DNA from: Halorubrum hochsteinianum
Lineage (GTDB): Archaea > Halobacteriota > Halobacteria > Halobacteriales > Haloferacaceae
Assembly (NCBI RefSeq): GCF_023702125.1
Contig: NZ_CP098416.1
Coordinates: 37,379 to 101,378, forward strand
Direction: 5' to 3'
DNA: 64,000 nucleotides
Shown here: in pieces, positions 1 to 64,000 of the stretch
Position numbering within the stretch: position 1 is the stretch's first letter
How the letters are laid out: each line of letters opens with the position of its first letter
Position numbers and translations under genes: made by a program
The notes under the pieces: generated by a model
The model's input: the letters and a program-made list of their open reading frames with translations, nothing else
What the model was told of the DNA's origin: nothing
Databases searched by the model: none

Positions 1-2
1 AG

Positions 3-548
3 GTCGTCAGCGAGCAGTGTGGTCGCGACGAGCCGGCGCCGGCGGAGCGCACGGATCCCCGAGAGAAGCTGACGCAAGAGGAACTCGCGGCGGTCAACGA
101 GCAGGCGATGCGGATCAGCGACGAAGTGAAGGGCGGCTGGTCGAGAGCGGTCGTCGCGAAGCAGCTGGCTGAGAAGGTGCAGCGCGGGCGGGACGTCACG
201 AAGGCGGTGCTGGAGACCCTCGAAGAGCTGAAGGCGGCGCCGGGGGCGATCGTGCCCATCGCGGACGTGCCGGACGTCCCAGTCGGTGAGGTGACGGTCG
301 AAGGCACAGTGAGCGAACTCTGGGATCCTAGTTCCCCAGCAATCGCCCAAGTCGGACTCATCGAAGACGAAAGCGGGCGTACGAAATTCACGATCTGGGA
401 GAAGAGCAAGAAGACGGTGGTTCGAGAAGGGCAGACAGTCCGGTTCAGAGCGGTCAAGAAAAATTGGTACCAAGGACGGTGCAGTCTCGCCATCACGGGC
501 TGGAGCAGGATCGAGTTCCCAGAGCGCGGCCGGTGGTGGGAAGAGTAG
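3..548 (+). CDS. OB-fold ssDNA-binding protein, C-terminal part (cut by window edge)
   Basis: The reading frame is open from base 3 with no start required, so the gene begins left of the window; an internal ATG lies at 108. The last 100 residues read as an OB-fold: VTVEGTVSELWDPSSPAIAQ, then VGLIEDESGRTKFTIWEKS and a final strand with RCSLAITGWSRIEF. Haloarchaeal RPA-like and RPA-associated proteins have this form and bind single-stranded DNA in replication or repair; the role here is inferred. It is convergent with the PIN gene at 703-1479. No zinc motif is visible in the part present. Confidence 0.6.
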   Translation, partial: VVSEQCGRDEPAPAERTDPREKLTQEELAAVNEQAMRISDEVKGGWSRAVVAKQLAEKVQRGRDVTKAVLETLEELKAAPGAIVPIADVPDVPVGEVTVEGTVSELWDPSSPAIAQVGLIEDESGRTKFTIWEKSKKTVVREGQTVRFRAVKKNWYQGRCSLAITGWSRIEFPERGRWWEE

Positions 549-702
549 CCAGTTGAGACAACCTTCTTTTTTGCTGTGTGCCGGACCGACCCAGGCCCCA
601 CCTCCCCACCCTCCGCTCCGTGCTCGCTTCGCTGCGCGCGCAGCCACGACCTAGAGAACTCGATGTTAAATTGACATCATAGGATTCGACTTATGTACAA
701 CT

Positions 703-1479
703 CTAATTGTCCAAGTCTATTGAGGCGGTCGGTGTTTCCTCACCCGCGAACGTCTCCAGCAAGTACAGCACGCTGAACCCGAGGTTCTCATGGATCCAGT
801 CCTGATTCGAGTAGATGTCCGTGAAGTCGCCGGTCACGAAGTGGCTGATACCGATTTCCTCCTTCAGGAACACGGCGTCACAGATCAGCGCGATATCCGC
901 ATTGTTCTTCATATGGACCGGCCATTCCTTCAACCGCTTCTCAACGTCGGGATACTCGCGGTCTCGCATCGGTTCCAGATAGACACGGGCCTCGATCTGG
1001 TCCTTGTGCTTGATCGACCGCTCCATCAAGACGTCCTTCAGCTTCCGAGCAGCTTCCCGAGCTGTCCGCCGAGTGAGCTCGCCCTCCTTCTCGAAGTACC
1101 ACTCAAAGTACTTCTGGAGCCGAGGCCGCACCTCCTTCTCCTCTGACTCCTTCATGTCGAACCGCTCGACGTACTCGTCCATCACCGTCTCAATATCGAG
1201 CTCGTCGTCACTGTAGGTTTGCAGCATCTTCCCGAACTGCCTCAGTTTCAACCGGAGCTTCGCCCGTTTCTCCCCGTACAGGCCTTCGTTCCGGTCTAAC
1301 CGGATGTCGGCGGAACGCCGACTGTTGTCCTCGGTGCTGGAGCAGTACTCGTAGACGGCGTTCTTCCCGGTGTAGATCGTGTTATCGGTGTCGAACAATC
1401 GTTTGGCGTCAGGGTACCACCGGTCATTGATGAAGGTGAGTCCGAGCAGGCAGTTGGTGTCTACGAAGTACCGGGTCAT
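703..1479 (-). CDS. PIN-domain RNase, candidate toxin
   Basis: 258 residues starting MTRYFVDTNCLLGL, where Asp7 in the VDTN motif is the usual first PIN metal ligand. A second acidic site lies in AVYEYCSSTED, and the C-terminal part has NADIALICDAVF and FVTGDFTDI, matching the third and fourth acidic positions of PIN nucleases. PIN toxins cut RNA. It is longer than typical VapC (about 130 aa), with a charged helical insertion between residues 50 and 170. The ATG lies 12 bases after the stop of the upstream partner at 1492-2361, so the two form one operon. Toxin function is inferred from fold and context. Confidence 0.65.
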   Translation of the reverse strand: MTRYFVDTNCLLGLTFINDRWYPDAKRLFDTDNTIYTGKNAVYEYCSSTEDNSRRSADIRLDRNEGLYGEKRAKLRLKLRQFGKMLQTYSDDELDIETVMDEYVERFDMKESEEKEVRPRLQKYFEWYFEKEGELTRRTAREAARKLKDVLMERSIKHKDQIEARVYLEPMRDREYPDVEKRLKEWPVHMKNNADIALICDAVFLKEEIGISHFVTGDFTDIYSNQDWIHENLGFSVLYLLETFAGEETPTASIDLDN

Positions 1480-1491
1480 GGAGGGGGTTGG

Positions 1492-2361
1492 TTAGGGGGC
1501 GGGTGAGAGACCGAGGAGTGCGATCGCAACTCCGTCAGCGGCTTCGGACACTACTTGGTTCTCTTCCAGGTCTGTGTGTAGCCGGGAGCGTTCTCGCTCT
1601 ATCAGTTCGAGTTCCTTCCGGATATCCTCTTGTCGGCCTTCGAGGTCCTGCGTGTCTAGTTCCTCGGCGATCTCTTCGGGGGTCAACCCGGTGTTTTCGC
1701 GTTGGGCGAGGTCGATGCAGAAGATGGTCCAGAACAATTCAGAGACCTTCAGGGCCTTCTGCGGCCGGTACTCTTCGGCATCAAGTTCAGCACTTACAAC
1801 CGAGTACCAGAGATCCAGGTCCTGCTCCAGCCACGGGTAGTCGTCGACTGGGAAGGTATCGATGATATCGAAGACCGTGTTGATGACTGCTTCCCTGCTG
1901 GAGTCTACTTCGGGGTAATCTGGTTTGTCGTCAATAGCGTTACTGAGCTGTTTGTCGAGTCGTCGGTAGTGGCGTTGAACATCGTAAGGCGCGTCCTCGT
2001 ACATGTCATCGGTCAGCCCCTCCGTATTTTGTTCGTACAGACGGTTGAGTGCTCGAGAGAGTGCGAGTCGAGCCTTTGTCTCTTCCTCCCTGGGGAGGCT
2101 GAGCTGAGAAGCTGAAAGGCTACAACGGACTTCTCGGCTATCGTCACTCCAGTCTACCGTGACTGGGGATCCACCGGTCTTCGCCATGGTTCCGAACTTG
2201 TACCAGAAGTGCTGGATATCCGTGTCCAATCCGACGTCGTTGAGTTCCTTGTCTGCGAAGTAGAGTAGTTTATAGAAGGTTTTGGGGCGTAACGGGTTCG
2301 AGTAGAATCTCTCGTCCAAGAGAAGGGCCGTTACCTCCCCTACGCTCAGTGTAGAGGTCAT
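1492..2361 (-). CDS. Panacea/SocA-like protein, candidate antitoxin
   Basis: 289 residues. The N-terminal segment RPKTFYKLLYFADKELNDVG followed by HFWYKFGTM resembles the Panacea (SocA, DUF4065) antitoxin fold, in which KLLYFA and a W-KYGP-like segment recur. The C-terminal 60 residues are strongly charged and probably coiled coil (EELDTQDLEGRQEDIRKELE). It is first in an operon with the PIN gene, 12 bases apart, the arrangement of a type II toxin-antitoxin pair. An imperfect palindrome lies upstream (2395-2411). The family match is by eye and the antitoxin role is inferred. Confidence 0.45.
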   Translation of the reverse strand: MTSTLSVGEVTALLLDERFYSNPLRPKTFYKLLYFADKELNDVGLDTDIQHFWYKFGTMAKTGGSPVTVDWSDDSREVRCSLSASQLSLPREEETKARLALSRALNRLYEQNTEGLTDDMYEDAPYDVQRHYRRLDKQLSNAIDDKPDYPEVDSSREAVINTVFDIIDTFPVDDYPWLEQDLDLWYSVVSAELDAEEYRPQKALKVSELFWTIFCIDLAQRENTGLTPEEIAEELDTQDLEGRQEDIRKELELIERERSRLHTDLEENQVVSEAADGVAIALLGLSPAP

Positions 2362-2392
2362 ACTTATTCGAGGCTAACAGCACCACCTCTAA

Positions 2393-2413
2393 TTACTGTA
2401 TTGAAAACAGTGA
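2393..2413. promoter_or_regulatory. Small palindrome in divergent promoter region
   Basis: ACTGT (2395-2399) and ACAGT (2407-2411) form an inverted repeat with a 7-base spacer, 34 bases upstream of the Panacea-like start and within the 165-base region shared with the Argonaute operon. It could be an operator for the toxin-antitoxin pair. A short palindrome of this size can occur by chance. Confidence 0.25.
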
Positions 2414-2526
2414 ATCTGAATCAGGAACTCCCAAAACCGTGGCCAGGCATCCAATTCTCGGCCTGAACCCGGACCGTTCACTGCGACGAAATGATTTAGG
2501 TACTCCATTGTGAGGTTCGGCATAAC

Positions 2527-3915
2527 GTGGCCCTCACCAACCTCCTAGGCGAACGCGAGGCCCTCGCTAAAAACTCGGAGATCTACGGTGACAAGGTCCA
2601 GGAGTACATGGAGGCGATGGGATACTACATCACGGAAACATCGCCCACCCATGGCGGGCTTGTCGACCAGAAATATGAACTCCCAGAGATCAGGGGTGAC
2701 CGAGAGGTCTGGGTCGAGCTCAAGTGGACAGACCAGCGCCGTCACGGGAAGAAATTCCTCGAGGAGATGGGGAAGTACTTCCTCCACTACATGGACCGGT
2801 CTCCTGAGAAACGGTTCGACGTGGCCATCTTCGGGCGGAACCTCGAGAACTTCAAAGAGTGGCAGAAGATCTTCGATGTCACCAAGCAGACCGACGAGGC
2901 AATCCAGGAGTTCTACGACCGGGTCTGCGAGAACGACAAACTCTCGGACGAGCATCAAAGGAAGATTAAGAGCTATTCGATGGACGATTTCGAGGAGTTC
3001 CTGAGTGACACCCACGTCTACCAGGCCGACTACGACTCGCTCTTGATGAAGATCGAGGAGTTCGAGAAAGACGACCGGTTCAAACCCGACTTCTTCCAGC
3101 GTGAAGCCGAACCCATCACCGACAGGTCAGAGCTGACCACCAACCTCGTCGAGATAACAGAGTACCCTGAAACTCTGTACATCGGAGACCAGGTGGAGGG
3201 CGCGACACAAGAGGTAGCATTCAAGCTACGCCCATTCACGGTGCCGACGTGGTTCAAGTCGAACAAGGTGTATAGCCTGTTGCCGCCGGAGGAAATGCCG
3301 AGAGCGGTCAAACAGTTCATTGACCCGGACACGGTCGAGGAGACCGGGTTCCGGTCGTGGGTAGAAGCCGACCAAGGGAACGCCGATATTGGGAAACGGC
3401 TGATTCGGGCCGTTGTCCTCTCCAAGGGTGAAGACCGTGGCTGCATCGCGATAAACTACCGTAGCGACTACCACCTGTACTTCCCACACGAAGACCCCGA
3501 AGCGGAGGTCCGGAAAGAAGAGGGGCGACAGGTCACAAAACACTACGATGAGGCCGAATCACCCTTCTTCCGCCACCACTCACTCCGTATCGGCATCCTC
3601 GAATACCCAGGTCAGTACTTCCTCACCCTGAAACCAGCTATCCTGTTCACCACCAACGGGAAAGAAAACCGGATCACCGGGGAACAAGCCAAACCGTTAC
3701 ACGACAGGTTCAGCCCCAGCCGACACGGGAACAACCGGAAAACACGGAGTCGGATCAACCACTGGTGGAAAATCCTGGACTACGGCGACCCCAAACAGGA
3801 AGATCTGGACATCGGGACAGAACCCGTGATGCTCGAAGTCAACAAAAGGCCGCCCAAAGACACCGACGAACGGGACGGCACCATGCAGAACAAGTGGTTA
3901 GGAGATTTCCAATGA
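2527..3915 (+). CDS. PD-(D/E)XK nuclease-APAZ protein, short Argonaute partner
   Basis: 462 residues with a GTG start; no earlier in-frame ATG is apparent. Residues about 1-130 form a restriction-like nuclease: helix YGDKVQEYMEAMGY, then Asp47/Asp58 and Glu64-Leu-Lys66 in REVWVELKWTD, the D...ExK signature. Residues about 190-440 read as APAZ, the region that in short Argonaute systems replaces the PAZ half: a late segment HSLRIGILEYPGQYFLTLKP, then an FTTNG turn and SRINHWWKIL. The stop overlaps the next gene's ATG in ATGA, so the products are probably made together. In SPARDA-type systems this partner is the DNase effector unleashed when the Argonaute detects guide-matched nucleic acid. Nuclease activity and specificity are inferred. 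Confidence 0.75.
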   Translation: MALTNLLGEREALAKNSEIYGDKVQEYMEAMGYYITETSPTHGGLVDQKYELPEIRGDREVWVELKWTDQRRHGKKFLEEMGKYFLHYMDRSPEKRFDVAIFGRNLENFKEWQKIFDVTKQTDEAIQEFYDRVCENDKLSDEHQRKIKSYSMDDFEEFLSDTHVYQADYDSLLMKIEEFEKDDRFKPDFFQREAEPITDRSELTTNLVEITEYPETLYIGDQVEGATQEVAFKLRPFTVPTWFKSNKVYSLLPPEEMPRAVKQFIDPDTVEETGFRSWVEADQGNADIGKRLIRAVVLSKGEDRGCIAINYRSDYHLYFPHEDPEAEVRKEEGRQVTKHYDEAESPFFRHHSLRIGILEYPGQYFLTLKPAILFTTNGKENRITGEQAKPLHDRFSPSRHGNNRKTRSRINHWWKILDYGDPKQEDLDIGTEPVMLEVNKRPPKDTDERDGTMQNKWLGDFQ

Positions 3916-5330
3916 ACGAGTTCACCGCCGAAGTCCTCGACGAACCCGGCTTGATGTTCGCTGACGGCGAGGACTCCATCGACCCCCGAGTCGGATTGAT
4001 GAAATACGGACCAAGAACTCCATCCGGCAAATCCGAACACCAGGTAATCAACGTCGGATACATCGGGTCTGGCCGGTCTCTCGGCGGCCTCGAGAAACTG
4101 TTCAAGGACATGGAGCTGGCGATCACCGCCGACGAGGACAAGTCGAAGCGGTGGAAACCACCGTTCCCCGGCCTCGGCGAACGGTCACCGCTGAACTTCA
4201 CGTTCAACACGCAGAAGCGGTGGCGGCAGACGATTACTCGAGGCGAGATCCGGGACCTGAAACAAATCCGCAGCCGGAAAGACCGGTTGGAAGAAGCGGT
4301 CGAGATCATCAAGATCAACCTTGAAGTCCTGTACGCCAAGGAAACGCCGCCTGACGTCGTGTTCATCGCGATTCCAGAAGCGATGTGGGACGCATGCACT
4401 CCATCCCACCAGGACCATGCCCGGATGCAGTCAGAGACCAGCGACTTCCACAACCGGATCAAGCTGCTAGGGATGGAAGTCGGGTTGCCGACGCAGCTGA
4501 TGCAGCCGAAGACCCTCCGCGGTGAGGGCGTCCAGGACAAGTCCGAGATCGCATGGAACATCGCGGTTGGAACACTGTACAAGGCGCAACGCGGCCATCC
4601 CTGGAAACTAACCGAGCTGGAGGACGGAACGTGCTTCGCCGGGATATCCTTCTACAAAGAGCGAGGCGGAGACCAATCCCGGACACGGACAGCTATGGCC
4701 CAAGTCTTCCTGGAGACAGGGGAGAACTTCATCCTTCGAGGCGACCCCGTCGAAGGAGAGAAGCACGGCCCAGGGAACAACCACCTCGCAGAAGACGACG
4801 CCAAGCAACTGGTAAAGAAGATTCTCAGGCACTACCGTAGCCACAAAAAGACTGAGCCGCGACGACTGGTGCTTCACAAGCGGTCGGAGTTCTGGGAAGA
4901 GGAGCGAGAGGGCTTCATCAAAGGTGCCGGGAACATCGAGTTGATGGACTTCGTCACGGTCCGAGAACGGCACCCAGTCCGGGCCTTGAGTTCCGGGATT
5001 TATCCGGCGCTTCGAGGCACGATGGTCTCCGCACCGAACAACGAGGAGCACTACCTGTACACGAAGGGGTACATCCCGGCTTTGTCGACGTATCCGGCCT
5101 CGAACATCCCGGAGCCGATCGTGGTCAAGCCGGATCCAGAGGTCAGTGACTCATCGCCACAGAAGCTGTGCCGAGAAATGCTGGCGTTCACGAAACTGGA
5201 CTGGAACACTTCGGATTTCTGCACGAAGCTTCCGGTTACAATCGGAATCTCAGATGCCGTTGGGAACATTCTGGCTGAAGCTGAAGCTCAAAACACCAGT
5301 CTGGACATCCATTACTACCATTATATGTAG
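3912..5330 (+). CDS. Short prokaryotic Argonaute (MID-PIWI, catalytically degenerate)
   Basis: 472 residues from the ATG that overlaps the stop of the nuclease gene. The MID segment GLPTQLMQPKTL, then KSEIAWNIAVGTLYKAQRG and HPWKL, is typical of short Argonautes (PTQ, WN, LY-K-G, PW). The PIWI half has FAGISFYKERGG where active proteins carry the first catalytic Asp, RRLVLHKRSEFWEEE, and a C-terminal TIGISDAVGNILAE; the DEDX tetrad is not intact, so it should bind guide and target but not cut. The length matches short Argonautes and no PAZ domain is present. With its overlapping nuclease-APAZ partner it forms an abortive-type defence candidate. It is followed by a short spacer and TFB. Confidence 0.8.
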   Translation: MNEFTAEVLDEPGLMFADGEDSIDPRVGLMKYGPRTPSGKSEHQVINVGYIGSGRSLGGLEKLFKDMELAITADEDKSKRWKPPFPGLGERSPLNFTFNTQKRWRQTITRGEIRDLKQIRSRKDRLEEAVEIIKINLEVLYAKETPPDVVFIAIPEAMWDACTPSHQDHARMQSETSDFHNRIKLLGMEVGLPTQLMQPKTLRGEGVQDKSEIAWNIAVGTLYKAQRGHPWKLTELEDGTCFAGISFYKERGGDQSRTRTAMAQVFLETGENFILRGDPVEGEKHGPGNNHLAEDDAKQLVKKILRHYRSHKKTEPRRLVLHKRSEFWEEEREGFIKGAGNIELMDFVTVRERHPVRALSSGIYPALRGTMVSAPNNEEHYLYTKGYIPALSTYPASNIPEPIVVKPDPEVSDSSPQKLCREMLAFTKLDWNTSDFCTKLPVTIGISDAVGNILAEAEAQNTSLDIHYYHYM

Positions 5331-5388
5331 AACATCAGCTGGATTGTGTTCTAGTTGACTGGAGTACCGATACCATCCGTTTCTATCG

Positions 5389-5409
5389 GCCCCTCAATGG
5401 GCGAGGGGC
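5389..5409 (+). promoter_or_regulatory. Leader hairpin, member of repeated family (tfb)
   Basis: GCCCC (5389-5393) pairs with GGGGC (5405-5409) around loop TCAATGGGCGA, 38 bases before the preferred tfb ATG at 5448. It belongs to the hairpin family described in the findings. Finding it here supports the later tfb start rather than the longer upstream frame. Confidence 0.55.
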
Positions 5410-5447
5410 TCGCTGTACTGGCGGGTTCCCTGAACACGGTGAGAACG

Positions 5448-6374
5448 ATGGCAACCAGAGACATCTACGAGAGCGGATTCGACGAAGACGTCCGAACGGA
5501 ATCGAGTGCGAACCAGTGTCCTGAGTGCGACGGCCGGGTCACCACGAACGCGGTCGAAACGGTCTGCGAGGACTGTGGCCTGGTCATCAACGAACAGCGT
5601 ATCGATCACGGGCCGGAGTGGCGGGCGTACGACGACGAGGAGTGCGAACGAACGGGCGCTCCACTCACTGCGGCCCGCCACGATCGCGGCCTGTCGACGG
5701 AGATCGGTCGCGGTACCGACGCGAAGGGGAACGAACTCTCGGGGCAGAAGCGACAGCGACTCGCGCGGATGCGCCGTGAGCAGACCCGTGGTCGCTGGCG
5801 GTCGAAAGCGGAACGGAATCTCGCACACGGACTGGGCGAAGTGCGTCGGTTGGCGAGTGCCCTCGAACTCTCCAATTCGGTCCGCGACCAGGCGTGTCAG
5901 CTCTTCCGGAGCGCCCAGAACGAGGATCTGCTTCGTGGCAGATCCATCGAGGCCATCGCCGCGGCCAGCGTCTACGGGGCATGTCGGTGCAACGGCCTCT
6001 CGCGGTTGGTGGACGACGTCAGCGAGATGGCCCGCGTCGCAGAGTCACGGGTCACGAACGCGTACAAAACGCTGAACGAAGAGCTGGGCCTCCCCGCTGA
6101 GCCCGTCTCCCCCAGCATGTTCGTGCCGCGACTCGCCTCGGACCTCAAGTGTCCGAACGAAATCCGACAGCGGGCCCGAGCCCTCGCGGAACAGGCCGAG
6201 GAGCGCGGCGTCACGACGGGCGTTCATCCGGCCGGGTTCGCCGCGGCCTGCCTCTACAAGGCCGGTCGCGAAGAGGGGCGATGGCTGACGCAATCCGAGG
6301 CCGCGGACGTGGCGAACGCCTCGAAGGCGACTGTTCGGGCGCACCGGGATACGTTGGAGGAACAGGTCGCCTGA
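5448..6374 (+). CDS. tfb: Transcription initiation factor IIB (TFB)
   Basis: 308 residues. An N-terminal zinc ribbon (CPECDGR and CEDCGLV, two CxxC pairs) is followed by the B-reader region (EWRAYDDEE, GAPLTAARHDRGLST) and two cyclin-like repeats with a C-terminal helix-turn-helix (QSEAADVANASKATVRAH). TFB bridges TBP/promoter DNA and RNA polymerase. Haloarchaea carry several tfb copies, some on plasmids, and these alter promoter choice. The frame is open upstream to 5355, but the ATG at 5448 gives the normal TFB N-terminus and lies after a leader hairpin. Confidence 0.93.
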   Translation: MATRDIYESGFDEDVRTESSANQCPECDGRVTTNAVETVCEDCGLVINEQRIDHGPEWRAYDDEECERTGAPLTAARHDRGLSTEIGRGTDAKGNELSGQKRQRLARMRREQTRGRWRSKAERNLAHGLGEVRRLASALELSNSVRDQACQLFRSAQNEDLLRGRSIEAIAAASVYGACRCNGLSRLVDDVSEMARVAESRVTNAYKTLNEELGLPAEPVSPSMFVPRLASDLKCPNEIRQRARALAEQAEERGVTTGVHPAGFAAACLYKAGREEGRWLTQSEAADVANASKATVRAHRDTLEEQVA

Positions 6375-6446
6375 GGCGATCACTGTCTCTCCGTCTGTAC
6401 TGCACATCGTTCTATCCACGCTACGATTTAAACACGAAGACGAGCC

Positions 6447-7349
6447 ATGTTCTCTGTAGACTCCGCTATGAACGGTCGTTACTCCGACTTTGAGGAACTG
6501 CGGCCGACCGGCGAGGCATCCCACATTCCGGACACGAGGCTGGACGACGGGTGTGAAGGTGACCCCCGACGGCAACGTGTCGCGACGAGCGCTGGTGGCT
6601 ACCCTGATGCGCCGACGACTACCGACGGCGAATGCCGGTCCTGTGGGGCGTCAGTCCCAGACGGCCAGACGAAATGCGGGTTCTGTCTCTCTAACCATCT
6701 CGGAGGTGACGCCACTAGCACGAACGAGGCAGCGTTGACGACGTGCCTCGGCATCGTCCACCTGGTCGTCGAGTCGACGACGTTCTACGGCGCCGTGGCG
6801 AAGGGCGGCGCCGCGGCGAACCTCCTCTCCGCCAACGAGACGGAGCCGGCCGTCGACGACTACACACTCCTCTACGACCTCAACGAGGCACCGGCGCGCC
6901 AGCTGGCCGAACAATGGCCCTCACTTCCCGACGCGGTACAGGTGGCGTCAGCGGAGGGAGAGCGGCTTCTCAGTGCCGCCCGTGACCGGACTGGGTGGCA
7001 CGGGCAGGAAGCGTCGGAGGATCCGGAGCAGGGCCCGACGCGGCTCTACGACCAGCGTGGGGACGGCATCCGCAACGCGTCGCGTCTCGACGCGGTCCTC
7101 GACGACGCCGACAACGCGGTATGGCTGGTTCCAGCGATAGCGCTGACCGAATCCGCTGGCGAAGCTGGGGCTGATCAGCAGGAGTGGTCGGTACCGACGA
7201 CTCAGGAACTCGACTGTCAAACCTGTGGACGAGCGACCGACCATCGGTTCACGACCCACGAGTCGGTCCCGGATGAAGCGTGGACGGGGCAACCGATCTG
7301 GGAGTGTCGGGTGTGTGGCTCAGCTCGCTACGGCCCCAGTCTCGAGTAG
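6447..7349 (+). CDS. Zinc-ribbon protein of unknown function
   Basis: 300 residues. An N-terminal cluster CRSCGASVPDGQTKCGFC and a C-terminal CQTCGRATD ... CRVCGSARYG each give a CxxC...CxxC zinc ribbon, with an Asp/Ala-rich middle. An AT-rich box ATTTAAA at 6424-6430, about 20 bases upstream, supports a nearly leaderless start at 6447; ATG 6468 is an alternative. The gene follows tfb in the same direction, 72 bases after its stop. The two zinc ribbons suggest nucleic-acid or protein binding; no function is assigned. Confidence 0.6.
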   Translation: MFSVDSAMNGRYSDFEELRPTGEASHIPDTRLDDGCEGDPRRQRVATSAGGYPDAPTTTDGECRSCGASVPDGQTKCGFCLSNHLGGDATSTNEAALTTCLGIVHLVVESTTFYGAVAKGGAAANLLSANETEPAVDDYTLLYDLNEAPARQLAEQWPSLPDAVQVASAEGERLLSAARDRTGWHGQEASEDPEQGPTRLYDQRGDGIRNASRLDAVLDDADNAVWLVPAIALTESAGEAGADQQEWSVPTTQELDCQTCGRATDHRFTTHESVPDEAWTGQPIWECRVCGSARYGPSLE

Positions 7350-7368
7350 CGCCAGAGTTGGGCGTCGA

Positions 7369-7411
7369 TTAACCAACATCTCCACAGGTGGCTCCGGGTT
7401 TCGTTGGTTAA
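7369..7411. repeat. TTAACCAAC / GTTGGTTAA inverted repeat, copy 1
   Basis: TTAACCAAC (7369-7377) and GTTGGTTAA (7403-7411) face each other across 25 bases, just after the stop at 7349. The same half-sites with 23-25 base spacing recur at 23852, 25926, 38123 and 40855. This copy has no GC hairpin next to it. Confidence 0.7.
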
Positions 7412-7706
7412 CAGTAATAGGTAGTACGATTTCCTTGTTCAGACTCGCAGCCGCTAATTAGTGTAAAATCGGTAACTACGGATAGAATACTAATCGCTAC
7501 GTGAGGGGATGGAGAGCAGTAGTTGAGACTGGGTCACTCAATGCAGATGATCCCGATTTTCCGCGCCCACTATTCAAGTTTAGTTGTACTACATCAATTC
7601 AATTGAGTAAGTTTTATGTGACAGTCCTCACCACCAGATATTGCGGTCGAAATCGAGAGGTCCCACATCTGGGGTTAAGACCCTGGAGGATTAAGTAGTG
7701 ACAACT
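7412..7706. other. Intergenic region before nrdR
   Basis: Together with the inverted repeat, 357 bases separate the zinc protein from nrdR. I see no convincing gene. A frame open from GTG 7501 overlaps nrdR and has no recognisable content. CCAGAT (7634-7639) and ATCTGG (7667-7672) form a short inverted repeat upstream of nrdR that could be a regulatory site, although it does not resemble the bacterial NrdR box. Confidence 0.4.
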
Positions 7707-8195
7707 ATGAACTGCCCGGACTGCGGGAACGAGCGAACACGCGTCATCGATACAGGGACCAGTGCCGACGGAACCTCCGTCCGACGGCGCCGCGAATGTC
7801 AACGCTGTTCGTTCCGCTTTACGACCTACGAACGTCCGGAGTGGGAGTCACTCCAGGTGAAAAAACGCGACGGAACCATCGAATCGTTCGACCGACAGAA
7901 ACTCCGCGCAGGAATCGAGCGAGCCGTTGAGAAGCGCGAGGTGGCCGAGACAACAGTGACTGCTCTCGTCGACGATATCGAGAGCGAACTGCAAGGTCGA
8001 GAGGCACGTATCGTCTCTTCGAGTCTCATCGGCGAACTCGTCTCTGAGAACCTCCGTACGCTCGATAAGGTAGCCTACATTCGATTTGTCTCCGTTTACA
8101 AAGCATTCTCTGAGCCGCAGGAATTCCTGAGAGAACTTGACGCAGTCTTGGATGCAGAACTCGATGACTTCGAAGCCTCGAACAGCTCACTATGA
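7707..8195 (+). CDS. nrdR: NrdR-type repressor of ribonucleotide reductase genes
   Basis: 162 residues starting MNCPDCGNERTRVIDT; a GTG three codons upstream is the alternative. The N-terminal zinc ribbon (CPDC and CQRCSFRFTTYE) and the following ATP-cone (VKKRDGTIESFDRQKLRAGI, then VAYIRFVSVYKAF) are the full NrdR architecture and length. NrdR senses ATP/dATP through the cone and represses nrd promoters. Here it heads the cluster it would control, and its stop overlaps the next small ORF in ATGA. Confidence 0.93.
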   Translation: MNCPDCGNERTRVIDTGTSADGTSVRRRRECQRCSFRFTTYERPEWESLQVKKRDGTIESFDRQKLRAGIERAVEKREVAETTVTALVDDIESELQGREARIVSSSLIGELVSENLRTLDKVAYIRFVSVYKAFSEPQEFLRELDAVLDAELDDFEASNSSL

Positions 8196-8332
8196 CACAA
8201 ACATACGCAGCTCAAACAAATGTTCGGTCAATCCTTGACCGGGCGAGCATGACCCACGTCCAGACGTACAGAGAACGACGGAAACAGAAACCAACCAACA
8301 GAGAACGATTCCTCCGGGGTACGTGCCAATGA
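8192..8332 (+). CDS. 46-residue ORF coupled between nrdR and the R2 gene
   Basis: ATG at 8192 overlaps the nrdR stop (ATGA), and the TGA at 8330-8332 overlaps the ATG of the R2 gene in the same way. The product begins MTQTYAAQTNVRSILDRASM and is basic towards the end (YRERRKQKPTNRERFLRG). Exact overlaps at both ends make translational coupling likely. It could be a small ribonucleotide reductase accessory protein or simply a coupling ORF. I know no family for it. Confidence 0.6.
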   Translation: MTQTYAAQTNVRSILDRASMTHVQTYRERRKQKPTNRERFLRGTCQ

Positions 8333-9339
8333 CTGAAAACAAAACCAAAGGCGGAGATCCGGAGACCGACATTTTCTCCGAACGAACGCAGCTCAAACCG
8401 TACGAATACCCCGACGTCCTCGAGTACAAAGACGCGATACGGAACAGCTACTGGGTTCACACGGAGTTCAACTTCTCAGGAGACGTTCAAGACTTCAAGG
8501 TCAACACGACTCCAGCCGAGAAAACCGTCATCAAACGGACGATGCTGGCTATCGCGCAAATCGAGGTCCAGGTCAAGACCTTCTGGGCAGACATCTACGA
8601 CGAGATGCCCAAAGCGGAGATCGGGAACGTCGGTATGACCTTCGCGGAGAGCGAGGTCAGACACATGGACGCGTACAGTCACCTACTCGATATCTTGGGG
8701 ATCACGGAGGACTTCGAGGAGGTGACTGACGTCCCCGCAATCGAGAAGCGGATCGACTACCTCGACGAGTACCTCGAGAAGAGCGAGAGCGACGACAAAC
8801 AGGAGTACGTGATGAGTCTCCTGCTGTTCTCCACGTTCGTCGAGCACGTCTCGTTGTTCTCGCAGTTCCTCATTATGACGAGCTTCGACAAACACGAAAA
8901 GAAATTCAAGGGGATCGCGAACGCCGTCGAAGCGACCAGCAAGGAGGAGCAGATTCACGGACTGTTCGGTGTCGAACTCGTGGAGACGATTCGGGAGGAG
9001 AATCCGGACCTCTTCGACGAGGAGTTCGAGGAGGAGATCCAAGCGGCCAGTCAGCAGGCGTTCGAGGCAGAGATGAAGATACTGGACTGGATCTTCGATG
9101 AGGGCGAACTGGAGTTCCTTCCCCGGGCGCACGTCGACGCGTTCCTGCGGGACCGGTTCAATCAGAGCCTCGAAAACGTCGGTGTCGAGCCGATATTTGA
9201 CCCGGATGATGACCTGCTCGAGGAGACACGGTGGTTCGACGAGGACATCATGATGACAAAGGATAACGACTTCTTCAGCAAGCGGTCGACCACGTACAAC
9301 AAACACGCACAGAGCGTCACCGCGGAGGACATGTTCTAA
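8329..9339 (+). CDS. nrdB: Ribonucleoside-diphosphate reductase, beta (R2) subunit
   Basis: 336 residues from ATG 8329, which overlaps the preceding stop; a GTG two codons upstream is less likely. The ferritin-like metal site is visible: Glu in VQVKTFWADIYDEMP, E-VRHMDAYSHLL (Glu/His and the radical-type Tyr), later FVEHVSLFSQF and KEEQIHGLFGVELV. R2 generates the tyrosyl radical used by R1 to reduce NDPs to dNDPs. The C-terminal ten residues (AQSVTAEDMF) would dock to R1. The R1 gene starts two bases after the stop. Confidence 0.93.
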   Translation: MTENKTKGGDPETDIFSERTQLKPYEYPDVLEYKDAIRNSYWVHTEFNFSGDVQDFKVNTTPAEKTVIKRTMLAIAQIEVQVKTFWADIYDEMPKAEIGNVGMTFAESEVRHMDAYSHLLDILGITEDFEEVTDVPAIEKRIDYLDEYLEKSESDDKQEYVMSLLLFSTFVEHVSLFSQFLIMTSFDKHEKKFKGIANAVEATSKEEQIHGLFGVELVETIREENPDLFDEEFEEEIQAASQQAFEAEMKILDWIFDEGELEFLPRAHVDAFLRDRFNQSLENVGVEPIFDPDDDLLEETRWFDEDIMMTKDNDFFSKRSTTYNKHAQSVTAEDMF

Positions 9340-9341
9340 CG

Positions 9342-11036
9342 ATGGCACAAACAGAACCAGCACTCGACGAGGTCAATCAGCAGCACGAGGAACCGTTTTA
9401 CTGGCTGAACGAGGACAGCCGGGCGTTCCTCGACGACGGGTACCTGATCGAGGGCGTCACGGCCGAGGAGCGGGTCAGGGAGATCGCGGAGCGGGCCGAA
9501 GAGATTCTGGACGACGACGGCTTCGCGGACAAGTTCTACGACTACATGAGTCGGGGCTTCTACAGCCTCGCGAGTCCAGTGTGGTCGAACTTCGGTCTGG
9601 ACCGAGGCCTGCCCATCAGCTGCTTCGGCAGTTACATGGAGGACAACATGGAGAGCATCCTCTACACGCAGGCCGAAGTGGGCGAGATGACCAAGCTAGG
9701 CGGCGGGACCAGCGGATACTTCGGCGAGATCCGCCCCCGAGGCAGCCCGATCACGAACAACGGCAAGAGCAACGGGAGCTACAGCTTCACCGAGCTATTC
9801 GACACGATCATCAACGTCGTCAGCCAGGGCGAGACGCGGCGCGGTCAGTTCGCGGGGTACATCGACGTTGAACACGACGACCTAGACGAGTGGCTCAACA
9901 TCAAGACTGAGGGCGACCCAGTACAGGACATCTACTACGGCGTCATCATCGGTGACGATTGGTTCCGGGCGATGGTCGACGGTGACGAGGAGAAGCGAGA
10001 GACGTGGGCAGAGATCATAGAAACGCGGATTAACATCGGTGTCCCGTATATCATCTTCCGGGACAACATGAACGACGGGAAGCCACAGGTCTACAAGGAC
10101 AGGGGCTACGAGATCAACGGCTCCAACCTGTGTACCGAGATCGCGCTGCCAGCCACGCCGGACGAGAGTTTCGTCTGTTGTCTCTCGTCGATGAACGCGC
10201 TCCACTACGACGAGTGGAAGGATACCGACGCAGTAGAGACGCTGACGCGGTTCCTCGACGCCGTCATGGAGGAGTTCATCCAAGAGGCGGAGGGGACGCA
10301 GTTCATGGAACGCCCAGTACGGTTTGCGAAACGGCACAGGGCGATCGGCATCGGCGTCCTCGGCTGGCACAGCTACCTCCAGAGCAAGATGATTCCGTTC
10401 GACAGCATGGAGGCGATGGAGAAAAACGAGGCAATCTTCCGCACGATCAAGGAGCGAAGTTACGAGGAAAGTCGTCGTCTCGCCGACGAGTTCGGGGAGC
10501 CGGAGGTGCTCGAGGGCTACGGTCGTCGGAACGCGACGACGATGAGCGTGGCCCCGACGAAATCCAGCAGTGTCATCCTGGGGCAGGTCAGTCCGAGCAT
10601 CGAACCGCTGAAATCGAACTACTTCGTCCGCGACGGTGCGAAGCTGAAATCGACGCAGAAGAACCGGTTCCTTGAGACGATATTGAAAGAGCGAGGCAGA
10701 GACGAGCGCGAGGTCTGGGACAGCATCGCACAGAACGACGGGAGCGTACAACACCTCGACTGCCTGACCGACGAGGAGAAGGAGGTGTTCAAAACCTTCG
10801 CCGAGATCCCACAGATGGCAATCATCAACCAGGCAGCGCAGCGGCAGAAACACATCGATCAGGCACAGAGCCTGAACGTCTCGATCGATCCGAGCGAAGT
10901 GAGCGTCAAGGAGATCAACCAGCTCTACATCGAGGCTTGGAAGAAAGGGGTGAAGAGTCTCTACTACCAACACAGCGTGAACGCCGCACAGAAGTTCAGC
11001 CGAGACATCCTCGACTGCAAGGCCTGTGAGAGCTGA
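9342..11036 (+). CDS. nrdA: Ribonucleoside-diphosphate reductase, alpha (R1) subunit
   Basis: 564 residues, shorter than bacterial NrdA and without an N-terminal ATP-cone, so overall-activity control may be absent. Visible motifs: SPVWSNFGLDRGLPISCFGS with the first active-site Cys, GGGTSGYFGEIRPRG, NGSNLCTEIALP with the radical Cys, PTKSSSVILGQVSPSIEP, and the C-terminal shuttle pair CKACES. It reduces ribonucleotides with the adjacent R2. The cluster nrdR-ORF-nrdB-nrdA could raise dNTP supply during replicon replication. Confidence 0.93.
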   Translation: MAQTEPALDEVNQQHEEPFYWLNEDSRAFLDDGYLIEGVTAEERVREIAERAEEILDDDGFADKFYDYMSRGFYSLASPVWSNFGLDRGLPISCFGSYMEDNMESILYTQAEVGEMTKLGGGTSGYFGEIRPRGSPITNNGKSNGSYSFTELFDTIINVVSQGETRRGQFAGYIDVEHDDLDEWLNIKTEGDPVQDIYYGVIIGDDWFRAMVDGDEEKRETWAEIIETRINIGVPYIIFRDNMNDGKPQVYKDRGYEINGSNLCTEIALPATPDESFVCCLSSMNALHYDEWKDTDAVETLTRFLDAVMEEFIQEAEGTQFMERPVRFAKRHRAIGIGVLGWHSYLQSKMIPFDSMEAMEKNEAIFRTIKERSYEESRRLADEFGEPEVLEGYGRRNATTMSVAPTKSSSVILGQVSPSIEPLKSNYFVRDGAKLKSTQKNRFLETILKERGRDEREVWDSIAQNDGSVQHLDCLTDEEKEVFKTFAEIPQMAIINQAAQRQKHIDQAQSLNVSIDPSEVSVKEINQLYIEAWKKGVKSLYYQHSVNAAQKFSRDILDCKACES

Positions 11037-11181
11037 TCTCCCATCGGCCGGTATGATAGAGTGCTCCATGTAAACTACGCACACCTATTTTCCAGACGTT
11101 CCAGTCCGGTTTTAGAATGAAGAAAGAGTGCTTTGACTACTGCTAAGAGCGTAATCTCCTGCAAGTCCGACGCCAGTCTCG

Positions 11182-11412
11182 ATGGGGAGTCTTTCCGCGC
11201 CGGCGAGCGGTGAGGCGCTTCCGATGGAGCAAGAGTTCAAACAAGGCTACCGGATGCATCGGATACTCAGCAATCTCAACCGACTCGACGTCGACCGATT
11301 GGACGACGCGGATCGAGAGCGAGTCGAGACCGCGAGAGACCTCCTGGAAGAGGTGAGCCTTCTCACGCGGCCGAGCGACGGAGCCGGGGCGGACGCCCAC
11401 GCAGATTCCTAA
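11182..11412 (+). CDS. Small helical protein, unknown
   Basis: 76 residues, or 62 if translation starts at ATG 11224 (MEQEFKQGYRMHRIL). The core SNLNRLDVDRLDDADRERVE followed by TARDLLEEVSLLTR is amphipathic and acidic, with normal haloarchaeal codon bias. It stands alone between nrdA and the next leader hairpin. No family is recognised; it may be a real small protein of the plasmid gene pool. Confidence 0.45.
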   Translation: MGSLSAPASGEALPMEQEFKQGYRMHRILSNLNRLDVDRLDDADRERVETARDLLEEVSLLTRPSDGAGADAHADS

Positions 11413-11460
11413 CTGGAGTCCCCGGCCACGACCAGGGAGGCAACTCTCGCGTCGGTTTAT

Positions 11461-11485
11461 CGCCCCCGACAGGAATGCGGGGGCG
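11461..11485 (+). promoter_or_regulatory. Leader hairpin, repeated family
   Basis: CGCCCCC (11461-11467) pairs with GGGGGCG (11479-11485), a perfect 7-bp stem with loop GACAGGAATGC. It lies 18 bases before ATG 11504 and after GGTTTAT. Confidence 0.55.
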
Positions 11486-11503
11486 ACCCCGTGAACTCCA
11501 GAC

Positions 11504-11884
11504 ATGGCGACACTGCAAGCTGCGACGACGTCGACTGGCGCGATCGTATCGGATCCGCAGGCAGTCCGCGAGCTCTGCGAGAGCTACTGCTTCGGGACGC
11601 TCGACTGGGAAGTCACCGAGGACGGTGAACTTACCATCTGGGGACACGACGATTTCGAGGTGTACGAGGCGCGGGAGAACGGCCTGCCGGACTACGAAGG
11701 CGGGATCGTGACCCACGAATTCCTGCGAGAACTCGCCGACCACCTCGAAGATGACGAGGAACTCGATATCCAGACAGCGGGGTTTACCAAGTGTCGCTTC
11801 CCCGTGCTGGCGAAACGGTACGTCGTTCGCGACGGTAAGGTCCTTCACGCAGACCTCAGTTCCCCCGACCCGATCGACGAGTAG
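11504..11884 (+). CDS. Haloarchaeal plasmid-type hypothetical protein
   Basis: 126 residues, acidic. The sequence alternates short strands and helices (LCESYCFGTLDWEVTEDGEL, then a segment ending FRELADHLEDDEELD), ending KRYVVRDGKVLHADLS. No signal peptide, membrane segment or catalytic motif is visible. It is preceded by a leader hairpin and followed within 70 bases by another hairpin-led gene, so it is one unit of the modular array. Function unknown. Confidence 0.6.
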   Translation: MATLQAATTSTGAIVSDPQAVRELCESYCFGTLDWEVTEDGELTIWGHDDFEVYEARENGLPDYEGGIVTHEFLRELADHLEDDEELDIQTAGFTKCRFPVLAKRYVVRDGKVLHADLSSPDPIDE

Positions 11885-11895
11885 CGTTGTTCGTC

Positions 11896-11914
11896 CCCCG
11901 GGAGGGGTGCGGGG
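11896..11914 (+). promoter_or_regulatory. Leader hairpin, repeated family
   Basis: CCCC (11896-11899) pairs with GGGG (11911-11914) around loop GGGAGGGGTGC, 38 bases before ATG 11953. The GAGGGGTGC loop matches the copies at 21749 and 27063. Confidence 0.55.
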
Positions 11915-11952
11915 CAATCCAGTCGTGGGGCGCCCTGCGAGGTGATTGGTCA

Positions 11953-12615
11953 ATGGGTCACCGCGCACTTGTTGCGTACGAACGGACAGACGGACAGTAC
12001 ACGCTCCACTACAGCCATTGGGGTGCAGCAAACCTCAAGCTCAAGCGCCGAATTTCGGCTGAATCGCCGTTCGGTGGCGACGACACCGACTCCAAGTGGG
12101 CGAAACAGTTGCTGGCGGAACTAGCTGATGGCCTCGAAGCAGATGCCGTCGACGGCTACCTCGCCGGCGAGAATCGACCATCGACGGTCGTCAAGCCGAA
12201 GCCCCGCGCCACCGGGCTCACCCTCGACGAGATCGTCGCTGACCATCTCGACTACCTCCACCACGAGGCGTTCTTCGTGGTGTCGACGACGTTCGAGGTG
12301 ACCGCCTATCGGACGCTGTGGTTCGGGCTCCAGTACGACTCGGAGACAGTCGAACAGGGAGAGACGGTCGGGAACGGCGCGCTCGCGACGGTGCGCTGGT
12401 ACGACGGCGAGCCGGTCGGCGACGGCCACCTGCAGGGCCAGTTCGCAGCCCTCAAAGACGTCGTCGGCGATATGCTCGACAAGGGCGTCTTCACGCCGTC
12501 GACGGCGAGACAGTACCTGAAACGGAAGCTGGCCGAGCGAGTCGGAGACCGACAGGAGCTGCTCATTCCGACCGGAGAGTCACCCTTCGAGAAGGCGAGC
12601 CTGAACCACTCCTAG
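11953..12615 (+). CDS. Conserved haloarchaeal hypothetical protein (DUF6735-like)
   Basis: 220 residues from ATG 11953; the frame extends upstream through the leader hairpin, which argues for this start. The N-terminus MGHRALVAYERTDGQYTLHY followed by SHWGA is what I recall of the DUF6735 family. The middle has VVSTTFEVTAYRTLWFGLQY, and the C-terminus is helical (STARQYLKRKLAERVGDRQE). It is probably a soluble cytoplasmic protein. No catalytic signature is evident. The DUF number is from memory. Confidence 0.6.
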   Translation: MGHRALVAYERTDGQYTLHYSHWGAANLKLKRRISAESPFGGDDTDSKWAKQLLAELADGLEADAVDGYLAGENRPSTVVKPKPRATGLTLDEIVADHLDYLHHEAFFVVSTTFEVTAYRTLWFGLQYDSETVEQGETVGNGALATVRWYDGEPVGDGHLQGQFAALKDVVGDMLDKGVFTPSTARQYLKRKLAERVGDRQELLIPTGESPFEKASLNHS

Positions 12616-12738
12616 AGGGCTGAACAGTACGATTCGGATTGTACCTTGGTCGAACCCTCTGAAACAGCCATCGCAAGTTATTCGGGTGGAACAGTAAGAC
12701 CAAAGACACTAATTGAGGTGTTTTCCAATTCGCTATGA

Positions 12739-13383
12739 ATGCCTGAGTCCCCGCATCCTCCACAGAACGATCACGGGAACCGAACACGTCGGCAGGTCCT
12801 TGCTGCCGGAGGAGTGGTTGCTACCGCCGCTCTTGCTGGGTGTAGTGGACTGCCTGGAACTGGGTCACGGACGCTTGATACCGTCGTTCACGAAAACTCG
12901 GCAGACGAACTGTCGTGGGATTTCCCGAGCCAATCCGACGCTGAGAGCATCGGGTACGTCGAAATCTGTAGGAAACCACAATTCGACTCGGAGGGATCGA
13001 TACCGTCACGATGGTTCACCTTCAACGCAAGTATCGATCCGTCATCGTCCTACAAGCTGGATCAGTTCACGACGACGTTCGCCACTCCAAACACCTATTT
13101 CGACCAGCACGGGCAGATCACCTACCTGGTCAGCCCACCAGTGCGGAGTGACAGCTTCAACACCTACTTTCAGCGACTCCAGAATGGGACGACACACCGC
13201 CAGTTCGTGATGGAGATGGATGAGCTTGATATCGATGGGACGATCGAATTCCCGTTCGCCATTCGAGACGCGCAAGCCCTCCCGTCAACGTTACAGTGTT
13301 CGTTCTCGGTTCAGGCAACCGAATCAGGAACGTTTGGGGAGACCGTTACCGCATCGAATTCAGGTACCTTCGAGTATGACTAA
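12739..13383 (+). CDS. Tat-exported lipoprotein, unknown
   Basis: 214 residues. The N-terminus has RTRRQVLAAGGVVATAALAG followed by Cys, a twin-arginine signal ending in a lipobox (LAGC), so the mature protein is probably lipid-anchored outside the cell membrane. The rest is beta-rich and polar (FTTTFATPNTYFDQHGQITY, later SFSVQATESGTFGETV), with no cysteines suggesting metal binding. It is monocistronic and convergent with the beta-propeller lipoprotein at 13523-14701. Function unknown. Confidence 0.65.
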   Translation: MPESPHPPQNDHGNRTRRQVLAAGGVVATAALAGCSGLPGTGSRTLDTVVHENSADELSWDFPSQSDAESIGYVEICRKPQFDSEGSIPSRWFTFNASIDPSSSYKLDQFTTTFATPNTYFDQHGQITYLVSPPVRSDSFNTYFQRLQNGTTHRQFVMEMDELDIDGTIEFPFAIRDAQALPSTLQCSFSVQATESGTFGETVTASNSGTFEYD

Positions 13384-13522
13384 GAAGACGAAGAAGGCAG
13401 TTCAGTTTGATGTCTGAGACGGAGATACGGCAGACCCAATCGATCCGGTGCCTCTGCCGACGAGATCATGTCAGCAATCGGTGTATTTGAGGATGGCACT
13501 ACTATCGATCGCTGTCAGTGAA

Positions 13523-14701
13523 TCATTCACAGTTCGTTCGCAGCGTGACCGAATCCCCAGACGTGTAAATCAGACCACGACTGACAGGAACACATCCTGT
13601 TGCAGATGTTTCAGACAGAGTCCACAACTCGCTCCCGTCCTCAATGCTCAGACCGACAGTCCGGTCAGTCGTCGGAACGACGACTGACTCCCCAACGACG
13701 ATTGGAGAACCTGTGACATCGAGGGCTTGTTCCCACTGGACGTCTCCACTCTCAACGGCCAGCCCATACACGGTTTTCTTGTCCGCGCTGAAAACGCGGC
13801 TATGTCCGATCGTTGGTGAGAACAGACGACCATCGTACATCGCTTTTGACCACTGCCGGTCTCCACTGGTGGCATCGAACGCCACGAGTTCGTAACGGTC
13901 GTAGCTCGCGAGGACCACATCCTCCGTGCGGACGAGCGGTTCCGGGATATTTGGCCCAGGAATTTCCCACTTTGTTTCACCCGTCTCGCGGTCTAGCGCG
14001 TAGATTCCTTGGGCGGCAGAGCCATCTGCCGTGATGTACACAGAGTCATTGTCGATGGCCGGCGGTGCCGGGATGCTTGCACGTTGGTGATCGTCGCCGA
14101 ACGATCGCGTCCACCGCGTGTCGCCGGTGGACGCTTCAAGAGCGGTTACATCGCCTCGGTCGCTCGTGGCGACGAGGAGGTCGTCAGCGACGGTCGGCGG
14201 ATTGGGTCTGCCAACCGTATCGTGTGTCCAGGTGGTCGTCCAGCTATCGGTGTCGAGTGCGACGAGCCCGCCGGTCGATGGCTCGGTATAGTCGCCAAGT
14301 ACGGGCGTGACAGCGATCGAATCCGCGAGGGCTGGCGGCCCAGTTGGACGCCGATTGAGTTCGTGGGTCGTATCGGAGGACCCATCATCGAGTTGTACGG
14401 TGGTTAGGATACCATTGTGCTCGCCGGACGTGCGACCGACGACGACAGCCGTATCATTTGTGGCAACGAGTCCGGTGATATCGATATCGTCCGCGAGGGA
14501 ACTCGTCCAATAATCACCGCCAGCCGTGAGCGTCGGCTGCTCGGGGACGGCGTTCGTATTGTGCGGAGAGGCACGTGTCTGTGGCCACTGCGCGACGCCA
14601 GGATCTGTCGGAGTACACGAATTGGTCTGGCAGCCGGCAGTTGCCGCGAGAACTGTCGTGGCTGAGATTGCAAGGTATTCACGGCGCGATATGGAGGGCA
14701 T
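13523..14701 (-). CDS. PQQ-like beta-propeller lipoprotein
   Basis: 392 residues from ATG at 14701; a longer open frame upstream does not resemble protein. The signal [20 protein letters not shown] combines twin arginines with a lipobox. Repeated blades carry the PQQ-propeller signature: [85 protein letters not shown]. The family is BamB-like and typically forms an extracellular scaffold; no enzyme motif is seen. Convergent with the preceding lipoprotein gene. Confidence 0.8.
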
Positions 14702-14928
14702 CTGACCGAAACGTCGGATACAGAACCCATAGGGGTTTTGGATATCCATCGGTGAGCAGGTTACTCGAAGCCAACTGCTGTTTTTCAGGGGCCGGAATGG
14801 GTGAGCCCCACCATAGGCTCGTGATTCGATGACCTCAGAGGACGGCCTAGTTCCACTAATTCGAAGCTGTAGCCACTTGACCCACACAGAGTCCAGATAT
14901 TTATAAATAAAACCGTTAATACCTGAAA

Positions 14929-16227
14929 ATGACGATGGAGATCATCCGTACCGTCAAAATCAAACTTGACGTGCCCAACCCACGACGGGACGACCTCCAT
15001 CAGACTGCCGATCAGTTCCGTTACTGCGCCAACCAAACCAGCAAGTGGGCGTGGCGTACCTCAGCAACCGAATACTGCGTCACAAGCAAGGCTAAAGCCG
15101 AAGGGGCCCTCTACGATCGCCTGCGCGAAGAAACCGACCTTACGGCTAACCTCGTCCAGAAAGGGGTTCGCCGTGCTATCGAGGCGGTCAAAAGCGGAGT
15201 CGAAGCGTGGAAGAGAGGCGACCGAACCAGCCAACCGCACTTCGATGCATGGAGTGTCGTCTACGACAAGCGGAGTGCCACCTTCCATCGTGACCACGTC
15301 TCCCTCTCAACCGTGAATGGACGGGTCGAATGTGACTACGTGCTGCCCGATGAAACAGCCGGGACACCGATTGGGGACTACTTGCTGAACGAGGACTTCG
15401 AGTTCCGAATATCCACGCTTCAGTACGACCGCTTCGAGGACGAGTTCTACCTCCACGCCCGTATGAAACGCGCCACCGAAGATGGCGAAGACACGCGTTC
15501 GAATTCGGACACGCACAACGAGAACCCAACAGTTCTCGGCGTGGATTTGAACGTTGATGGCTCCTTCGCTGTCACCAGTACGGGCGAGTTCATCGAGTCA
15601 GCGGATTACCTCAATCACCGTCGGCGCGAGTTCGAGAAAACCCGTGGCAACCTCCAAGAGACAGGCACACGGTCAGCTCATCTAACTATCCAGCAGATGA
15701 ACGACCGCGAACACCGCTGGATACAAGACGTACTCCACAACGTGGCAAATGAGATTCTCTGCGAAGCCCGTCGAGTAGACGCGACTCACGTCGCGTTCGA
15801 GAATTTAACAGGGATCCGCGACCGGATGGCCCACGCGAAGCGGTTCCACGCATGGGCGTTCCGCCAGCTCTACCAGTATGTAGAGTACAAAGGCGAAGCC
15901 GAGGGTGTGACTGTCGAGCAGGTGAGTCCTGCCTACACAAGCCAGCGGTGTTCGAAGTGTGGCTGTACATTAGAGGAAAATAGACCGTCGAAACACGAGT
16001 TTGAGTGCCAAAAGTGCGGGTACGAACTCAACGCCGACTATAATGCGAGCAAGAACATAGCTCGCAAACTCGCCAAGCGTCTCCACCCGGGGCAGAAGTT
16101 TTCGGGTGGAGGAGCCACCTATCAACTGGCTCTAGCGTCGGGGTTTTTGAACCTAAACGGTGAGTTTCACGACACCGGCCCTGCAGCGGCAGAAGGGAAA
16201 TCCACCGACAAACCCCACTCTCCATGA
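14929..16227 (+). CDS. tnpB: TnpB, IS1341-type (IS200/IS605 OrfB), intact catalytic residues
   Basis: 432 residues. RuvC residues are all present: Asp in [14 protein letters not shown], Glu in [14 protein letters not shown], Asp in [13 protein letters not shown]. The zinc finger is [11 protein letters not shown] ... [13 protein letters not shown]-like TTTATAAATA stands at about 14899, some 30 bases upstream. No tnpA lies beside it, so it is a solo TnpB. Such proteins are RNA-guided nucleases using an omega RNA from the 3' end of the gene and beyond, which here would extend past 16227. The 14702-14928 and 16228-16382 flanks hold no other gene; element ends were not fixed. Confidence 0.88.
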
Positions 16228-16382
16228 GCGAGGTCGTCAGACCGAGCGAAGTAGGGTGAGGTAGTTGATGACTGCGAGTTGGATTTCGAAGCGATACTGG
16301 TGACACATACATTCGAAGACGACCCTAGAGGTAGCCGCTTCATCCGTAGGCTTTTCAGTTATGTGTCGAACAGGTTTTTCAT

Positions 16383-17066
16383 ATGGATTGGTCCTCCGTC
16401 ACCCAATACCGCGGTGAAGCCGCAATCGTCGTCGGCTTCATCTTGCTTCTGAACCCGCTCATCGTGGGCGCGTTTGACATCGGTGACCCAGACCGATATC
16501 GATACGAGGCCAGCGAAGTCTCGTTCTCCGCGAACGGTACCTACACGTTCTCGACCAACCCCGTTGCTCTCGACTCCGAGGTGGCGTGCTTTGGTGACGA
16601 ACCGAGTCGTTCCTGTGTGCTTGAGCGAGCCATCCACACCAACGGAGGTATCACGTACGATGGCCCCACGGAGCTGTTCATCCACAACGAATACAGCTAT
16701 GTTCACATCTGGGAGGAAGGATTCTTCCAGCCCGTAAGCGAGGAGCGGGCCAACGGGACTGTCTGGTACGGACTTGAGGCCGTCTCACAGGAGGAAGCAC
16801 TCAAATATATCGCAACTCCCTTAGAACGAACTGACAAAGGCGTCCGAACCGCTATCGAAACAGGCGCCTACGAGACGTCCGACGAACTCTCCGGCGCTCA
16901 CGAACTCGTCCAGGCCGACGACAGCTACTACGTCGTCTATCCAACTGTGGTTCAGGATCATGGGGGGACAGAGCGGAGCCTCACAGTCGTCGTCCTCCAG
17001 TGGCTGCTCGGAATTGCTGGTGCAATACTGATTCTCCGCGGACAACGTCACCGCATCGTACGATAA
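16383..17066 (+). CDS. Membrane protein with two transmembrane segments
   Basis: 227 residues. Hydrophobic helices lie at about residues 13-32 (AAIVVGFILLLNPLIVGAF) and 200-218 (LTVVVLQWLLGIAGAILIL), leaving a soluble domain of about 165 residues between them, probably outside the cell. That domain holds two Cys (VACFGDEPSRSCVLE) that could form a disulfide. The tail RGQRHRIVR is basic and so likely cytoplasmic. Family not recognised. Confidence 0.65.
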   Translation: MDWSSVTQYRGEAAIVVGFILLLNPLIVGAFDIGDPDRYRYEASEVSFSANGTYTFSTNPVALDSEVACFGDEPSRSCVLERAIHTNGGITYDGPTELFIHNEYSYVHIWEEGFFQPVSEERANGTVWYGLEAVSQEEALKYIATPLERTDKGVRTAIETGAYETSDELSGAHELVQADDSYYVVYPTVVQDHGGTERSLTVVVLQWLLGIAGAILILRGQRHRIVR

Positions 17067-17240
17067 ATAATTGGGTAGCCAATACTCATCGACCGTAATC
17101 CCGGTAGATCCCCACATTTCTGAGCTCTACTGAGCGATTCCTACCTCCCCAGTACTGAATGAATCCACCCCACTGGTGCAGAATGTGAAACCTATTGCAA
17201 GAGCTACTTTGAATCATCGTCTTCTCCGGTAGCTGTCTGT

Positions 17241-17265
17241 GCGCGCCAGCGAGAAGGTGGCGCGC
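17241..17265 (+). promoter_or_regulatory. Leader hairpin, repeated family
   Basis: GCGCGCCA (17241-17248) pairs perfectly with TGGCGCGC (17258-17265); the loop GCGAGAAGG keeps the GAGA-GG core. A second hairpin follows at once: GTCGGT (17266-17271) with ACCGAC (17278-17283). The start of the next gene is 37 bases beyond the first stem. The stem sequence is unrelated to the CCCC/GGGG copies, so pairing rather than sequence is conserved. Confidence 0.6.
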
Positions 17266-17302
17266 GTCGGTGACCGTACCGACGGGCGTTGGAGTGGTTC
17301 AG

Positions 17303-17794
17303 ATGCATATGGTCATCTACGCCCTCGTAGAGGCATCGACGGAAAACGAAGCATTGACTGCGGGGAAAACGGTGTTCAATCGATTGGTTGGCGCTGAGCC
17401 GCATTCCTGCGCAATATTCGACTATTTTGTGACCTTCGACGAGGAGGACACGTCCGTTGCGGGGAAGGCGCGATGGGGTGAGCTCCCGACTGCAGCCCCC
17501 GTCGACTCTGAAGACGGCGAAGACCTGCTCGAGCATGGCTGGGAGGCGACGAAGGAGGAATTCGAGCGTAATCTCGACCGGGTGAAGGAGGCCATCGACG
17601 AGCTCTCCGACGAGGAGATCATGCGCGACGAGGACCTCGCCCGGCACGCCTTCCACAAGGTCGGTGCGTACGATGGCCCGACGATCTTCCTGTACACCGA
17701 ACACGGAACCGGCATTCGTCACCGTGGACAGCTGGATCGACTCCTCGAGGAGAGTGAAGAGCTCTGGATCGTACCCGCTGACGTCCACTTCTGA
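17303..17794 (+). CDS. Hypothetical protein, plasmid module
   Basis: 163 residues from ATG 17303 (MHMVIYALVEASTENEAL); the frame is open upstream, but the leader hairpin precedes this ATG. The N-terminus suggests a ferredoxin-like alpha/beta fold (VIYALVEAS ... GKTVFNRLV ... IFDYFVTF), followed by an acidic helix and IFLYTEHGTGIRHRGQLDRL. The stop is three bases before the next start, so the two genes are co-transcribed. Function unknown. Confidence 0.6.
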   Translation: MHMVIYALVEASTENEALTAGKTVFNRLVGAEPHSCAIFDYFVTFDEEDTSVAGKARWGELPTAAPVDSEDGEDLLEHGWEATKEEFERNLDRVKEAIDELSDEEIMRDEDLARHAFHKVGAYDGPTIFLYTEHGTGIRHRGQLDRLLEESEELWIVPADVHF

Positions 17795-17797
17795 ATA

Positions 17798-18163
17798 ATG
17801 CCCAGGATCACCAACTGGCGACGCGAGAGCCGCTCGCCGACGCTTGCCTATCGGAACACCGAGACCGGTGCGCGAGCCGTCCTGCATCGAGCCCCGGATT
17901 CCTACCGGTACAAGTGGCGCGGAGCAATCCTCGTCGACGGCTACCCGGTCTGGTCGCGGGGATACGAGACGAAGGATGCGACGTCGTTCCGTGACGAACT
18001 CCGAGAGCGGCCCGCACCGGACCTCAACTGCCCGGAGTGTCCGAACGTCGACGTTCGCGTCGGCGAGAAGGCGGCAGACGGGGCGAAAGTCCAGCGGTGG
18101 TATGACTGCCCCGACTGTGGGTACGAAGCACCCTCACGCATCGTCTACGGCGCCGAACGGTGA
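17798..18163 (+). CDS. Small zinc-ribbon protein
   Basis: 121 residues. A basic N-terminal half (MPRITNWRRESRSPTLAYRN) precedes a zinc ribbon CPECPNVDVRVGE ... YDCPDCGYEAP at residues about 80-112. The ATG follows the previous stop by three bases. This type recurs in haloarchaeal plasmid gene sets and may bind nucleic acid; that is inferred from the ribbon and basic character only. Confidence 0.6.
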   Translation: MPRITNWRRESRSPTLAYRNTETGARAVLHRAPDSYRYKWRGAILVDGYPVWSRGYETKDATSFRDELRERPAPDLNCPECPNVDVRVGEKAADGAKVQRWYDCPDCGYEAPSRIVYGAER

Positions 18164-18192
18164 GTGAGTGAGCATTGGACGCTGTTTTTCGG

Positions 18193-18215
18193 CCGGGCAC
18201 GAAGTGGTGGCCCGG
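18193..18215 (+). promoter_or_regulatory. Leader hairpin, repeated family
   Basis: CCGGGC (18193-18198) pairs with GCCCGG (18210-18215); the loop ACGAAGTGGTG keeps the GA...GGTG pattern. TTTTT precedes it and ATG 18237 follows after 21 bases. Confidence 0.6.
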
Positions 18216-18236
18216 GACGACCGGGTTAGTCAACCA

Positions 18237-18632
18237 ATGACCCTCGAAGTACTAGACCGACACAGCGAGGCACTGTTCGAGTTCCTCTGGTGCCCCGTCT
18301 GCGGGCAGGAGGTCTTCACTCACATCCCCTTCGAGGGGGTGTTCTGCAAGAACTGCAACACCCAGGTCGAACTCCAAGAATCCCGCGAGACACGCGGCTA
18401 CGAGGAGGCCGTTCTCGCCTGCTTCGATTCTACCACGACCTGGAACCTTCACGTCGACGAGAAACTGCGCCGCGACCTGCCTGATGGGTCGGCCCGCGTG
18501 AAGATCCTCGGCGCACCGGGCGCCTACGAGGTCGACTGGTGGAGTCCGGAGCCAGGTGAGGATTGGGAGCCCGTCGAGCGCGGCGAGTTCGACGACGTCG
18601 AGGAACCATCAGAGGTGTCGCACCTGGCGTAG
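18237..18632 (+). CDS. Small zinc-binding hypothetical protein
   Basis: 131 residues from ATG 18237, placed after the leader hairpin. WCPVCGQEVFTHIPF ... FCKNCNTQVEL gives a four-Cys zinc ribbon at residues about 20-45; the C-terminal half is acidic and Trp-rich (YEVDWWSPEPGEDWEPVE). It is convergent with the gene at 18655-19518. Function unknown. Confidence 0.6.
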   Translation: MTLEVLDRHSEALFEFLWCPVCGQEVFTHIPFEGVFCKNCNTQVELQESRETRGYEEAVLACFDSTTTWNLHVDEKLRRDLPDGSARVKILGAPGAYEVDWWSPEPGEDWEPVERGEFDDVEEPSEVSHLA

Positions 18633-18654
18633 AGCACGCATTAAGGCGGTGAAT

Positions 18655-19518
18655 TTACGTCCGACACACGTCGCAGTCTCCGCATCCACGAGGGGTTCGC
18701 TCGCCGAAGTAGAGACGGCGCCATCGAGCAAACTGATCCGCATACGTGTCCTTGCTGTACGGGAATTGGTAGAGATTGACCCCGTCCGGCAGGTCTGTGA
18801 TTTCGGGCGCGTCTACGCCGGGGAATCCGTTACGAAACACGAGATCTTCTGTTTTGGACACCAACTCAGGAGCAACTGTGGATGGGTCCGAGGCCTTCAA
18901 GAAGTAGAGTGATGGGATGAACTCTTTCGGGTCGAAGAATCCGTTGGCGTGCAGAATCCACCCACAGAGCCACAGATACGCCTTCTCACTGGAGAAGAAG
19001 ACTCCGTAGTGGTTGTCCGATTGCCGGCGTTTGTACACGAACACGGGGAGACCATAGCTGAAGCCGACCCGCGTTGGTTCTGCGTGGATATAGCAGTCCT
19101 CACGGTCGATGTAGTGGACTAGCGGAGCTTGACACAGCTTGCCTGGGTGCTCACCAGTACCGATCTGCTCCCACAGCTCCGAGACGGAGGCCACGTCAGC
19201 GCTCTCGTCCTCGAGAGTCGTATCATCGATTGCACGATGGACGGGCGCAGCAGACTGAATCTCCTCAGGGAGATCGTCGCTGGACAGCTTCGCCGTCTCT
19301 CGATCGGGGAGTGTCCGATAGAAGTGTTTATAGAAGCCCTCACGACGCCGCTTATCGGCGAGCGCTTCGCACCGGGCGCAGTCCTCGATGAACATCGCTG
19401 GCACCACCCGGTCTGGATTCTCGGCGGCCTCCTCGTACAGACTACGCTGCCGTTCGGCCCGCCTGGCAATCTCATCTGGATCGGGGAGTGGTGAGCTCCT
19501 CTCAGACTCCGATGACAT
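18655..19518 (-). CDS. Hypothetical protein with cysteine pairs
   Basis: 287 residues from ATG 19518 (MSSESERSSPLPDPDEIARR); ATG 19524 is also possible. It carries CARCEAL near residue 47 and ends CGDCDVCRT, so Cys from both ends may share a metal. The middle has KLCQAPLVHYIDREDCYIHA and YGVFFSSEKAYLWLCGWIL, with no transmembrane segment. It lies on the strand opposite to the hairpin-led genes on either side. Not recognised. Confidence 0.55.
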   Translation of the reverse strand: MSSESERSSPLPDPDEIARRAERQRSLYEEAAENPDRVVPAMFIEDCARCEALADKRRREGFYKHFYRTLPDRETAKLSSDDLPEEIQSAAPVHRAIDDTTLEDESADVASVSELWEQIGTGEHPGKLCQAPLVHYIDREDCYIHAEPTRVGFSYGLPVFVYKRRQSDNHYGVFFSSEKAYLWLCGWILHANGFFDPKEFIPSLYFLKASDPSTVAPELVSKTEDLVFRNGFPGVDAPEITDLPDGVNLYQFPYSKDTYADQFARWRRLYFGERTPRGCGDCDVCRT

Positions 19519-19681
19519 ACGCATACCTTTGGGCTGGAACAGCATCAGTTTCCGAGCAAGGATCCCACCCGACTGCAGTCTTGCGAATTTCGGAATCCAT
19601 TTTTAACCAGGTTTAAGTTATCCAGTGACAACCCTTCGTCGAGATTCCAGCGACTCCACTCGATCCAGGAGAGGTTGTTTC

Positions 19682-19706
19682 TGCGCCGGCGATGGGTGCC
19701 GGCGCA
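19682..19706 (+). promoter_or_regulatory. Leader hairpin, repeated family (longest stem)
   Basis: TGCGCCGGC (19682-19690) pairs perfectly with GCCGGCGCA (19698-19706), nine base pairs around GATGGGT. ATG 19726 is 19 bases downstream and GTTGTTT precedes the stem. Confidence 0.65.
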
Positions 19707-19725
19707 CAGGCGTCGGCGGTGATCG

Positions 19726-20298
19726 ATGTCGACACGAAGTCAACTCCGATTCATCCAACGGAGCGAGACCGCAGGCGAACAGTCCGATACCGACCGCATC
19801 GCACAAATCTACCGACACTCGGACGGCTATCCCGATAGCGTCCTCCATGACCTTAATCAGCTGAAGCAGCTGCTCGACGAGACACGAACAGAGCGCGGGC
19901 CTGCGTACGCCGCTGCCCAGTTCCTGTTCCTCGACACACTTTCGACGATGACCCTCTACGTGGACGAAGGGCGTGATCGGAGCATCCACGCTGACCACCC
20001 CTCGGATCTCCTCGAGCCGGACAATATGGAGCACCTCGACCAGCCGATGTTCCTGCTCGGACACGGCGTCGAGAACCCAGCCGACGGCATTCACGGCGAC
20101 GAGGAGTACCTCTACGTCGTCGAGCTCCCGACCCGGAACCCGTTCGAGGAGCCGTCCGAGTGGACCGTCAAGGTGAGTGGTCATTCCGCGTTCCCCCGGT
20201 GGGATGGTCCGACCGAGGAAGCCTTCGAGCGGGCTAGCTGGCAGTTCCACGGCCCGCTTGAGCACGCGCTCGAAGAGCTGGTCGCTGAGCCGGCGTAA
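19726..20298 (+). CDS. Hypothetical protein, plasmid module
   Basis: 190 residues. The acidic sequence includes QIYRHSDGYPDSVLHDLNQL, QLLDETRTERGPAYAAAQFL and a central EEYLYVVELPTRN. The early segment RIAQIYRHSDGYPDS recurs in many haloarchaeal plasmid proteins of unknown role. It has a leader hairpin and is convergent with the Mrr-like gene, 13 bases apart. No catalytic motif found. Confidence 0.6.
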   Translation: MSTRSQLRFIQRSETAGEQSDTDRIAQIYRHSDGYPDSVLHDLNQLKQLLDETRTERGPAYAAAQFLFLDTLSTMTLYVDEGRDRSIHADHPSDLLEPDNMEHLDQPMFLLGHGVENPADGIHGDEEYLYVVELPTRNPFEEPSEWTVKVSGHSAFPRWDGPTEEAFERASWQFHGPLEHALEELVAEPA

Positions 20299-20311
20299 AC
20301 ACCGAGCCCGC

Positions 20312-21676
20312 TCAGATGATGCCGCCGATGACGAGTAGTCCGACGACAAGCAGCACCGTCGCGACAACGCTCCCCCCGGCCAGCCACTTGTTCTCCATCG
20401 CCTTTTCGTGAAGCGGCATGTCGGCGTACTCCTCGCTGAACGCCTCGAGATTCTCCTCGTCGTAGAAGTACTTCGTCTTCAGCGCGAACCGTTCCGTCAC
20501 CGCACAGCCTGTACAGATCGGCTCGCCTTCCAGCCGCTCCGTTTTGATGTGGCTGGAGCAGGCGATTGCCCCGCAGTTCGAACAGTAGGTGTACGTCTCG
20601 TCGCCGCCGCTTGTGTCACAATGGACGCAGCGGTGGATGCCATCCTCGGCTGTCACTCGTGACGGACCTGCCGCGTAGTACTCGTAGGGGTAGGTGTACT
20701 CCTGGAGGTCGGTCGTGTGCCGAACCTCGGGGAGGTATACGGGCTCGATCGACTGCACGGAGATGTCCGAACGATTCGGCTCGCAGGTCTTGTTGTACGT
20801 GACGTTGTTGTCGCCGGTGTAGGTCACCGTCGTCGTGTGGTGCTGCTGGAGGCGCTCGACGGCCCACTCCTTGTACTCCGTCTGAGTCTGTCCGAACCGG
20901 CGCTCCTCGACATCGTCGAACACCTCGCCGAACTGCTCGGCGTCGAGGTCGACCGTCGCGTGGAGGTTCTCGGTGACCAGCGTCGCGACGTCTTCGTCGA
21001 CGACCTGTGGCTGCCCGCGCTCGGCGTGGGCGACGAATCGCGTCCGGTCGTTGATCCGGTGGATGACGCCCACCGACGTCTCGAAGACGGCGTTCGTGTC
21101 CGCGGTGACCGCGACCACCGGGCGGAACGTTACCGACGAGTGCGGTTCTGGCAGGTCGACGGCCTCGATGTTCTCGACGTCGCGGAACGCCTCGATGACG
21201 GGCGCGTCGACGTCGGCAGCCGGGTCGTGCGGGCGGAGCGTCTCGTCGCAGAGAATCTCGATGCGCCCGTTGTAGAGGTCGAGGCCGATCTCATCGGCGA
21301 TCTCCCGGAGGTCCTCGCCGTCGAGCAACTCGATTGGATGGGGGTCGTCGTTCTGCTGAAGGCGGTCGGCGTACTCCCGAGCGGGGTTCGTGAACCGGCC
21401 GGTCGTGACGACCATTCCGCGTTTGGGGCCGTCGAAGTCGAACGTCGCGATCGCCGAGTGGAGCTTCTGGACGACCGGCCGTCCGACCGTCCCCGTGTGC
21501 TTGCACTCAACGATGATCGCACGCCGCGTGCCGTCGACGACCTCCTCCATGATGACGTCGCGACCCTCGTCAGCCGTGCGGTCGGCCTGGCGGACGTTCT
21601 CGTAGCCGAGGTTCCGGAACACGTCCTCCATCACGTCCTCGAACTCGAACCCCGAGAGATCGTCCAGTACAGCCAT
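20312..21676 (-). CDS. Mrr-like restriction endonuclease with zinc ribbon and C-terminal membrane helix
   Basis: 454 residues from ATG 21676. Residues 1-130 are an Mrr_cat-type PD-(D/E)XK domain: FEFEDVMEDVFRNLGYENV, then RTADEGRDVIMEE (Asp) and RRAIIVECKHTGTVGRPVVQ (E-C-K, Val-Gln). After a beta-rich middle come zinc clusters CVHCDTSGGDETYTYCSNCG and CTGCAV. The last 30 residues, ending VVATVLLVVGLLVIGGII, are a membrane anchor. Mrr enzymes cut modified DNA; here the nuclease would be held at the cytoplasmic membrane, which could fit inspection of incoming DNA. Substrate and topology are inferred. Confidence 0.75.
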   Translation of the reverse strand: MAVLDDLSGFEFEDVMEDVFRNLGYENVRQADRTADEGRDVIMEEVVDGTRRAIIVECKHTGTVGRPVVQKLHSAIATFDFDGPKRGMVVTTGRFTNPAREYADRLQQNDDPHPIELLDGEDLREIADEIGLDLYNGRIEILCDETLRPHDPAADVDAPVIEAFRDVENIEAVDLPEPHSSVTFRPVVAVTADTNAVFETSVGVIHRINDRTRFVAHAERGQPQVVDEDVATLVTENLHATVDLDAEQFGEVFDDVEERRFGQTQTEYKEWAVERLQQHHTTTVTYTGDNNVTYNKTCEPNRSDISVQSIEPVYLPEVRHTTDLQEYTYPYEYYAAGPSRVTAEDGIHRCVHCDTSGGDETYTYCSNCGAIACSSHIKTERLEGEPICTGCAVTERFALKTKYFYDEENLEAFSEEYADMPLHEKAMENKWLAGGSVVATVLLVVGLLVIGGII

Positions 21677-21748
21677 CCTCAATTATGTGGACAGTACGTT
21701 GCAACTGCCAAATACGTTGCCGAACGCTACGCCGTCCTGTTTGTTGAA

Positions 21749-21770
21749 CCCCCTGAGAGGGGTGCGGGGG
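21749..21770 (+). promoter_or_regulatory. Leader hairpin, repeated family
   Basis: CCCCC (21749-21753) pairs with GGGGG (21766-21770) around TGAGAGGGGTGC, 25 bases before ATG 21796. The tail GTCACCG ... CGCGAGCAACG is nearly the same as after the orphan copy at 27063, so two copies share the downstream sequence as well. Confidence 0.65.
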
Positions 21771-21795
21771 TCACCGAACCGCCCGCGAGCAACGA

Positions 21796-22482
21796 ATGAA
21801 CGGGAATGTACCTGTAGCCAGTTCGGAATCGGTTCCAGTCGCATCGCCAGGTCAGGCTCACCGAGACGCAGTCGAATACGTCGGCTTCCGCGTCGACGGC
21901 CAAGCCGTCGTGCTGAACCTCTCGGAGCATCGGCGACTCTCCCTCGAGCGCAGTCTGGACCTCGTCAACCACAGTCCAAGCGGGTTCGAGTGGGGGTACA
22001 GTGGTAGCGGGCCCGCCCAGCTCGCGTGCGCGCTCCTCCTCGACTACTACGACGATGAGCAGTTCGCCCGTGAGCACTACATCGCGTTCCGGAATCAGGT
22101 AGTTTCGCAGCTGGAGTGCGACAGTGCCGCGGCGTGCTGGCACCTCCCCGGCGAGGAGATCAACGCCGCGATGGCGACCCTTACCGACGACGTCGTCGCC
22201 CTCACCGACGGCGGACGGCCGTCACCGACGCTCCCCGAGAACTGGCGAGCCGTCTCTCGCCAGGACCGGCGGGTCTTCCAGCGCGCTGATCGCGACCACT
22301 ACATCGTACTCGGGGATGGAACCGACGAGTGGCTGGTCGTACTCTGCAGCCAAGGCGACCGTGCATATCCTGCCCCGCTCGCACATCGGACGGTTGCCGA
22401 GGATGCTGACGTGGAACAGGTAATCCGGGAACTCGCCGAAGTGAGCAACGACCTCATCGAACCCCCGGAGGGGGAGCACTGA
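21796..22482 (+). CDS. Hypothetical protein (DUF6166-like), first gene of overlapping operon
   Basis: 228 residues. The central segment GFEWGYSGSGPAQLACALLL followed by DYY is the feature I associate with DUF6166. The second half contains DRDHYIVLGDGTDEWLVVLC. The stop shares one base with the ATG of the next small ORF (TGATG), so translation is coupled through four genes to 23814. Function unknown; the DUF assignment is from memory. Confidence 0.6.
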   Translation: MNGNVPVASSESVPVASPGQAHRDAVEYVGFRVDGQAVVLNLSEHRRLSLERSLDLVNHSPSGFEWGYSGSGPAQLACALLLDYYDDEQFAREHYIAFRNQVVSQLECDSAAACWHLPGEEINAAMATLTDDVVALTDGGRPSPTLPENWRAVSRQDRRVFQRADRDHYIVLGDGTDEWLVVLCSQGDRAYPAPLAHRTVAEDADVEQVIRELAEVSNDLIEPPEGEH

Positions 22483-22613
22483 TGGAGACGCTTCGACTGG
22501 CGCGAGCCACCCATCAGCTCCTCGAACGTGGTGTCGAGGCGCTCGAGAAAATCGGGCGTGAACTGGAGCGATACAACGACCGACAGGAGCGCACCGACGA
22601 CACCGACTCGTGA
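22482..22613 (+). CDS. 43-residue ORF coupled within the operon
   Basis: ATG shares its A with the previous TGA, and the TGA at 22611-22613 overlaps the GTG start of the next gene (GTGA). The product is a single charged amphipathic helix (LLERGVEALEKIGRELERYN). It is probably a real small protein because both junctions are exact overlaps. Function unknown. Confidence 0.6.
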   Translation: METLRLARATHQLLERGVEALEKIGRELERYNDRQERTDDTDS

Positions 22614-23275
22614 CCGAAACTCACTCTCTAGACCAAATACGGAGTACCGGCTTCCAATATACGCCTACCCCCGAGGGGTGCTCGTGTCCCATCCATCGGG
22701 AGGGGCAGCCGGTCACGGCGCCGCTCGGTTTGCGGTTCGCAGAGCGCGTCCATATCGAATCGATCCCGCGCCATGTCGCCGGCGCGATCTACGAAGCACA
22801 TCACTCCTATATGGACGATGTCCCCCGGACGAATCTCGTCCATCACGGACTCTGTTACCAGGACCAGCTACTAGGTGCGATTACGTGGCGCTATCCGCTG
22901 ATTCGCTCGCTGGAATACGACGGGACGCGATTCGAGGGTGACGAAATCGTCGAGGCAGCACGGATTTGCATCGGGGTCGATTTCCCCAATCTCGCCTCTG
23001 CCGCCCTCGCCCGGTCGATGGAACGATTCGTGCGTCGTCACGGTCGGCGACGAGGCGTTCGGCTCCTGCTGACGTTCGTGCGAGCCGACTTCGACGGCTC
23101 GATGATCAAAGCGCTCAGAGACAAGGGCTGGCACTGTGCCGGTAAAACGGACCCCGGCCAAGCGGGAAATCGCCCCGATAAGCAGATCCGAGAGCAGCCA
23201 AAGTGGCGGTTTCTCTGCGAAGTTCCAGCTGAGTCCGACCGGGAACAGGCCTCACTCGGGAGGTGGTCCCCGTGA
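22610..23275 (+). CDS. GNAT-like protein, possibly Mom-like DNA modification enzyme
   Basis: 221 residues with a GTG start that overlaps the small ORF. The core LCYQDQLLGAITWRYPLI, then ARICIGVDFPNLASAALARS and RGVRLLLTFVRADFDGSMIK-ALRDKGWHC, has the order of strands and helices of Mom-type GNAT proteins (substrate entry, a conserved N-ASAALARS helix, late GW). Mom of phage Mu modifies adenine and protects DNA from restriction. An N-terminal CSCPIH pair could bind metal. The Mom assignment is tentative; a different acyltransferase-fold function is possible. Confidence 0.45.
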   Translation: MTETHSLDQIRSTGFQYTPTPEGCSCPIHREGQPVTAPLGLRFAERVHIESIPRHVAGAIYEAHHSYMDDVPRTNLVHHGLCYQDQLLGAITWRYPLIRSLEYDGTRFEGDEIVEAARICIGVDFPNLASAALARSMERFVRRHGRRRGVRLLLTFVRADFDGSMIKALRDKGWHCAGKTDPGQAGNRPDKQIREQPKWRFLCEVPAESDREQASLGRWSP

Positions 23276-23814
23276 CCACGAAAGCCAGTCTCGATGAATT
23301 CGTAGCGGAGGCTGATTCGGACGGCCATACAGATGACGGCCCATCGGTCGTCGACCAGCTTTTGAAACCGGTATCGCCGTCGCTCGGACTACGGCTCGTC
23401 CCGGGCAGGGGTGACCCAATATACCTCCAAAACAGGGGGACCGAACGCTACCTGTTCCGAGATGACCACGAGCGATGGTTCATCCTCCAGCCCTCAGCCA
23501 AGAAATCGGTCGACGACTTCGTTCGCTGGGTGTATCTCCCCGAGGACAAGCCAACCGAGATCGCCCGAACAGCAATGGGTCAACGGACGGTTCTCGGCTA
23601 CAGGTACGTTACGCGGAGCGAGGCTCCCGAGCCGGTGGCGACGACGGTGACAGCGATGTTCGTCAGCGAGCCTTGGCCCGACGCCACCTACGAGTGTGGA
23701 TCGTGTAGTAGAGAGTTCGACTCACCGCATAGTCACGCTCGGCATTGCTGGGAAGCACACCCCTGGATTCCAAATCCTGAGCAGGTCCGGGTACGGAGAG
23801 ACGAATCTGAGTAG
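23272..23814 (+). CDS. C2H2 zinc-finger protein
   Basis: 180 residues with GTG start overlapping the previous stop (GTGA). The C-terminus has YECGSCSREFDSPHSHARHC, a classic C2H2 finger (C-x2-C ... H-x3-H). The N-terminal 120 residues hold beta strands (ERYLFRDDHERWFILQPS, QRTVLGYRYV). It closes the four-gene operon and could bind DNA for its partners; that role is inferred. Confidence 0.65.
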   Translation: MTTKASLDEFVAEADSDGHTDDGPSVVDQLLKPVSPSLGLRLVPGRGDPIYLQNRGTERYLFRDDHERWFILQPSAKKSVDDFVRWVYLPEDKPTEIARTAMGQRTVLGYRYVTRSEAPEPVATTVTAMFVSEPWPDATYECGSCSREFDSPHSHARHCWEAHPWIPNPEQVRVRRDESE

Positions 23815-23851
23815 TTCCGACATCTGATCCGAGCCTTGGACTGGATCTGGA

Positions 23852-23893
23852 TTAACCAACACTCCCCGCCATTTAGAGAGGGGCGTTGGTTAA
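23852..23893. repeat. TTAACCAAC / GTTGGTTAA inverted repeat, copy 2
   Basis: Half-sites at 23852-23860 and 23885-23893, 24-base spacer. CTCCCC and GGGGCG just inside the arms add further pairing. The next leader hairpin starts 15 bases after it. Confidence 0.7.
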
Positions 23894-23908
23894 CGTGGTG
23901 TTGTTTTT

Positions 23909-23934
23909 GCGCCCGGGAGAGGGGCGCAGGGCGC
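23909..23934 (+). promoter_or_regulatory. Leader hairpin, repeated family
   Basis: GCGCCC (23909-23914) pairs with GGGCGC (23929-23934); loop GGGAGAGGGGCGCA. TTTTT precedes it and ATG 23941 follows after only six bases. Confidence 0.6.
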
Positions 23935-23940
23935 GAGACG

Positions 23941-25146
23941 ATGCAGTCGCACGTCGACGAGGATTCCTTAAGTGAGGTGACTGAGATGAAAGATCCAGAG
24001 TCCAGAACCATCTTCGCTGGCGTCGATGGGCGTACCGACACCGAACTACCCGAGTGGTACCGAGAGCGTCACGGGGATGCAGACCCCGTGACCTTCGGCG
24101 AGGCGGTTCGTGATCTTCCGCAGGCCGTCGAGACGACCGTGGCGTACCAGAATCCCTACACCGACGAGTGGGTTGAGACGGAGCGGTTCAACGCACTCGT
24201 CGAGCCGAGTCGCGCTCGGGAGCAGGCCCGAGATGAGGACGCGGACACGGACCCGTTGTTCCACGTTCCCACTGACAGCTACTCGATCATCAACCCGGTC
24301 GACGTCTACGGGCCGCTGGAGGAGGTTCTCCGCGAGGAGACCATCGACGGGACGCCGCTGGGTGACGTGATGTTCGGCGAGATTCGGCGCTACCGGGGCG
24401 GCGGCGAGGTGCATATGGACATCATGTTCGACGGCCTCGAGGTGCGCCTCCCCGGCCGGTCGGATCCGATCACGATGGGCGTCACGTCGGGCTACGACTT
24501 CTTCGGCGAGCACGCCGTCTACGTGGAGGGGTTCGCCCAAGACGGCTACTGCTCGAACACGATGCGTTCGCTCACCGACAAGGAGGTCATCAAACACGTC
24601 GGCGACGTCCGGAACTTCCGGACCTGGTGGGAGGAACTCCTCGCACAGGTCGAACTCGTCGCCGATGACCTCTTCGAGTTCATCCGGGACGCCCAGGACA
24701 TCGACCTCGACTTTTCGGAGCTCCCGTTCACTGTCACGGAGTTCTACACCCTGCTGGGCTTCCCGGACTACCTGGCCGAGCGTGCCGCCGGCGATGCAGA
24801 AGCCAATGCGGCGTCACCCTTCGAGATCGATATGTGGACGCTGCATTCCGGCGCGACGTACGCTCTCACCCACTTCTTCCAGGGGAAAGAGGGGGCATCC
24901 CTCGATCAGTACGTTCGGATCGCCAACGACATTCTGTTCAACCCGGAAGGCACGATCGAGCGCGTCGAGCAGGCGTACGAGCAGCAGCTAGAGGCGGACG
25001 GTGACGACGGGTCACAGGCGTCGCTGGCCGGCGAGCGAGCGCTGGCGAGCATCGAGCGCGTCAGCGACGACCTGCAGGAGAAAGTCGAACAGTTCGAAGA
25101 ACGCGAGGACGCGCTGCGCGAGCGGTTCCAAGAGGCGATGGGCTAA
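23941..25146 (+). CDS. Large conserved plasmid-type hypothetical protein
   Basis: 401 residues from ATG 23941, after the hairpin. The region from about 110 to 220 (TDSYSIINPVDVYGPLEEVL, then GEVHMDIMFDGLEVRLPGRS) resembles in outline the DUF932 family of plasmid and phage proteins, with a conserved aromatic-rich start and a later YCSNTMRSL. The C-terminal 60 residues are a coiled coil (IERVSDDLQEKVEQFEERED). DUF932 proteins have no firm function. The match is weak and from memory. Confidence 0.6.
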   Translation: MQSHVDEDSLSEVTEMKDPESRTIFAGVDGRTDTELPEWYRERHGDADPVTFGEAVRDLPQAVETTVAYQNPYTDEWVETERFNALVEPSRAREQARDEDADTDPLFHVPTDSYSIINPVDVYGPLEEVLREETIDGTPLGDVMFGEIRRYRGGGEVHMDIMFDGLEVRLPGRSDPITMGVTSGYDFFGEHAVYVEGFAQDGYCSNTMRSLTDKEVIKHVGDVRNFRTWWEELLAQVELVADDLFEFIRDAQDIDLDFSELPFTVTEFYTLLGFPDYLAERAAGDAEANAASPFEIDMWTLHSGATYALTHFFQGKEGASLDQYVRIANDILFNPEGTIERVEQAYEQQLEADGDDGSQASLAGERALASIERVSDDLQEKVEQFEEREDALRERFQEAMG

Positions 25147-25243
25147 GAGCAGTCGAAGAGAAGATTCGCCAGGCGTGCTTCCGTTCTAGCGGCTGGAATC
25201 CACTGCTGACAGTATTAAGTGAGTAGGGGCGTACCCAGAGACC

Positions 25244-25555
25244 ATGTCTATTGAGCATAATCCGACTCACGACGCGCGAGAGCCACAGCAGGGGGATATA
25301 GAGACTTTTGAAGAGTTGGAGTCTGGTGACTCGGTCAAATTCTTTGAATGGCCCGTCGAGCCGTTGACCGTGATCGGCTGGGAAGAAGACGATAATGTCG
25401 GGAAGCGGGTACGAGTTGAAGCAGAAGGCGGCGAGTCGTTTCTCTACCAGGTAGACGGCCACCTCTGGCATTACGTCCCTGAGGACGAGTTCGCCGGCGA
25501 GAATAACCCATACCCTGTTCAGAACCTCGTTTTGCTCGAATCCTCGGAAGCCTGA
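25244..25555 (+). CDS. Small acidic hypothetical protein
   Basis: 103 residues. The pattern DSVKFFEWPVEPLTVIGWEE, then RVRVEAEGGESFLYQVDG, is all-beta, perhaps an SH3- or OB-like barrel. It is preceded by a short leader and not linked to a hairpin. No family is recognised. Confidence 0.55.
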   Translation: MSIEHNPTHDAREPQQGDIETFEELESGDSVKFFEWPVEPLTVIGWEEDDNVGKRVRVEAEGGESFLYQVDGHLWHYVPEDEFAGENNPYPVQNLVLLESSEA

Positions 25556-25694
25556 TTGGGCTTCGAGACAGCGCGAATCCTGTCGTGAAGGCCTCTATTT
25601 TGATGGCCCCATTCGCAGTGGGTGCACCTTCCCAAGATCTACTGCTTCAATTCTCTGCTGTTGCTCGTGCCCTCGATAGGTGGAGGCATCCGTT

Positions 25695-25916
25695 ATGGGT
25701 ACTTCTACAGACGACTCAGAGGCGTCAGACGAATTTCCACCTGAAAAGCGGCTTGAAGCACCGAACACGCGCCTGATCAAGGCAGGGATCGCGACGATTC
25801 CGGATATGGAAACCCTCCAGGAGTGCGTTGCCTACGAGAACGCCCACCAGAATCGAACGCAGATTCTGCGCCGGCTCAAGTGGAAGGCTGAAGAGCTACG
25901 TGAGGGCGAAGAGTAA
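25695..25916 (+). CDS. Small haloarchaeal protein, helical
   Basis: 73 residues from ATG 25695. RLEAPNTRLIKAGIATIPDM followed by a helix ending RILRRLKWKAEELREGEE-like residues suggests a small nucleic-acid or protein-binding module; the IPDMETLQECVAYENAH segment recurs in short haloarchaeal plasmid proteins. An inverted repeat follows ten bases after its stop. Confidence 0.5.
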   Translation: MGTSTDDSEASDEFPPEKRLEAPNTRLIKAGIATIPDMETLQECVAYENAHQNRTQILRRLKWKAEELREGEE

Positions 25917-25925
25917 GTTCTGGTC

Positions 25926-25967
25926 TTAACCAACATATTCCGCGTGGATTTCCTTATTGTTGGTTAA
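25926..25967. repeat. TTAACCAAC / GTTGGTTAA inverted repeat, copy 3
   Basis: Half-sites 25926-25934 and 25959-25967, 24-base spacer, immediately before the hairpin-led gene at 26040. Confidence 0.7.
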
Positions 25968-25990
25968 TTGCCTGAGTCTCGGTTTTTCGG

Positions 25991-26011
25991 GCCCCTGAAT
26001 GGGTGCGGGGC
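25991..26011 (+). promoter_or_regulatory. Leader hairpin, repeated family
   Basis: GCCCC (25991-25995) pairs with GGGGC (26007-26011); loop TGAATGGGTGC. GGTTTTTCG precedes it and the ATG is 28 bases downstream. With the inverted repeat this is one of the complete examples: repeat, T tract, hairpin, gene. Confidence 0.65.
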
Positions 26012-26039
26012 AGCCAGCAGCGGCCTCGCGAGCCTAATC

Positions 26040-27113
26040 ATGTCCCTCGAGCTGAGATCCAGCGCCAGCACCGCTCGCGAAATCGCCGCCGCCAGACAGG
26101 CAGACTACGTGGCGTTTCTGCATCGAGCCCCGTTTGTCGTCGACGCTGTCGACCTCGGCTTCCTTCCCGGCTTTCGCGAGGATTGTGGGTATCAGGAGGC
26201 GCAGTATCAGAACCTTAGCCTCCCCGTCGGGATGCTCGACAACGATTTCCGGAATCCCGATCTGGAGCGGTTCGTCGACCGTTTCTTCGAGTACGAACCT
26301 CAGGTCGGGGTCATCGGGGACGTCGACGAAATCGACGACGTCGACGCCCACGTCGCTGCTGCTCGTGAGATCCAAGCGAGCTACCCCGAGGCCGAGCTCA
26401 TCGTCGTTCCGAAGTCGCGGGCGGTAATCGACGCGATCCCCGAGACCCTCGTCCTCGGATATTCACGAGGATACGCCGACCGCCTGGCCCACGAGTTCTC
26501 CGACCCAGCCGATTGGAGAGGGCGGCGCGTCCACATCCTCGGCGGGAGTCCGCCCAAGCAGCTCGATGCCATTCGACAGCTTACCCGACCGACACTCACG
26601 GACGAGCCACCAGCCGACATCGTCGGCGTCGACTGGAACGGGCTGCATCGCGGCGCACAGTTCGGTGAGTTCTGGACGGCCGACGGCTGGGACGACAGCG
26701 GTCGCGACGCCGACCACGTCACCGTCCGAAAGACGGTGCGCCACAGCCTCGCTCGCGTCCGTGAGTTTTGGAGGGCCCACGGAATCTGGCCCGAAACGAC
26801 ACCGCAAAACGAGGGGCTCAACGTCGAGTACGAGGGTCCGAGTCCTGCCGATCTCGAGGACGCTACCTGTACCGAGTGCGGGACGAACGTCTGGCGAACT
26901 CGCCGCGGCCCGTACGTGGCCGAATACGATACCGGCGCAAGCTGTGGATACTGCAGCTACGAAGGCTACTTCAGCCACCGCCACCGGAACAACCTGGAGG
27001 AGATCGCCAGCGAGCAGAGCGTCTACCTCCCGCCGGCGTGGCTTCGCGACCTGTTTTTCGTGCCCCCAGAGAGGGGTGCGGGGGTCACCGCCCGCGAGCA
27101 ACGATGCTGTTGA
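26040..27113 (+). CDS. TIM-barrel-like protein with zinc site, possibly TGT/DpdA-like
   Basis: 357 residues from ATG 26040. Successive strands (PQVGVIGDVDEID, EAELIVVPKS, ETLVLGYSRG, RRVHILGGSPPKQLDAIRQL, DIVGVDWNG) suggest a TIM barrel; the GGSPPKQL step recalls tRNA-guanine transglycosylase and its DNA relative DpdA. A C-terminal zinc site is CTECGTNVWRTRRG ... CGYCSYEGYFSHRHRNN. A DpdA-like enzyme would insert deazaguanine into DNA. I recall the family as DUF6610. The last codons run through a hairpin copy, so the C-terminus (GAGVTAREQRCC) may be altered by the adjoining insertion. Confidence 0.5.
   Translation: MSLELRSSASTAREIAAARQADYVAFLHRAPFVVDAVDLGFLPGFREDCGYQEAQYQNLSLPVGMLDNDFRNPDLERFVDRFFEYEPQVGVIGDVDEIDDVDAHVAAAREIQASYPEAELIVVPKSRAVIDAIPETLVLGYSRGYADRLAHEFSDPADWRGRRVHILGGSPPKQLDAIRQLTRPTLTDEPPADIVGVDWNGLHRGAQFGEFWTADGWDDSGRDADHVTVRKTVRHSLARVREFWRAHGIWPETTPQNEGLNVEYEGPSPADLEDATCTECGTNVWRTRRGPYVAEYDTGASCGYCSYEGYFSHRHRNNLEEIASEQSVYLPPAWLRDLFFVPPERGAGVTAREQRCC
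27005..27075 (+). repeat. Copy A of duplicated gene end
   Basis: These 71 bases, the 3' end of the TIM-barrel gene with the start of its hairpin, recur with scattered substitutions at 31582-31652. The two copies bracket the AT-rich insertion. Confidence 0.75.
27063..27084 (+). promoter_or_regulatory. Orphan leader hairpin at insertion junction
   Basis: CCCCC (27063-27067) pairs with GGGGG (27080-27084) around AGAGAGGGGTGC, after TTTTT at 27054-27058. The following ATG (27105) opens only ten codons before a stop, so the gene it led has been lost. Base composition becomes AT-rich from about 27115 onward. Confidence 0.6.
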
Positions 27114-27237
27114 ATGATTATTCTGTGAAATAAGACGTCAAGCCAAGCAATCATCAAAAACGTTAATTCTCGGAGAACCTAGCACAAACAAAGCTTATTA
27201 CAGAGTATTTTTATAAACGCTCATATCTAATATTATT

Positions 27238-28470
27238 TTAAATATAGGTGTACCCTTTGTTATTCTTGATAGAGTAAGCTGATTGGCCATATACGATATA
27301 TCTATTAACAGGGTCCCACCCGTTACAAGTTCCAGCAACAGCAACTTGATCACTTCCCACCTTCTGATAGACTATGGATCCGCTATCACCCGGGTCAAAG
27401 TCACCATCATCTTTTCCCCATTTCACTTGATGATTTCGGAAACCGCACCCTATGTCAACAGGCCCAATATATCCATTAGCCGATCGGATCTTTCCAGTAG
27501 TTTCACAGGTTTTAACACCTCTTTTGGTCAATTCTTCATCATTAGCTACTTTATCATGAAGCGCATTTTTTGTAAACTGCTCAACGATAGTTAGGTCCGA
27601 AAGGGTTCCATTGGGATCTGCCAACCTATATGTCGGTGTGTGGCCATTGATTGGCTCAGCAACAACAAAATCGTACGTGCAGTATGATTCTATAACGTCA
27701 CCAATCGCAGCATCATCATCTTGATTGTACAACTTTCTTGATTTAGGATCGTCATTATAAAATATATGCTGGCATGTCGAAAAGTATGAGTTCCCGTCCT
27801 TGTTCAGTTGCGCTCCCATAGTACAATAACCGGTCTCATATCCGACCTCCATTTCGGCACCTGCTGGGACACTATCGCCGTAATCGTATTCGTAGCAGCC
27901 GTTTCTAAACTCAGTGACTTCGTGGACATCAACTGGAATTCGCTCAACTTCTGTAGGAATCTTGTCTTTTGCCTCCTGAGTAGAGGGAAGATCAGGATGA
28001 GCTGAGCCGTCGGGATTCTGAATGACTCCAACCTGAATTTGTGGTCCTGCTCCACCGTGTATTGGTGGAATCAGATCAACCTCACCTACATATGGTTTTG
28101 ATTCAAAATTTTTTCTCTTACGGACTTTTTCACTCCTCTTGAGCGAACGGTACCAGTCTCGAGGAACTCTCTTAGTCCGTTTTGTGATTGCGGAGGTTGG
28201 GTCTCCTGGCTCTTCTCGACGAAGTGCGTAGTCGATTTCTTTTTCATCTGATTTTTTCTCAGAAGATGCGACACCCACCCGTGAAAAGCCAAATGAACCC
28301 ACTCCAAGTATACCGACGGTTTTTAATGTGGACCGTCGACTAGATATTGTCCGTTTCTGAGTATCTGTTGAGCACTCTTCATTTCTGCGCGAGCTACTCT
28401 CAGTAGTGGTCGCTTCATTCGACTCGTCTTGATTTTGACCAGCTTGAACGTCTTTTTGTTTAGTGGCCAT
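27238..28470 (-). CDS. Tat-exported chymotrypsin-like serine protease
   Basis: 410 residues from ATG 28470. A twin-arginine segment SSRRSTLKTVGILGVGSFGF lies after a Ser/Thr/Glu-rich start of about 45 residues. The catalytic triad of a clan PA protease is visible: His in YFSTCQHIFY, Asp in TYDFVVAEP, Ser in DPGDSGSIVYQ. Paired Cys (TCQH, CTYDF, TCETTG, GCGF, TCNGW) may form disulfides. It is likely secreted and acts on external protein. The gene sits alone in AT-rich DNA unlike its neighbours, which suggests separate acquisition. Confidence 0.8.
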   Translation of the reverse strand: MATKQKDVQAGQNQDESNEATTTESSSRRNEECSTDTQKRTISSRRSTLKTVGILGVGSFGFSRVGVASSEKKSDEKEIDYALRREEPGDPTSAITKRTKRVPRDWYRSLKRSEKVRKRKNFESKPYVGEVDLIPPIHGGAGPQIQVGVIQNPDGSAHPDLPSTQEAKDKIPTEVERIPVDVHEVTEFRNGCYEYDYGDSVPAGAEMEVGYETGYCTMGAQLNKDGNSYFSTCQHIFYNDDPKSRKLYNQDDDAAIGDVIESYCTYDFVVAEPINGHTPTYRLADPNGTLSDLTIVEQFTKNALHDKVANDEELTKRGVKTCETTGKIRSANGYIGPVDIGCGFRNHQVKWGKDDGDFDPGDSGSIVYQKVGSDQVAVAGTCNGWDPVNRYIVYGQSAYSIKNNKGYTYI

Positions 28471-28680
28471 GTGATCACACCACACACAAGGAATAATGCC
28501 ATGTTATATTCACCTTACCGGCCGATAATTTTTTCATATAATGAGATACCACCCTACATATTGATGCCCACTCCTCCAGTTTGATTTTCTTGAATATAGT
28601 GAATAGTATTATTTTACTCCTAGTGAATTAACCTATTTAAATGTGAAAAATTTAACTGATTGCTGGACTAAGGAGTAAGT

Positions 28681-29490
28681 ATGGGTTATTCATCAAGCGA
28701 TGACCCCGACAGTGTCCTCTCCGAACGCTACTCGTTCCTTCACATCCTAATGGATCAGCCTCGCTCAAAGAGCGAACTGGAAGAGGTGGTTGATGTCTCA
28801 CGTTCTACGCTGGACCGCGCTTTGCGTGACCTCGCCGATAGTGAGTTCGTGGTCTACAAAGACGGCGTGTGGAAACCTACGCCACTCGGAAGGTGTAGTT
28901 ACAGGGCACGAGAAGCATATCTGGGTCGGCTGGAGAGTCTTGTTGAGGCAGGTCCACTAATCAACGAACTTTCAACAACGGATATGATTGATTACCCGTT
29001 TCTTGAGGGGGCAAGTGTCAACAGAGCTGACCCGTCGATGCCAGATGCCATTATACAACTGTTGCTAGATAGTGTCGAAACTGGTAAATATATTACCATT
29101 ATTACCCCAGTCGTGATTACTGGCTTCGCTGAGGAGCTCTACGAACGTGTACGCAGTACTGAAGATTACTCTCTCGATTTAATTATCCCACCCGACGTAT
29201 TTGAACGGATGCGTGCCGTATTTTCATCACTTACAAATAAACTACAAGACGACAGTAATGTCAGTTTACACACTGCTACGATGCCGTTTAGTTTTGGCCT
29301 CTGGATTGTTGATTCGTCTGAGGCAGGTGTCATCATTTTCACGGAACAGGGAGTGCGTGGAATTCTCATGAATGATACCCCAGATGCGCTTGATTGGGCG
29401 GAAGATCAATACAATCGCGTGAAACAGGAAGCTAATTCGGATTTTCTGGCTCTGTTGAAATCCTCAGGGAGTTACATGTTCGCCATGTAA
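28681..29490 (+). CDS. Winged-helix regulator, 3' end replaced by an insertion sequence
   Basis: 269 residues. The N-terminal winged helix is clear (SFLHILMDQPRSKSELEEVV, DVSRSTLDRALRDLADSEFV, YKDGVWKPTPLGR). The C-terminal two-thirds match the sensor part of haloarchaeal HTH-10/FilR1-like regulators (KYITIITPVVITGFAEELYE, WIVDSSEAGVIIFTEQGVRG). The last 14 codons (ALLKSSGSYMFAM) lie inside the left inverted repeat of the IS at 29448, so the natural C-terminus is missing. Ligand and target genes are unknown. Confidence 0.7.
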   Translation: MGYSSSDDPDSVLSERYSFLHILMDQPRSKSELEEVVDVSRSTLDRALRDLADSEFVVYKDGVWKPTPLGRCSYRAREAYLGRLESLVEAGPLINELSTTDMIDYPFLEGASVNRADPSMPDAIIQLLLDSVETGKYITIITPVVITGFAEELYERVRSTEDYSLDLIIPPDVFERMRAVFSSLTNKLQDDSNVSLHTATMPFSFGLWIVDSSEAGVIIFTEQGVRGILMNDTPDALDWAEDQYNRVKQEANSDFLALLKSSGSYMFAM

Positions 29491-30411
29491 TTCGACGAGA
29501 TGAAGTCCCTCCCGAAGTCGCAGATTCTTCGTTTTACTGAGAAGGCGATCCATCTGGCACGCCGAGCGGTCTCTCGATACTCCTCGAAGTTCTCTAAACA
29601 CCGCTACACACTTCCCCAGCACGTTGTTCTGCTGTGTCTCAAAGTTCGGAAGAACACGACATACCGTGGCCTGCTTGACGAACTGATCGAGATGCCACGC
29701 ATCCGACGAGCTCTTGGATTAGCCGAACTTCCGACGCCATCAACGCTCTGTAAGGCGTTCAATCGACTTGGTATGGCCGTGTGGCGTGTTATATTGACTC
29801 TCTCAGCGACGCTACTTCCGACGAGTGGAGTTGTTGGAGTTGATGCGTCAGGGTTTGACCGCAGTCACGCTTCGAAACACTACACGAAACGAGCTGAACT
29901 CACGATTCAGCAGCTCAAAGTGACGCTGCTGGTCGATACGAAAGAGAACGCAATCCTCGATCTCCACGTGACGACGACACGAAAACACGATAGTCAGATC
30001 GCTCCGCCGTTGATCAAGCGTAACCCGGAAAACATCGATATTCTGCTCGGTGACAAGGGCTACGACGACCAGAAGATCAGGCGACTTGCCCGGCAACACG
30101 AGGTTCGGCCACTGATAAAGCATCGTGAGTTTACATCGCTTCACAAGGCATGGAACGCGCGCTTAGACGCTGATCTCTACGGCCAGCGGAGTCAATCCGA
30201 GGCGGTCAACTCAACGCTCAAGCGGAAGTACGGTGCGTTCGTCCGGTCACGACGCTGGTGGAAACAGTTCCGTGAACTCACCATCGCCTGCCTCATTCAT
30301 AACGTAGAACGATCACTCTGAACGGTCAAGACAGAAGAACAATGAACCACACAGTACGGGCAGAGGGTTGCCAGATGAGGATATATCTGAAGGAGAAGAT
30401 TCAATGGAGCC
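29448..30411 (+). mobile_element. IS5-type insertion sequence
   Basis: The terminal inverted repeats are GGCTCTGTTGAAATCCTC (29448-29465) and, reading inward from the right end, GGCTCCATTGAATCTTCTCC (30392-30411), with one gap and a few mismatches. The 964-base element holds one transposase. No clear target duplication is seen. The left end lies within the regulator gene. Confidence 0.7.
29500..30321 (+). CDS. IS5-family DDE transposase
   Basis: 273 residues. DDE residues are visible: Asp in GVVGVDASGFDRSHA, Asp in IDILLGDKGYDDQK, and Glu in GQRSQSEAVNSTLKRKYGAF. The last region also has the Y-(2)-R-(3)-E-(6)-K-like spacing typical of IS4/IS5 enzymes. The length is full for haloarchaeal IS5 members and there is no frameshift, so it may be active. 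Confidence 0.88.
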   Translation: MKSLPKSQILRFTEKAIHLARRAVSRYSSKFSKHRYTLPQHVVLLCLKVRKNTTYRGLLDELIEMPRIRRALGLAELPTPSTLCKAFNRLGMAVWRVILTLSATLLPTSGVVGVDASGFDRSHASKHYTKRAELTIQQLKVTLLVDTKENAILDLHVTTTRKHDSQIAPPLIKRNPENIDILLGDKGYDDQKIRRLARQHEVRPLIKHREFTSLHKAWNARLDADLYGQRSQSEAVNSTLKRKYGAFVRSRRWWKQFRELTIACLIHNVERSL

Positions 30412-30428
30412 AATCAGCAACAACCTTA

Positions 30429-30671
30429 CTAAAATCCGACTTTTCGCAACGGGTACCACAGTATAAAAGGGAGAGAGACCCCTGCGAGAACGATTAGTAA
30501 GAAGACTGTTGAATCTGTAAGGCCGAGCTCGTTCTTACCGGTCGTCACAATTGTGGCGTTCACGACCAAGATAGCAAGCCCGATCAATCCGTAGCCCGCA
30601 ATACGATGGTCAAAATCGCCATCGGCTTCTCGATATTCCTTTCTGTAGTCTTCAATCAAATTTTCGAACAT
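30429..30671 (-). CDS. Small membrane protein, two transmembrane segments
   Basis: 80 residues from ATG 30671 (MFENLIEDYRKEYREADGDF). A charged N-terminus precedes helices IAGYGLIGLAILVVNATIV and TVFLLIVLAGVSLPFILWY. It sits between the IS and a MITE-like repeat. No family is recognised. Confidence 0.5.
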   Translation of the reverse strand: MFENLIEDYRKEYREADGDFDHRIAGYGLIGLAILVVNATIVTTGKNELGLTDSTVFLLIVLAGVSLPFILWYPLRKVGF

Positions 30672-30810
30672 TGAACTAATTAGCTTTACTCCCCGTAACC
30701 GGAACAGCACATTTCACCTACTGTAGATTTCAATGGAGCCATCTCAATCACTATGTACTAATTCTACCCCACTGTGTATATTCTCTTTGCCGTTCAGTTC
30801 ACAGCTCTCA

Positions 30811-30959
30811 TCGACCGGCTGTTTCAGGTGAGAATATATTTGAAGAAGAGGATTTCAACAGAGCCGATTTTCTTTGAGTCATCATCTGAAAGAAAATAGG
30901 GGTTGTTGAATTCTTGTAAAACACCTCAACAGAGTATCTCGCCTGAAACAGGCGGTCGA
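30811..30959. repeat. MITE-like element with 23-base inverted repeats
   Basis: Bases 30811-30833 (starting TCGACCGGCTGTTTCAGG) and 30937-30959 are inverted repeats with two mismatches. No gene lies inside. GAGGATTTCAACAGAGCC at 30848-30865 is the exact reverse complement of the left end of the IS5 element, so the unit appears to be built from an IS end. It occupies most of the 342-base gap 30672-31013, which otherwise shows a second end-like copy near 30723-30742. Confidence 0.55.
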
Positions 30960-31013
30960 CAGGAATTGCGCACTCGGCCAAACAACTAATAATCCGGAAG
31001 TGAAACAAAGGGT

Positions 31014-31496
31014 ATGAGACATCTCAACAATGGTCGGGTCCGGAGACACATCCTCGGTGACCGTCTCCCTCGTTGGGCTGTTATCGGTTCTGTTGTCGGT
31101 CTTTTGAGTCTCGCGTCCGTCGCGTTCCTCCTCGGTGTGGGTGTTCGCCTCTATGAGTTCTGGGGCTGGCTTGTGATTGTTCCGGGAACTGCCGTCATTG
31201 CGGGGATATTCGGTGCGGGCTTAGTCCCAACCGTCGGCACACTATGGCTGGTTAGCCTCTGGGGGTACGCTTTTCCACCACTCGTCGGTTATCTCTCTGG
31301 TGAGTGGATGGGGGCAGGCCGGTACACCTCGCCGAGAATGTCGGGGTTCGCATACGGGTCTGCCCGCGCCGAATTACTTGGGGGACTCGAAACAAGCGTC
31401 AATTTTGGCCTAGCGCTTGCGGTCATCATCGGAACAATCGGCTACGTTGCGGGGTCCGGCATCAGATGGATGGCGACGCGTATACAGTCGGCTTAA
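31014..31496 (+). CDS. Membrane protein, about four transmembrane segments
   Basis: 160 residues. Hydrophobic spans: AVIGSVVGLLSLASVAFLLG, WGWLVIVPGTAVIAGIFGAG, a weaker VPTVGTLWLVSLWGYAF, and LALAVIIGTIGYVAGSGI. The basic N-terminus (RRHILGDRLPR) suggests a cytoplasmic start. No family recognised; it is part of the inserted segment. Confidence 0.55.
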   Translation: MRHLNNGRVRRHILGDRLPRWAVIGSVVGLLSLASVAFLLGVGVRLYEFWGWLVIVPGTAVIAGIFGAGLVPTVGTLWLVSLWGYAFPPLVGYLSGEWMGAGRYTSPRMSGFAYGSARAELLGGLETSVNFGLALAVIIGTIGYVAGSGIRWMATRIQSA

Positions 31497-31581
31497 TTGT
31501 TGAACAGCCTGTACTGTCCGCAACGCAATAGAAACGGTCACTTCTGAGGATTCCAACGGAACCAATCTAGTTCAAAAATCA

Positions 31582-31689
31582 CGCCGGCGAACAGAGCGTC
31601 TACCTCCCGCCGACGTGACGTCGCGACCCGTTTTTTGTGGCCCCAGAGAGGGCAAGGACTCCTTCAAAAGCTCTCAGAGGTGACTTCCA
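31582..31689 (+). repeat. Copy B: chimeric remnant of gene end plus leader
   Basis: 31582-31652 repeats 27005-27075 (end of the TIM-barrel gene), and 31630-31689 repeats 36684-36743 (leader of the gene at 36744), both diverged. This remnant joins two sequences now 9.6 kb apart and so records the older gene order. Confidence 0.7.
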
Positions 31690-31745
31690 GTGATTGACAT
31701 CCTCCCACCCCTGAAGGGGTTGGATTCCTCCGGTGGGGATGTTGG

Positions 31746-33059
31746 CTATGCCGTCTCCACGGAGGCAAGTTTCCCCGTGCGGGTACTCCGGTTTGTGCGC
31801 TCCTCGTTGGGACTGGCCCTCTCGGGAGAGCGTGGTGACTCCGACCAGTTGTGGTCGTCCCACATGAGGCGCACGGGCCGTGCCATCGACCCGACTTCGG
31901 ATTCGCCAGCCTGTCGTTCAAGGAATGTCCGTGACGCACCGAGGTCGGCGTGCCCCTCGTAGCCACACAAACAGCGGAACACGTCGCCGTCCCGCTCCGT
32001 CATCTCTCGTTCGCCACACACTGGACACTCCGCCGTCGTGTATGCTTCTGAGCGGACTTCGACCGTGATACCGTACTCCTCGGCGGTAGTCGCAAGCCGG
32101 TCGATGAACGACCGGTATGCCCAGAACTGGTGGTTTTTGTCGTTCACCTCTGCGGACCAGTGCTTGGATAGCACGTCGGTGAGATCGCCCACATATACGG
32201 TCGCAACGCCTTCTTCAAATAGTCGTTCGATCAGGTCGCGGACGAGCGCATCCTGTGCGTGGTCGCGTCGGCGTGTCCGCTTGCGGTACAGGCGTCGAAT
32301 CCGGCGACTGCTGTACCGACCCTCACGGAGTTTGGACTGTAAGCGGGCGATCTCCTCGGTGGTTTCCCGGAAGCGGGCGAACAGATCGCGGCCCTCGTAG
32401 AGGTACTGCTGGCCGGTCGTGGTCGTACAGGCGACGAGGTTGTTCGCGCCGACATCCAAGGCAGCCGATTCCTCGGCTAGTGGTGAATCCCGTCGAGAAT
32501 CAGGTACGGTGACGGGTTGAATAGCCCTGAACGTGTCATCGACCTCGTCGTAGTACAGTTCTAACCGGCCCTGTTCGCCCTCCCAGTTTGGGTCGCCAGC
32601 AACTTCGAGGCGCAGTCGGTCGTGGTAGCCAAGCCCGTACTCGTTTTTCAGGTCTTGGCCGATGGGGATTTCGAGGCGGCTCCGCTCGCCGGTTTCGAGG
32701 GTGTACTGGTCGTTACGGATGTACGTTCGCAACTCCCTGCCGTCGTCCTCGTTGCCCCAGTAGCCGGGCGGGGCGGTGTCCTCGCCATCCTCTCTGGCTG
32801 CGAAAAAAGACCGCCACGCCTCGCTGTTCTTACGGATGACCTGTTGAGCGGTGGCGGAGCCGAGGACGCCGACATACTGCTTGCGATAGTCGGCGGTATC
32901 CCACACACTCTCGCCGTCGAAAAAGTTCCGGCGACGCTCGTAGTTCAGTTCGTTCCAGAGGCTGGCAGAGGCGTCTAACAGTTCGCGGAGCAACTGCTCA
33001 TCCTGCTCGGAGAGAGGGCGCACCGCGAACGTATTGGTTCGCCTCACGACAACAGACAT
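31746..33059 (-). CDS. tnpB: TnpB, IS1341-type, atypical second RuvC residue
   Basis: 437 residues from ATG 33059. The first RuvC Asp is in [17 protein letters not shown] and the third in [16 protein letters not shown]. Where TnpB normally has Glu (as in FENL of the copy at 14929), this protein reads [11 protein letters not shown], with Gly at that position and Asp next to it. The zinc finger CPVCGEREM ... CLCGYEG is intact. I recall the same GDL form in a haloarchaeal subgroup. It may be a variant active site or a nuclease-dead protein. An omega RNA would run off the 3' end towards 31690. Confidence 0.85.
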
Positions 33060-33097
33060 TTGTTCTTGACTGTCTAAATGTCTTTTGGACATTAACG

Positions 33098-33241
33098 ATG
33101 CGACCAAACATCGACATCTCGCACACGCTGAACGGGCGCGTGAAAGACTACGCCGAACAGCAGGACGTGACTCTCGAAGAAGCCTATCGGGAGATCATCG
33201 AAGCGGGGTTGGGAGCGATAGAACATCCAGACGAGCAATAG
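33098..33241 (+). CDS. 47-residue ribbon-helix-helix-like protein, divergent from tnpB
   Basis: ATG 33098 to TAG 33241. The sequence [20 protein letters not shown] followed by [18 protein letters not shown] fits a CopG/Arc ribbon-helix-helix: one strand, then two helices. It starts 38 bases from the tnpB start, on the opposite strand. Between them AATGTC and GACATT (33077-33093) form an inverted repeat suitable as an operator. It may repress tnpB and itself; regulation is inferred from fold and placement. Confidence 0.65.
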
Positions 33242-33310
33242 AGCCCGGATTGCCGAGCCATGCTGTCGGTTACACCCTTTTAGGGGTGGCTTTCGCTCGC
33301 CATGTGTCAC

Positions 33311-33473
33311 CTTGCGACCGACACGCCTGGTGACGTCGAGCGGTTCGACGAGTTCCTCGAGTACCTCGTCTCGGTTGGCTTTGCGGACGAACGTCACGAG
33401 CTCCGCTGACCGACAGAGCGGTTTTTTGAACGCCCCTGAGGGGTGCGGCGCGGTCTGAACAGACGCAGTCGCC
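33311..33473 (+). pseudogene. Decayed copy of the 36744 gene end and its downstream leader
   Basis: 163 bases match 36993-37155 without gaps and with about seven substitutions by eye. It covers the last 33 codons of the gene plus the T tract and hairpin (33431-33450, with the second hairpin GTCTG/CAGAC at 33453-33464). No gene follows the hairpin here. The rest of the gene was removed when the tnpB element entered. Confidence 0.8.
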
Positions 33474-33881
33474 GGGTTGGCGCTGATCTAGGTCGGCGCG
33501 ACTCTGTTCGTGGCAGTACTCTTTGATCTAGAGTTTGCGAGCCGACAGCTTGGACTTCCAGCACCCATCCACGATGTATTGTAACAATTGCTGGCCAAGG
33601 CGGTCGGTGTCAGACTTTTAGCGGTGATCACCACTGCGAAGACGTACGCGTTCTATTTCCAGTTTGAAGGCGTTACTAAACGGACGGACACAGACTGGGC
33701 GCCCGCACGGACAATGTACCACATCCTCACGGTACTGGACCCTTTGTACAGACAACGGTATACTTCCCGTTTCACCGGCCATAGTCGGTGTCTACGTACT
33801 CGACAAAAAGCGGAATCTCGACCAGCCCACGGTCAATCAGCGGCCAAGTTCGACGACGTTTACCCCCACCTGTTCAATATG
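33474..33881. other. Intergenic DNA, no supported gene
   Basis: About 400 bases between the decayed copy and the end of the metzincin-like gene. Open frames exist but none has a convincing start, codon bias or recognisable product; the base composition is intermediate. It may hold gene remnants. Confidence 0.4.
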
Positions 33882-34535
33882 CTACAAGTTTTGATCCATA
33901 TGATACCTGACGGCGGTATGTGCGCAACCGTGTACATTCCTAGTTCTAACTTCTTTTTCACCTTCGTCATAACACTGGTTTGTATCGTCGGCTATGGAGA
34001 CCATTAACGAAGTTTCGTCATCATTATATATTCCTCCATCGGAGTGAACCGCATCATACAGGTGACAAACCTCATGGAATGAGGTCCCATAATACTCAAC
34101 CTCATCAAAGAAATTGCTTGGGGATCCACCCTCAAAGGGTTCCATATTGACTATTCCAGTCTTGTTTTGGCTATCGCCCGCTGTCCCAATGTAAGCATAT
34201 CCGAGGAGACCATCAGAGAGTGATTTATAATCAATAACCAAAACAGCGTCACACTCATCGTAATATTTCCAGTTGTTTTGGAGCCAATTATCAGCGTCTG
34301 TCCTTCGCTGTGACAACGATGAGTTTGAGAGTGTAGACTCTGGAATTTGACCTCCGCGCGCATTCCAATTAGATTCGTATCCTAATTCTTGGTCAACCCA
34401 ATCAGACCAAGTCACCTCACACCAGTCTGCGATATTACCCATCAGAGATGCCGGATATTGTTCGGGCCACTGACTAGAGTCGTAGTTATCATAGTAGTTC
34501 TCCGTTCCAACGAGGTAGATATCCGTAGATGGCAT
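33882..34535 (-). CDS. Metzincin-like zinc metalloprotease candidate
   Basis: 217 residues. GTSFHEVCHLYDAVHSDGG contains HExxHxxxxxH, the metzincin zinc site with Asp in place of the usual Gly. A Met-containing stretch SLMVSIADDTNQC about 20 residues later could supply the Met-turn. It has no signal peptide. Its start overlaps the stop of the frameshifted Tat protein (TAATG), so the two were co-translated. Cys residues (EVTWSDW region C, DECDAV, HGCAH) could form disulfides. The substrate is unknown. Confidence 0.6.
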   Translation of the reverse strand: MPSTDIYLVGTENYYDNYDSSQWPEQYPASLMGNIADWCEVTWSDWVDQELGYESNWNARGGQIPESTLSNSSLSQRRTDADNWLQNNWKYYDECDAVLVIDYKSLSDGLLGYAYIGTAGDSQNKTGIVNMEPFEGGSPSNFFDEVEYYGTSFHEVCHLYDAVHSDGGIYNDDETSLMVSIADDTNQCYDEGEKEVRTRNVHGCAHTAVRYHMDQNL

Positions 34536-35328
34536 TATTTCAACACCTCATTGGGAATCACGACAAATGAAGGCCCATCGGGGATGTTAAGATTGCTAGC
34601 CTTTTCGAAATAATCAACGATCGACCGTCCAAATGGATCTCTTGTGTCCGCAGGGACAATCGCGTTGTTACGACTGCCATAGATATCAACCAAACCATGG
34701 TTAAATACGTTGAGAATAGGCGTCACTGATTCTCTCACTACTTTAGTGTCTCCATTTTCATTCCGTTCCAAAACGTTGATTTTCTGATCAGAAATTTCGA
34801 TTTTTCTTTCCTCACCAGGAGAGACATCTATTACTTGATCATCTACTTCAAATCGGATTTTTCCATCGTCCCTTTCCTTGGTTACTACTGTTGGAGTGGA
34901 GTATTCATCTTCAAGTGTTAGTGTAGTTTCTTCAAGATAGCGGTAATCTCGGTCAATAATCAGTGATTTTTGAGAGGGGGAATCAAAATCAACGCTTCCC
35001 AATTTATTGTATTTTTTTCCGGTGGTGACGATAGTTTTATTATTTTTGATTGTTTCAATGGGAAATTTATTAACGAAAGTAATGAATCTTCAATAATATA
35101 ATCTGCTACATATCGATGCCCCTGCGATCTCGGGTAGTCGGGAGCACCTTTATGTGTCACTGAAGTTTCGATGAATCCTCGCTTTCCAAGGCTAAACCGA
35201 TCAACCGCCTCGTCGGAGGCTTCGACAACAGTGACGCTTGTTCCAGCAAGTGTCGCTGTCGTAGCGAGGAAACTCCGTCTGCCGATCTGTACAGCTTTCT
35301 TCCGCGAGGATCTTTGGTTAGATCCCAT
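34535..35328 (-). pseudogene. Tat-signal protein gene broken by a frameshift
   Basis: The N-terminal frame (35328 to about 35085) gives a twin-arginine signal, IGRRSFLATTATLAGTSVTV, and runs to YVADYIIEDS, after which it loses sense and ends at 34960. The next frame opens exactly there and reads FITFVNKFPIETIKNNKTIV, then GSVDFDSPSQKSLIIDRDYR, to the stop at 34535. Joined, they make an exported protein of about 260 residues. The break is near 35085. It may be a true mutation, a programmed event or a sequencing error. No family is recognised. Confidence 0.65.
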
Positions 35329-35468
35329 GAAATCTTATTAGCAAACTAACTACTTATAATTTACGGGCAGAATCTAGTACATTAATTAATTCGAACGTAG
35401 ATGTAACTATTAGACGTGTAAAAATACATTCTACACAAAATATAAGAACCGGTGGGAAAAGAATCTGT

Positions 35469-36245
35469 ATGAATCGTCGAGCGTTTCTCGCAACATCGGC
35501 GATTGGGACTAAAATTGCGCTCAGCGGCTGTCTATTCGGTAGACCGTCTTCAATTGAATCGAAGGAGCATCCCGAGGCTCCAGATGAGTTAGATGAGGAG
35601 TCTGCCATTCGGTTCGCAAAAATGTATGAAGAAGTAACCAGATATAATGAATATATCCAGAATGATAGCAATATAATTGACCTAGATTACGATTGCTACG
35701 CCGCTATTGAACGCCAGAGCGGAAATGCGTTCTGCGTTGTTGTACAATGTGCCTTTTCGGTCGAGTCTCGTGATGAAAGCGGACGGTCAACTGGCGAAGG
35801 AATTACCAACCCGACTCTGTACTACCTCACCCGAGGAGAATTCATACGAGCAGAGACTAAGCGCATCAGGGCCAGGACCCCGACTGAGTCGAGCAACGAC
35901 AGATACCGTGGGATTCGATTAGTCAACTTTAGCCAGAAAGAGCAAACAGTAGAAATTGAGATAGCACCAGCTAGCAGTCGAACGGATAGTAGGAAAACAC
36001 AGTTTTCCGAAACCTACACTGTTAGACCTCATAATGGATTCACAATAGAACGTGCCGCAATAAGCGATGGGATCTACTTTGTAACTGTAACCTCTGATAA
36101 TAGCTTGTCTGTTACTCACGAATGGGAAGTACCTGGTCAGGACGGTCCAGATTTGGGAAGGATGTGGTCCAGTACTGAGATTAATCTCGGGGCATACATC
36201 TTACCAAACGGAGAACTCGAAGTACGCGACATTCCAGAGCAATAA
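35469..36245 (+). CDS. Tat-exported lipoprotein, unknown
   Basis: 258 residues. MNRRAFLATSAIGTKIALSG followed by Cys is a short twin-arginine signal with lipobox. The mature part is acidic at first (HPEAPDELDEESAIRFAKMY) and then beta-rich (QTVEIEIAPASS, FTIERAAISDGIYFVTVTSD), like small haloarchaeal envelope lipoproteins. It diverges from the frameshifted Tat gene across 140 bases. Function unknown. Confidence 0.65.
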   Translation: MNRRAFLATSAIGTKIALSGCLFGRPSSIESKEHPEAPDELDEESAIRFAKMYEEVTRYNEYIQNDSNIIDLDYDCYAAIERQSGNAFCVVVQCAFSVESRDESGRSTGEGITNPTLYYLTRGEFIRAETKRIRARTPTESSNDRYRGIRLVNFSQKEQTVEIEIAPASSRTDSRKTQFSETYTVRPHNGFTIERAAISDGIYFVTVTSDNSLSVTHEWEVPGQDGPDLGRMWSSTEINLGAYILPNGELEVRDIPEQ

Positions 36246-36683
36246 CGACTTTCGTATCGGCGCTACAGACGACATTCTTTGATTGCTCTCCAGCGCCCAC
36301 GACACGGAATTTCCGAACCTTGTCGTCGATGTCCCGTGTATCAGTCACTCGACGGTGTGGCTGGCTGTCGAGCTTCTCAACAGTATCGGTGCGATTCCCA
36401 TTCAAGAGTCTCCGGAGCTGAATTACACTACGAAGGGCTCAGACCGGTTTCAAAAAACGATCCGATTCTTGCCATTCCACAGTCAGAGTTCCATATACCG
36501 AATTGTCCGTACGTTATTCGCGTCCAAGCCACTCTCACCGACGCCGACTACGTTAACAAAATCCCGGTATAGTTATCACCGGGAGAGTCGCTCGGGGCAA
36601 GGCAGACCTACAGTGCGACATCGATTGGTTGGTCTTCATTGATGCTGACCGGTCAAAAGCCCTCCCACGTAACTGGGTGGCCT
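36246..36683. other. Region with a possible gene remnant
   Basis: A frame open from TTG 36283 to 36642 begins with protein-like sequence (TVWLAVELLNSIGAIPIQES, then SDRFQKTIRFLPF) and turns into low-quality sequence near its end. It has no ATG start or recognisable domain, so I treat it as a remnant. CCTCCCACGT...GGCCTG at 36661 looks like a shortened version of the end of the TIM-barrel gene (27030-27053). Confidence 0.35.
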
Positions 36684-36743
36684 GTTTTTCGTGCTCCCGG
36701 AGAGCGCCAGAGCTTCTTCGAAAGCTTTCCGAGGTGACGTCCA
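36684..36743 (+). promoter_or_regulatory. Leader of the 36744 gene, variant hairpins
   Basis: GTTTTTCG is followed by GCTC (36693-36696) pairing with GAGC (36702-36705) and by AGCTT (36711-36715) with AAGCT (36722-36726). Bases 31630-31689 are a diverged copy. The single-hairpin form of the family is replaced by two small stems. Confidence 0.5.
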
Positions 36744-37091
36744 TTGAGTCAACAACAGAGTCCCGACAACGTCTCGATCGACGAGATCCCAGTCGATATC
36801 GACACCACGCAATCAGCGGAGGTCGATCCCGCCGACGTCCCCGACGAAATCGAATCCATCACCCGTGGGCTCGCCGGTGAGCAGCCGCCGACGAATCCCA
36901 TCGTGGTTCTCAAGGCGGCTCGCTGGTGGTATCTACACGGCAAGGGCGGCACGGATCCCGCCTTCCAGTGGGCCATCGAGTGGGCGCGTCATCTTGCGAC
37001 CGACACGCCCAGTGACGTCGGGCGGTTCGACGAGTTCCTCGAGTACCTCGTCACGGTCGGCTTTGCGGACGAACGCCACGAGCTCCGCTGA
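36744..37091 (+). CDS. Small hypothetical protein, TTG start
   Basis: 115 residues. No ATG is available; TTG gives MSQQQSPDNVSIDEIPVDID directly after the leader. The core NPIVVLKAARWWYLHGKGG, then FQWAIEWARHLATDTPSDVG, is helical and Trp-rich; the end FDEFLEYLVTVGFADERHEL is duplicated in decayed form at 33311. It is upstream of the ArdC-like gene. Function unknown. Confidence 0.6.
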   Translation: MSQQQSPDNVSIDEIPVDIDTTQSAEVDPADVPDEIESITRGLAGEQPPTNPIVVLKAARWWYLHGKGGTDPAFQWAIEWARHLATDTPSDVGRFDEFLEYLVTVGFADERHELR

Positions 37092-37112
37092 CCGACAGAG
37101 CGGTTTTTTGAA

Positions 37113-37146
37113 CGCCCCTGAAGGGTGCGGCGCGGTCTGAACAGAC
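37113..37146 (+). promoter_or_regulatory. Leader double hairpin before the ArdC-like gene
   Basis: CGCC (37113-37116) pairs with GGCG (37129-37132) around CCTGAAGGGTGC, then GTCTG (37135-37139) pairs with CAGAC (37142-37146). TTTTTT precedes. ATG 37179 is 32 bases on. The same double structure is kept in the decayed copy at 33431-33464. Confidence 0.6.
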
Positions 37147-37178
37147 GCAGTCGCCGTGAACTCGATTCGGTGATCACG

Positions 37179-38126
37179 ATGTCTACGACCAGAGACTCGT
37201 CGGTCTCCTTCGACCAGACCGACACGCGATCAGACGAGATGAACAGTACCATCGAACAGTGGATCGACGACCTCGTCGCCGGCGTCGACGACGCGCAGTC
37301 CAGCGCGGAGTTCCAGGAGTGGCTCGATGTCCAGAGTCGTTTCCACGACTACTCCTACCGGAACACGCTCCTCATCAAGCGGCAGTGTCCCGAGGCGAGC
37401 CGGGTGGCGGGCTACCGGACGTGGCAGGAGGAGTTCGACCGCCACGTCAAGGAGGGTGAGTCGGCCATCTGGATCTGGGCGCCGATCATCACCAAGCAGT
37501 GCCCGGAGTGCGAGAACTCGCCGAGCTACCACGAGGACAGCGACTGTGAGTACGACGAGACGCCGCCCGAGGAATGGTCGGAGGGCCTAGTCGGATTCAA
37601 GCCTGCGCCGGTGTTCGATGTCTCCCAGACCGAGGGCGAACCGCTTCCTGATCTCGACACGGAAGCGACCGGGGACGCCGGCGATCTCGTCGAACAGTTG
37701 ACTGCCGCCGCTGATGAGCTCGGCGTGACGGTGCGGATCGTTCCAGTCGAGGAGTGGACACACGGCGAGGCGAAGGGCATCTGTGAGCAGCTGAGTCTCG
37801 TCGATATGCAGCCGCGTGTCGAGGTTCGGGATCGGGAGAACGAGGCCGACCTTGCGCGGACGCTGGTTCACGAGTACGCCCACGCCCTGCTCCACTTCGA
37901 TGTCGACGACGACACCGAGCGGGCGAAACGCGAAATCGAGGCCGAAGCCGTCGCGTACGTCGTCGGGCGCTACTGTGGGTTGGACACCAGCGGGTCGGCG
38001 TTCTACCTCGCTGCGTGGGAGTCGGACGATTCCGAGGTCGTTCGCGAGCGCCTCGGCCGGATTAGTCGAACGGCAGAAGAACTCATCGACGTTCTCGAGA
38101 GCGAATCCTCGTCCCAACCTGATTAA
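37179..38126 (+). CDS. ArdC-like protein: ssDNA-binding domain plus HExxH metallopeptidase
   Basis: 315 residues from ATG 37179; ATG 37239 is possible. Residues about 20-110 resemble the ArdC N-terminal domain (FHDYSYRNTLLIKRQCPEAS, GYRTWQEEFDRHVKEGESAI, WIWAPI) with an inserted zinc pair CPEC. The C-terminal part has LARTLVHEYAHALLHFDVDD and EIEAEAVAYVVGRYCGLD, an HExxH...E zincin site. ArdC proteins of conjugative plasmids protect incoming single-stranded DNA against restriction. That fits a mobile haloarchaeal replicon with restriction genes nearby. Its stop lies within an inverted repeat. Confidence 0.75.
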   Translation: MSTTRDSSVSFDQTDTRSDEMNSTIEQWIDDLVAGVDDAQSSAEFQEWLDVQSRFHDYSYRNTLLIKRQCPEASRVAGYRTWQEEFDRHVKEGESAIWIWAPIITKQCPECENSPSYHEDSDCEYDETPPEEWSEGLVGFKPAPVFDVSQTEGEPLPDLDTEATGDAGDLVEQLTAAADELGVTVRIVPVEEWTHGEAKGICEQLSLVDMQPRVEVRDRENEADLARTLVHEYAHALLHFDVDDDTERAKREIEAEAVAYVVGRYCGLDTSGSAFYLAAWESDDSEVVRERLGRISRTAEELIDVLESESSSQPD

Positions 38127-38164
38127 CCAACAGAGTGATGGGCCCCTTCCGTTCTGTTGGTTAA
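38123..38164. repeat. TTAACCAAC / GTTGGTTAA inverted repeat, copy 4
   Basis: Half-sites 38123-38131 and 38156-38164 with a 24-base spacer; AGA and TCT extend the arms to 12 bp. The arm overlaps the ArdC-like stop codon. Confidence 0.75.
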
Positions 38165-38172
38165 TTTTTTCT

Positions 38173-38196
38173 GCGCCCGCGGAGGGGCGGAGGCGC
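38173..38196 (+). promoter_or_regulatory. Leader hairpin, repeated family
   Basis: GCGCC (38173-38177) pairs with GGCGC (38192-38196); loop CGCGGAGGGGCGGA. TTTTTT precedes directly after the inverted repeat, and ATG 38217 is 20 bases on. Confidence 0.6.
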
Positions 38197-38216
38197 GTTC
38201 TGACCTCCGTCGAATA

Positions 38217-39032
38217 ATGACTGAACCCTATCTCACGACGGTCCTCGAGGAAGCCGAGTACGTCGCCGAGCAGCACGAGCAGGTCGCCCGAACGACGGAC
38301 AACCAAGCCCACGAATACCTTCGATACGCTGTCCTCCGGATACTCGAGGGACAGGCAGACCACCTCCCGACGGGCTGGACGCCGATCGACGGCGTCACGG
38401 TGGGCTACGGCAGCGACGACGCGATGTTCGACAGCTGGAGCGCCAGCGAAGATTGGTGGGAAACTGTCCCGCCCCAGGAGGCGTGTACCCGCTTCCGGGT
38501 GTTCGTCCCGGACGACCACCAGACGGTTCCCCGCGACATCGTCGACGTGATGGCCGCGCTCGGGGCCTGGCGCGTCTGGACCGGGAGCGCAGCGGCGTGC
38601 GGCTCCTACGACCATCGCGAGCGCCACGAGGTCCACTACCTGTGGCCGGAAGGCCATCCGGTGGAGGAACTGCTCCACGAGCGGCTCAGTGGCCCTGCGG
38701 AAGCCGTCGCTCCGGACGGGGGTCGAACGGGCGACGTTCGCGACCGACTGGTCGTGGATGAGAACGCAGAGTCACAGGACGATCTCGAGCCCCGAACGAA
38801 GCGTGCTGTCGCCGAAGCGATGGACGTCTCGCTCCTCTCGAAAGGTGGCCGCTACGAGGTGCAGTCTGCGTCCGGGAACCGGTACGAAGTCGACGTCATC
38901 GACGAATCGTGTACCTGTCCCGACTGGCAGCAGCGCTCACCCGAGGGCGGCTGCAAACACCTGCGTCGCGTCGATCACGAGATCAAACGGGGCCGTGTAC
39001 CCCGACCAGACGGCCGCCTTCCCTCCCCGTAG
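38217..39032 (+). CDS. SWIM zinc-finger protein
   Basis: 271 residues from ATG 38217. The C-terminal segment NRYEVDVIDESCTCPDWQQR followed by SPEGGCKHLRRVDHEI is a SWIM finger (CxC ... CxH) at residues about 225-250. The N-terminal 150 residues (TRFRVFVPDDHQTVPRDIVD, then a WPEGHPVEELLHERL segment) are a separate domain of unknown type. SWIM proteins bind DNA or protein partners. It is led by an inverted repeat and hairpin and convergent with the nucleotidyltransferase pair. Confidence 0.75.
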   Translation: MTEPYLTTVLEEAEYVAEQHEQVARTTDNQAHEYLRYAVLRILEGQADHLPTGWTPIDGVTVGYGSDDAMFDSWSASEDWWETVPPQEACTRFRVFVPDDHQTVPRDIVDVMAALGAWRVWTGSAAACGSYDHRERHEVHYLWPEGHPVEELLHERLSGPAEAVAPDGGRTGDVRDRLVVDENAESQDDLEPRTKRAVAEAMDVSLLSKGGRYEVQSASGNRYEVDVIDESCTCPDWQQRSPEGGCKHLRRVDHEIKRGRVPRPDGRLPSP

Positions 39033-39043
39033 TCGTGACCAGA

Positions 39044-39847
39044 CTACTCCACGGGACGGACTGTGTCGCCATCCTGACGGACCCGGTCGAACGTTGAGAG
39101 ATACGCGATCCGGTCGTGAACTTCGTCGGTATCCAGTTCCAGTTCGGCGGCCAGTTCGTCGACGGTCATCGGTTCATCGAGTGCCTGGAGGACTTCGAGC
39201 CCCCGGTAGTACCTGTTCGTGAGTTCCTGGACGCGGGCCTCGATCGGCGTGGTCACTCCGTACCGCTCCTCGAGTTCGACCAACGCCTCGTTCGCGAACG
39301 TGGCGAACTGATCGTCCCCCAGGCGTTCGATCTGGGCTTCGAGTTCATCCCGGACGACGTCGTAGTCGAGGCCAGCCTGTACGAGCATATTCATATCCTC
39401 GATGTCGTCATCCCGACCGGCGATCGCCTTGAACAGGAAGATGTCCTCGTTGCTGACCAGCCGGACCGTCAGTCGATCCGTGTCGAGGAACGGGTCGCTG
39501 CGCTCTTGCATCCCGTCGGTTAGTACGAGCTTGTTCGCGACCTGCTGGTTGAAGATGTCGATGCGACACCCATCGTCGTTCTCGACGCAGCTCGTCGCCC
39601 CCAGCGCCCGATAATCTGGACCCAACGACTGGACCTCCGCATACCCGAGGTCCATCAGGACGGCCCACAGCTGGCCGTACGCGTCGCCATCCGGGACGAC
39701 CAGGTCGATATCTTTCGTCCCCCCCTTGAGGTCGCGCAGCGACATCGCGCCACCACCGATCAGGTAGACCGTAAGCGGTTCAGATAGCCCGTCTCCGATG
39801 CGCCGGAATTCGTTCTCGATGTACTCACGTCCGAATGTTGGTCTCAT
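39044..39847 (-). CDS. Nucleotidyltransferase, AbiEii/MenT-type toxin candidate
   Basis: 267 residues. VYLIGGGAMSLRDLKGGTKD followed by IDLVV has the GG...D-x-D signature of the Pol-beta nucleotidyltransferase superfamily; RLVSNEDIFLFKAIAGRDDD matches the later helix of AbiEii/DUF6036-like enzymes. The last 60 residues form a winged helix (PMTVDELAAELELDTDEVHD). Such enzymes transfer nucleotides to tRNA or proteins in toxin-antitoxin systems. The start overlaps the stop of the HTH gene by four bases (ATGA), so the two are one operon. Confidence 0.7.
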   Translation of the reverse strand: MRPTFGREYIENEFRRIGDGLSEPLTVYLIGGGAMSLRDLKGGTKDIDLVVPDGDAYGQLWAVLMDLGYAEVQSLGPDYRALGATSCVENDDGCRIDIFNQQVANKLVLTDGMQERSDPFLDTDRLTVRLVSNEDIFLFKAIAGRDDDIEDMNMLVQAGLDYDVVRDELEAQIERLGDDQFATFANEALVELEERYGVTTPIEARVQELTNRYYRGLEVLQALDEPMTVDELAAELELDTDEVHDRIAYLSTFDRVRQDGDTVRPVE

Positions 39848-40770
39848 TGTGGTAGTGGAACCTCGTAGTCAGCCGCCAGCTCTTGGAACACGTCCCACTC
39901 CGGGAGCCGGTCGTCGTCGACCTCGCCGTGCGTCTCGAGGTAGCGGAGCAAGGCGTCGATCTCGTCCTCGAGTCCATACTTCGCCGCCTGCGCTCGGAGG
40001 TCCTCCTCGTCGACGTCGACGTGGCTGAGCAGGAGGAGACAGTACGAACGGTGGCGGCTGCCGTCGTCGATCAACAGTGTGTGACAGCAGAGCTCCGCCG
40101 GCGAGACCGCGTCGAGTTCCTCGGAGTAGACGTAGTAGCGGTGGCCGGTGAGCAGGAACTGGAGCTCGAAGGCCGCAAATTGAGCGAGCCCGGTTTCGTG
40201 GAACCCGTCTGCGTCGATCTCCGTCTCGGCCTGGGCGAGGAATTCGTCGTAGTCCTCCCAGAGAATCGTCCCCTTCGGGGCGACGGCTTCGAGGCGTTGG
40301 CGATGCAGATGGTGGGCGAGTTCACGGGCGAACTCGTGGAGGCGGTCGAAATCGGCGTTGAAATCATAGCGGCCGTCAGTCGTCCCGACGAGTCCACGGT
40401 CGCGGAATCGCTTGAGGACGCGGTTAACCGTGTTGCGGTAGTTGTCGCTCCGGTCGGCGATCTCGGAGACAGTTCGTGGCTGGTCGAGGTAGTACAGCAC
40501 CTCGAGTGCCTTCCCGGTCAGCAGCTCGGGGAACTCGATGTGGGAGTGCTGGCGGACGAGGTCCCGATAGAGTTCGACGGCGCGAGCATCCGACGGGACG
40601 ACTCGTTTTCGCCGGCCGTCGCGTTCCGTGTACACGAGTCCCTTCTCGACGAGGTTGCCGACGGCACGGGAGAGATAGCTCTCGCTGTGGTCGAGCTTCG
40701 TCGCGAGCTCGGAGATCGTGTCGCCGCGGTCGACCGTGGCGAGGACCTCAAGTTCGATACGCCGGAGCAC
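39844..40770 (-). CDS. MarR-like winged-helix regulator, antitoxin candidate
   Basis: 308 residues. Two winged helices are visible: LATVDRGDTISELATKLDHS with SYLSRAVGNLVEKGLVYTER, and EVLYYLDQPRTVSEIADRSD with NYRNTVNRVLKRFRDRGLVG. The C-terminal half (FLLTGHRYYVYSEELDAVSP) may sense a partner. It precedes and overlaps the nucleotidyltransferase gene as in AbiE-type pairs, where the first gene is the regulator and antitoxin. It is common on haloarchaeal plasmids. The upstream ACTACTATATAAAG at about 40788 gives a TATA-like promoter. Confidence 0.7.
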   Translation of the reverse strand: MLRRIELEVLATVDRGDTISELATKLDHSESYLSRAVGNLVEKGLVYTERDGRRKRVVPSDARAVELYRDLVRQHSHIEFPELLTGKALEVLYYLDQPRTVSEIADRSDNYRNTVNRVLKRFRDRGLVGTTDGRYDFNADFDRLHEFARELAHHLHRQRLEAVAPKGTILWEDYDEFLAQAETEIDADGFHETGLAQFAAFELQFLLTGHRYYVYSEELDAVSPAELCCHTLLIDDGSRHRSYCLLLLSHVDVDEEDLRAQAAKYGLEDEIDALLRYLETHGEVDDDRLPEWDVFQELAADYEVPLPQ

Positions 40771-40854
40771 GGTGTAACATAGTACGAAACTACTATATAA
40801 AGAAGTTTCGAGTAGTGTTACAGACAGCGGTCGCGAGAACTGCCACCACCGTCT

Positions 40855-40895
40855 TAACCAACAAAACTATTGTTTCGTGGGGCGTGTTGGTTAAC
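40855..40895. repeat. TTAACCAAC / GTTGGTTAA inverted repeat, copy 5
   Basis: Half-sites 40855-40863 and 40887-40895, 23-base spacer, between divergent genes. Because no gene ends here, this copy cannot be a terminator for upstream coding, which favours an operator or promoter role. The next ATG (40909) is 13 bases away. Confidence 0.7.
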
Positions 40896-40908
40896 ACGAG
40901 AGTAGCCG

Positions 40909-41232
40909 ATGTCCTACGAACCCCCGACCCCACCGGCGAACCTCCCGACGGAGATCATCAACACGCTCAACGAGTCGGACCCGGAGCAGCTCCGAGACGT
41001 TGCGACGTACGCTGAAGCGCTCGCCGAGTACCAGGAACGAGAGGCTCGTCTCGAGGAATCGGCAGATCAAGAAGAGGTCGAAGAGCGACCAGACGATCTT
41101 CCGGATGACGTCCCGGCCAAAGCGACGATCACGATCAAGGAGATCAACGACAATCGCTACTACTACTGGCAGTGGCGGGAAGGTGATTCAGTGAAGTCGA
41201 AGTACAAGGGCCCAGTCAACCCGGACGAGTGA
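40909..41232 (+). CDS. Small hypothetical protein (DUF6788-like)
   Basis: 107 residues. An acidic N-terminal helix (SDPEQLRDVATYAEALAEYQ) precedes a C-terminal beta module TITIKEINDNRYYYWQWREG followed by DSVKSKYKGPV, the compact YYY-W-REG-K-KYKGP pattern I recall from DUF6788 proteins of haloarchaeal mobile DNA. It lies next to the origin. Function unknown; probably a small nucleic-acid binding domain. Confidence 0.6.
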   Translation: MSYEPPTPPANLPTEIINTLNESDPEQLRDVATYAEALAEYQEREARLEESADQEEVEERPDDLPDDVPAKATITIKEINDNRYYYWQWREGDSVKSKYKGPVNPDE

Positions 41233-41251
41233 AAACTCGATGATGGAGGAC

Positions 41252-41342
41252 ACCCACCCCACGTTTCCGTCGTAACTGGATGTTGATGGAGGGGGTGAGG
41301 CTGATTTCGACGGGGACACACCCCCCGGATTTCCGTCGTTTC
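41252..41342. promoter_or_regulatory. Origin recognition boxes, left pair (inverted orientation)
   Basis: Two ORB-like sites: CCCCACGTTTCCGTCGT within 41252-41274 and CCCCGGATTTCCGTCGT within 41318-41342. Both are the reverse form of the CGWCGGAAAC...GGGG box found on the other side of the initiator gene. Confidence 0.75.
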
Positions 41343-41482
41343 TCCACGACAGCGTAGGGAGAGCTTACGGCTAGTACTATACAGCAACTAATTATGTTGA
41401 CCTAAAACCAATCTAGAGATGAACCAACTCCTGCAACACATAGATTAAAGTAGGATAGCTGAGAAACGGACATTAAGTCTAC

Positions 41483-41526
41483 TTCACCCAAGGAGGGGGC
41501 GAAGTACTTCGCCCCCCTCAAGTGAA
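41483..41526. other. Long palindrome inside origin region
   Basis: A perfect 22-base palindrome at 41495-41516 (GGGGGC arms around GAAGTACTTC) with outer partial arms TTCAC (41483-41487) and GTGAA (41522-41526). AT-rich DNA from about 41380 to 41470 lies beside it and could be the unwinding element. The 633-base interval 41233-41865 holds no gene. Confidence 0.6.
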
Positions 41527-41640
41527 ACAAACCTCTCCAACTGCTTCTATAGACGGCCAGCTTTGGACGGCTAGGCCGCTCTCGTCTGTGGTATCTCGGC
41601 GTGGACGTCTTCTTCGAGTCCCCTCCCCACCTGTTCAGTG

Positions 41641-41816
41641 ATTACGACGGAAACGTGGGGTGTGTGGGTTCGGGATTCGAGATCGAGGCGACGCTTCCGT
41701 CCCCGGGTTTCCTCCTTCACGTCGGAAACGCGGCTATACTGTCAGCAATCCAATTCCACCGAATCACGGTATTTTCACGCTGATATCGGACAAGGAACGT
41801 CGGAAACGTGGGGTGG
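41641..41816. promoter_or_regulatory. Origin recognition boxes, right group upstream of orc1
   Basis: ACGACGGAAACGTGGGG within 41641-41664, a weaker CACGTCGGAAACGCGG at 41719-41734, and ACGTCGGAAACGTGGGG within 41795-41816. The last lies about 50 bases before the initiator start, so binding could also repress orc1. Confidence 0.75.
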
Positions 41817-41865
41817 CGTTCTCCACTAGATTTATACTCCCCCCGCACCCACCGTGTGATATTCA

Positions 41866-43098
41866 ATGACGCCCGACTCTTCATCCAGTTCTGTCGACGA
41901 TCCACTCTTTGAATCCGGGCATCGCATCTTCGCGAACAAGGATCTCCTGAAGATCGGTCACGTTCCGGAGGCTGACCGAATCGTCGGCCGCGACGAGGAA
42001 ATCTCGAAGCTCGCGAAACGTCTCAACGGTGCTGTCCACGGGTACTCCCCGGAGAACGTGATGATCTACGGGAAAACGGGGACCGGTAAATCTCTCGTTT
42101 CAAAACACGTCTGCCAACGAGCTCAAAATGCCGCCCAGGATGGCGTCGAGATTGGAACAGCGTATATCGACTGTGCTGAAGACAACACGGAGACTCAGGC
42201 AATCTCCTCACTTGCCGCGAAGCTGAACGATGAATCTTCGACTGGAATCTCCGTCCCACATACCGGCCTCAGTACGTCGAAATACTACAAACTCCTCTGG
42301 AAGACGCTCGACGCTCAATTCGATTCTGTGATCATCATCCTCGACGAGATCGATCTGATGAACGACGACAGCGTGCTGATGAAGCTCTCGCGCGCTGAGG
42401 AGGCGGGGAAAATCGACTGTAGCGTCGGCGTCATCGCGATCAGCAACAAGATCCAGTACGTCGACAACGTGAACGAGCGCGTGAAAAGCAGCTTCCAGCA
42501 CAAGGAGCTGTTCTTCAAGCCATACGACGCCAACCAGCTCCGGGAGATCATGTTCAACCGTGAGGACGCCTTCCAGGACGGCGTCCTTTCCGAGGACGTG
42601 ATTCCGCTCTCGGCGGCCTTCGCCGCGCAGGAACACGGCGATGCTCGGAAGGCGATCGACATTCTTCGCCACGCCGGCGAGGTCGCCTACGAGGCCGGGG
42701 CAGAGCAAGTGACGGAGGAGTACGTCCGCCAGGCACAGCAACACGCCGAAAAGGACCGGTTCAGAGAACTCGTGAACGGCGCACCCACGCAGGCGAAAGC
42801 GGCGTTGCTGGCGCTCACGGAACTGAGTGTCAACAGCAACGACGATGCGTTCCTCACGAGCCGGGTGTACGACCAGTACGAACGCATCTGCAACCATCTT
42901 GATATGGATATCCTCTCCGTCCGCCGGTTCCGCGACATCCTGAAAGAGCAAGCCTTCCTCGGGGTTGTCGAAATCGAGAAGATCAACAAGGGAAGTGCGG
43001 GCGGCATCCATCTCCAGAATCGACTCATCGAAGATCCCCAGGTTGTCCGCGAGACGATCCTCGAGGACAGCCGGATGCAGGACTGGACTCGCGAGTAG
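41866..43098 (+). CDS. orc1: Orc1/Cdc6 replication initiator
   Basis: 410 residues. Walker A is NVMIYGKTGTGKSLVSKHVC, Walker B is SVIIILDEIDLMNDDSV, sensor 1 is GVIAISNKIQYVDNV, and sensor 2 is EHGDARKAIDILRHAGEVAY. A C-terminal winged helix follows (LSVRRFRDILKEQAFLGVVE). Archaeal Orc1 binds origin boxes and loads MCM; here at least nine such boxes flank the gene on both sides, so it probably fires this origin. GTSLNDD-type spacing is normal and the length is typical. Confidence 0.95.
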   Translation: MTPDSSSSSVDDPLFESGHRIFANKDLLKIGHVPEADRIVGRDEEISKLAKRLNGAVHGYSPENVMIYGKTGTGKSLVSKHVCQRAQNAAQDGVEIGTAYIDCAEDNTETQAISSLAAKLNDESSTGISVPHTGLSTSKYYKLLWKTLDAQFDSVIIILDEIDLMNDDSVLMKLSRAEEAGKIDCSVGVIAISNKIQYVDNVNERVKSSFQHKELFFKPYDANQLREIMFNREDAFQDGVLSEDVIPLSAAFAAQEHGDARKAIDILRHAGEVAYEAGAEQVTEEYVRQAQQHAEKDRFRELVNGAPTQAKAALLALTELSVNSNDDAFLTSRVYDQYERICNHLDMDILSVRRFRDILKEQAFLGVVEIEKINKGSAGGIHLQNRLIEDPQVVRETILEDSRMQDWTRE

Positions 43099-43125
43099 CA
43101 ACCCCCTACTACTGAGTGGGTGCGG

Positions 43126-43233
43126 ACGACGGAAATCCGGGGTGGGGCGTGAGGAAACGACGGAACCGAGGGGGGTCGAAAATTACGTCGGAAACGTGGG
43201 GTTGGATCGAAACGACGGAAACCAGGGGTGGGG
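43126..43233. promoter_or_regulatory. Origin recognition boxes downstream of orc1
   Basis: Four direct copies: ACGACGGAAATCCGGGG at 43126, ACGACGGAACCGAGGGG at 43157, ACGTCGGAAACGTGGGG at 43185 and ACGACGGAAACCAGGGG at 43212. They are spaced about 27-31 bases apart in the same orientation. Confidence 0.75.
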
Positions 43234-43237
43234 TCCA

Positions 43238-43444
43238 CTACGACAGTTCGTTGGTGGCTCCGAACGAACTCAAAACGGCATCTCTCTCACCGGAGAGCTC
43301 TCGACGGATATCGGTTCGGTCCCACCCGAGCGGTGAAAGCACGCTCTCGACCGCTCTGACCAGCTGCGTCTCGATCACTTCGTGGGCGAGTGCGACACGG
43401 TCTTGTGAGGATTTCTCGTTGTCAATGTCGATGTCTGGGACCAC
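43238..43444 (-). CDS. Small protein next to the origin, GTG start
   Basis: 68 residues beginning VPDIDIDNEKSSQDRVALAH. The helical, acidic sequence (EVIETQLVRAVESVLSPLGW, then a DRTDIRRELSGERDAVLSSF segment) has good haloarchaeal codon bias, which supports a real gene. It ends within the origin box cluster and is convergent with orc1. No family recognised. Confidence 0.45.
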   Translation of the reverse strand: MVPDIDIDNEKSSQDRVALAHEVIETQLVRAVESVLSPLGWDRTDIRRELSGERDAVLSSFGATNELS

Positions 43445-43746
43445 TCAGATGGACTAGGCTGGGGTAGAAGACTCTCGTTGTGTTCTTGGTAGTGGCTCGA
43501 CAGGACCCCCTCGGTCGGTTCGACCGTGCGGATGGTGTCTTGGTGGAGAACAACGGCTGTGAAAATGAGGGCTCTGCCAGCTGTGATGGAATCAGGGTTG
43601 GGGGACTCCAAAAGGCGTCGGTGACTACTGTGACGGATACGGTCGCGTTCGAATCAGCCCCAGGCTGTGGTGGGCCAAGTTTCAGATCTGTATCGATGAT
43701 GCAGTTCGACGTCTGGTTCGGAATCGGCCGTGACTTCGTCAGGCAA
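43445..43746. other. Intergenic DNA, no supported gene
   Basis: About 300 bases between the origin-side small gene and the end of the large membrane protein gene. Open frames on both strands exist but show no recognisable product or start context. Confidence 0.4.
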
Positions 43747-46020
43747 TTAGTTGACGTCCACTATCTTCTCGTGATACTCTAAGAACTTGTCCGCTCGCTC
43801 CTTGAACTCCTCCTCATCAAGGTGGTTCCGCACGTCGATAAACGGCTGCTTCCGCTTGAGTTCGTTCACCGATCTTTTGATCATCCGGAACTCTTCTTCG
43901 GTGATGGTCTCTCCATCTAGCGGGTTGCGTTCTTGATGATTATTGTAGTACCCGTTCATGATTGCCGTGAAGCAGTAGAACTCACCTAAGTCCGTTTCCG
44001 GGTCAAGTGAGTACGGCGCTCCGTGCATCTGCTTGATGAGGTCGTGTTCCTGATGCCCCCACTTCCCCCAGCGGGTTCTATGACCCTTCTTTTCCTTGAT
44101 GCGAAAGTAGAACTCGAACAACTCTGGAATACGGTGGTACGTCTTCCGAATGCATGTGTTGTAAATAGCCTCGAACGTTTCATGGTATTTCTCGTGGTCC
44201 TTGGCAACGTCGTATGTCATCGCAGCGGCGTTAAACCGCAGATCCTGCTGCTCACGTTTGATCGTCTTCCGGACATCACGATTTCCGGTGTTTCTTGGGA
44301 CGTTTAGCTTTCGCCAGGTTGTTCCGAACGTGCGAGGGTCCTGATTCTCGAACGCGTACTTGAAGATTTTATGCGCCTCTTCGAGTGCCGTCTCGCTGTA
44401 GCTGTTGATGCGAAAATCGAACTCGTCCAGCTCATCGAACTTGTCGAGATCTGCTTCGATACCGTTCCTAGTGGCAAAGCCGAGCCGCTCGATGAGCGTG
44501 TCGTTGAGTTCTACTGTGAGGCTATCCGGGACAAGGTCATTATGTAGTGAAACAGCGAAATAGAACCGCGAGTACAAGTTCATATATCGGCGGTATGCAC
44601 CGAACAGCTCCCGGTCAGTGGTGTCCTTGGTCAGTTCTTCAATCAGTGTGATGATGTGGTTGGCGAACTCACGGTTCATCTCTCCGACTGCTTCCTCAAA
44701 GACATGGACGAGGATCTGGTCAAGATCATAGAAGGGAAGATCTGCATTGGTGTATCTGTGGTCCTCGATCAGGAACCGGGCTTCATCCAGCTCCTCGAAT
44801 GAGTGGTGAACAACGTCCCGGTACTGGTCCATAAACAGAATGAATGGCCGTGTCATTGCATTCCTGACAATCCGCTTGCCCTCCTGATCGAGGAAGTCGG
44901 TTTGCTTGTAGATGATCCGGATAGTTTCTTCTCTGCCAGTTCCCGGCCGGGTCAGTATGCTGGCGTCCAAGATCGGGTAGACCGACTCCATCTCCTCATG
45001 GAAGAACTCTGAATCGACATAGAGTATCGATGAGAACTCCCTCAGGTTGTCACCGATCTTCACTCGGACCTCAACCGGCGTGGAATCATCCTTCTCTTCA
45101 TCTTCACCCTCGCTACTGTCCTCATCTTCCTCTTCTTCCGATTGGTGCTTCTCGCCGATCCGGATGATTTCGTTGATACCGTAGACAAAGGTGGGTACGT
45201 GAATATCAGAGACGACACCGCTCAGCCCTAGGTCATCAGCTGATATCGGATCTGTTCGACCGGCGTAGTATGGATACAGTGTTTTCTCGGTGACGGCACG
45301 ATCCGGCAGATCGTCGGCCAGGATTTGATCGTACTCGTAGATGGTGATGTCTCGCTGGATCTTCCTTGAGATGGTGTCTTTCAGAATGGTGTAGGCTTCC
45401 TCATCCGTATCGTCGGCCAAGACCAATCCGACTACGTTGCGGTAGACGGACAAAATCCCGAGAATGGTGACGGCGAAAATCCCGGACGCCAGATTTGAGC
45501 TGATCCAGCCTCCTCGGATATCTGGGTAGAGGATCAGCGCGGCAAGCGCCAAGTTGCTGAGAAGCGAGTAGACGAGGACGGGCATAACCCATGATTTTCG
45601 CAGGAATTGCTCTAATGCGCCTTCGATGAGGCGGCTTCGAGATACGATTTCCAAGAGGAAGACGAGGACGACGAAGCTCAGCCCGATGATGGTGGCGTGA
45701 AGCTGCCAGACGGTGTCGATGGTGAACCAGAATGGGTTTTCGAGCGGGGAGATGTCGACCAGTAGTGTGAGGACGATGGTGGCTGCGATTAGCAGAGCTG
45801 TGTTGACTGGGGTGTGACGCTGCTCATACAGCGATGCGGCGGCTTGTTTCCCCCGCTCGGTATCATGCCAGGATTTTGTGTCTCGTTTATGTTGGATGGT
45901 GACTGATCCAGGGTAAGGAAAGAACCCGAGCCGCCGATATACAGGTTTGAGAAGCCCTGTTGTCTTCAGAACGAGCCATCTGAGCTTCCCCATTAAAAAC
46001 GACTTCCCGCCGGAATCCAT
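43747..46020 (-). CDS. Large membrane protein, DUF2254-like N-terminus
   Basis: 757 residues; ATG 45993 is an alternative start. Four transmembrane helices lie in the first 230 residues (TALLIAATIVLTLLVDI, LHATIIGLSFVVLVFLLEIV, VMPVLVYSLLSNLALAALIL, SGIFAVTILGILSVYRNVVG), followed by about 530 cytoplasmic residues with an acidic linker (SEEEEDEDSSEGEDEEKDD). The membrane part resembles DUF2254 in outline. It is transcribed away from the nuclease-helicase across a shared 180-base promoter region at the edge of the defence-like island. It might be a membrane effector; no function is established. Confidence 0.6.
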   Translation of the reverse strand: MDSGGKSFLMGKLRWLVLKTTGLLKPVYRRLGFFPYPGSVTIQHKRDTKSWHDTERGKQAAASLYEQRHTPVNTALLIAATIVLTLLVDISPLENPFWFTIDTVWQLHATIIGLSFVVLVFLLEIVSRSRLIEGALEQFLRKSWVMPVLVYSLLSNLALAALILYPDIRGGWISSNLASGIFAVTILGILSVYRNVVGLVLADDTDEEAYTILKDTISRKIQRDITIYEYDQILADDLPDRAVTEKTLYPYYAGRTDPISADDLGLSGVVSDIHVPTFVYGINEIIRIGEKHQSEEEEDEDSSEGEDEEKDDSTPVEVRVKIGDNLREFSSILYVDSEFFHEEMESVYPILDASILTRPGTGREETIRIIYKQTDFLDQEGKRIVRNAMTRPFILFMDQYRDVVHHSFEELDEARFLIEDHRYTNADLPFYDLDQILVHVFEEAVGEMNREFANHIITLIEELTKDTTDRELFGAYRRYMNLYSRFYFAVSLHNDLVPDSLTVELNDTLIERLGFATRNGIEADLDKFDELDEFDFRINSYSETALEEAHKIFKYAFENQDPRTFGTTWRKLNVPRNTGNRDVRKTIKREQQDLRFNAAAMTYDVAKDHEKYHETFEAIYNTCIRKTYHRIPELFEFYFRIKEKKGHRTRWGKWGHQEHDLIKQMHGAPYSLDPETDLGEFYCFTAIMNGYYNNHQERNPLDGETITEEEFRMIKRSVNELKRKQPFIDVRNHLDEEEFKERADKFLEYHEKIVDVN

Positions 46021-46199
46021 GTAAGGTTTCGGTCACCACCTGGAAGCTGATCCGCAACGTCTTCGATCGAGGTAGTTCCACATGATGGAAGGTGGTCCCA
46101 CTGAGATGTCTGAGATACGGCTGTATTCTTGGTCAGCACCGACCTTTATCACTGGTCCAAGAGTGTCTCCATAATATCAACTTCGAGGAGTCCGCCGCT

Positions 46200-49100
46200 A
46201 TGCCCCCATACCCTATCAACGCCAATCAAATCGCACAGTACGTCCGGCATCACTCATGCAGCCGCCGGCTGCGCCTTTCATACGACAACTCAGAGGTGGC
46301 CCGCGACCAGTTACCGTACTTCAACCGTGTGTTCAACCCGCTGGATCCGGCCTTGCAGCAAAAGGGTAGCGAGCGGGAGGACGAATGGGCTGAAGATCTA
46401 CGTGATGAGGGCGTGTCGGAGCTGGCCACAGATGGCGGGGACACGGCTACTCAAGCAGCTGCCGGCGGCGGTGCTGGCGTGGCAGACCCCGGCGATAACA
46501 CCGATGACGGGGATAGTGACGATGAGATGGGGTGGACCGATTTCGTCGACCAGGTCTCCGCCCTCGAACGCGACGAGCAAGCATTTGCCCGCGAAGTCAA
46601 GCTCAACGGCCTGATCGGTGTCTTCGACGTCTCCGCACGTGTCGACTTCCTCGTGATCCGCCGCTCCGAGGACGGCCCGAAACTCCGCGTGGTCGAGACC
46701 AAGAGCAGCCGCGAGGACAAAACCTACCAGCGAATCCAGCTGGCAACGTACCGCGAACTCATCCGGCAGCGGCTCAGCGACGACCCATTGACCGTGGAAC
46801 GCGGCGTGATCACCGAGGACGACATGGAGTGTGTCGTCGCCCGGATCGATAACTCAACCAACCGCATCGAGGACATCCTGGAACTCGACCCACTAAACCT
46901 CGAAAGCGAGACCGACGACCTGCATCAACTGCTCGAAGACGGCGGCGAGTTCGAGGACATCATCACGACAGATCCAGACGACATCGACGACCTGGACTAC
47001 AAGCTCGGGCCGAAGTGCGACCAGTGCGTGTTCGACGTCCACTGCCTGCCCGAAAGCGCACGACAGCGCAAGCTCGAACTGCTGAGCCTGTCACCCCCAG
47101 CCGTCCAAGCGTTCCACGACCGTGGCGTTGAGTCGATCGACGACCTAGCAGAGCTGGACCTCGGGTCACCTCGGGCCGGCGAGCTGCGTCGCGACGACGC
47201 CATCAGCGAGAACTTGGCGGCCCTTCAGGCTCGCGCGGAGGCCCGGCGACAGAACCTGCCCGGCGGCGACCACGACGATGAGTGGGAGGTTGAGGGCTTG
47301 CCGTTCCAGCCGCAGACCCAGCGGCCGCCCCACACCATCGACGGCGATCAGGTCATCCGGGTCTACCTCAACATCACCTACGACTACATCGAGGACCGCG
47401 TGGACGCATTAGCAGCCCATGTCACCCGGAGCGACCACGAGCTGAACACCCCGTTCCGCCAGGACGAGGACGGTGACTGGGAGCCAAGCCCAGAAATCGT
47501 GGAGGAACACCCGGACACCGGTAATCGACGTGACCCAGGCCGAGATCCACTGGTACGGATCAAGCCGGGACAGTGGCGTGGCGAACACGATGCCGATACC
47601 GAGGCCGAAGCCCAACTGATACAGGGCTTCCTGCAGGACCTCGTCGAGCGTATCGCCACGCTTGCCGAGCAAGACGAGGAGTACATCCACTTCTACGTCT
47701 GGTCCCACTCCGAGATGGAACACCTGATCGAGGCGTGTTCCCGATGCGGCACCGAACTCCTCGGCCACCTCCGCGAAATCCTAGGCTGCCGAGAACCGCT
47801 GGAGCAGATGATCTTCACCAGCCTGCAGTCCGACACTGAGAACCGGTATGCCCTGGGCTGGACCGGGCAAGGATTGGCCGTGGCGACATCACTCAGCTGG
47901 TTCGGCAGCTCCTACCACTGGGTCCGCAACGTCATGGGCGAGGAGGTAGACCTGTCACGGGCGCACGAGCAGGATATCTTCGACTTCAAAACCACGCTGG
48001 GCCTGGACGACGAGAACGAGTGGACGGACCGCAACAGTGCTGACCTGGTCGAACGCTTCGAGATGCGCAGCCGGTTCCACGACGACCTGCCGATGGGCTA
48101 CATGCAGAACGTTTGGGGTGAGCTGCCGGACCCCGACGACTACGGGGGCGACCCGCAGCTCCGCGGCGTCTTGGACCGGTACCAGCGGTCGGACCGACCG
48201 AAGCTGAAAGCCTATCTCCGAACTCGCACTCACGCGCTCCGCTGGCTGGACGAGCAGATGGGCGACTTCAACGACGACATCGAGAAGGCCCGGCTCAGCA
48301 TCCCGGATCTGATCGACTACGAGCTGGACGTCGAGGACGCCGCCCAGGCGGGGATCGACTTTCTCCTCTTGGACCACCACGTCGGGACGAACGACTGGCT
48401 GGCCTCGAATATCAAGCCGCTCGCCCACCGCGTCCCGCAGGGTGAGGCACTGCCGTTAGCCGACGCGCACTGGATAGGAGATATGACGATCGAGGCCAGC
48501 CTCGACTTCACTGACTTCGAGATCGGGGCTGAGGAGTTCCGCCGCCGCGGCTCCTTCGAGGAGGACGACTTCATCCGGATCAGCCCCCGGTTCGACAACC
48601 CGGAACGTGGCCCGACCTATGGCTGGCTGAAGCAGATGGGATACACCTGTGTCATCGAGGATATCGACTGGGAGAACCAGCGCGTCGAGCTGGACGCGAT
48701 CCCCTGCGGCGATGGCAACACGTACCGGCTGCCCAGCCGTGCTTGGTACGGTGACGCCGGCGACCCGGTCTACGACGACCGGGATCCTGTAATGGTGAGC
48801 AGCGTCTCGGACTACGTTGATCGCCGCGTGGATGAGCGGCTGCGAGCGAATCTCGGTGAACACGCATACCGGTGGTTGGACCCCGAGGCCCCGATGCTGC
48901 CTGAGGTTGACCCCTTGGACGAGGATACTCGTGACGACTACCGCCGGTTCCTCGAGACGCTGGAGATCGAGGACGGTGAGACCCTGATCCCGTCGCAGCG
49001 CGATGCTGTCCTGGACGGGTTGGAGACGCGGATGCAGCTGGTTCACGGCCCGCCAGGCACAGGGAAGACGACCACGACAGCCGTGGCGGTCATGCAACGC

Positions 49101-50417
49101 ATCGTCGACCACTTGGAGGAAGGCGACATCATCCTGCTCGCCGGAAACACCCACCGAGCGGTCAACAACCTGCTGCTGCAGATCGAGGACTACCGCGAAA
49201 CGTTCACCGAGCAGGCGGAGCGATTCGGGTTCGACGTCCCCAACGTGAACCTGGCCAAGGTCTCATCGAGTCACGACCAGAGCGATGCTCCCGGCGGCGG
49301 CATTCCCTTGCTGGATGCACGGAACGGCGGAGCGCATATCCAGCCTCACCGGGACGACGCCGTCCTGATCATCGGCGGCACGGTGAGTTCCCTGCTAAAA
49401 CAAGTGGAGAACCTCGATGACGGCGGAGTCCTCGGCAATGGGCCGGACGGTTTCCTCGCTCCCGAGCTAATCGTCGACGAAGCCTCGATGATGGTGTTCC
49501 CGCACTTCCTCTCGCTGGCGAGTCTGGTCGAGGAAGACGGCCGGATCATGCTGGCGGGCGACCACCGGCAGCTGGCCCCGATCGTCGACCACGAATGGGA
49601 GGACGAGGACCGGCCACCGGTTCAGCACTACAAGCCTCACTCCAGCGCGTTCGAGGCAGCGCGTGCCCTGTCAGACAACGCTGACGTTGCCGACACGGCG
49701 ATTCAGCTATCGGCTCTCCGGTACACATTCCGGCTGCCGCCGGCGATTCGAGCACTAGTCGGGCAGCTCTACCAATCGCACGACGAACTCGATCTGGAAG
49801 GCGCGACAGCCGATGACTTGGAGGTCCCGGATCCAGACGGCGACCTGCTGGAAGCGGTGTGGGAGGAGGAAACCGGGCTGTTCCTCCTGGTCCACGACGA
49901 GGATCAGTCACGGCTGAGCAATCCGTATGAGGCCGAGCTAATCTCCCAGCTGATCGAAACTGTGGATGACCCTGGCGAGGACTCGATCGCGGTCATGACA
50001 CCGCACACGGCACAGCGCAGCAACCTACAGCTGGAGCTGGAGGAACACACCGATGACTCGGTCATGGTGGTCGACACCGTGGAAAGGCTGCAGGGCGGTG
50101 AGTGTGAGAACATCATCGTGTCGGGAACGGCGAGCGACCCGACGGATATCGGTGAGCGCGAGGACTTCCTGCTTGACCTGAACCGGTCGAACGTGGCGTT
50201 CTCACGCCCCGAGGAGCGGCTAATCGTGGTGTGTTCCAAAACCTTGGTGAACCACATCCCGCCGGATGTGGAGGACTACAACTCGGCCATGCTGTGGAAG
50301 TCCCTCCGACGCATCTGCAACGTCGAGATCGACAGCGATGAGATCGCAGGTGAAACGGTCGAACTGTATGCAGTTGATCCAACGGCGGACCCGATCCGCG
50401 ACGTGATTGAAGAATAG
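46200..50417 (+). CDS. Dna2-like protein: Cas4-type FeS nuclease plus SF1 helicase
   Basis: 1405 residues from ATG 46200. The N-terminal nuclease has Cys20 (HHSCSRRLRL), VFDVSARVDFLVIRR, KLRVVETKSSREDKTYQRIQ (the ExK motif near 165) and CDQCVFDVHC near 272; the four Cys match the Cas4/AddB iron-sulfur cluster. The helicase begins near 945 with LVHGPPGTGKTTTTAVAVMQ, continues with ELIVDEASMM near 1090 and AGDHRQLAPI, and ends with NVAFSRPEERLIVVCS near 1330. The type processes DNA ends in repair and in several defence systems. It lies between the membrane protein and the sacsin-like ATPase, convergent with the latter. Confidence 0.85.
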   Translation: MPPYPINANQIAQYVRHHSCSRRLRLSYDNSEVARDQLPYFNRVFNPLDPALQQKGSEREDEWAEDLRDEGVSELATDGGDTATQAAAGGGAGVADPGDNTDDGDSDDEMGWTDFVDQVSALERDEQAFAREVKLNGLIGVFDVSARVDFLVIRRSEDGPKLRVVETKSSREDKTYQRIQLATYRELIRQRLSDDPLTVERGVITEDDMECVVARIDNSTNRIEDILELDPLNLESETDDLHQLLEDGGEFEDIITTDPDDIDDLDYKLGPKCDQCVFDVHCLPESARQRKLELLSLSPPAVQAFHDRGVESIDDLAELDLGSPRAGELRRDDAISENLAALQARAEARRQNLPGGDHDDEWEVEGLPFQPQTQRPPHTIDGDQVIRVYLNITYDYIEDRVDALAAHVTRSDHELNTPFRQDEDGDWEPSPEIVEEHPDTGNRRDPGRDPLVRIKPGQWRGEHDADTEAEAQLIQGFLQDLVERIATLAEQDEEYIHFYVWSHSEMEHLIEACSRCGTELLGHLREILGCREPLEQMIFTSLQSDTENRYALGWTGQGLAVATSLSWFGSSYHWVRNVMGEEVDLSRAHEQDIFDFKTTLGLDDENEWTDRNSADLVERFEMRSRFHDDLPMGYMQNVWGELPDPDDYGGDPQLRGVLDRYQRSDRPKLKAYLRTRTHALRWLDEQMGDFNDDIEKARLSIPDLIDYELDVEDAAQAGIDFLLLDHHVGTNDWLASNIKPLAHRVPQGEALPLADAHWIGDMTIEASLDFTDFEIGAEEFRRRGSFEEDDFIRISPRFDNPERGPTYGWLKQMGYTCVIEDIDWENQRVELDAIPCGDGNTYRLPSRAWYGDAGDPVYDDRDPVMVSSVSDYVDRRVDERLRANLGEHAYRWLDPEAPMLPEVDPLDEDTRDDYRRFLETLEIEDGETLIPSQRDAVLDGLETRMQLVHGPPGTGKTTTTAVAVMQRIVDHLEEGDIILLAGNTHRAVNNLLLQIEDYRETFTEQAERFGFDVPNVNLAKVSSSHDQSDAPGGGIPLLDARNGGAHIQPHRDDAVLIIGGTVSSLLKQVENLDDGGVLGNGPDGFLAPELIVDEASMMVFPHFLSLASLVEEDGRIMLAGDHRQLAPIVDHEWEDEDRPPVQHYKPHSSAFEAARALSDNADVADTAIQLSALRYTFRLPPAIRALVGQLYQSHDELDLEGATADDLEVPDPDGDLLEAVWEEETGLFLLVHDEDQSRLSNPYEAELISQLIETVDDPGEDSIAVMTPHTAQRSNLQLELEEHTDDSVMVVDTVERLQGGECENIIVSGTASDPTDIGEREDFLLDLNRSNVAFSRPEERLIVVCSKTLVNHIPPDVEDYNSAMLWKSLRRICNVEIDSDEIAGETVELYAVDPTADPIRDVIEE

Positions 50418-50504
50418 AGGTTGCCGCTCTTCTCCAGTGGGCGCGAGGCATCCATCTTGGTCGCTGTCACGACCGCAATGCTGCTACAATCTTGGCTTAG
50501 TGGG

Positions 50505-53500
50505 CTACTCTCCGAAGCCGTGCGATTGGCGGTGATATTTGAGATACTGTTGGCCTGGTTGCCGTTGCTCTTTGTCTGGAAGACGAATCGAGTCACCCTC
50601 GTACTCGCTGAACTCCTCATATCCCGGTACAGATTCCCAGCCACGAACAAGGATCTCGTAACCGTTTGAGAACGTTATCCATCCATTTTCGAAAGCCCAG
50701 TGATGGAGCCTGCACAGCGCAACACCATTCTGAACTGAATCAGGACCTCCCTCACTAACCGGTTGAATATGCGCAGCCTCGATCTCTAGCTGCCCATCCT
50801 TCGTCTCTCGTTGCTTTCCACAGACTGCGCAGCTTCTATCATAAGCATCTCTCACCGCCTCTCGGAATTTACTGTCACGAACAGGGCGGCTTGTAAATGT
50901 GCGTCCCCGACGCGTTTGCTTTCGAACCTCTCCGTCATCCTCAACAGGTTTCGAATCGCACTCCCCGGACTGCACACCCTCATACCCCTCCTGATGCTGC
51001 TCCGCTGGGCTCTGATTAGAACCCTGCTTAGCGGAACTTCCTGGACTTGGCTCTGGCGACGAACCCCCTACAGGGGAGATCTCCTTATCGCTGCCAGGGG
51101 TCTCGCTTTCCGGTCCGGCCACGACAGCTTCAGGGGTTCCACCGTGGCTTGAGCCGTCAGCTTGAGCTTCCACCTCCGAATCTACACCTCCGTTGCCTGA
51201 GAGAGCTAGCTCCTCCGAGCTGGTGGGCTCCGTCTCAGCGCCCTTGTCAGACTCTACCCCTTCGTTTACCTCTTCATCTGTCGAGTCGCTGGGTTCTTCG
51301 TCAATAGCACTTGCCGGCTGAATTTCCGCCTTGATTGAGCGGCGTTCAACTCCAAAGGTCTCAAGGAACGAATCAAGGAAGCGTTCTCGCTTCCCAAGAG
51401 CTCCTGACAGGATGGACTCCAGTTCTTCTGACTCGGATACTGTTAGCGGGAGTTCATTCGGAAGGCGTTGGGTGAATTCCTGCAAGGAGGCAGTCCCCTC
51501 TGTTCTCCGGATTTGCTGGTTTTCCTGGTCCAGATAGCACTGGACGTCGAACTCATCGGTTACTGGCTCGTCTTCTACAGATAGATATTGGCATTTTACT
51601 GATTCATGGACGGCAATCTGGTACTCGCTGAACATCTGGAGGAGCTTCTCTTGTGCCCCCTCATGCTCATGATTCAAGCAGAAGCTATAGGCGACCGTAA
51701 ACAGCTGGGTGAACTCTTCTGATTCAGCCACAGCCTTCCCTTCTGAGACAGTGACGTTGTGGCCAGAAAGTGACAGCGTCGCATTAGCAGTGAGGTCCTC
51801 AAGCTCCAACACCTCCCATGCGTCGGCCACCGTCTCCTTCGCGTAATCCCGTCCATCATAGGGCTTCACAACCCGGTTTTCAAGCTCTGAGCGTAGATGA
51901 TTGCAGATGGTTTCATCGTGACAGTAGGACTCCAGTTGATCCAGCGACGCCATCTCGTTCGACAGCGCCAGCAAGCTTCGCTGGGTTAGCTGGTCTCGGA
52001 CCTCGGAATCCAGCTCTTGGAGTGATGCAACTTCAGAGGTTTCGTCAATAAGCTGTCGAACTGTGCGTCTCCAAACGGTGTCTCGATGCTCACTACTGTC
52101 CCAGGCAGCATCGGCGAGATAGTCAAGGTAATCCGTCAGCTGGATTGAACTCCGGACGTCGACCGCTTGAAGAAGATCTTCATATTTCCCGTATTCTCCC
52201 TCAATTGAGATGATATGTGATCCCAGGTTTTGGCCACTCCAGACAACTTCGGAAGGCGATCTGAACTCTGGATCCGCCCCTTCAACATAGATGAACCGTG
52301 CATCAGATAACGAAGATCGAATCTGCTCCACATCAGAGCCATCGTCCCGCAGTGCCTGCTGCAGCGTATCGAGCCGGCTGGTTAGTTCTTGCCGAATAGT
52401 CGGTGGATCTGCATCGCTCCACACACTGGGGGCATTGGACAGCTGCTCGAGGGTAACATCAATGCCGAGCTGTGTTTTAACCCCTAATGGAGTGAGATAG
52501 GGACTATTCTCATGAGCAACGTACATCTGCTGCGGCTGGTTTGCAGTTGCAGGATTCTCAACTAAGAGCGTTCGCGGCTTCGCGAGAGTTTCCCCCTTTG
52601 TAAGGCACCAGGGTGTGCTTCGGAGATGCTGACCGAAGGTTGAGTAGTGATCTGTCTGCTGCTTTTTGACACCAAAAGCCCGCCCCTTAACAACATAGTA
52701 AAGTGGACGGCAAAGCGTCTCCTGGTAGTAAATCCAGTGGGCTTGAAGCATCTGATCAAAGGCTTCTGCTCTGTCGATCTGTGTCTCTCCATCTCCTGAA
52801 AATTGATCTAGCACGTCACTGAACCAGTCACCTGGGACATAGTCAGAAAGGCCATACTGCTTACCTTGAGGGAACCATTGATCTTTCGCACCTCCTTTCT
52901 TCCGGGAATCTGGAATTGACCACCCCTCCTTGAGATTGGCTTTCGTAATGTCTGAAAGGTCCTCTTTTAGCTCCTCTCTGTAGGTACAGAATGTCCGCTT
53001 CCTTCGGGACACCTCATTGACCGGTAGACGGTCTAAAACACCGAACTCAGTGAGGAATTGCTTCCACCTTCGGGGCTTCTCCTCCCCGGTGAGTGATTCA
53101 TACTCTTCGGATACGAACGTTGCATCTAATCCCTCAAGTACGTCCTCAAGACTGTAACCAGATGCTGTACCCTGTTCTTGCGGATCACAGTAGACATCTG
53201 GCAGGAATATATCGGTGCTATTCGGGTCTTGATAGACCGGCTTGTTAGCATCGCTCCGCACCCGGAACTTCAGATCAACGTGCTTCTTCGCGGCTGACCA
53301 GCGGCTTTTGTTCGAGAAAATATACTCCAGGAAGGTGTCTAAAGTGTCATTGTCGGTTGTTTCTACGTTCTCAAACGCAGCAGCTACAACATCTTTCAGC
53401 ACTACTTCTGCTCCGACTGTCTCAATTTCTAGGACATTAGAGTAGAACTTGCGAGCGGTCTTGACGATGTCCGCTACATTCTCCGGATATTCCTCGGGGA

Positions 53501-55190
53501 TGGCAGCAGAATCAATCTGGACCAGCTTGAATTCGTCCTCGAAGATGTCGTATGCTTCTTTGTTCTGCTTTGGTGGAAGCAGTGGGCCATCATCAACCGC
53601 AGAGATGGCAACCCGGTCTCCATTTTCCAGCGGAATCAGCGGGGTCTCCTCTACGATGCGCTTGAATTCGTCCCGATTATCCTTCTTGCTGCTGAACGTG
53701 CTGAGGTTCCGGTACTCATCTTTCCAGTACTCCCAAAGAGCTGCGGCAAATGCGAGCAGATGAGCGGTGCTTGCTTCAGAAAAATCCTCCCGTGCTGAGG
53801 ATTCACTCCGCTTTAGCAGAGATTCGACCGATACCTCTTCAATAAGATCCCTTTCCAGCAACGTGTCTAGCAACGGCTCATCGATCGATTCAGCAGGGTA
53901 TTCAACGGCTTGATTGAGGAGATGCCGTACATCCGACTTGGTGAAGACACTTTCAACGTGAAACGTGGGAACCACTATCGCATTCGCACGATGGTAATCA
54001 CCGTCTTGGCCCGGGATTGACGCCTCCTCGCTGAGAGCCCTGAGTACAGATTCTTTTGCGACCTCAGTATGGTCTAAACCGTGAGACTGAGATGGTAACA
54101 GCAGTAGATGTCCGGTAGTTGTCTCATCATGGCCTCTATAGTATTTGATGGCCTTCCGATAGGTCTCTCCGACCCGGTTGAGGAGCCACTGGTTGTATGG
54201 CCCGTCTTTCCAGGCCAACTCCCTCCGGTTTGGCTCTAAAAGGAAGTCAGCATGGACGTCGAACGGGAATCCTGACCGCTCATCCGTCGGTAGAAAGTTG
54301 AACAGGTAGCAATCTTTGGCCTTTGAGCAAGGTCGGTGGCTATCGTCAACCTCGAAGGAAAGAGTAACAGACACAGGTGACTCTCGCACAGTCTCCTCGT
54401 CGTCGATTTGTCGTTTTTCAGCGAGCTGCTCAAAGGCTTCACCCGACGGTTTATCATCTGTGGTGAAGACTAAACGCCGCTCCAGTACTTCATCGTCCTT
54501 GTAGATGATCCGTTCCGGAGATTCAGAATCTGATTCTCGACGATAGACCGTTGTTTCCCCCTCTTGAGTGATTTCAATTTGGGAAATGTTACGGAGGTAA
54601 GTCAAGAGGCGATGAACCTCATCCAGACGTTCTTGAAGTTGCTCACGCCTTTCTGCCGAAAGGTCCTCTTTCAGTGGAAGTTCGATTTCAGTTCCCTTCA
54701 CCGGCGTAGAGACGTCATGGATCTCGGGCACAGTCAGCCGGTCGCTATCGAACTCAAAATGGAAATAGCCAGATCGAACTCGGGGACTGTCAGAAATGCT
54801 GAAAACAGACTTGAATCCAAGACCGAAATGACCGATATACTCTGGATCCTGCTTTGTACTCTCGCCAGCTGCACAGAGGGTGTCCACCTCCTCTGATTTC
54901 ATTGGCCGCCCATCGTTCCGAATCCGGAGCGTGTCGTCGGTTAACTCTATCTCAACCGTGTTACAGGACTTAATGTCGTCAGCATTCTGAATCAGCTCCG
55001 GCAGGACTTGCGCAGGATGATCCAGTTGACGTTGAATGTAGTCATGGAAGCTCTGTGTCCGCTTTTGCCGACGTTCGAAATCATCATCAACGACTTTGAG
55101 TTCCTTCTCCCGGATGTCTCGCAGTATCTCGTAAGCTTCCTCTACTGAATCCGGGTGGTCGTCGAGATCGATAGTAGATTCCAGCTGCAA
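50505..55190 (-). CDS. Sacsin-like GHKL ATPase with C-terminal HNH nuclease
   Basis: 1561 residues. The HSP90-type ATP site is clear: PELIQNADD (65-72), IRNDGRPM, and GHFGLGFKSVF (120-130). A long middle of unknown fold follows, then a low-complexity linker (about 1290-1430) and an HNH domain: CAVCGKQ at 1454, AAHIQPVSEGGPDSVQNGVA with His 1474, and LCRLHHWAF at 1496. Sacsin-like ATPases recur in bacterial and archaeal defence loci; the HNH would be the DNA-cutting effector. It is convergent with the nuclease-helicase and 45 bases downstream of a SacI-like gene on the same strand, so those two may be co-transcribed. Confidence 0.8.
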   Translation of the reverse strand: MQLESTIDLDDHPDSVEEAYEILRDIREKELKVVDDDFERRQKRTQSFHDYIQRQLDHPAQVLPELIQNADDIKSCNTVEIELTDDTLRIRNDGRPMKSEEVDTLCAAGESTKQDPEYIGHFGLGFKSVFSISDSPRVRSGYFHFEFDSDRLTVPEIHDVSTPVKGTEIELPLKEDLSAERREQLQERLDEVHRLLTYLRNISQIEITQEGETTVYRRESDSESPERIIYKDDEVLERRLVFTTDDKPSGEAFEQLAEKRQIDDEETVRESPVSVTLSFEVDDSHRPCSKAKDCYLFNFLPTDERSGFPFDVHADFLLEPNRRELAWKDGPYNQWLLNRVGETYRKAIKYYRGHDETTTGHLLLLPSQSHGLDHTEVAKESVLRALSEEASIPGQDGDYHRANAIVVPTFHVESVFTKSDVRHLLNQAVEYPAESIDEPLLDTLLERDLIEEVSVESLLKRSESSAREDFSEASTAHLLAFAAALWEYWKDEYRNLSTFSSKKDNRDEFKRIVEETPLIPLENGDRVAISAVDDGPLLPPKQNKEAYDIFEDEFKLVQIDSAAIPEEYPENVADIVKTARKFYSNVLEIETVGAEVVLKDVVAAAFENVETTDNDTLDTFLEYIFSNKSRWSAAKKHVDLKFRVRSDANKPVYQDPNSTDIFLPDVYCDPQEQGTASGYSLEDVLEGLDATFVSEEYESLTGEEKPRRWKQFLTEFGVLDRLPVNEVSRRKRTFCTYREELKEDLSDITKANLKEGWSIPDSRKKGGAKDQWFPQGKQYGLSDYVPGDWFSDVLDQFSGDGETQIDRAEAFDQMLQAHWIYYQETLCRPLYYVVKGRAFGVKKQQTDHYSTFGQHLRSTPWCLTKGETLAKPRTLLVENPATANQPQQMYVAHENSPYLTPLGVKTQLGIDVTLEQLSNAPSVWSDADPPTIRQELTSRLDTLQQALRDDGSDVEQIRSSLSDARFIYVEGADPEFRSPSEVVWSGQNLGSHIISIEGEYGKYEDLLQAVDVRSSIQLTDYLDYLADAAWDSSEHRDTVWRRTVRQLIDETSEVASLQELDSEVRDQLTQRSLLALSNEMASLDQLESYCHDETICNHLRSELENRVVKPYDGRDYAKETVADAWEVLELEDLTANATLSLSGHNVTVSEGKAVAESEEFTQLFTVAYSFCLNHEHEGAQEKLLQMFSEYQIAVHESVKCQYLSVEDEPVTDEFDVQCYLDQENQQIRRTEGTASLQEFTQRLPNELPLTVSESEELESILSGALGKRERFLDSFLETFGVERRSIKAEIQPASAIDEEPSDSTDEEVNEGVESDKGAETEPTSSEELALSGNGGVDSEVEAQADGSSHGGTPEAVVAGPESETPGSDKEISPVGGSSPEPSPGSSAKQGSNQSPAEQHQEGYEGVQSGECDSKPVEDDGEVRKQTRRGRTFTSRPVRDSKFREAVRDAYDRSCAVCGKQRETKDGQLEIEAAHIQPVSEGGPDSVQNGVALCRLHHWAFENGWITFSNGYEILVRGWESVPGYEEFSEYEGDSIRLPDKEQRQPGQQYLKYHRQSHGFGE

Positions 55191-55235
55191 GCTTGGAGAC
55201 GGATAAGCTGTCTGTAAATAAAACCGTTGTCCAGG

Positions 55236-56684
55236 CTACGAGAAGTCCTCGATACCTGACTGCAGCTCATCCGGTGTGTCCGACTCACTGGACGTGACAT
55301 GACCATCGACGTCGTCATCGACCTCCTCGCCTGTCTCGTCCTCGATAAGCTCAACCAGTGATTCGAGCCAGGTCACCGGGGACTGCCTGACCAAGGCTCG
55401 ATCCATCCGCTGCCGTCCCAACGTCTCCACGTACGCTACCAGCCAGTCCCTTGGTTCGACCGACACCTCCGCGTTGTCGACGTAGTCCTCGCGAAACTCA
55501 GTTAGTGAGAGGTACTCGACGTCGATGCCGAAATCGTCGGCAATGTCCTCCTCGAGTTCTGCGGCGTCATCATCGACACCGGGCTGCTCAACTGCCACGA
55601 ACCCAGCACGTTCGACGCTGAGGTTATTCCGCAACTTCTCGGTAAGCCCCGACAGCTCACTGCGGTCCACGTCGACGTACTTCGCGTCCCACGTGTGGAG
55701 GAGCGATTCATCCTCCGGGTCCTCGATCTCGATGTCGCCCACGTCCTCGGCTTCACGCGTTGATGTCCCACCCCTGCGGTTCGCTGCCGTCAGCTCCTCC
55801 AACCGTTTCAACGCACCAGGAAGGCCATCAGCATCCTCCACTGCTTGCAGCAAGCTGTGAGCGGCGACCTCCAGCAGTTTGGCCTGCCGGTCAGCCTGCT
55901 CCATGTGGTCGATAAGAAGCTGCTCAACATCACCGATAGCGGGATCGGTGTCCTCGAACAGCTCTGCCGCGGCACGCGCCTCGGTGACTCCCTCTTCGAT
56001 GACTTCCCGCTCGTCGAACAGCCGTTTGAGGAAGTACAGCAGCCCTGCTTCAGCATCGATGGCATCGTTCTCCAGTCGTTCGACGATCTCAAGCCATGAT
56101 TCGCGGGGCCCTTCCAGCGCCATACCGAACAAAGGGGTGTATGGCTCGGATTCAGCGAGGGCTCGGGTCATCACGCCCCCTCCCCGGGTGTTGCTGAGCA
56201 GCAGGTTGTGTTCGTCCAGCTCGACGCCGATCGCTTTCTCGCCGAAGCTGTCGTCGAGTGTTCGGAGTGACCAGCCGTGGACCCAGGAGAAGTTGCTTGG
56301 GTCGTTGCTGCCTTTGTGGAGGCGGGTGGAGAGCCGTGGTTCCACGGTTTTGACGAAAAGCTGGACGCAGCAGACGCGGGCGATACCTCGGCCGTCGCCA
56401 TGGATCCCCATCACGACGTCGTCAAGCAGTTGCTGGTTCCCCTCGCTCAGGCCAGGCACGTTATCGTCGTCGTGCAGGTCCTTGGCGTCCCGCAGATAGC
56501 GCCGGAATTGATCGTCCTCTAAGGCCTGTCGTACATACTGGTACTGCTGGTGGGTTTCGTCGTTGCGGGTACCGAACGGATACTCGTAGACGTTCTCATC
56601 CTCATCGACGTAGATGTGGCCGTCCTCTGTTTTCACGATCTTCGGAAGCTTGGCCCAGTCGTCGGGCGGGTCGATATCAGGCAT
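55236..56684 (-). CDS. SacI-like putative restriction protein, paralogue 1
   Basis: 482 residues, the most divergent of three related genes. Shared blocks: STRLHKGSNDPSNFSWVHGW, SLRTLDDSFG, GGGVMTRALAESEPYTPLFG and, in the C-terminal domain, LLHTWDAKYVDVDRSEL near 335, where Asp-Ala-Lys would be the end of a PD-(D/E)XK site. The order SLRTL, TR-LA-YPY, late nuclease strand matches my memory of SacI-family type II enzymes. It is divergent from paralogue 2 and upstream of the sacsin-HNH gene. Family and activity are inferred. Confidence 0.55.
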   Translation of the reverse strand: MPDIDPPDDWAKLPKIVKTEDGHIYVDEDENVYEYPFGTRNDETHQQYQYVRQALEDDQFRRYLRDAKDLHDDDNVPGLSEGNQQLLDDVVMGIHGDGRGIARVCCVQLFVKTVEPRLSTRLHKGSNDPSNFSWVHGWSLRTLDDSFGEKAIGVELDEHNLLLSNTRGGGVMTRALAESEPYTPLFGMALEGPRESWLEIVERLENDAIDAEAGLLYFLKRLFDEREVIEEGVTEARAAAELFEDTDPAIGDVEQLLIDHMEQADRQAKLLEVAAHSLLQAVEDADGLPGALKRLEELTAANRRGGTSTREAEDVGDIEIEDPEDESLLHTWDAKYVDVDRSELSGLTEKLRNNLSVERAGFVAVEQPGVDDDAAELEEDIADDFGIDVEYLSLTEFREDYVDNAEVSVEPRDWLVAYVETLGRQRMDRALVRQSPVTWLESLVELIEDETGEEVDDDVDGHVTSSESDTPDELQSGIEDFS

Positions 56685-56876
56685 AGATGAGCGGGGCAGT
56701 GTGCCGGTTTAACCCGGGTGTAACGGTGTGATACTCCATATCGATACGCTATAACCTGAACCTAGCAATGTACTGCCTTGAAACTTGACGCCTTGAAGTG
56801 GACACTAACTGCTCGGCAATCCGCTGTCATCTGTCATCCCTAGGTATTTCCTTTCCTCATTACGTAGCCCCAGTCA

Positions 56877-58211
56877 ATGTCTAACTGGGATCAAAGTTCT
56901 GAGGGCGAAATAGAGCCCCATATGCGTGTCTACGAGGACAAGGTTGAGTTCGTGGACGAGGACGGCGACGTGGAAACCTATCGTGTCGGAACACAGACGA
57001 CACAGGCCCGCGACCGGTACGAACGCATCCAACGCGAACTCGAGAACGGGTTCCTCACCGACCTGATCGACCGAGTGACCGACGTCGAGGCCGACGTCGA
57101 GATCGATCTCGACGAAGACCACCAGGAGATCATCGACAAGATTGTCGACTCCATCACCAGTGAGCGCGGCCGAGCCATCGCCGGGCTGAGCGCGATGCAG
57201 CTTGCCATCAAATCAATCGCCCCCGAGCAAAGCATCAGGCTGCACAAGGGCAGCAAAAGCAGCGCCCACTTCAGCTGGGAGGAGGGGCTCTCCATGCGGA
57301 GCATCGACAGCACCTACATCAGCCCAGTCCTCCGAGAGTACGACCTGCTCCGGGTGAACAAGGACGGCGTGATGATGACTCGGTCGCTCGCTGAGAACTA
57401 CCCGTACTCACGGTTCTATCAGGCCAACATCCGCGGGGCGCAGGATGCATGGGCCGATCTCATCGAGACGCTTGAGGACCCGGACTCGGGGATCGACCCG
57501 GAGGAAGCGCTGAAGTACATGATTACCGCGTTGTCGGGTCGTGGTGAGCGGGCGGAGGAGATCAACGAGGCGACCTTAGAACTTGTCTCCGATCTCTCCG
57601 AGCGAAACCCGGAGCGTGAAATGGTTAAGGGTATCATCAAGTCACATATCAATACGTCACCGCACTCGGCCCGGATCTACGAGGTCGCACTGCACAGCCT
57701 CTACCAACTGATGGAGGAGGCCAACCTGCTGGACGGCGAGCTGAAAGAGCTGACTCAGATGCGGTCAGCCGACAAGAAGCATGGGAATGTTGCTGACATC
57801 GAAGTGGTCGATCCCAGCGATGAGTTCCACATCTACAGCGCGTGGGACGCGAAACACGGGAAGAGCTACCTCCGGAACGAGCTCCAAGAGATCCGTGGAA
57901 AGCTCAGCAACCACCCGGAAACCCAGACGGTGGGGTTCATCACCAGCTCCGAGCCGGAGCGGGACAGCCAGCTGGAGCAGCAGAAATCGAAGATCGAGGA
58001 GGAATTTGATGTGGAGATTGAACTCGTCACGTTCGACGAGTTCTGCGACCGGACTCTGGACGATCTATCGACGAAGATGGTGTCGCCATCAGCGTGGTTG
58101 ACCGCGTACGCGGAGACGCTGTGCCACCGCAGGCGTGATCGTGCGCCGATTGATGAGCCGACTCAGGAGTGGGTGAGCGACTTGGGCGACATCGTGGAAC
58201 AGCGGGCATAG
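56877..58211 (+). CDS. SacI-like putative restriction protein, paralogue 2
   Basis: 444 residues. It shares with 61007-62374 nearly identical stretches: ALRE/VLREYDLL..VNKDGV, MMTRSLAENYPYS, KSIAP-Q-IRLHKGS. The C-terminal domain has VADIEVVDPSDEFHIYSAWD followed by AKHGK, the best candidate active site (Asp, then D-A-K). The early part begins with a two-strand segment (MRVYEDKVEFVDEDGDVETY) also seen in the other copies. It would be the cleavage partner of the m5C methyltransferase downstream or of another specificity. Cutting is not shown. Confidence 0.6.
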   Translation: MSNWDQSSEGEIEPHMRVYEDKVEFVDEDGDVETYRVGTQTTQARDRYERIQRELENGFLTDLIDRVTDVEADVEIDLDEDHQEIIDKIVDSITSERGRAIAGLSAMQLAIKSIAPEQSIRLHKGSKSSAHFSWEEGLSMRSIDSTYISPVLREYDLLRVNKDGVMMTRSLAENYPYSRFYQANIRGAQDAWADLIETLEDPDSGIDPEEALKYMITALSGRGERAEEINEATLELVSDLSERNPEREMVKGIIKSHINTSPHSARIYEVALHSLYQLMEEANLLDGELKELTQMRSADKKHGNVADIEVVDPSDEFHIYSAWDAKHGKSYLRNELQEIRGKLSNHPETQTVGFITSSEPERDSQLEQQKSKIEEEFDVEIELVTFDEFCDRTLDDLSTKMVSPSAWLTAYAETLCHRRRDRAPIDEPTQEWVSDLGDIVEQRA

Positions 58212-58219
58212 CTCAGAAG

Positions 58220-58534
58220 CTACTCTTCTGGACCGAGAACCAGATAGCCATCACGCTCGACAAGCGCCAGCTCGGAATTAAGGAGGCCGGCAGCCACCGC
58301 TACCTGCCGGGGAAAATCAAGCTGGACCTGTCCATTGCTCTTGACCGTTAGTGACCGGACCACCCCGTCGGCTTCATCGTCATCTGCGACGGGAGTGATG
58401 AACGCCACTGGGCGCCCGTGTTCGCAGGTGAGACGGACACTTACCTCTTCAAAGTCTGTAAGGTTGAGAGTGTCCCGCAGTTCAGCAGGGATGTACAGAC
58501 GGGCGCGGTCATCGCCCGCCTCTTGGAGTTGCAT
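58220..58534 (-). CDS. AbrB-like protein with two swapped-hairpin repeats
   Basis: 104 residues. Two SpoVT/AbrB-like segments are visible: RARLYIPAELRDTLNLTDFE with EVSVRL, and VRSLTVKSNGQVQLDFPRQV with LALVERDGYLVLG. Tandem halves would let one chain form a DNA-binding unit. It is convergent with paralogue 2 (eight bases apart) and near the methyltransferase operon promoter, so it may regulate the island; that is inferred. Confidence 0.65.
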   Translation of the reverse strand: MQLQEAGDDRARLYIPAELRDTLNLTDFEEVSVRLTCEHGRPVAFITPVADDDEADGVVRSLTVKSNGQVQLDFPRQVAVAAGLLNSELALVERDGYLVLGPEE

Positions 58535-58699
58535 ATATCTGTGCCTTTCCGGCTATGCCGGTAAAGAAACCTAGGACTGCCCTGCATCACCAAGAGATAT
58601 GCCACTAGGACCAACATCCGAATTCCAGTTATTTAGACTACCCTTCTAACCCCATTTTCGGGGGTAAGTTTAATGACTCCTCGGCTCCTTCCAACGGAT

Positions 58700-58843
58700 A
58701 TGCCAGCCGAATCAGACAAGTACCGGCCGCTCCATGGTCTCACTGTGTCTATACGGTCTCCACATATTGAACCGAAAAACATACACTCCAATCTGGGGGA
58801 ATCTACGAATATGCAGGATTTGACGAGCGGTGATCTTCTATGA
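58700..58843 (+). CDS. 47-residue ORF coupled to the methyltransferase gene
   Basis: ATG 58700 to TGA 58843, which overlaps the methyltransferase ATG (ATGA). The product begins MPAESDKYRPLHGLTVSIRS and has no recognisable motif. An AAGTTTAATG box about 35 bases upstream could be the promoter for both. Restriction-modification loci often have a small control ORF in this position, but this one shows no helix-turn-helix. Confidence 0.5.
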   Translation: MPAESDKYRPLHGLTVSIRSPHIEPKNIHSNLGESTNMQDLTSGDLL

Positions 58844-60813
58844 CTGACAAAATCCGGGTCGCCAGCCTATTCACCGGAGCTGGCGGGCTTGATATCGGAT
58901 TTAGTAATCTCTCCGAATTCGAAGTTATCTTCCATCTCGACATCATGGATGTCGCGGTTCAGACGCTGGAAACGAACGCCAAAGCCGACACAGACTACGT
59001 CGAAGAGGACTCGATCATCCGTCACAAGGACGTCACCGAGTACGACGGTGAGGACTTGGGCAAGGCCGACGTTGACCTCGTTATCGGTGGGCCGCCATGC
59101 CAGCCGTTCTCCGCTGCCGCACGTCGGGCTGGGGGAATCGAGGGCACGGAAAGCGACGAGGGATCGCTGTTCCGTGCCTATGTGAAGCTGCTGAAGGAGT
59201 GGCAGCCGAAAGCCTTCCTCTTCGAGAACGTCTACGGCATCACTTCAGACGAAGAGGATTGGCAGATGATCGTCGACGCCTTCGAGAACGATGCTGGCGA
59301 CCCCGGCTACCATCCGAAGGCACGGACCTTGGATGCTGCTGATTACGGCGTCCCACAGCACCGTGAGCGGACATTTATCGTCGGGATTCGGAAGGACTTC
59401 GACGAGGAGTTCCAGTTCCCGTTCCCCACTCACGGCCCAGACTCACCATTCGACAACGAGCAGGTAACCGCCGGTGAAGCGCTGAAGGACATCGACAGCG
59501 AGGGAGCAAACGATGACCCCACCTATGAGGTTACGTCCAAGCACGCGTACCTGCTGGACGATATCCCACCTGGACTGAACTACAGCTTCTACACAGAGAA
59601 GCTGGGGCATCCAGAGCCAATCTTCGGCTGGCGATCCCGGTTCTCTGACTACCTCTACAAGGCAGACCCTGAGCAGCCGGTTCGGACGTTGAAGGCCCAG
59701 CCTGGCGCGGCGTCGGGACCGTTCCACTGGGAGAACCGCAAGTTCACCGAGGAGGAGCTGAAGGCGTTGCAGACCTTCCCTGACGACTACATTTTGGAAG
59801 GTTCGTACAGTCAGGTCGTCAAGCAGATCGGGAACTCGGTGCCGCCCCGCATCGCGGAAGTCATGGCGATGGCCATCTCCGAGCAGCTGTTCGATGCTGG
59901 GGAGTCAGATTACGAGGAAATGGAGCCGATGCCGGACGACTACGACCTCAACTATCGGTCGAGGAAGCGGACAAACAGCGAAGAGTACCAACGGAAAGCA
60001 CGAGAACGCCTCGAGGAGCTTGGTCTGTGGGAACCCAGCAACGAGCGCAGCGGCAAGCAGCACGGCCTTGAGGAGTTCGCCGGGTCTGGTGAAGGAGGTA
60101 CTGAACAGCCGAAGCATTCGCTGATGGAGGAGCGACGGGCCACCTGGAATTACAAGAGCTACTTCGACAGGGAGAAGTTTTCTTACGGTACCGAGCCAGA
60201 TCTTGGGGATGAAGCGCGTGCGTTCAATGAGGAAAGCCACCTTGAGAACGACATCCTCAAGATCGATATTGAACGGCAAGGTAGCCACGACGGCGGCGAT
60301 ATCCACATCACGCTGATGCCAGATGAGGGGCTCTGGAATGGTGTCGGTGGGCTGGAGATTCATGCGTCGAACGTGGAGCTGTCGGACGTGTTCTACATCT
60401 GGGATATTGGGGCAACGGAGGTCATCGACCGGACTCGGTATGAGAAGTTCATTGACGTGGTCGGTCACTACTCGACGACCCAGCTGGACTACACCTCCTC
60501 GATCGAACTCGACGGGATCGAGGACTCGGTAGTCGCGCGAGCGCTACGGTTCTTCAGTGATGCGTCGAACTGCAATACGGAGTATACCTTGATTGATTTA
60601 GCCGATAAGCTGGATGCCGACCCCGACGATGTGGTGGACGCGATGAAACAGCTGCGTGAGTGGCGGTACGAGGTCAGGACACCGGCAACGCATGCGACGA
60701 TGCCGGAGGGCCAGATCCTATGCACGTATCCGTTCCCGGATATGGTTGAGACATCTCACTTTGATGCGAGTATCGAGCTCGACTCACTGCGGCAGCGTGT
60801 TGAGGAAGCCTGA
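58840..60813 (+). CDS. DNA (cytosine-5) methyltransferase with long C-terminal extension
   Basis: 657 residues. The m5C motifs are all visible: I VASLFTGAGGLDIGF, IV VIGGPPCQPFSAAARR with the catalytic Cys, VI AFLFENVYG, VIII GVPQHRERTFIVGIR, and X QIGNSVPPRIAEVMA. After residue about 350 there is an extra 300-residue region (KIDIERQGSHDGGDIHITLM, and a helical TLIDLADKLDADPDDVVDAM) absent from plain Dcm-type enzymes. It methylates cytosine at an unknown site, presumably shielding the host from the neighbouring SacI-like proteins. Paralogue 3 follows within 200 bases. Confidence 0.92.
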   Translation: MTDKIRVASLFTGAGGLDIGFSNLSEFEVIFHLDIMDVAVQTLETNAKADTDYVEEDSIIRHKDVTEYDGEDLGKADVDLVIGGPPCQPFSAAARRAGGIEGTESDEGSLFRAYVKLLKEWQPKAFLFENVYGITSDEEDWQMIVDAFENDAGDPGYHPKARTLDAADYGVPQHRERTFIVGIRKDFDEEFQFPFPTHGPDSPFDNEQVTAGEALKDIDSEGANDDPTYEVTSKHAYLLDDIPPGLNYSFYTEKLGHPEPIFGWRSRFSDYLYKADPEQPVRTLKAQPGAASGPFHWENRKFTEEELKALQTFPDDYILEGSYSQVVKQIGNSVPPRIAEVMAMAISEQLFDAGESDYEEMEPMPDDYDLNYRSRKRTNSEEYQRKARERLEELGLWEPSNERSGKQHGLEEFAGSGEGGTEQPKHSLMEERRATWNYKSYFDREKFSYGTEPDLGDEARAFNEESHLENDILKIDIERQGSHDGGDIHITLMPDEGLWNGVGGLEIHASNVELSDVFYIWDIGATEVIDRTRYEKFIDVVGHYSTTQLDYTSSIELDGIEDSVVARALRFFSDASNCNTEYTLIDLADKLDADPDDVVDAMKQLREWRYEVRTPATHATMPEGQILCTYPFPDMVETSHFDASIELDSLRQRVEEA

Positions 60814-61006
60814 CGGGTCTGACCTCTTTTGGTTGGGTTGCGGCTCGGATTTTGTTTCTCGCGGTGATCGGTGAGCGTGGCTGGTAGAACACTTGCAACG
60901 ATAGGGGGTCTTTGCCAACTGTTTCACCGCCGCGCACTCTACTTTATATACTTTTACTGCTACAGTACACTAAAGCTTATGTGATCAGACCAATAACGTG
61001 CTATTG

Positions 61007-62374
61007 ATGGCGCCCAATCATCCCCGCAGCCCTCCAGGCGAGCAAGACAACGACGAACCGCGAATGATCACGTACAGCGACTACACCGCCATCATCGACG
61101 CTGACGGAACCAAACACACCTTCGAAGAAGGAGTCCAGACCGACAAGGCCCGGCAACGCTACGAACACATCCAAAAAGAACTCGACGACGGCTACCTCGA
61201 GGAGCAGATTCACGATGTCGCCACTACTGGCACCCACCTCGACACTGAGCTGAGCGAACAGCACCAAGCCCTCATCGACGACCTGATCGACGGTGTCAGC
61301 GACGGAGCTGGCCGGTCACTCGCCGGCCTTGCCGTCGTTCAGCTCACCATCAAAAGCATCGCACCCGACCAGAACATCCGCCTCCACAAGGGCAGCCAGC
61401 GCTCCGACCACTTCGGCTGGAAGGAAGGGATCTCCTTCCGCACTATCGACAGCACCCACATCGCCCCCGCTCTCCGCGAGTACGACCTGCTCTACGTCAA
61501 CAAGGACGGCGTGATGATGACCCGGTCGCTCGCCGAGAACTACCCGTACTCGCAGGTCTACAAAGCCAGCCTTCGCGGCCCCCGCGACGCTTGGGGCACG
61601 CTCGTCGAAGCAATCGAACGCAGCGACAGCAGCCTCGCCCCCGAACCGGCCCTCCGCTACCTGCTTCTAGCCCTGGTGAACCGCGGCAGCTACGCCCAGG
61701 AAATCAGCCAAGATCTGCTCGATGCTGTCGAGAACCTGCGCAACAAGGGGACCTCCCCCGACCAGATCTTCGACGTCATCCAGCGCCACATTCGGCAGTC
61801 ACCGCACAGTGACCGAGTCCTCAAAATCGCACTCCACGCCCTGTACCAAGTCCTCGAGGACAACGACCACCTGTCTGGTGTCAGTCCGACCGGCGGAACG
61901 CTCCAACCCCCCGAGTTCACCCCGCTGCCAGACGCAGACATCGACGGACACAACCCAGCGATTACCGTCACCCATCCCAGCGACGCATCGCACATCCATA
62001 CCGCATGGGATGTGAACACCGGCCGGCTCGACATGGCCGCCAAACTCGATCAGCTGGAGGGCCTGCTCCAAGCCCATCCCGAGATCCAGCGACTCGGCGT
62101 CATCGTCGAAAACGGGCCCAGTGTCGACCCAGCTATCGATGACCGGCTGGCCACAATCGAGGACCAGCATAACGTCGAGATCTGCATCACCACGTTCGAC
62201 GATCTCTGCAAGGAGTTGCTGGAGGAGCTGGTCAGCGCCGGTGTTGACTACTCGCAGTGGCTCATCGCCTACGCAGAGACGCTCATCCACCGTCGCCGTA
62301 ACCGGGCACCGCTCAACGAGCCGACTAGAGAGTGGGTTGAAATCCTGACCGATGTTATCGAGGATGAATTCTAA
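61007..62374 (+). CDS. SacI-like putative restriction protein, paralogue 3
   Basis: 455 residues from ATG 61007 (GTG 60998 possible); TTTATATA at 60943-60950 is a likely promoter box. It is the closest relative of paralogue 2: QNIRLHKGSQRSDHFGWKEG, FRTIDSTHIAPALREYDLLY, MMTRSLAENYPYS and the C-terminal AITVTHPSDASHIHTAWDVN. Where paralogues 1 and 2 have W-D-A-K, this copy reads W-D-V-N, so the putative catalytic Lys is missing and it may be non-cutting. It could serve as a subunit or decoy; the role is unknown. Confidence 0.6.
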   Translation: MAPNHPRSPPGEQDNDEPRMITYSDYTAIIDADGTKHTFEEGVQTDKARQRYEHIQKELDDGYLEEQIHDVATTGTHLDTELSEQHQALIDDLIDGVSDGAGRSLAGLAVVQLTIKSIAPDQNIRLHKGSQRSDHFGWKEGISFRTIDSTHIAPALREYDLLYVNKDGVMMTRSLAENYPYSQVYKASLRGPRDAWGTLVEAIERSDSSLAPEPALRYLLLALVNRGSYAQEISQDLLDAVENLRNKGTSPDQIFDVIQRHIRQSPHSDRVLKIALHALYQVLEDNDHLSGVSPTGGTLQPPEFTPLPDADIDGHNPAITVTHPSDASHIHTAWDVNTGRLDMAAKLDQLEGLLQAHPEIQRLGVIVENGPSVDPAIDDRLATIEDQHNVEICITTFDDLCKELLEELVSAGVDYSQWLIAYAETLIHRRRNRAPLNEPTREWVEILTDVIEDEF

Positions 62375-62476
62375 CACGGTCTAATCGGCAGCTGAGCTGT
62401 TCTGTGCCTGGAGCTGTGAATCGGCCCAAGTAGCCAGACCTATACCCTCGAACGCGCTACCTCTTATCAAGTAATC

Positions 62477-62863
62477 ATGGACGGCGGTCGAACGCTCATT
62501 GTATCTGTCGGTGACTACTCGTTCGAGCAGGCGAAGGAGCGAGGGATCTACGCATTTCCGTCATCGTACGGCCGGGACCACTGTGACTATGTTGCCTTCT
62601 ACCGGGGGAAGCCAATCGGTGCAATCACGCACTACGCCGGGGTCGAAGAGGTCCTGGAGGATGATACAGAGACGTTGTCCCAGCGCGACCGGATCATGAT
62701 GTTTCCTGAGCGCATGGAGGAACCCGCAACAATCTTCAAACTCGGCGACCTCATCGAGCTGGACAACCCGGTGTCGAGCGAGGGCGAGAACTGGATTCAA
62801 AGCGTGATGTACCGGGATCTGGACGAGGTAACGACGGCTGATTCGATCGCGGACCTGATGTGA
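62477..62863 (+). CDS. PUA/EVE-like small protein
   Basis: 128 residues. HCDYVAFYRGKPIGAITHYA, then ATIFKLGDLIELDNPV, follows the pattern of EVE/PUA-type barrels found near restriction genes, which bind modified bases. It follows paralogue 3 in the same direction by 100 bases. If it reads methylated or other modified cytosine it could guide the island's nucleases; this is inferred from fold resemblance only. Confidence 0.45.
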   Translation: MDGGRTLIVSVGDYSFEQAKERGIYAFPSSYGRDHCDYVAFYRGKPIGAITHYAGVEEVLEDDTETLSQRDRIMMFPERMEEPATIFKLGDLIELDNPVSSEGENWIQSVMYRDLDEVTTADSIADLM

Positions 62864-62888
62864 CGAGCGAGCAGCCGCGGGCCGATGC

Positions 62889-63539
62889 CTACCCGTCGTC
62901 CCTGTTCTGATAGTAGCCGCAGTACTCGCTGGCAAAGCACTCATCGCACGACGGCGAGCTGTGGGTGCAAATGCTGTATCCAAAATCAAGCAGCCCGAGG
63001 TTGTACTGCCGCGCCTCCCTCTCCGGAAGCATGCACTCAGCCAGCTCCCAGAAATCGCCCTCATCGAACTCGTCGACACCGCTGTTCTGGAACACCCGGC
63101 TGTAGATGCGCTCAACGTTCGTGTCCATAATCGGCCGCTCCTCCCCGAACCCGAAGCACAGGGTTGCATTCAGGACATACGGCCCGACTTGTGGCAAGTC
63201 ACTAAGGAGGTCCTCATCCTCTGGAAGACCACCATCCGCCGTCCGCTCACCAATCTCGATAAAGGCGTCGGCCCGATAGTTGTAGAGTCCCAGCGGCTGG
63301 ATGATCTCGATCAGCTCCTCACGGTCTGCCTCGGCTAGAGCCTCGACCGTTGGGTATTCCTCGATGAACTCCTGGTAGATCCTGTGGACTGTCGGTGACC
63401 GAGTCTGCTTTAACATAATCTCCGCGATTAAGACCTCGTATGGCGTAGCATTATCCTCTCGCCACGGAAACGACCGCAGATTTCCCTCACTCCACTCAAG
63501 AAGATCTTGTTGGAATCGTTTCGCTATGTCCCCCTTCAC
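62889..63539 (-). CDS. HhH-GPD DNA glycosylase with FeS cluster (MutY/MIG-like)
   Basis: 216 residues. SFPWREDNATPYEVLIAEIM followed by LKQTR is the MutY-type N-terminus; the helix-hairpin-helix with catalytic Asp is LPQVGPYVLNATLCFGFGEE with PIMDTNVERI. The 4Fe-4S site is C-x6-C-x2-C-x5-C in CTHSSPSCDECFASEYC. The short length without the MutY C-terminal domain fits thymine-DNA glycosylases (MIG) that repair T:G from m5C deamination and accompany m5C methyltransferases. That pairing holds here. Exact base specificity is not certain from sequence. Confidence 0.8.
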   Translation of the reverse strand: MKGDIAKRFQQDLLEWSEGNLRSFPWREDNATPYEVLIAEIMLKQTRSPTVHRIYQEFIEEYPTVEALAEADREELIEIIQPLGLYNYRADAFIEIGERTADGGLPEDEDLLSDLPQVGPYVLNATLCFGFGEERPIMDTNVERIYSRVFQNSGVDEFDEGDFWELAECMLPEREARQYNLGLLDFGYSICTHSSPSCDECFASEYCGYYQNRDDG

Positions 63540-64000
63540 AACTATGCCGAGTTACGATTGAGCAAGTCAAAAGCGTACTGACGATAGAATCAGGATAGCT
63601 GCTTGATGAACGGAAGAGGAGCGGTTCAATTGGGGCCGGATTAGATGACGGAAATAGAATTCGAACCATGCTTGACGGTAATCTGGTCGATTAAGCTTCT
63701 TTTCGACGATACGATCTTTTCGAGATGGTTTTGGCCCTAAGAGTGCTGGCTAACTAGAAACGAATAGAACGAACGAAACGAATAGAACGAAAGAATTTCG
63801 AGTAATGAATGAATTTACTGGAACGATCTGAACCGATGCTGGAAGAGAGTGTGTTCGGTGAACGGAACGAACAAAACGAGCAAAACGAACAATATGATAG
63901 AAATGAACCCACCCTCTTCAACGAGTGGAACGAACGGTTGGTTTTAACAACGTAGTAATCCTCTCACCGAGTGAAACACCCTCACCGAACGCACTGAAAC
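63540..64000. repeat. Non-coding right edge with AACGAA iteron-like repeats
   Basis: AAACGAATAGAACGAA occurs at 63758-63773 and again at 63776-63791 (18-base period). Further GAACGAAC/AAACGAAC units lie at about 63861-63890 and GGAACGAACGG at about 63928. No gene is visible. Such arrays resemble plasmid iterons or partition sites, or the promoter of a gene beyond the window. Confidence 0.5.

Follow-up and report, generated by a model that had tools for sequence, protein, structure and literature searches.

The window, a 64,000-nt stretch of Halorubrum hochsteinianum (GCF_023702125.1) that corresponds to positions 37,379-101,378 of the forward strand of NZ_CP098416.1, carries a series of short hairpins, most of them preceded by a T-rich motif and followed closely by a gene (Table 1). 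The thirteen hairpins proposed in the original prediction were all present, exactly or within 1-2 nt of their listed positions, although at least two further window copies had been missed; three more lie on the same plasmid beyond the window (C2:27790, 28435 and 33453). A covariance model, R1, was trained on nine window copies, so that independent support comes from out-of-window data. Scanning the window with R1 returned twelve copies at E < 0.1, all on the + strand, while the best match on the - strand had E = 1.8. The copy at 18193 scores poorly with R1, yet its perfect 6-bp hairpin is kept before DUF7567 in relatives, and the copy at 25976..26011 is the best-conserved orthologous site, preceding DUF6610 in most of 80 loci. 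The genes behind the hairpins, initially described as unrelated, are instead the backbone of transfer elements and include TFB, ArdC anti-restriction, SWIM and DUF genes; a SWIM gene also stands behind a hairpin in L125. Two copies had been regarded as orphans, and indeed no intact gene follows them; they are now accounted for as a hybrid leader by a truncated gene (27063) and a duplicate of the ArdC leader (33431). The hairpin sector also contains an RPA (SSB analogue) gene, with no hairpin directly before it.

Table 1. Hairpin units and associated genes in the window (window coordinates; stem arms in brackets; HP, T-motif and hairpin).
Feature	Position	Strand	Evidence
HP (GCCCC/GGGGC), before TFB gene	5379..5409	+	R1 E=1.9e-5
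TFB (transcription initiation factor IIB family) gene	5448..6374	+	Pfam TFIIB E=1e-35
Hairpin missed by the prediction, before 62-aa ORF (11224-11412)	11182..11218	+	orthologues L027:8853, L035:12663, L036:11126
HP (CGCCCCC/GGGGGCG)	11448..11485	+	R1 E=1.8e-5
126-aa gene behind hairpin	11504..11884	+	without Pfam family
HP (CCCC/GGGG)	11880..11915	+	R1 E=4.4e-6
DUF6735-type gene behind hairpin	11953..12615	+	synteny with orthologue L027:9623-10285, which is DUF6735
Hairpin missed by the prediction (GGGGC/GCCCC), before truncated ORF	14774..14809	+	orthologues L027:10305, L028:15102
HP (GCGCGCC/GGCGCGC)	17228..17265	+	R1 E=0.0014
Gene behind hairpin	17303..17794	+	without Pfam family
HP (CCGGGC/GCCCGG)	18186..18215	+	orthologues in relatives
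DUF7567 gene behind hairpin	18237..18632	+	Pfam E=2.9e-68
HP (TGCGCCGGC/GCCGGCGCA)	19669..19706	+	R1 E=9e-6
Gene behind hairpin	19726..20298	+	without Pfam family
HP (CCCCC/GGGGG)	21734..21770	+	R1 E=1e-4
DUF6166 gene behind hairpin	21796..22482	+	Pfam E=6e-27
HP (GCGCCC/GGGCGC, 14-nt loop)	23895..23934	+	R1 E=0.011
Gene behind hairpin	23932..25146	+	without Pfam family
HP (GCCCC/GGGGC)	25976..26011	+	R1 E=5e-7
DUF6610 gene behind hairpin	26040..27113	+	Pfam E=9e-79
Hybrid hairpin before truncated ORF	27048..27084	+	5' half like L027:27046, 3' half like 21749
Duplicate of ArdC leader, gene-less	33415..33452	+	copy of leader at 37113
HP (CGCC/GGCG), before ArdC-like gene	37097..37134	+	R1 E=8e-4
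ArdC-type anti-restriction protein	37179..38126	+	Pfam ArdcN + Peptidase_M78
HP (GCGCC/GGCGC, 14-nt loop), before gene 3' of ArdC	38159..38197	+	R1 E=0.09; orthologues exist
Gene behind hairpin	38217..39032	+	SWIM-type CxC..CxH motif by eye; without Pfam match

The unit spans about 30 nt and comprises, in order, the motif GTNTNTY, a spacer of 2-5 nt, a stem of 5-9 mostly G-C pairs, a loop of 11-12 nt (ngRRrGGGTGc; 14 nt in two copies) in which GGG[T/C]G sits toward the 3' end, and the closing arm. The start codon usually follows 5-60 nt downstream, a spacing to annotated starts seen in 71 of 81 cases. The variable but paired stems and the conserved loop had been recognised from the outset, in a register that needed adjusting: once re-registered, most window copies share an inner stem of 5 bp. 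When the direction of wobbles in the stems (G-T versus A-C mismatches) was counted as a guide to the functional strand, the loop length left the stem register ambiguous. Bacterial-type terminators were ruled out because the T tract lies on the wrong side, as were integron-like attC sites and MITE/REP repeats, given the fixed place before backbone genes, the stem covariation and the absence of the unit elsewhere on the plasmid.

Arm sequences vary completely between copies while remaining complementary, with an arm covariation score of 0.499 versus 0.109 after shuffling (0/500 shuffles); the arms are paired in 104 of 206 independent copies, against 45.6 expected when arms are swapped. Because these compensatory changes around a conserved loop are statistically confirmed, the hairpin is a selected structure, as originally proposed. 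The same evidence bears on the possibility of a double-stranded promoter or operator, in which GTNTNTY would act as an unusual TATA-like element for plasmid TFB/TBP, the inverted repeat as a protein site or cruciform, and loss of a repressor would bring about zygotic induction. GTNTNTY is the sole AT-rich feature of the leaders and is held at a near-fixed 13-15 nt from the inner end of the 5' arm, the plasmids encode TFB and TBP, some leaders contain an additional TTAACCAAC..GTTGGTTAA inverted repeat, and a repressor-type mechanism is known in p576 (PMC8708921). A protein reading the sequence of double-stranded DNA would nonetheless not require arms that are variable yet complementary, and we consider this explanation improbable.

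A search of haloarchaeal genomes recovered the family on plasmids and integrated elements in 33 of 59 genomes and 21 of 31 genera. Two exact hairpin patterns, a narrow test of viral origin, had no match in IMG/VR. The orientation of the unit is nearly invariant: all 300 matches in 80 loci lie on one strand of their element, as do 96 of 97 in another count, and a strand scan gave 458 + versus 116 - matches (97 when shuffled). All 92 neighbouring hairpin pairs share a strand, and in none of them does an inverted gene unit carry a hairpin. The one-strand bias is partly confounded with the co-directional orientation of backbone genes. On the 155-kb plasmid pHAR02, the 17 matches all fall on one strand inside a single 42-kb sector, with no match in the remaining 113 kb, which hold the type IV secretion system (T4SS) and cargo. 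Hairpins and the T4SS protein TrbL_3 co-occur across genomes (n=59: 27 with both, 6 with hairpin only, 5 with TrbL only, 21 with neither; Fisher P=1.7e-6), and their strands agree in 30 of 32 cases.

No relaxase was found among the T4SS genes scanned, and no oriT on the elements. A look for an oriT past the ArdC/SWIM end turned up only two features: an ORF of 107 aa that is conserved (window 40909-41232), and, near 41493, a perfect palindrome. The palindrome adjoins an ORF of 410 aa that occupies the orc1/cdc6 position, and resembles a replication site more than an oriT. The T4SS operon does encode a PriS-like primase and a primase-associated protein, which together with the one-strand distribution would suit single-strand initiation sites, where the primase recognises the hairpin on transferred or lagging-strand DNA and starts complementary-strand synthesis. 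Bacterial Frpo, going by the title of a 1997 paper by Masai and Arai, reportedly makes primers too, which counts in favour of such a role. Priming would have no need of the placement just before start codons, however; the primase-associated protein occurs in 15 of 59 genomes versus 33 for the hairpins, and hairpins are missing from the T4SS and cargo sectors. A priming function is thus judged quite unlikely.

Whether the unit is a leader RNA or a structured DNA site was left undecided by the original prediction. As an RNA leader, it would form a hairpin in the 5' UTR or between the cistrons of a transcript; recognised there by the ribosome, by an sRNA or by a protein that the plasmid encodes, it would control translation or stability across the backbone regulon. 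The position before start codons and the covarying arms agree with this, as do the restriction to backbone genes, with no hairpins before co-directional cargo genes, and the similarity of the GGGTG in the loop to part of a Shine-Dalgarno sequence. Against it, neither a TATA-like hexamer nor an AT peak was found within 250 nt upstream in 95 independent hairpin upstreams, whereas 69 control plasmid genes do show a TATA/AT signal at -30. Many copies could still be transcribed by read-through within an operon, but this cannot serve the copy at 21734..21770 because the upstream gene, a restriction endonuclease, runs the opposite way. In predicted folds, the covarying helix has a probability of 0.27 in sense RNA (range 0.08-0.27), 0.54 in complementary single-stranded DNA and 0.59 in complementary RNA, and it appears in the minimum free energy structure of sense RNA in just 9-29 of 95 copies; 240 control hairpins show no strand asymmetry. 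The helix is therefore predicted to be unfavourable in sense RNA and better formed on the template strand. The lack of hairpins on inverted gene units and the absence of any Rfam 15 match above the gathering score in the window also speak against an RNA leader, which is the strongest of the rival readings but which we regard as rather unlikely. Because of the one-strand distribution, the coupling to the T4SS strand, the lack of an upstream TATA and the better helix on the complementary strand, the evidence leans toward a DNA site.

We favour, with a probability of roughly 0.45, the reading that haloarchaeal T4SS plasmids and integrated elements carry the hairpins in their establishment (leading) region as signals for expression from single-stranded DNA, and the best interpretation would make the hairpins an archaeal analogue of the bacterial single-strand (Frpo/ssi) promoters. 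In such a mechanism, the plasmid would enter the recipient as one strand, GTNTNTY and the hairpin would fold on the template strand of the entering DNA, and the folded unit would let transcription of the next gene begin while the second strand is still to be synthesised. The cell would thus produce TFB, anti-restriction proteins and further products of entry genes early, and expression would end once the DNA became double-stranded. On this reading, single-stranded DNA would be the active form and transcription rather than priming the output; the hairpin sector would enter first and, from its gene content, appears to be the leading region. Gene order and strand are compatible with the transferred strand being the template. 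A stem of 5-9 mostly G-C pairs contains neither TATA nor BRE; being too small for a double-stranded TATA box, the hairpin cannot act in the manner of Frpo through the archaeal factors known so far, and therefore a different recognition must be assumed.

The unit bears on how archaeal plasmids transfer their DNA and survive entry. As a strand-marked element found in over half of the sampled haloarchaeal genomes, it can serve to recognise the establishment regulon and yields a prediction of the strand and the end that go in first. Many of the genes it marks are uncharacterised and become candidates for anti-defence functions (DUF6166, DUF6610, DUF6735, DUF7567 and others). It also raises a testable question, namely whether archaeal transcription can start from single-stranded DNA hairpins. 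It is conceivable, though we hold this more tentatively, that the unit represents the first archaeal single-strand-specific expression signal, a compact hairpin promoter by which the entering strand is read without a double-stranded TATA, serving an establishment regulon of anti-restriction and transcription-factor genes on most haloarchaeal transfer plasmids; haloarchaeal T4SS elements would then move single-stranded DNA.

Among known systems, the promoters of the phage N4 virion RNA polymerase are small short-stem hairpins of single-stranded DNA just before the transcription start, as in the haloarchaeal unit; they differ in their 3-nt loop and in serving a single-subunit viral polymerase, and no polymerase of this type was seen here. 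The Frpo/ssi sites of F and ColIb-P9 resemble the haloarchaeal hairpins in preceding leading-region genes (putatively so in the haloarchaea), in occurring several times per plasmid on one strand, in adjoining anti-restriction genes and in belonging to T4SS plasmids (PMC11541004; PMC8708921). Frpo forms a long structure whose stem imitates the -35/-10 elements for sigma-70 RNA polymerase (PMC11541004; PMC8708921), whereas the archaeal unit, with its short stem and G-rich loop, does not rebuild a double-stranded core promoter. Bacterial single-stranded DNA promoters require the transferred strand as template (PMC8708921), and in the case of R388, ardC exerts its function in recipient cells (PMC7213743). 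EGeRS1 of the pLS20-family plasmids is likewise a conserved noncoding element that recurs ahead of establishment genes, ardC among them, contains inverted repeats and has no evident strong housekeeping promoter; unlike the haloarchaeal unit, it measures 400-600 bp and belongs to Bacillus plasmids, and its transferred strand is the non-template strand (PMC8708921). The intergenic repeat promoters of halovirus HF2 (PMC8707807) are also repeated intergenic units before haloarchaeal genes, but they are AT-rich promoters of double-stranded DNA, whereas the hairpin unit described here has no AT-rich promoter.

The 13 hairpins of the original prediction were all found in the window; once re-registered, they share one common unit, and the separate stem and loop boundaries first assigned to them were not retained. 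In the re-registered copies, the unit consists of a T motif (GTNTNTY), 2-5 nt of spacer, a 5' arm, a loop and a second arm. The loop, of 11-12 nt (14 nt in two copies), is closed by the stem's inner five pairs and carries GGG[T/C]G towards its 3' end, while the T motif lies a near-fixed 13-15 nt from the inner end of the 5' arm. Stem exchanges are mostly G-C/C-G (GCGCC/GGCGC, CCCCC/GGGGG, CCGGG/CCCGG, GTCCC/GGGAC), and their compensatory nature, as originally proposed, was upheld by covariation statistics with shuffled controls. The 150 top matches, 110 of them distinct, give an alignment that is itself fitted to the structure; in it 95.1% of stem cells were paired, shuffling lowered this to 70.9%, and the covariation score was 0.499 versus 0.109 +/- 0.016 (0/500 shuffles as high), falling to 0.01-0.02 when the partner column was slid by one. 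Without alignment, among copies picked by sequence motifs alone, 104/206 formed at least four of five pairs; swapping 3' arms among copies gave a mean of 45.6 and a maximum of 64 (1000 trials).

A covariance model built from nine window copies recovered twelve copies in the window at E < 0.1, all on the + strand (best - strand match, E = 1.8); because most of these had built the model, the independent test lies outside the window. The genome comprises two contigs, and its nine matches with E < 0.1 all fall on the + strand of the 101,378-bp plasmid contig containing the window, the best chromosomal value being E = 0.135. Conservation of the region extends to 164 plasmid records from many haloarchaeal genera. 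Matches of the model lie on the strand of the DUF6610 gene in 96/97 cases in an initial set of plasmid loci and in 300/300 across 80 GTDB loci around that gene. Scanning without the model, for the T motif together with any perfect 5-bp stem, gave 458 sites on the + strand and 116 on the - strand, the latter near background since shuffled sequence gave 97.

On the whole plasmid pHAR02, 17 matches (E < 1) occupy one strand of a single ~42 kb sector; the remaining 113 kb, with metal-resistance cargo and a type IV secretion (T4SS) operon encoding VirB4, TrbL/VirB6, a HerA-like ATPase and a PriS-like primase, has none at that threshold. Same-strand cargo genes within the hairpin sector, among them metal pumps and merA, lack the hairpin. 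Of 81 copies in eight plasmid loci with annotation, 71 are followed 5-60 nt later by an annotated start codon, and several of the ten exceptions have an interrupted gene or none in the plasmid gene table. Among the genes directly 3' are those for TFB, an ArdC-type anti-restriction protein, DUF6166, DUF6610, DUF6735 and DUF7567; in integrated elements whose TrbL gene has diverged, TFB, SWIM and DUF6735 genes follow the hairpin. Across 59 haloarchaeal genomes, hairpins occur in 33 and the T4SS marker TrbL_3 in 32 (both 27, hairpin only 6, TrbL_3 only 5, neither 21; Fisher P = 1.7e-6, uncorrected for the shared descent of these related genomes). Neighbouring hairpins less than 30 kb apart share a strand in 92/92 pairs, which is also that of the nearest TrbL in 30/32 elements, the two exceptions being copies 40-79 kb away.

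Features neighbouring or resembling the hairpin units (window positions unless prefixed; C1, chromosome; L, homologous plasmid loci)
Position	Feature	Context	Reading
3765-5330	ORF, weak Piwi-domain match (E = 0.003)	adjoins TFB gene; Piwi protein also in L032 homologous sector	may belong to a prokaryotic Argonaute that is split or diverged
23855-23888, ~25925-25967, ~38131-38163	inverted repeat TTAACCAAC (~25 nt) GTTGGTTAA	ahead of three hairpins; retained upstream of DUF6610 at most of 80 loci	perhaps an operator through which a plasmid repressor controls the same genes
27048-27110	hybrid copy	5' half like leader L027:27046, 3' half like the DUF6166 leader at 21749; adjoins AT-rich insertion	suggests recombination between leader copies via the shared loop
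33380-33452, 37062-37134	near-identical leaders	ArdC behind the second only	duplication flanking AT-rich inserted DNA
41493-41518	perfect 26-nt palindrome GAGGGGGCGAAGTACTTCGCCCCCTC	flanked by conserved 107-aa ORF and 410-aa ORF in orc1/cdc6 position	may serve replication or partition
L118:30409-32283	annotated exodeoxyribonuclease VII pair (xseA/xseB), TATA-box-binding protein	just before pHAR02 T4SS operon	single-strand DNA handling within the transfer module
C1:284020 (-)	weak model match, 23.1 bits		perhaps remnant of an integrated element
C1:225605 (+)	weak model match, 21.5 bits		perhaps remnant of an integrated element

Haloarchaeal promoters usually carry TTWT and BRE elements (PMC4983044). 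In 95 independent regions upstream of hairpins there was no AT peak, and a TATA-like hexamer occurred at chance (0.09 versus 0.09 shuffled); neither rose above chance when the search was widened to -250. The control, 69 other pHAR02 genes, had an AT peak at -30..-26 and the hexamer at twice the chance rate. Therefore, either transcription reads through from far upstream, which cannot serve copy 21749 because its upstream gene has the opposite direction, or the unit itself is the start signal, and an unusual dsDNA promoter remains a rival here. The original alternatives were an RNA leader or a structured DNA site. For the minimal unit, predicted pairing of the covarying helix was 0.27 in sense RNA, 0.43 in sense ssDNA, 0.54 in complementary ssDNA and 0.59 in complementary RNA, whereas 240 other, unrelated hairpins in the same loci were symmetric (0.60/0.62 RNA, 0.68/0.70 DNA); longer flanks lowered every value, the sense strand remaining lower. 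Wobble-pair counts did not tell the strands apart. Allowing for the limits of folding programs and for uncertain salt effects, the predicted asymmetry speaks for the template strand and against the sense-RNA leader, which remains a rival, as does a primase site.

We infer that the unit would be, at best, promoter-like as single-stranded DNA; the transferred strand would then have to be the template strand, which the gene order allows. Rfam holds no family matching the unit, and full-text searching of open-licence papers turned up neither an archaeal ssDNA promoter nor an account of the unit. In the bacterial leading region, early genes are driven by Frpo/ssi hairpins situated on the strand that is transferred (PMC11541004; PMC8708921). 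Unlike Frpo, the archaeal unit holds no folded core promoter and is therefore not classed as such. Taken together, the one-strand hairpins, the T4SS link, the anti-restriction gene, the plasmids' own TFB and the missing TATA parallel that region in logic.
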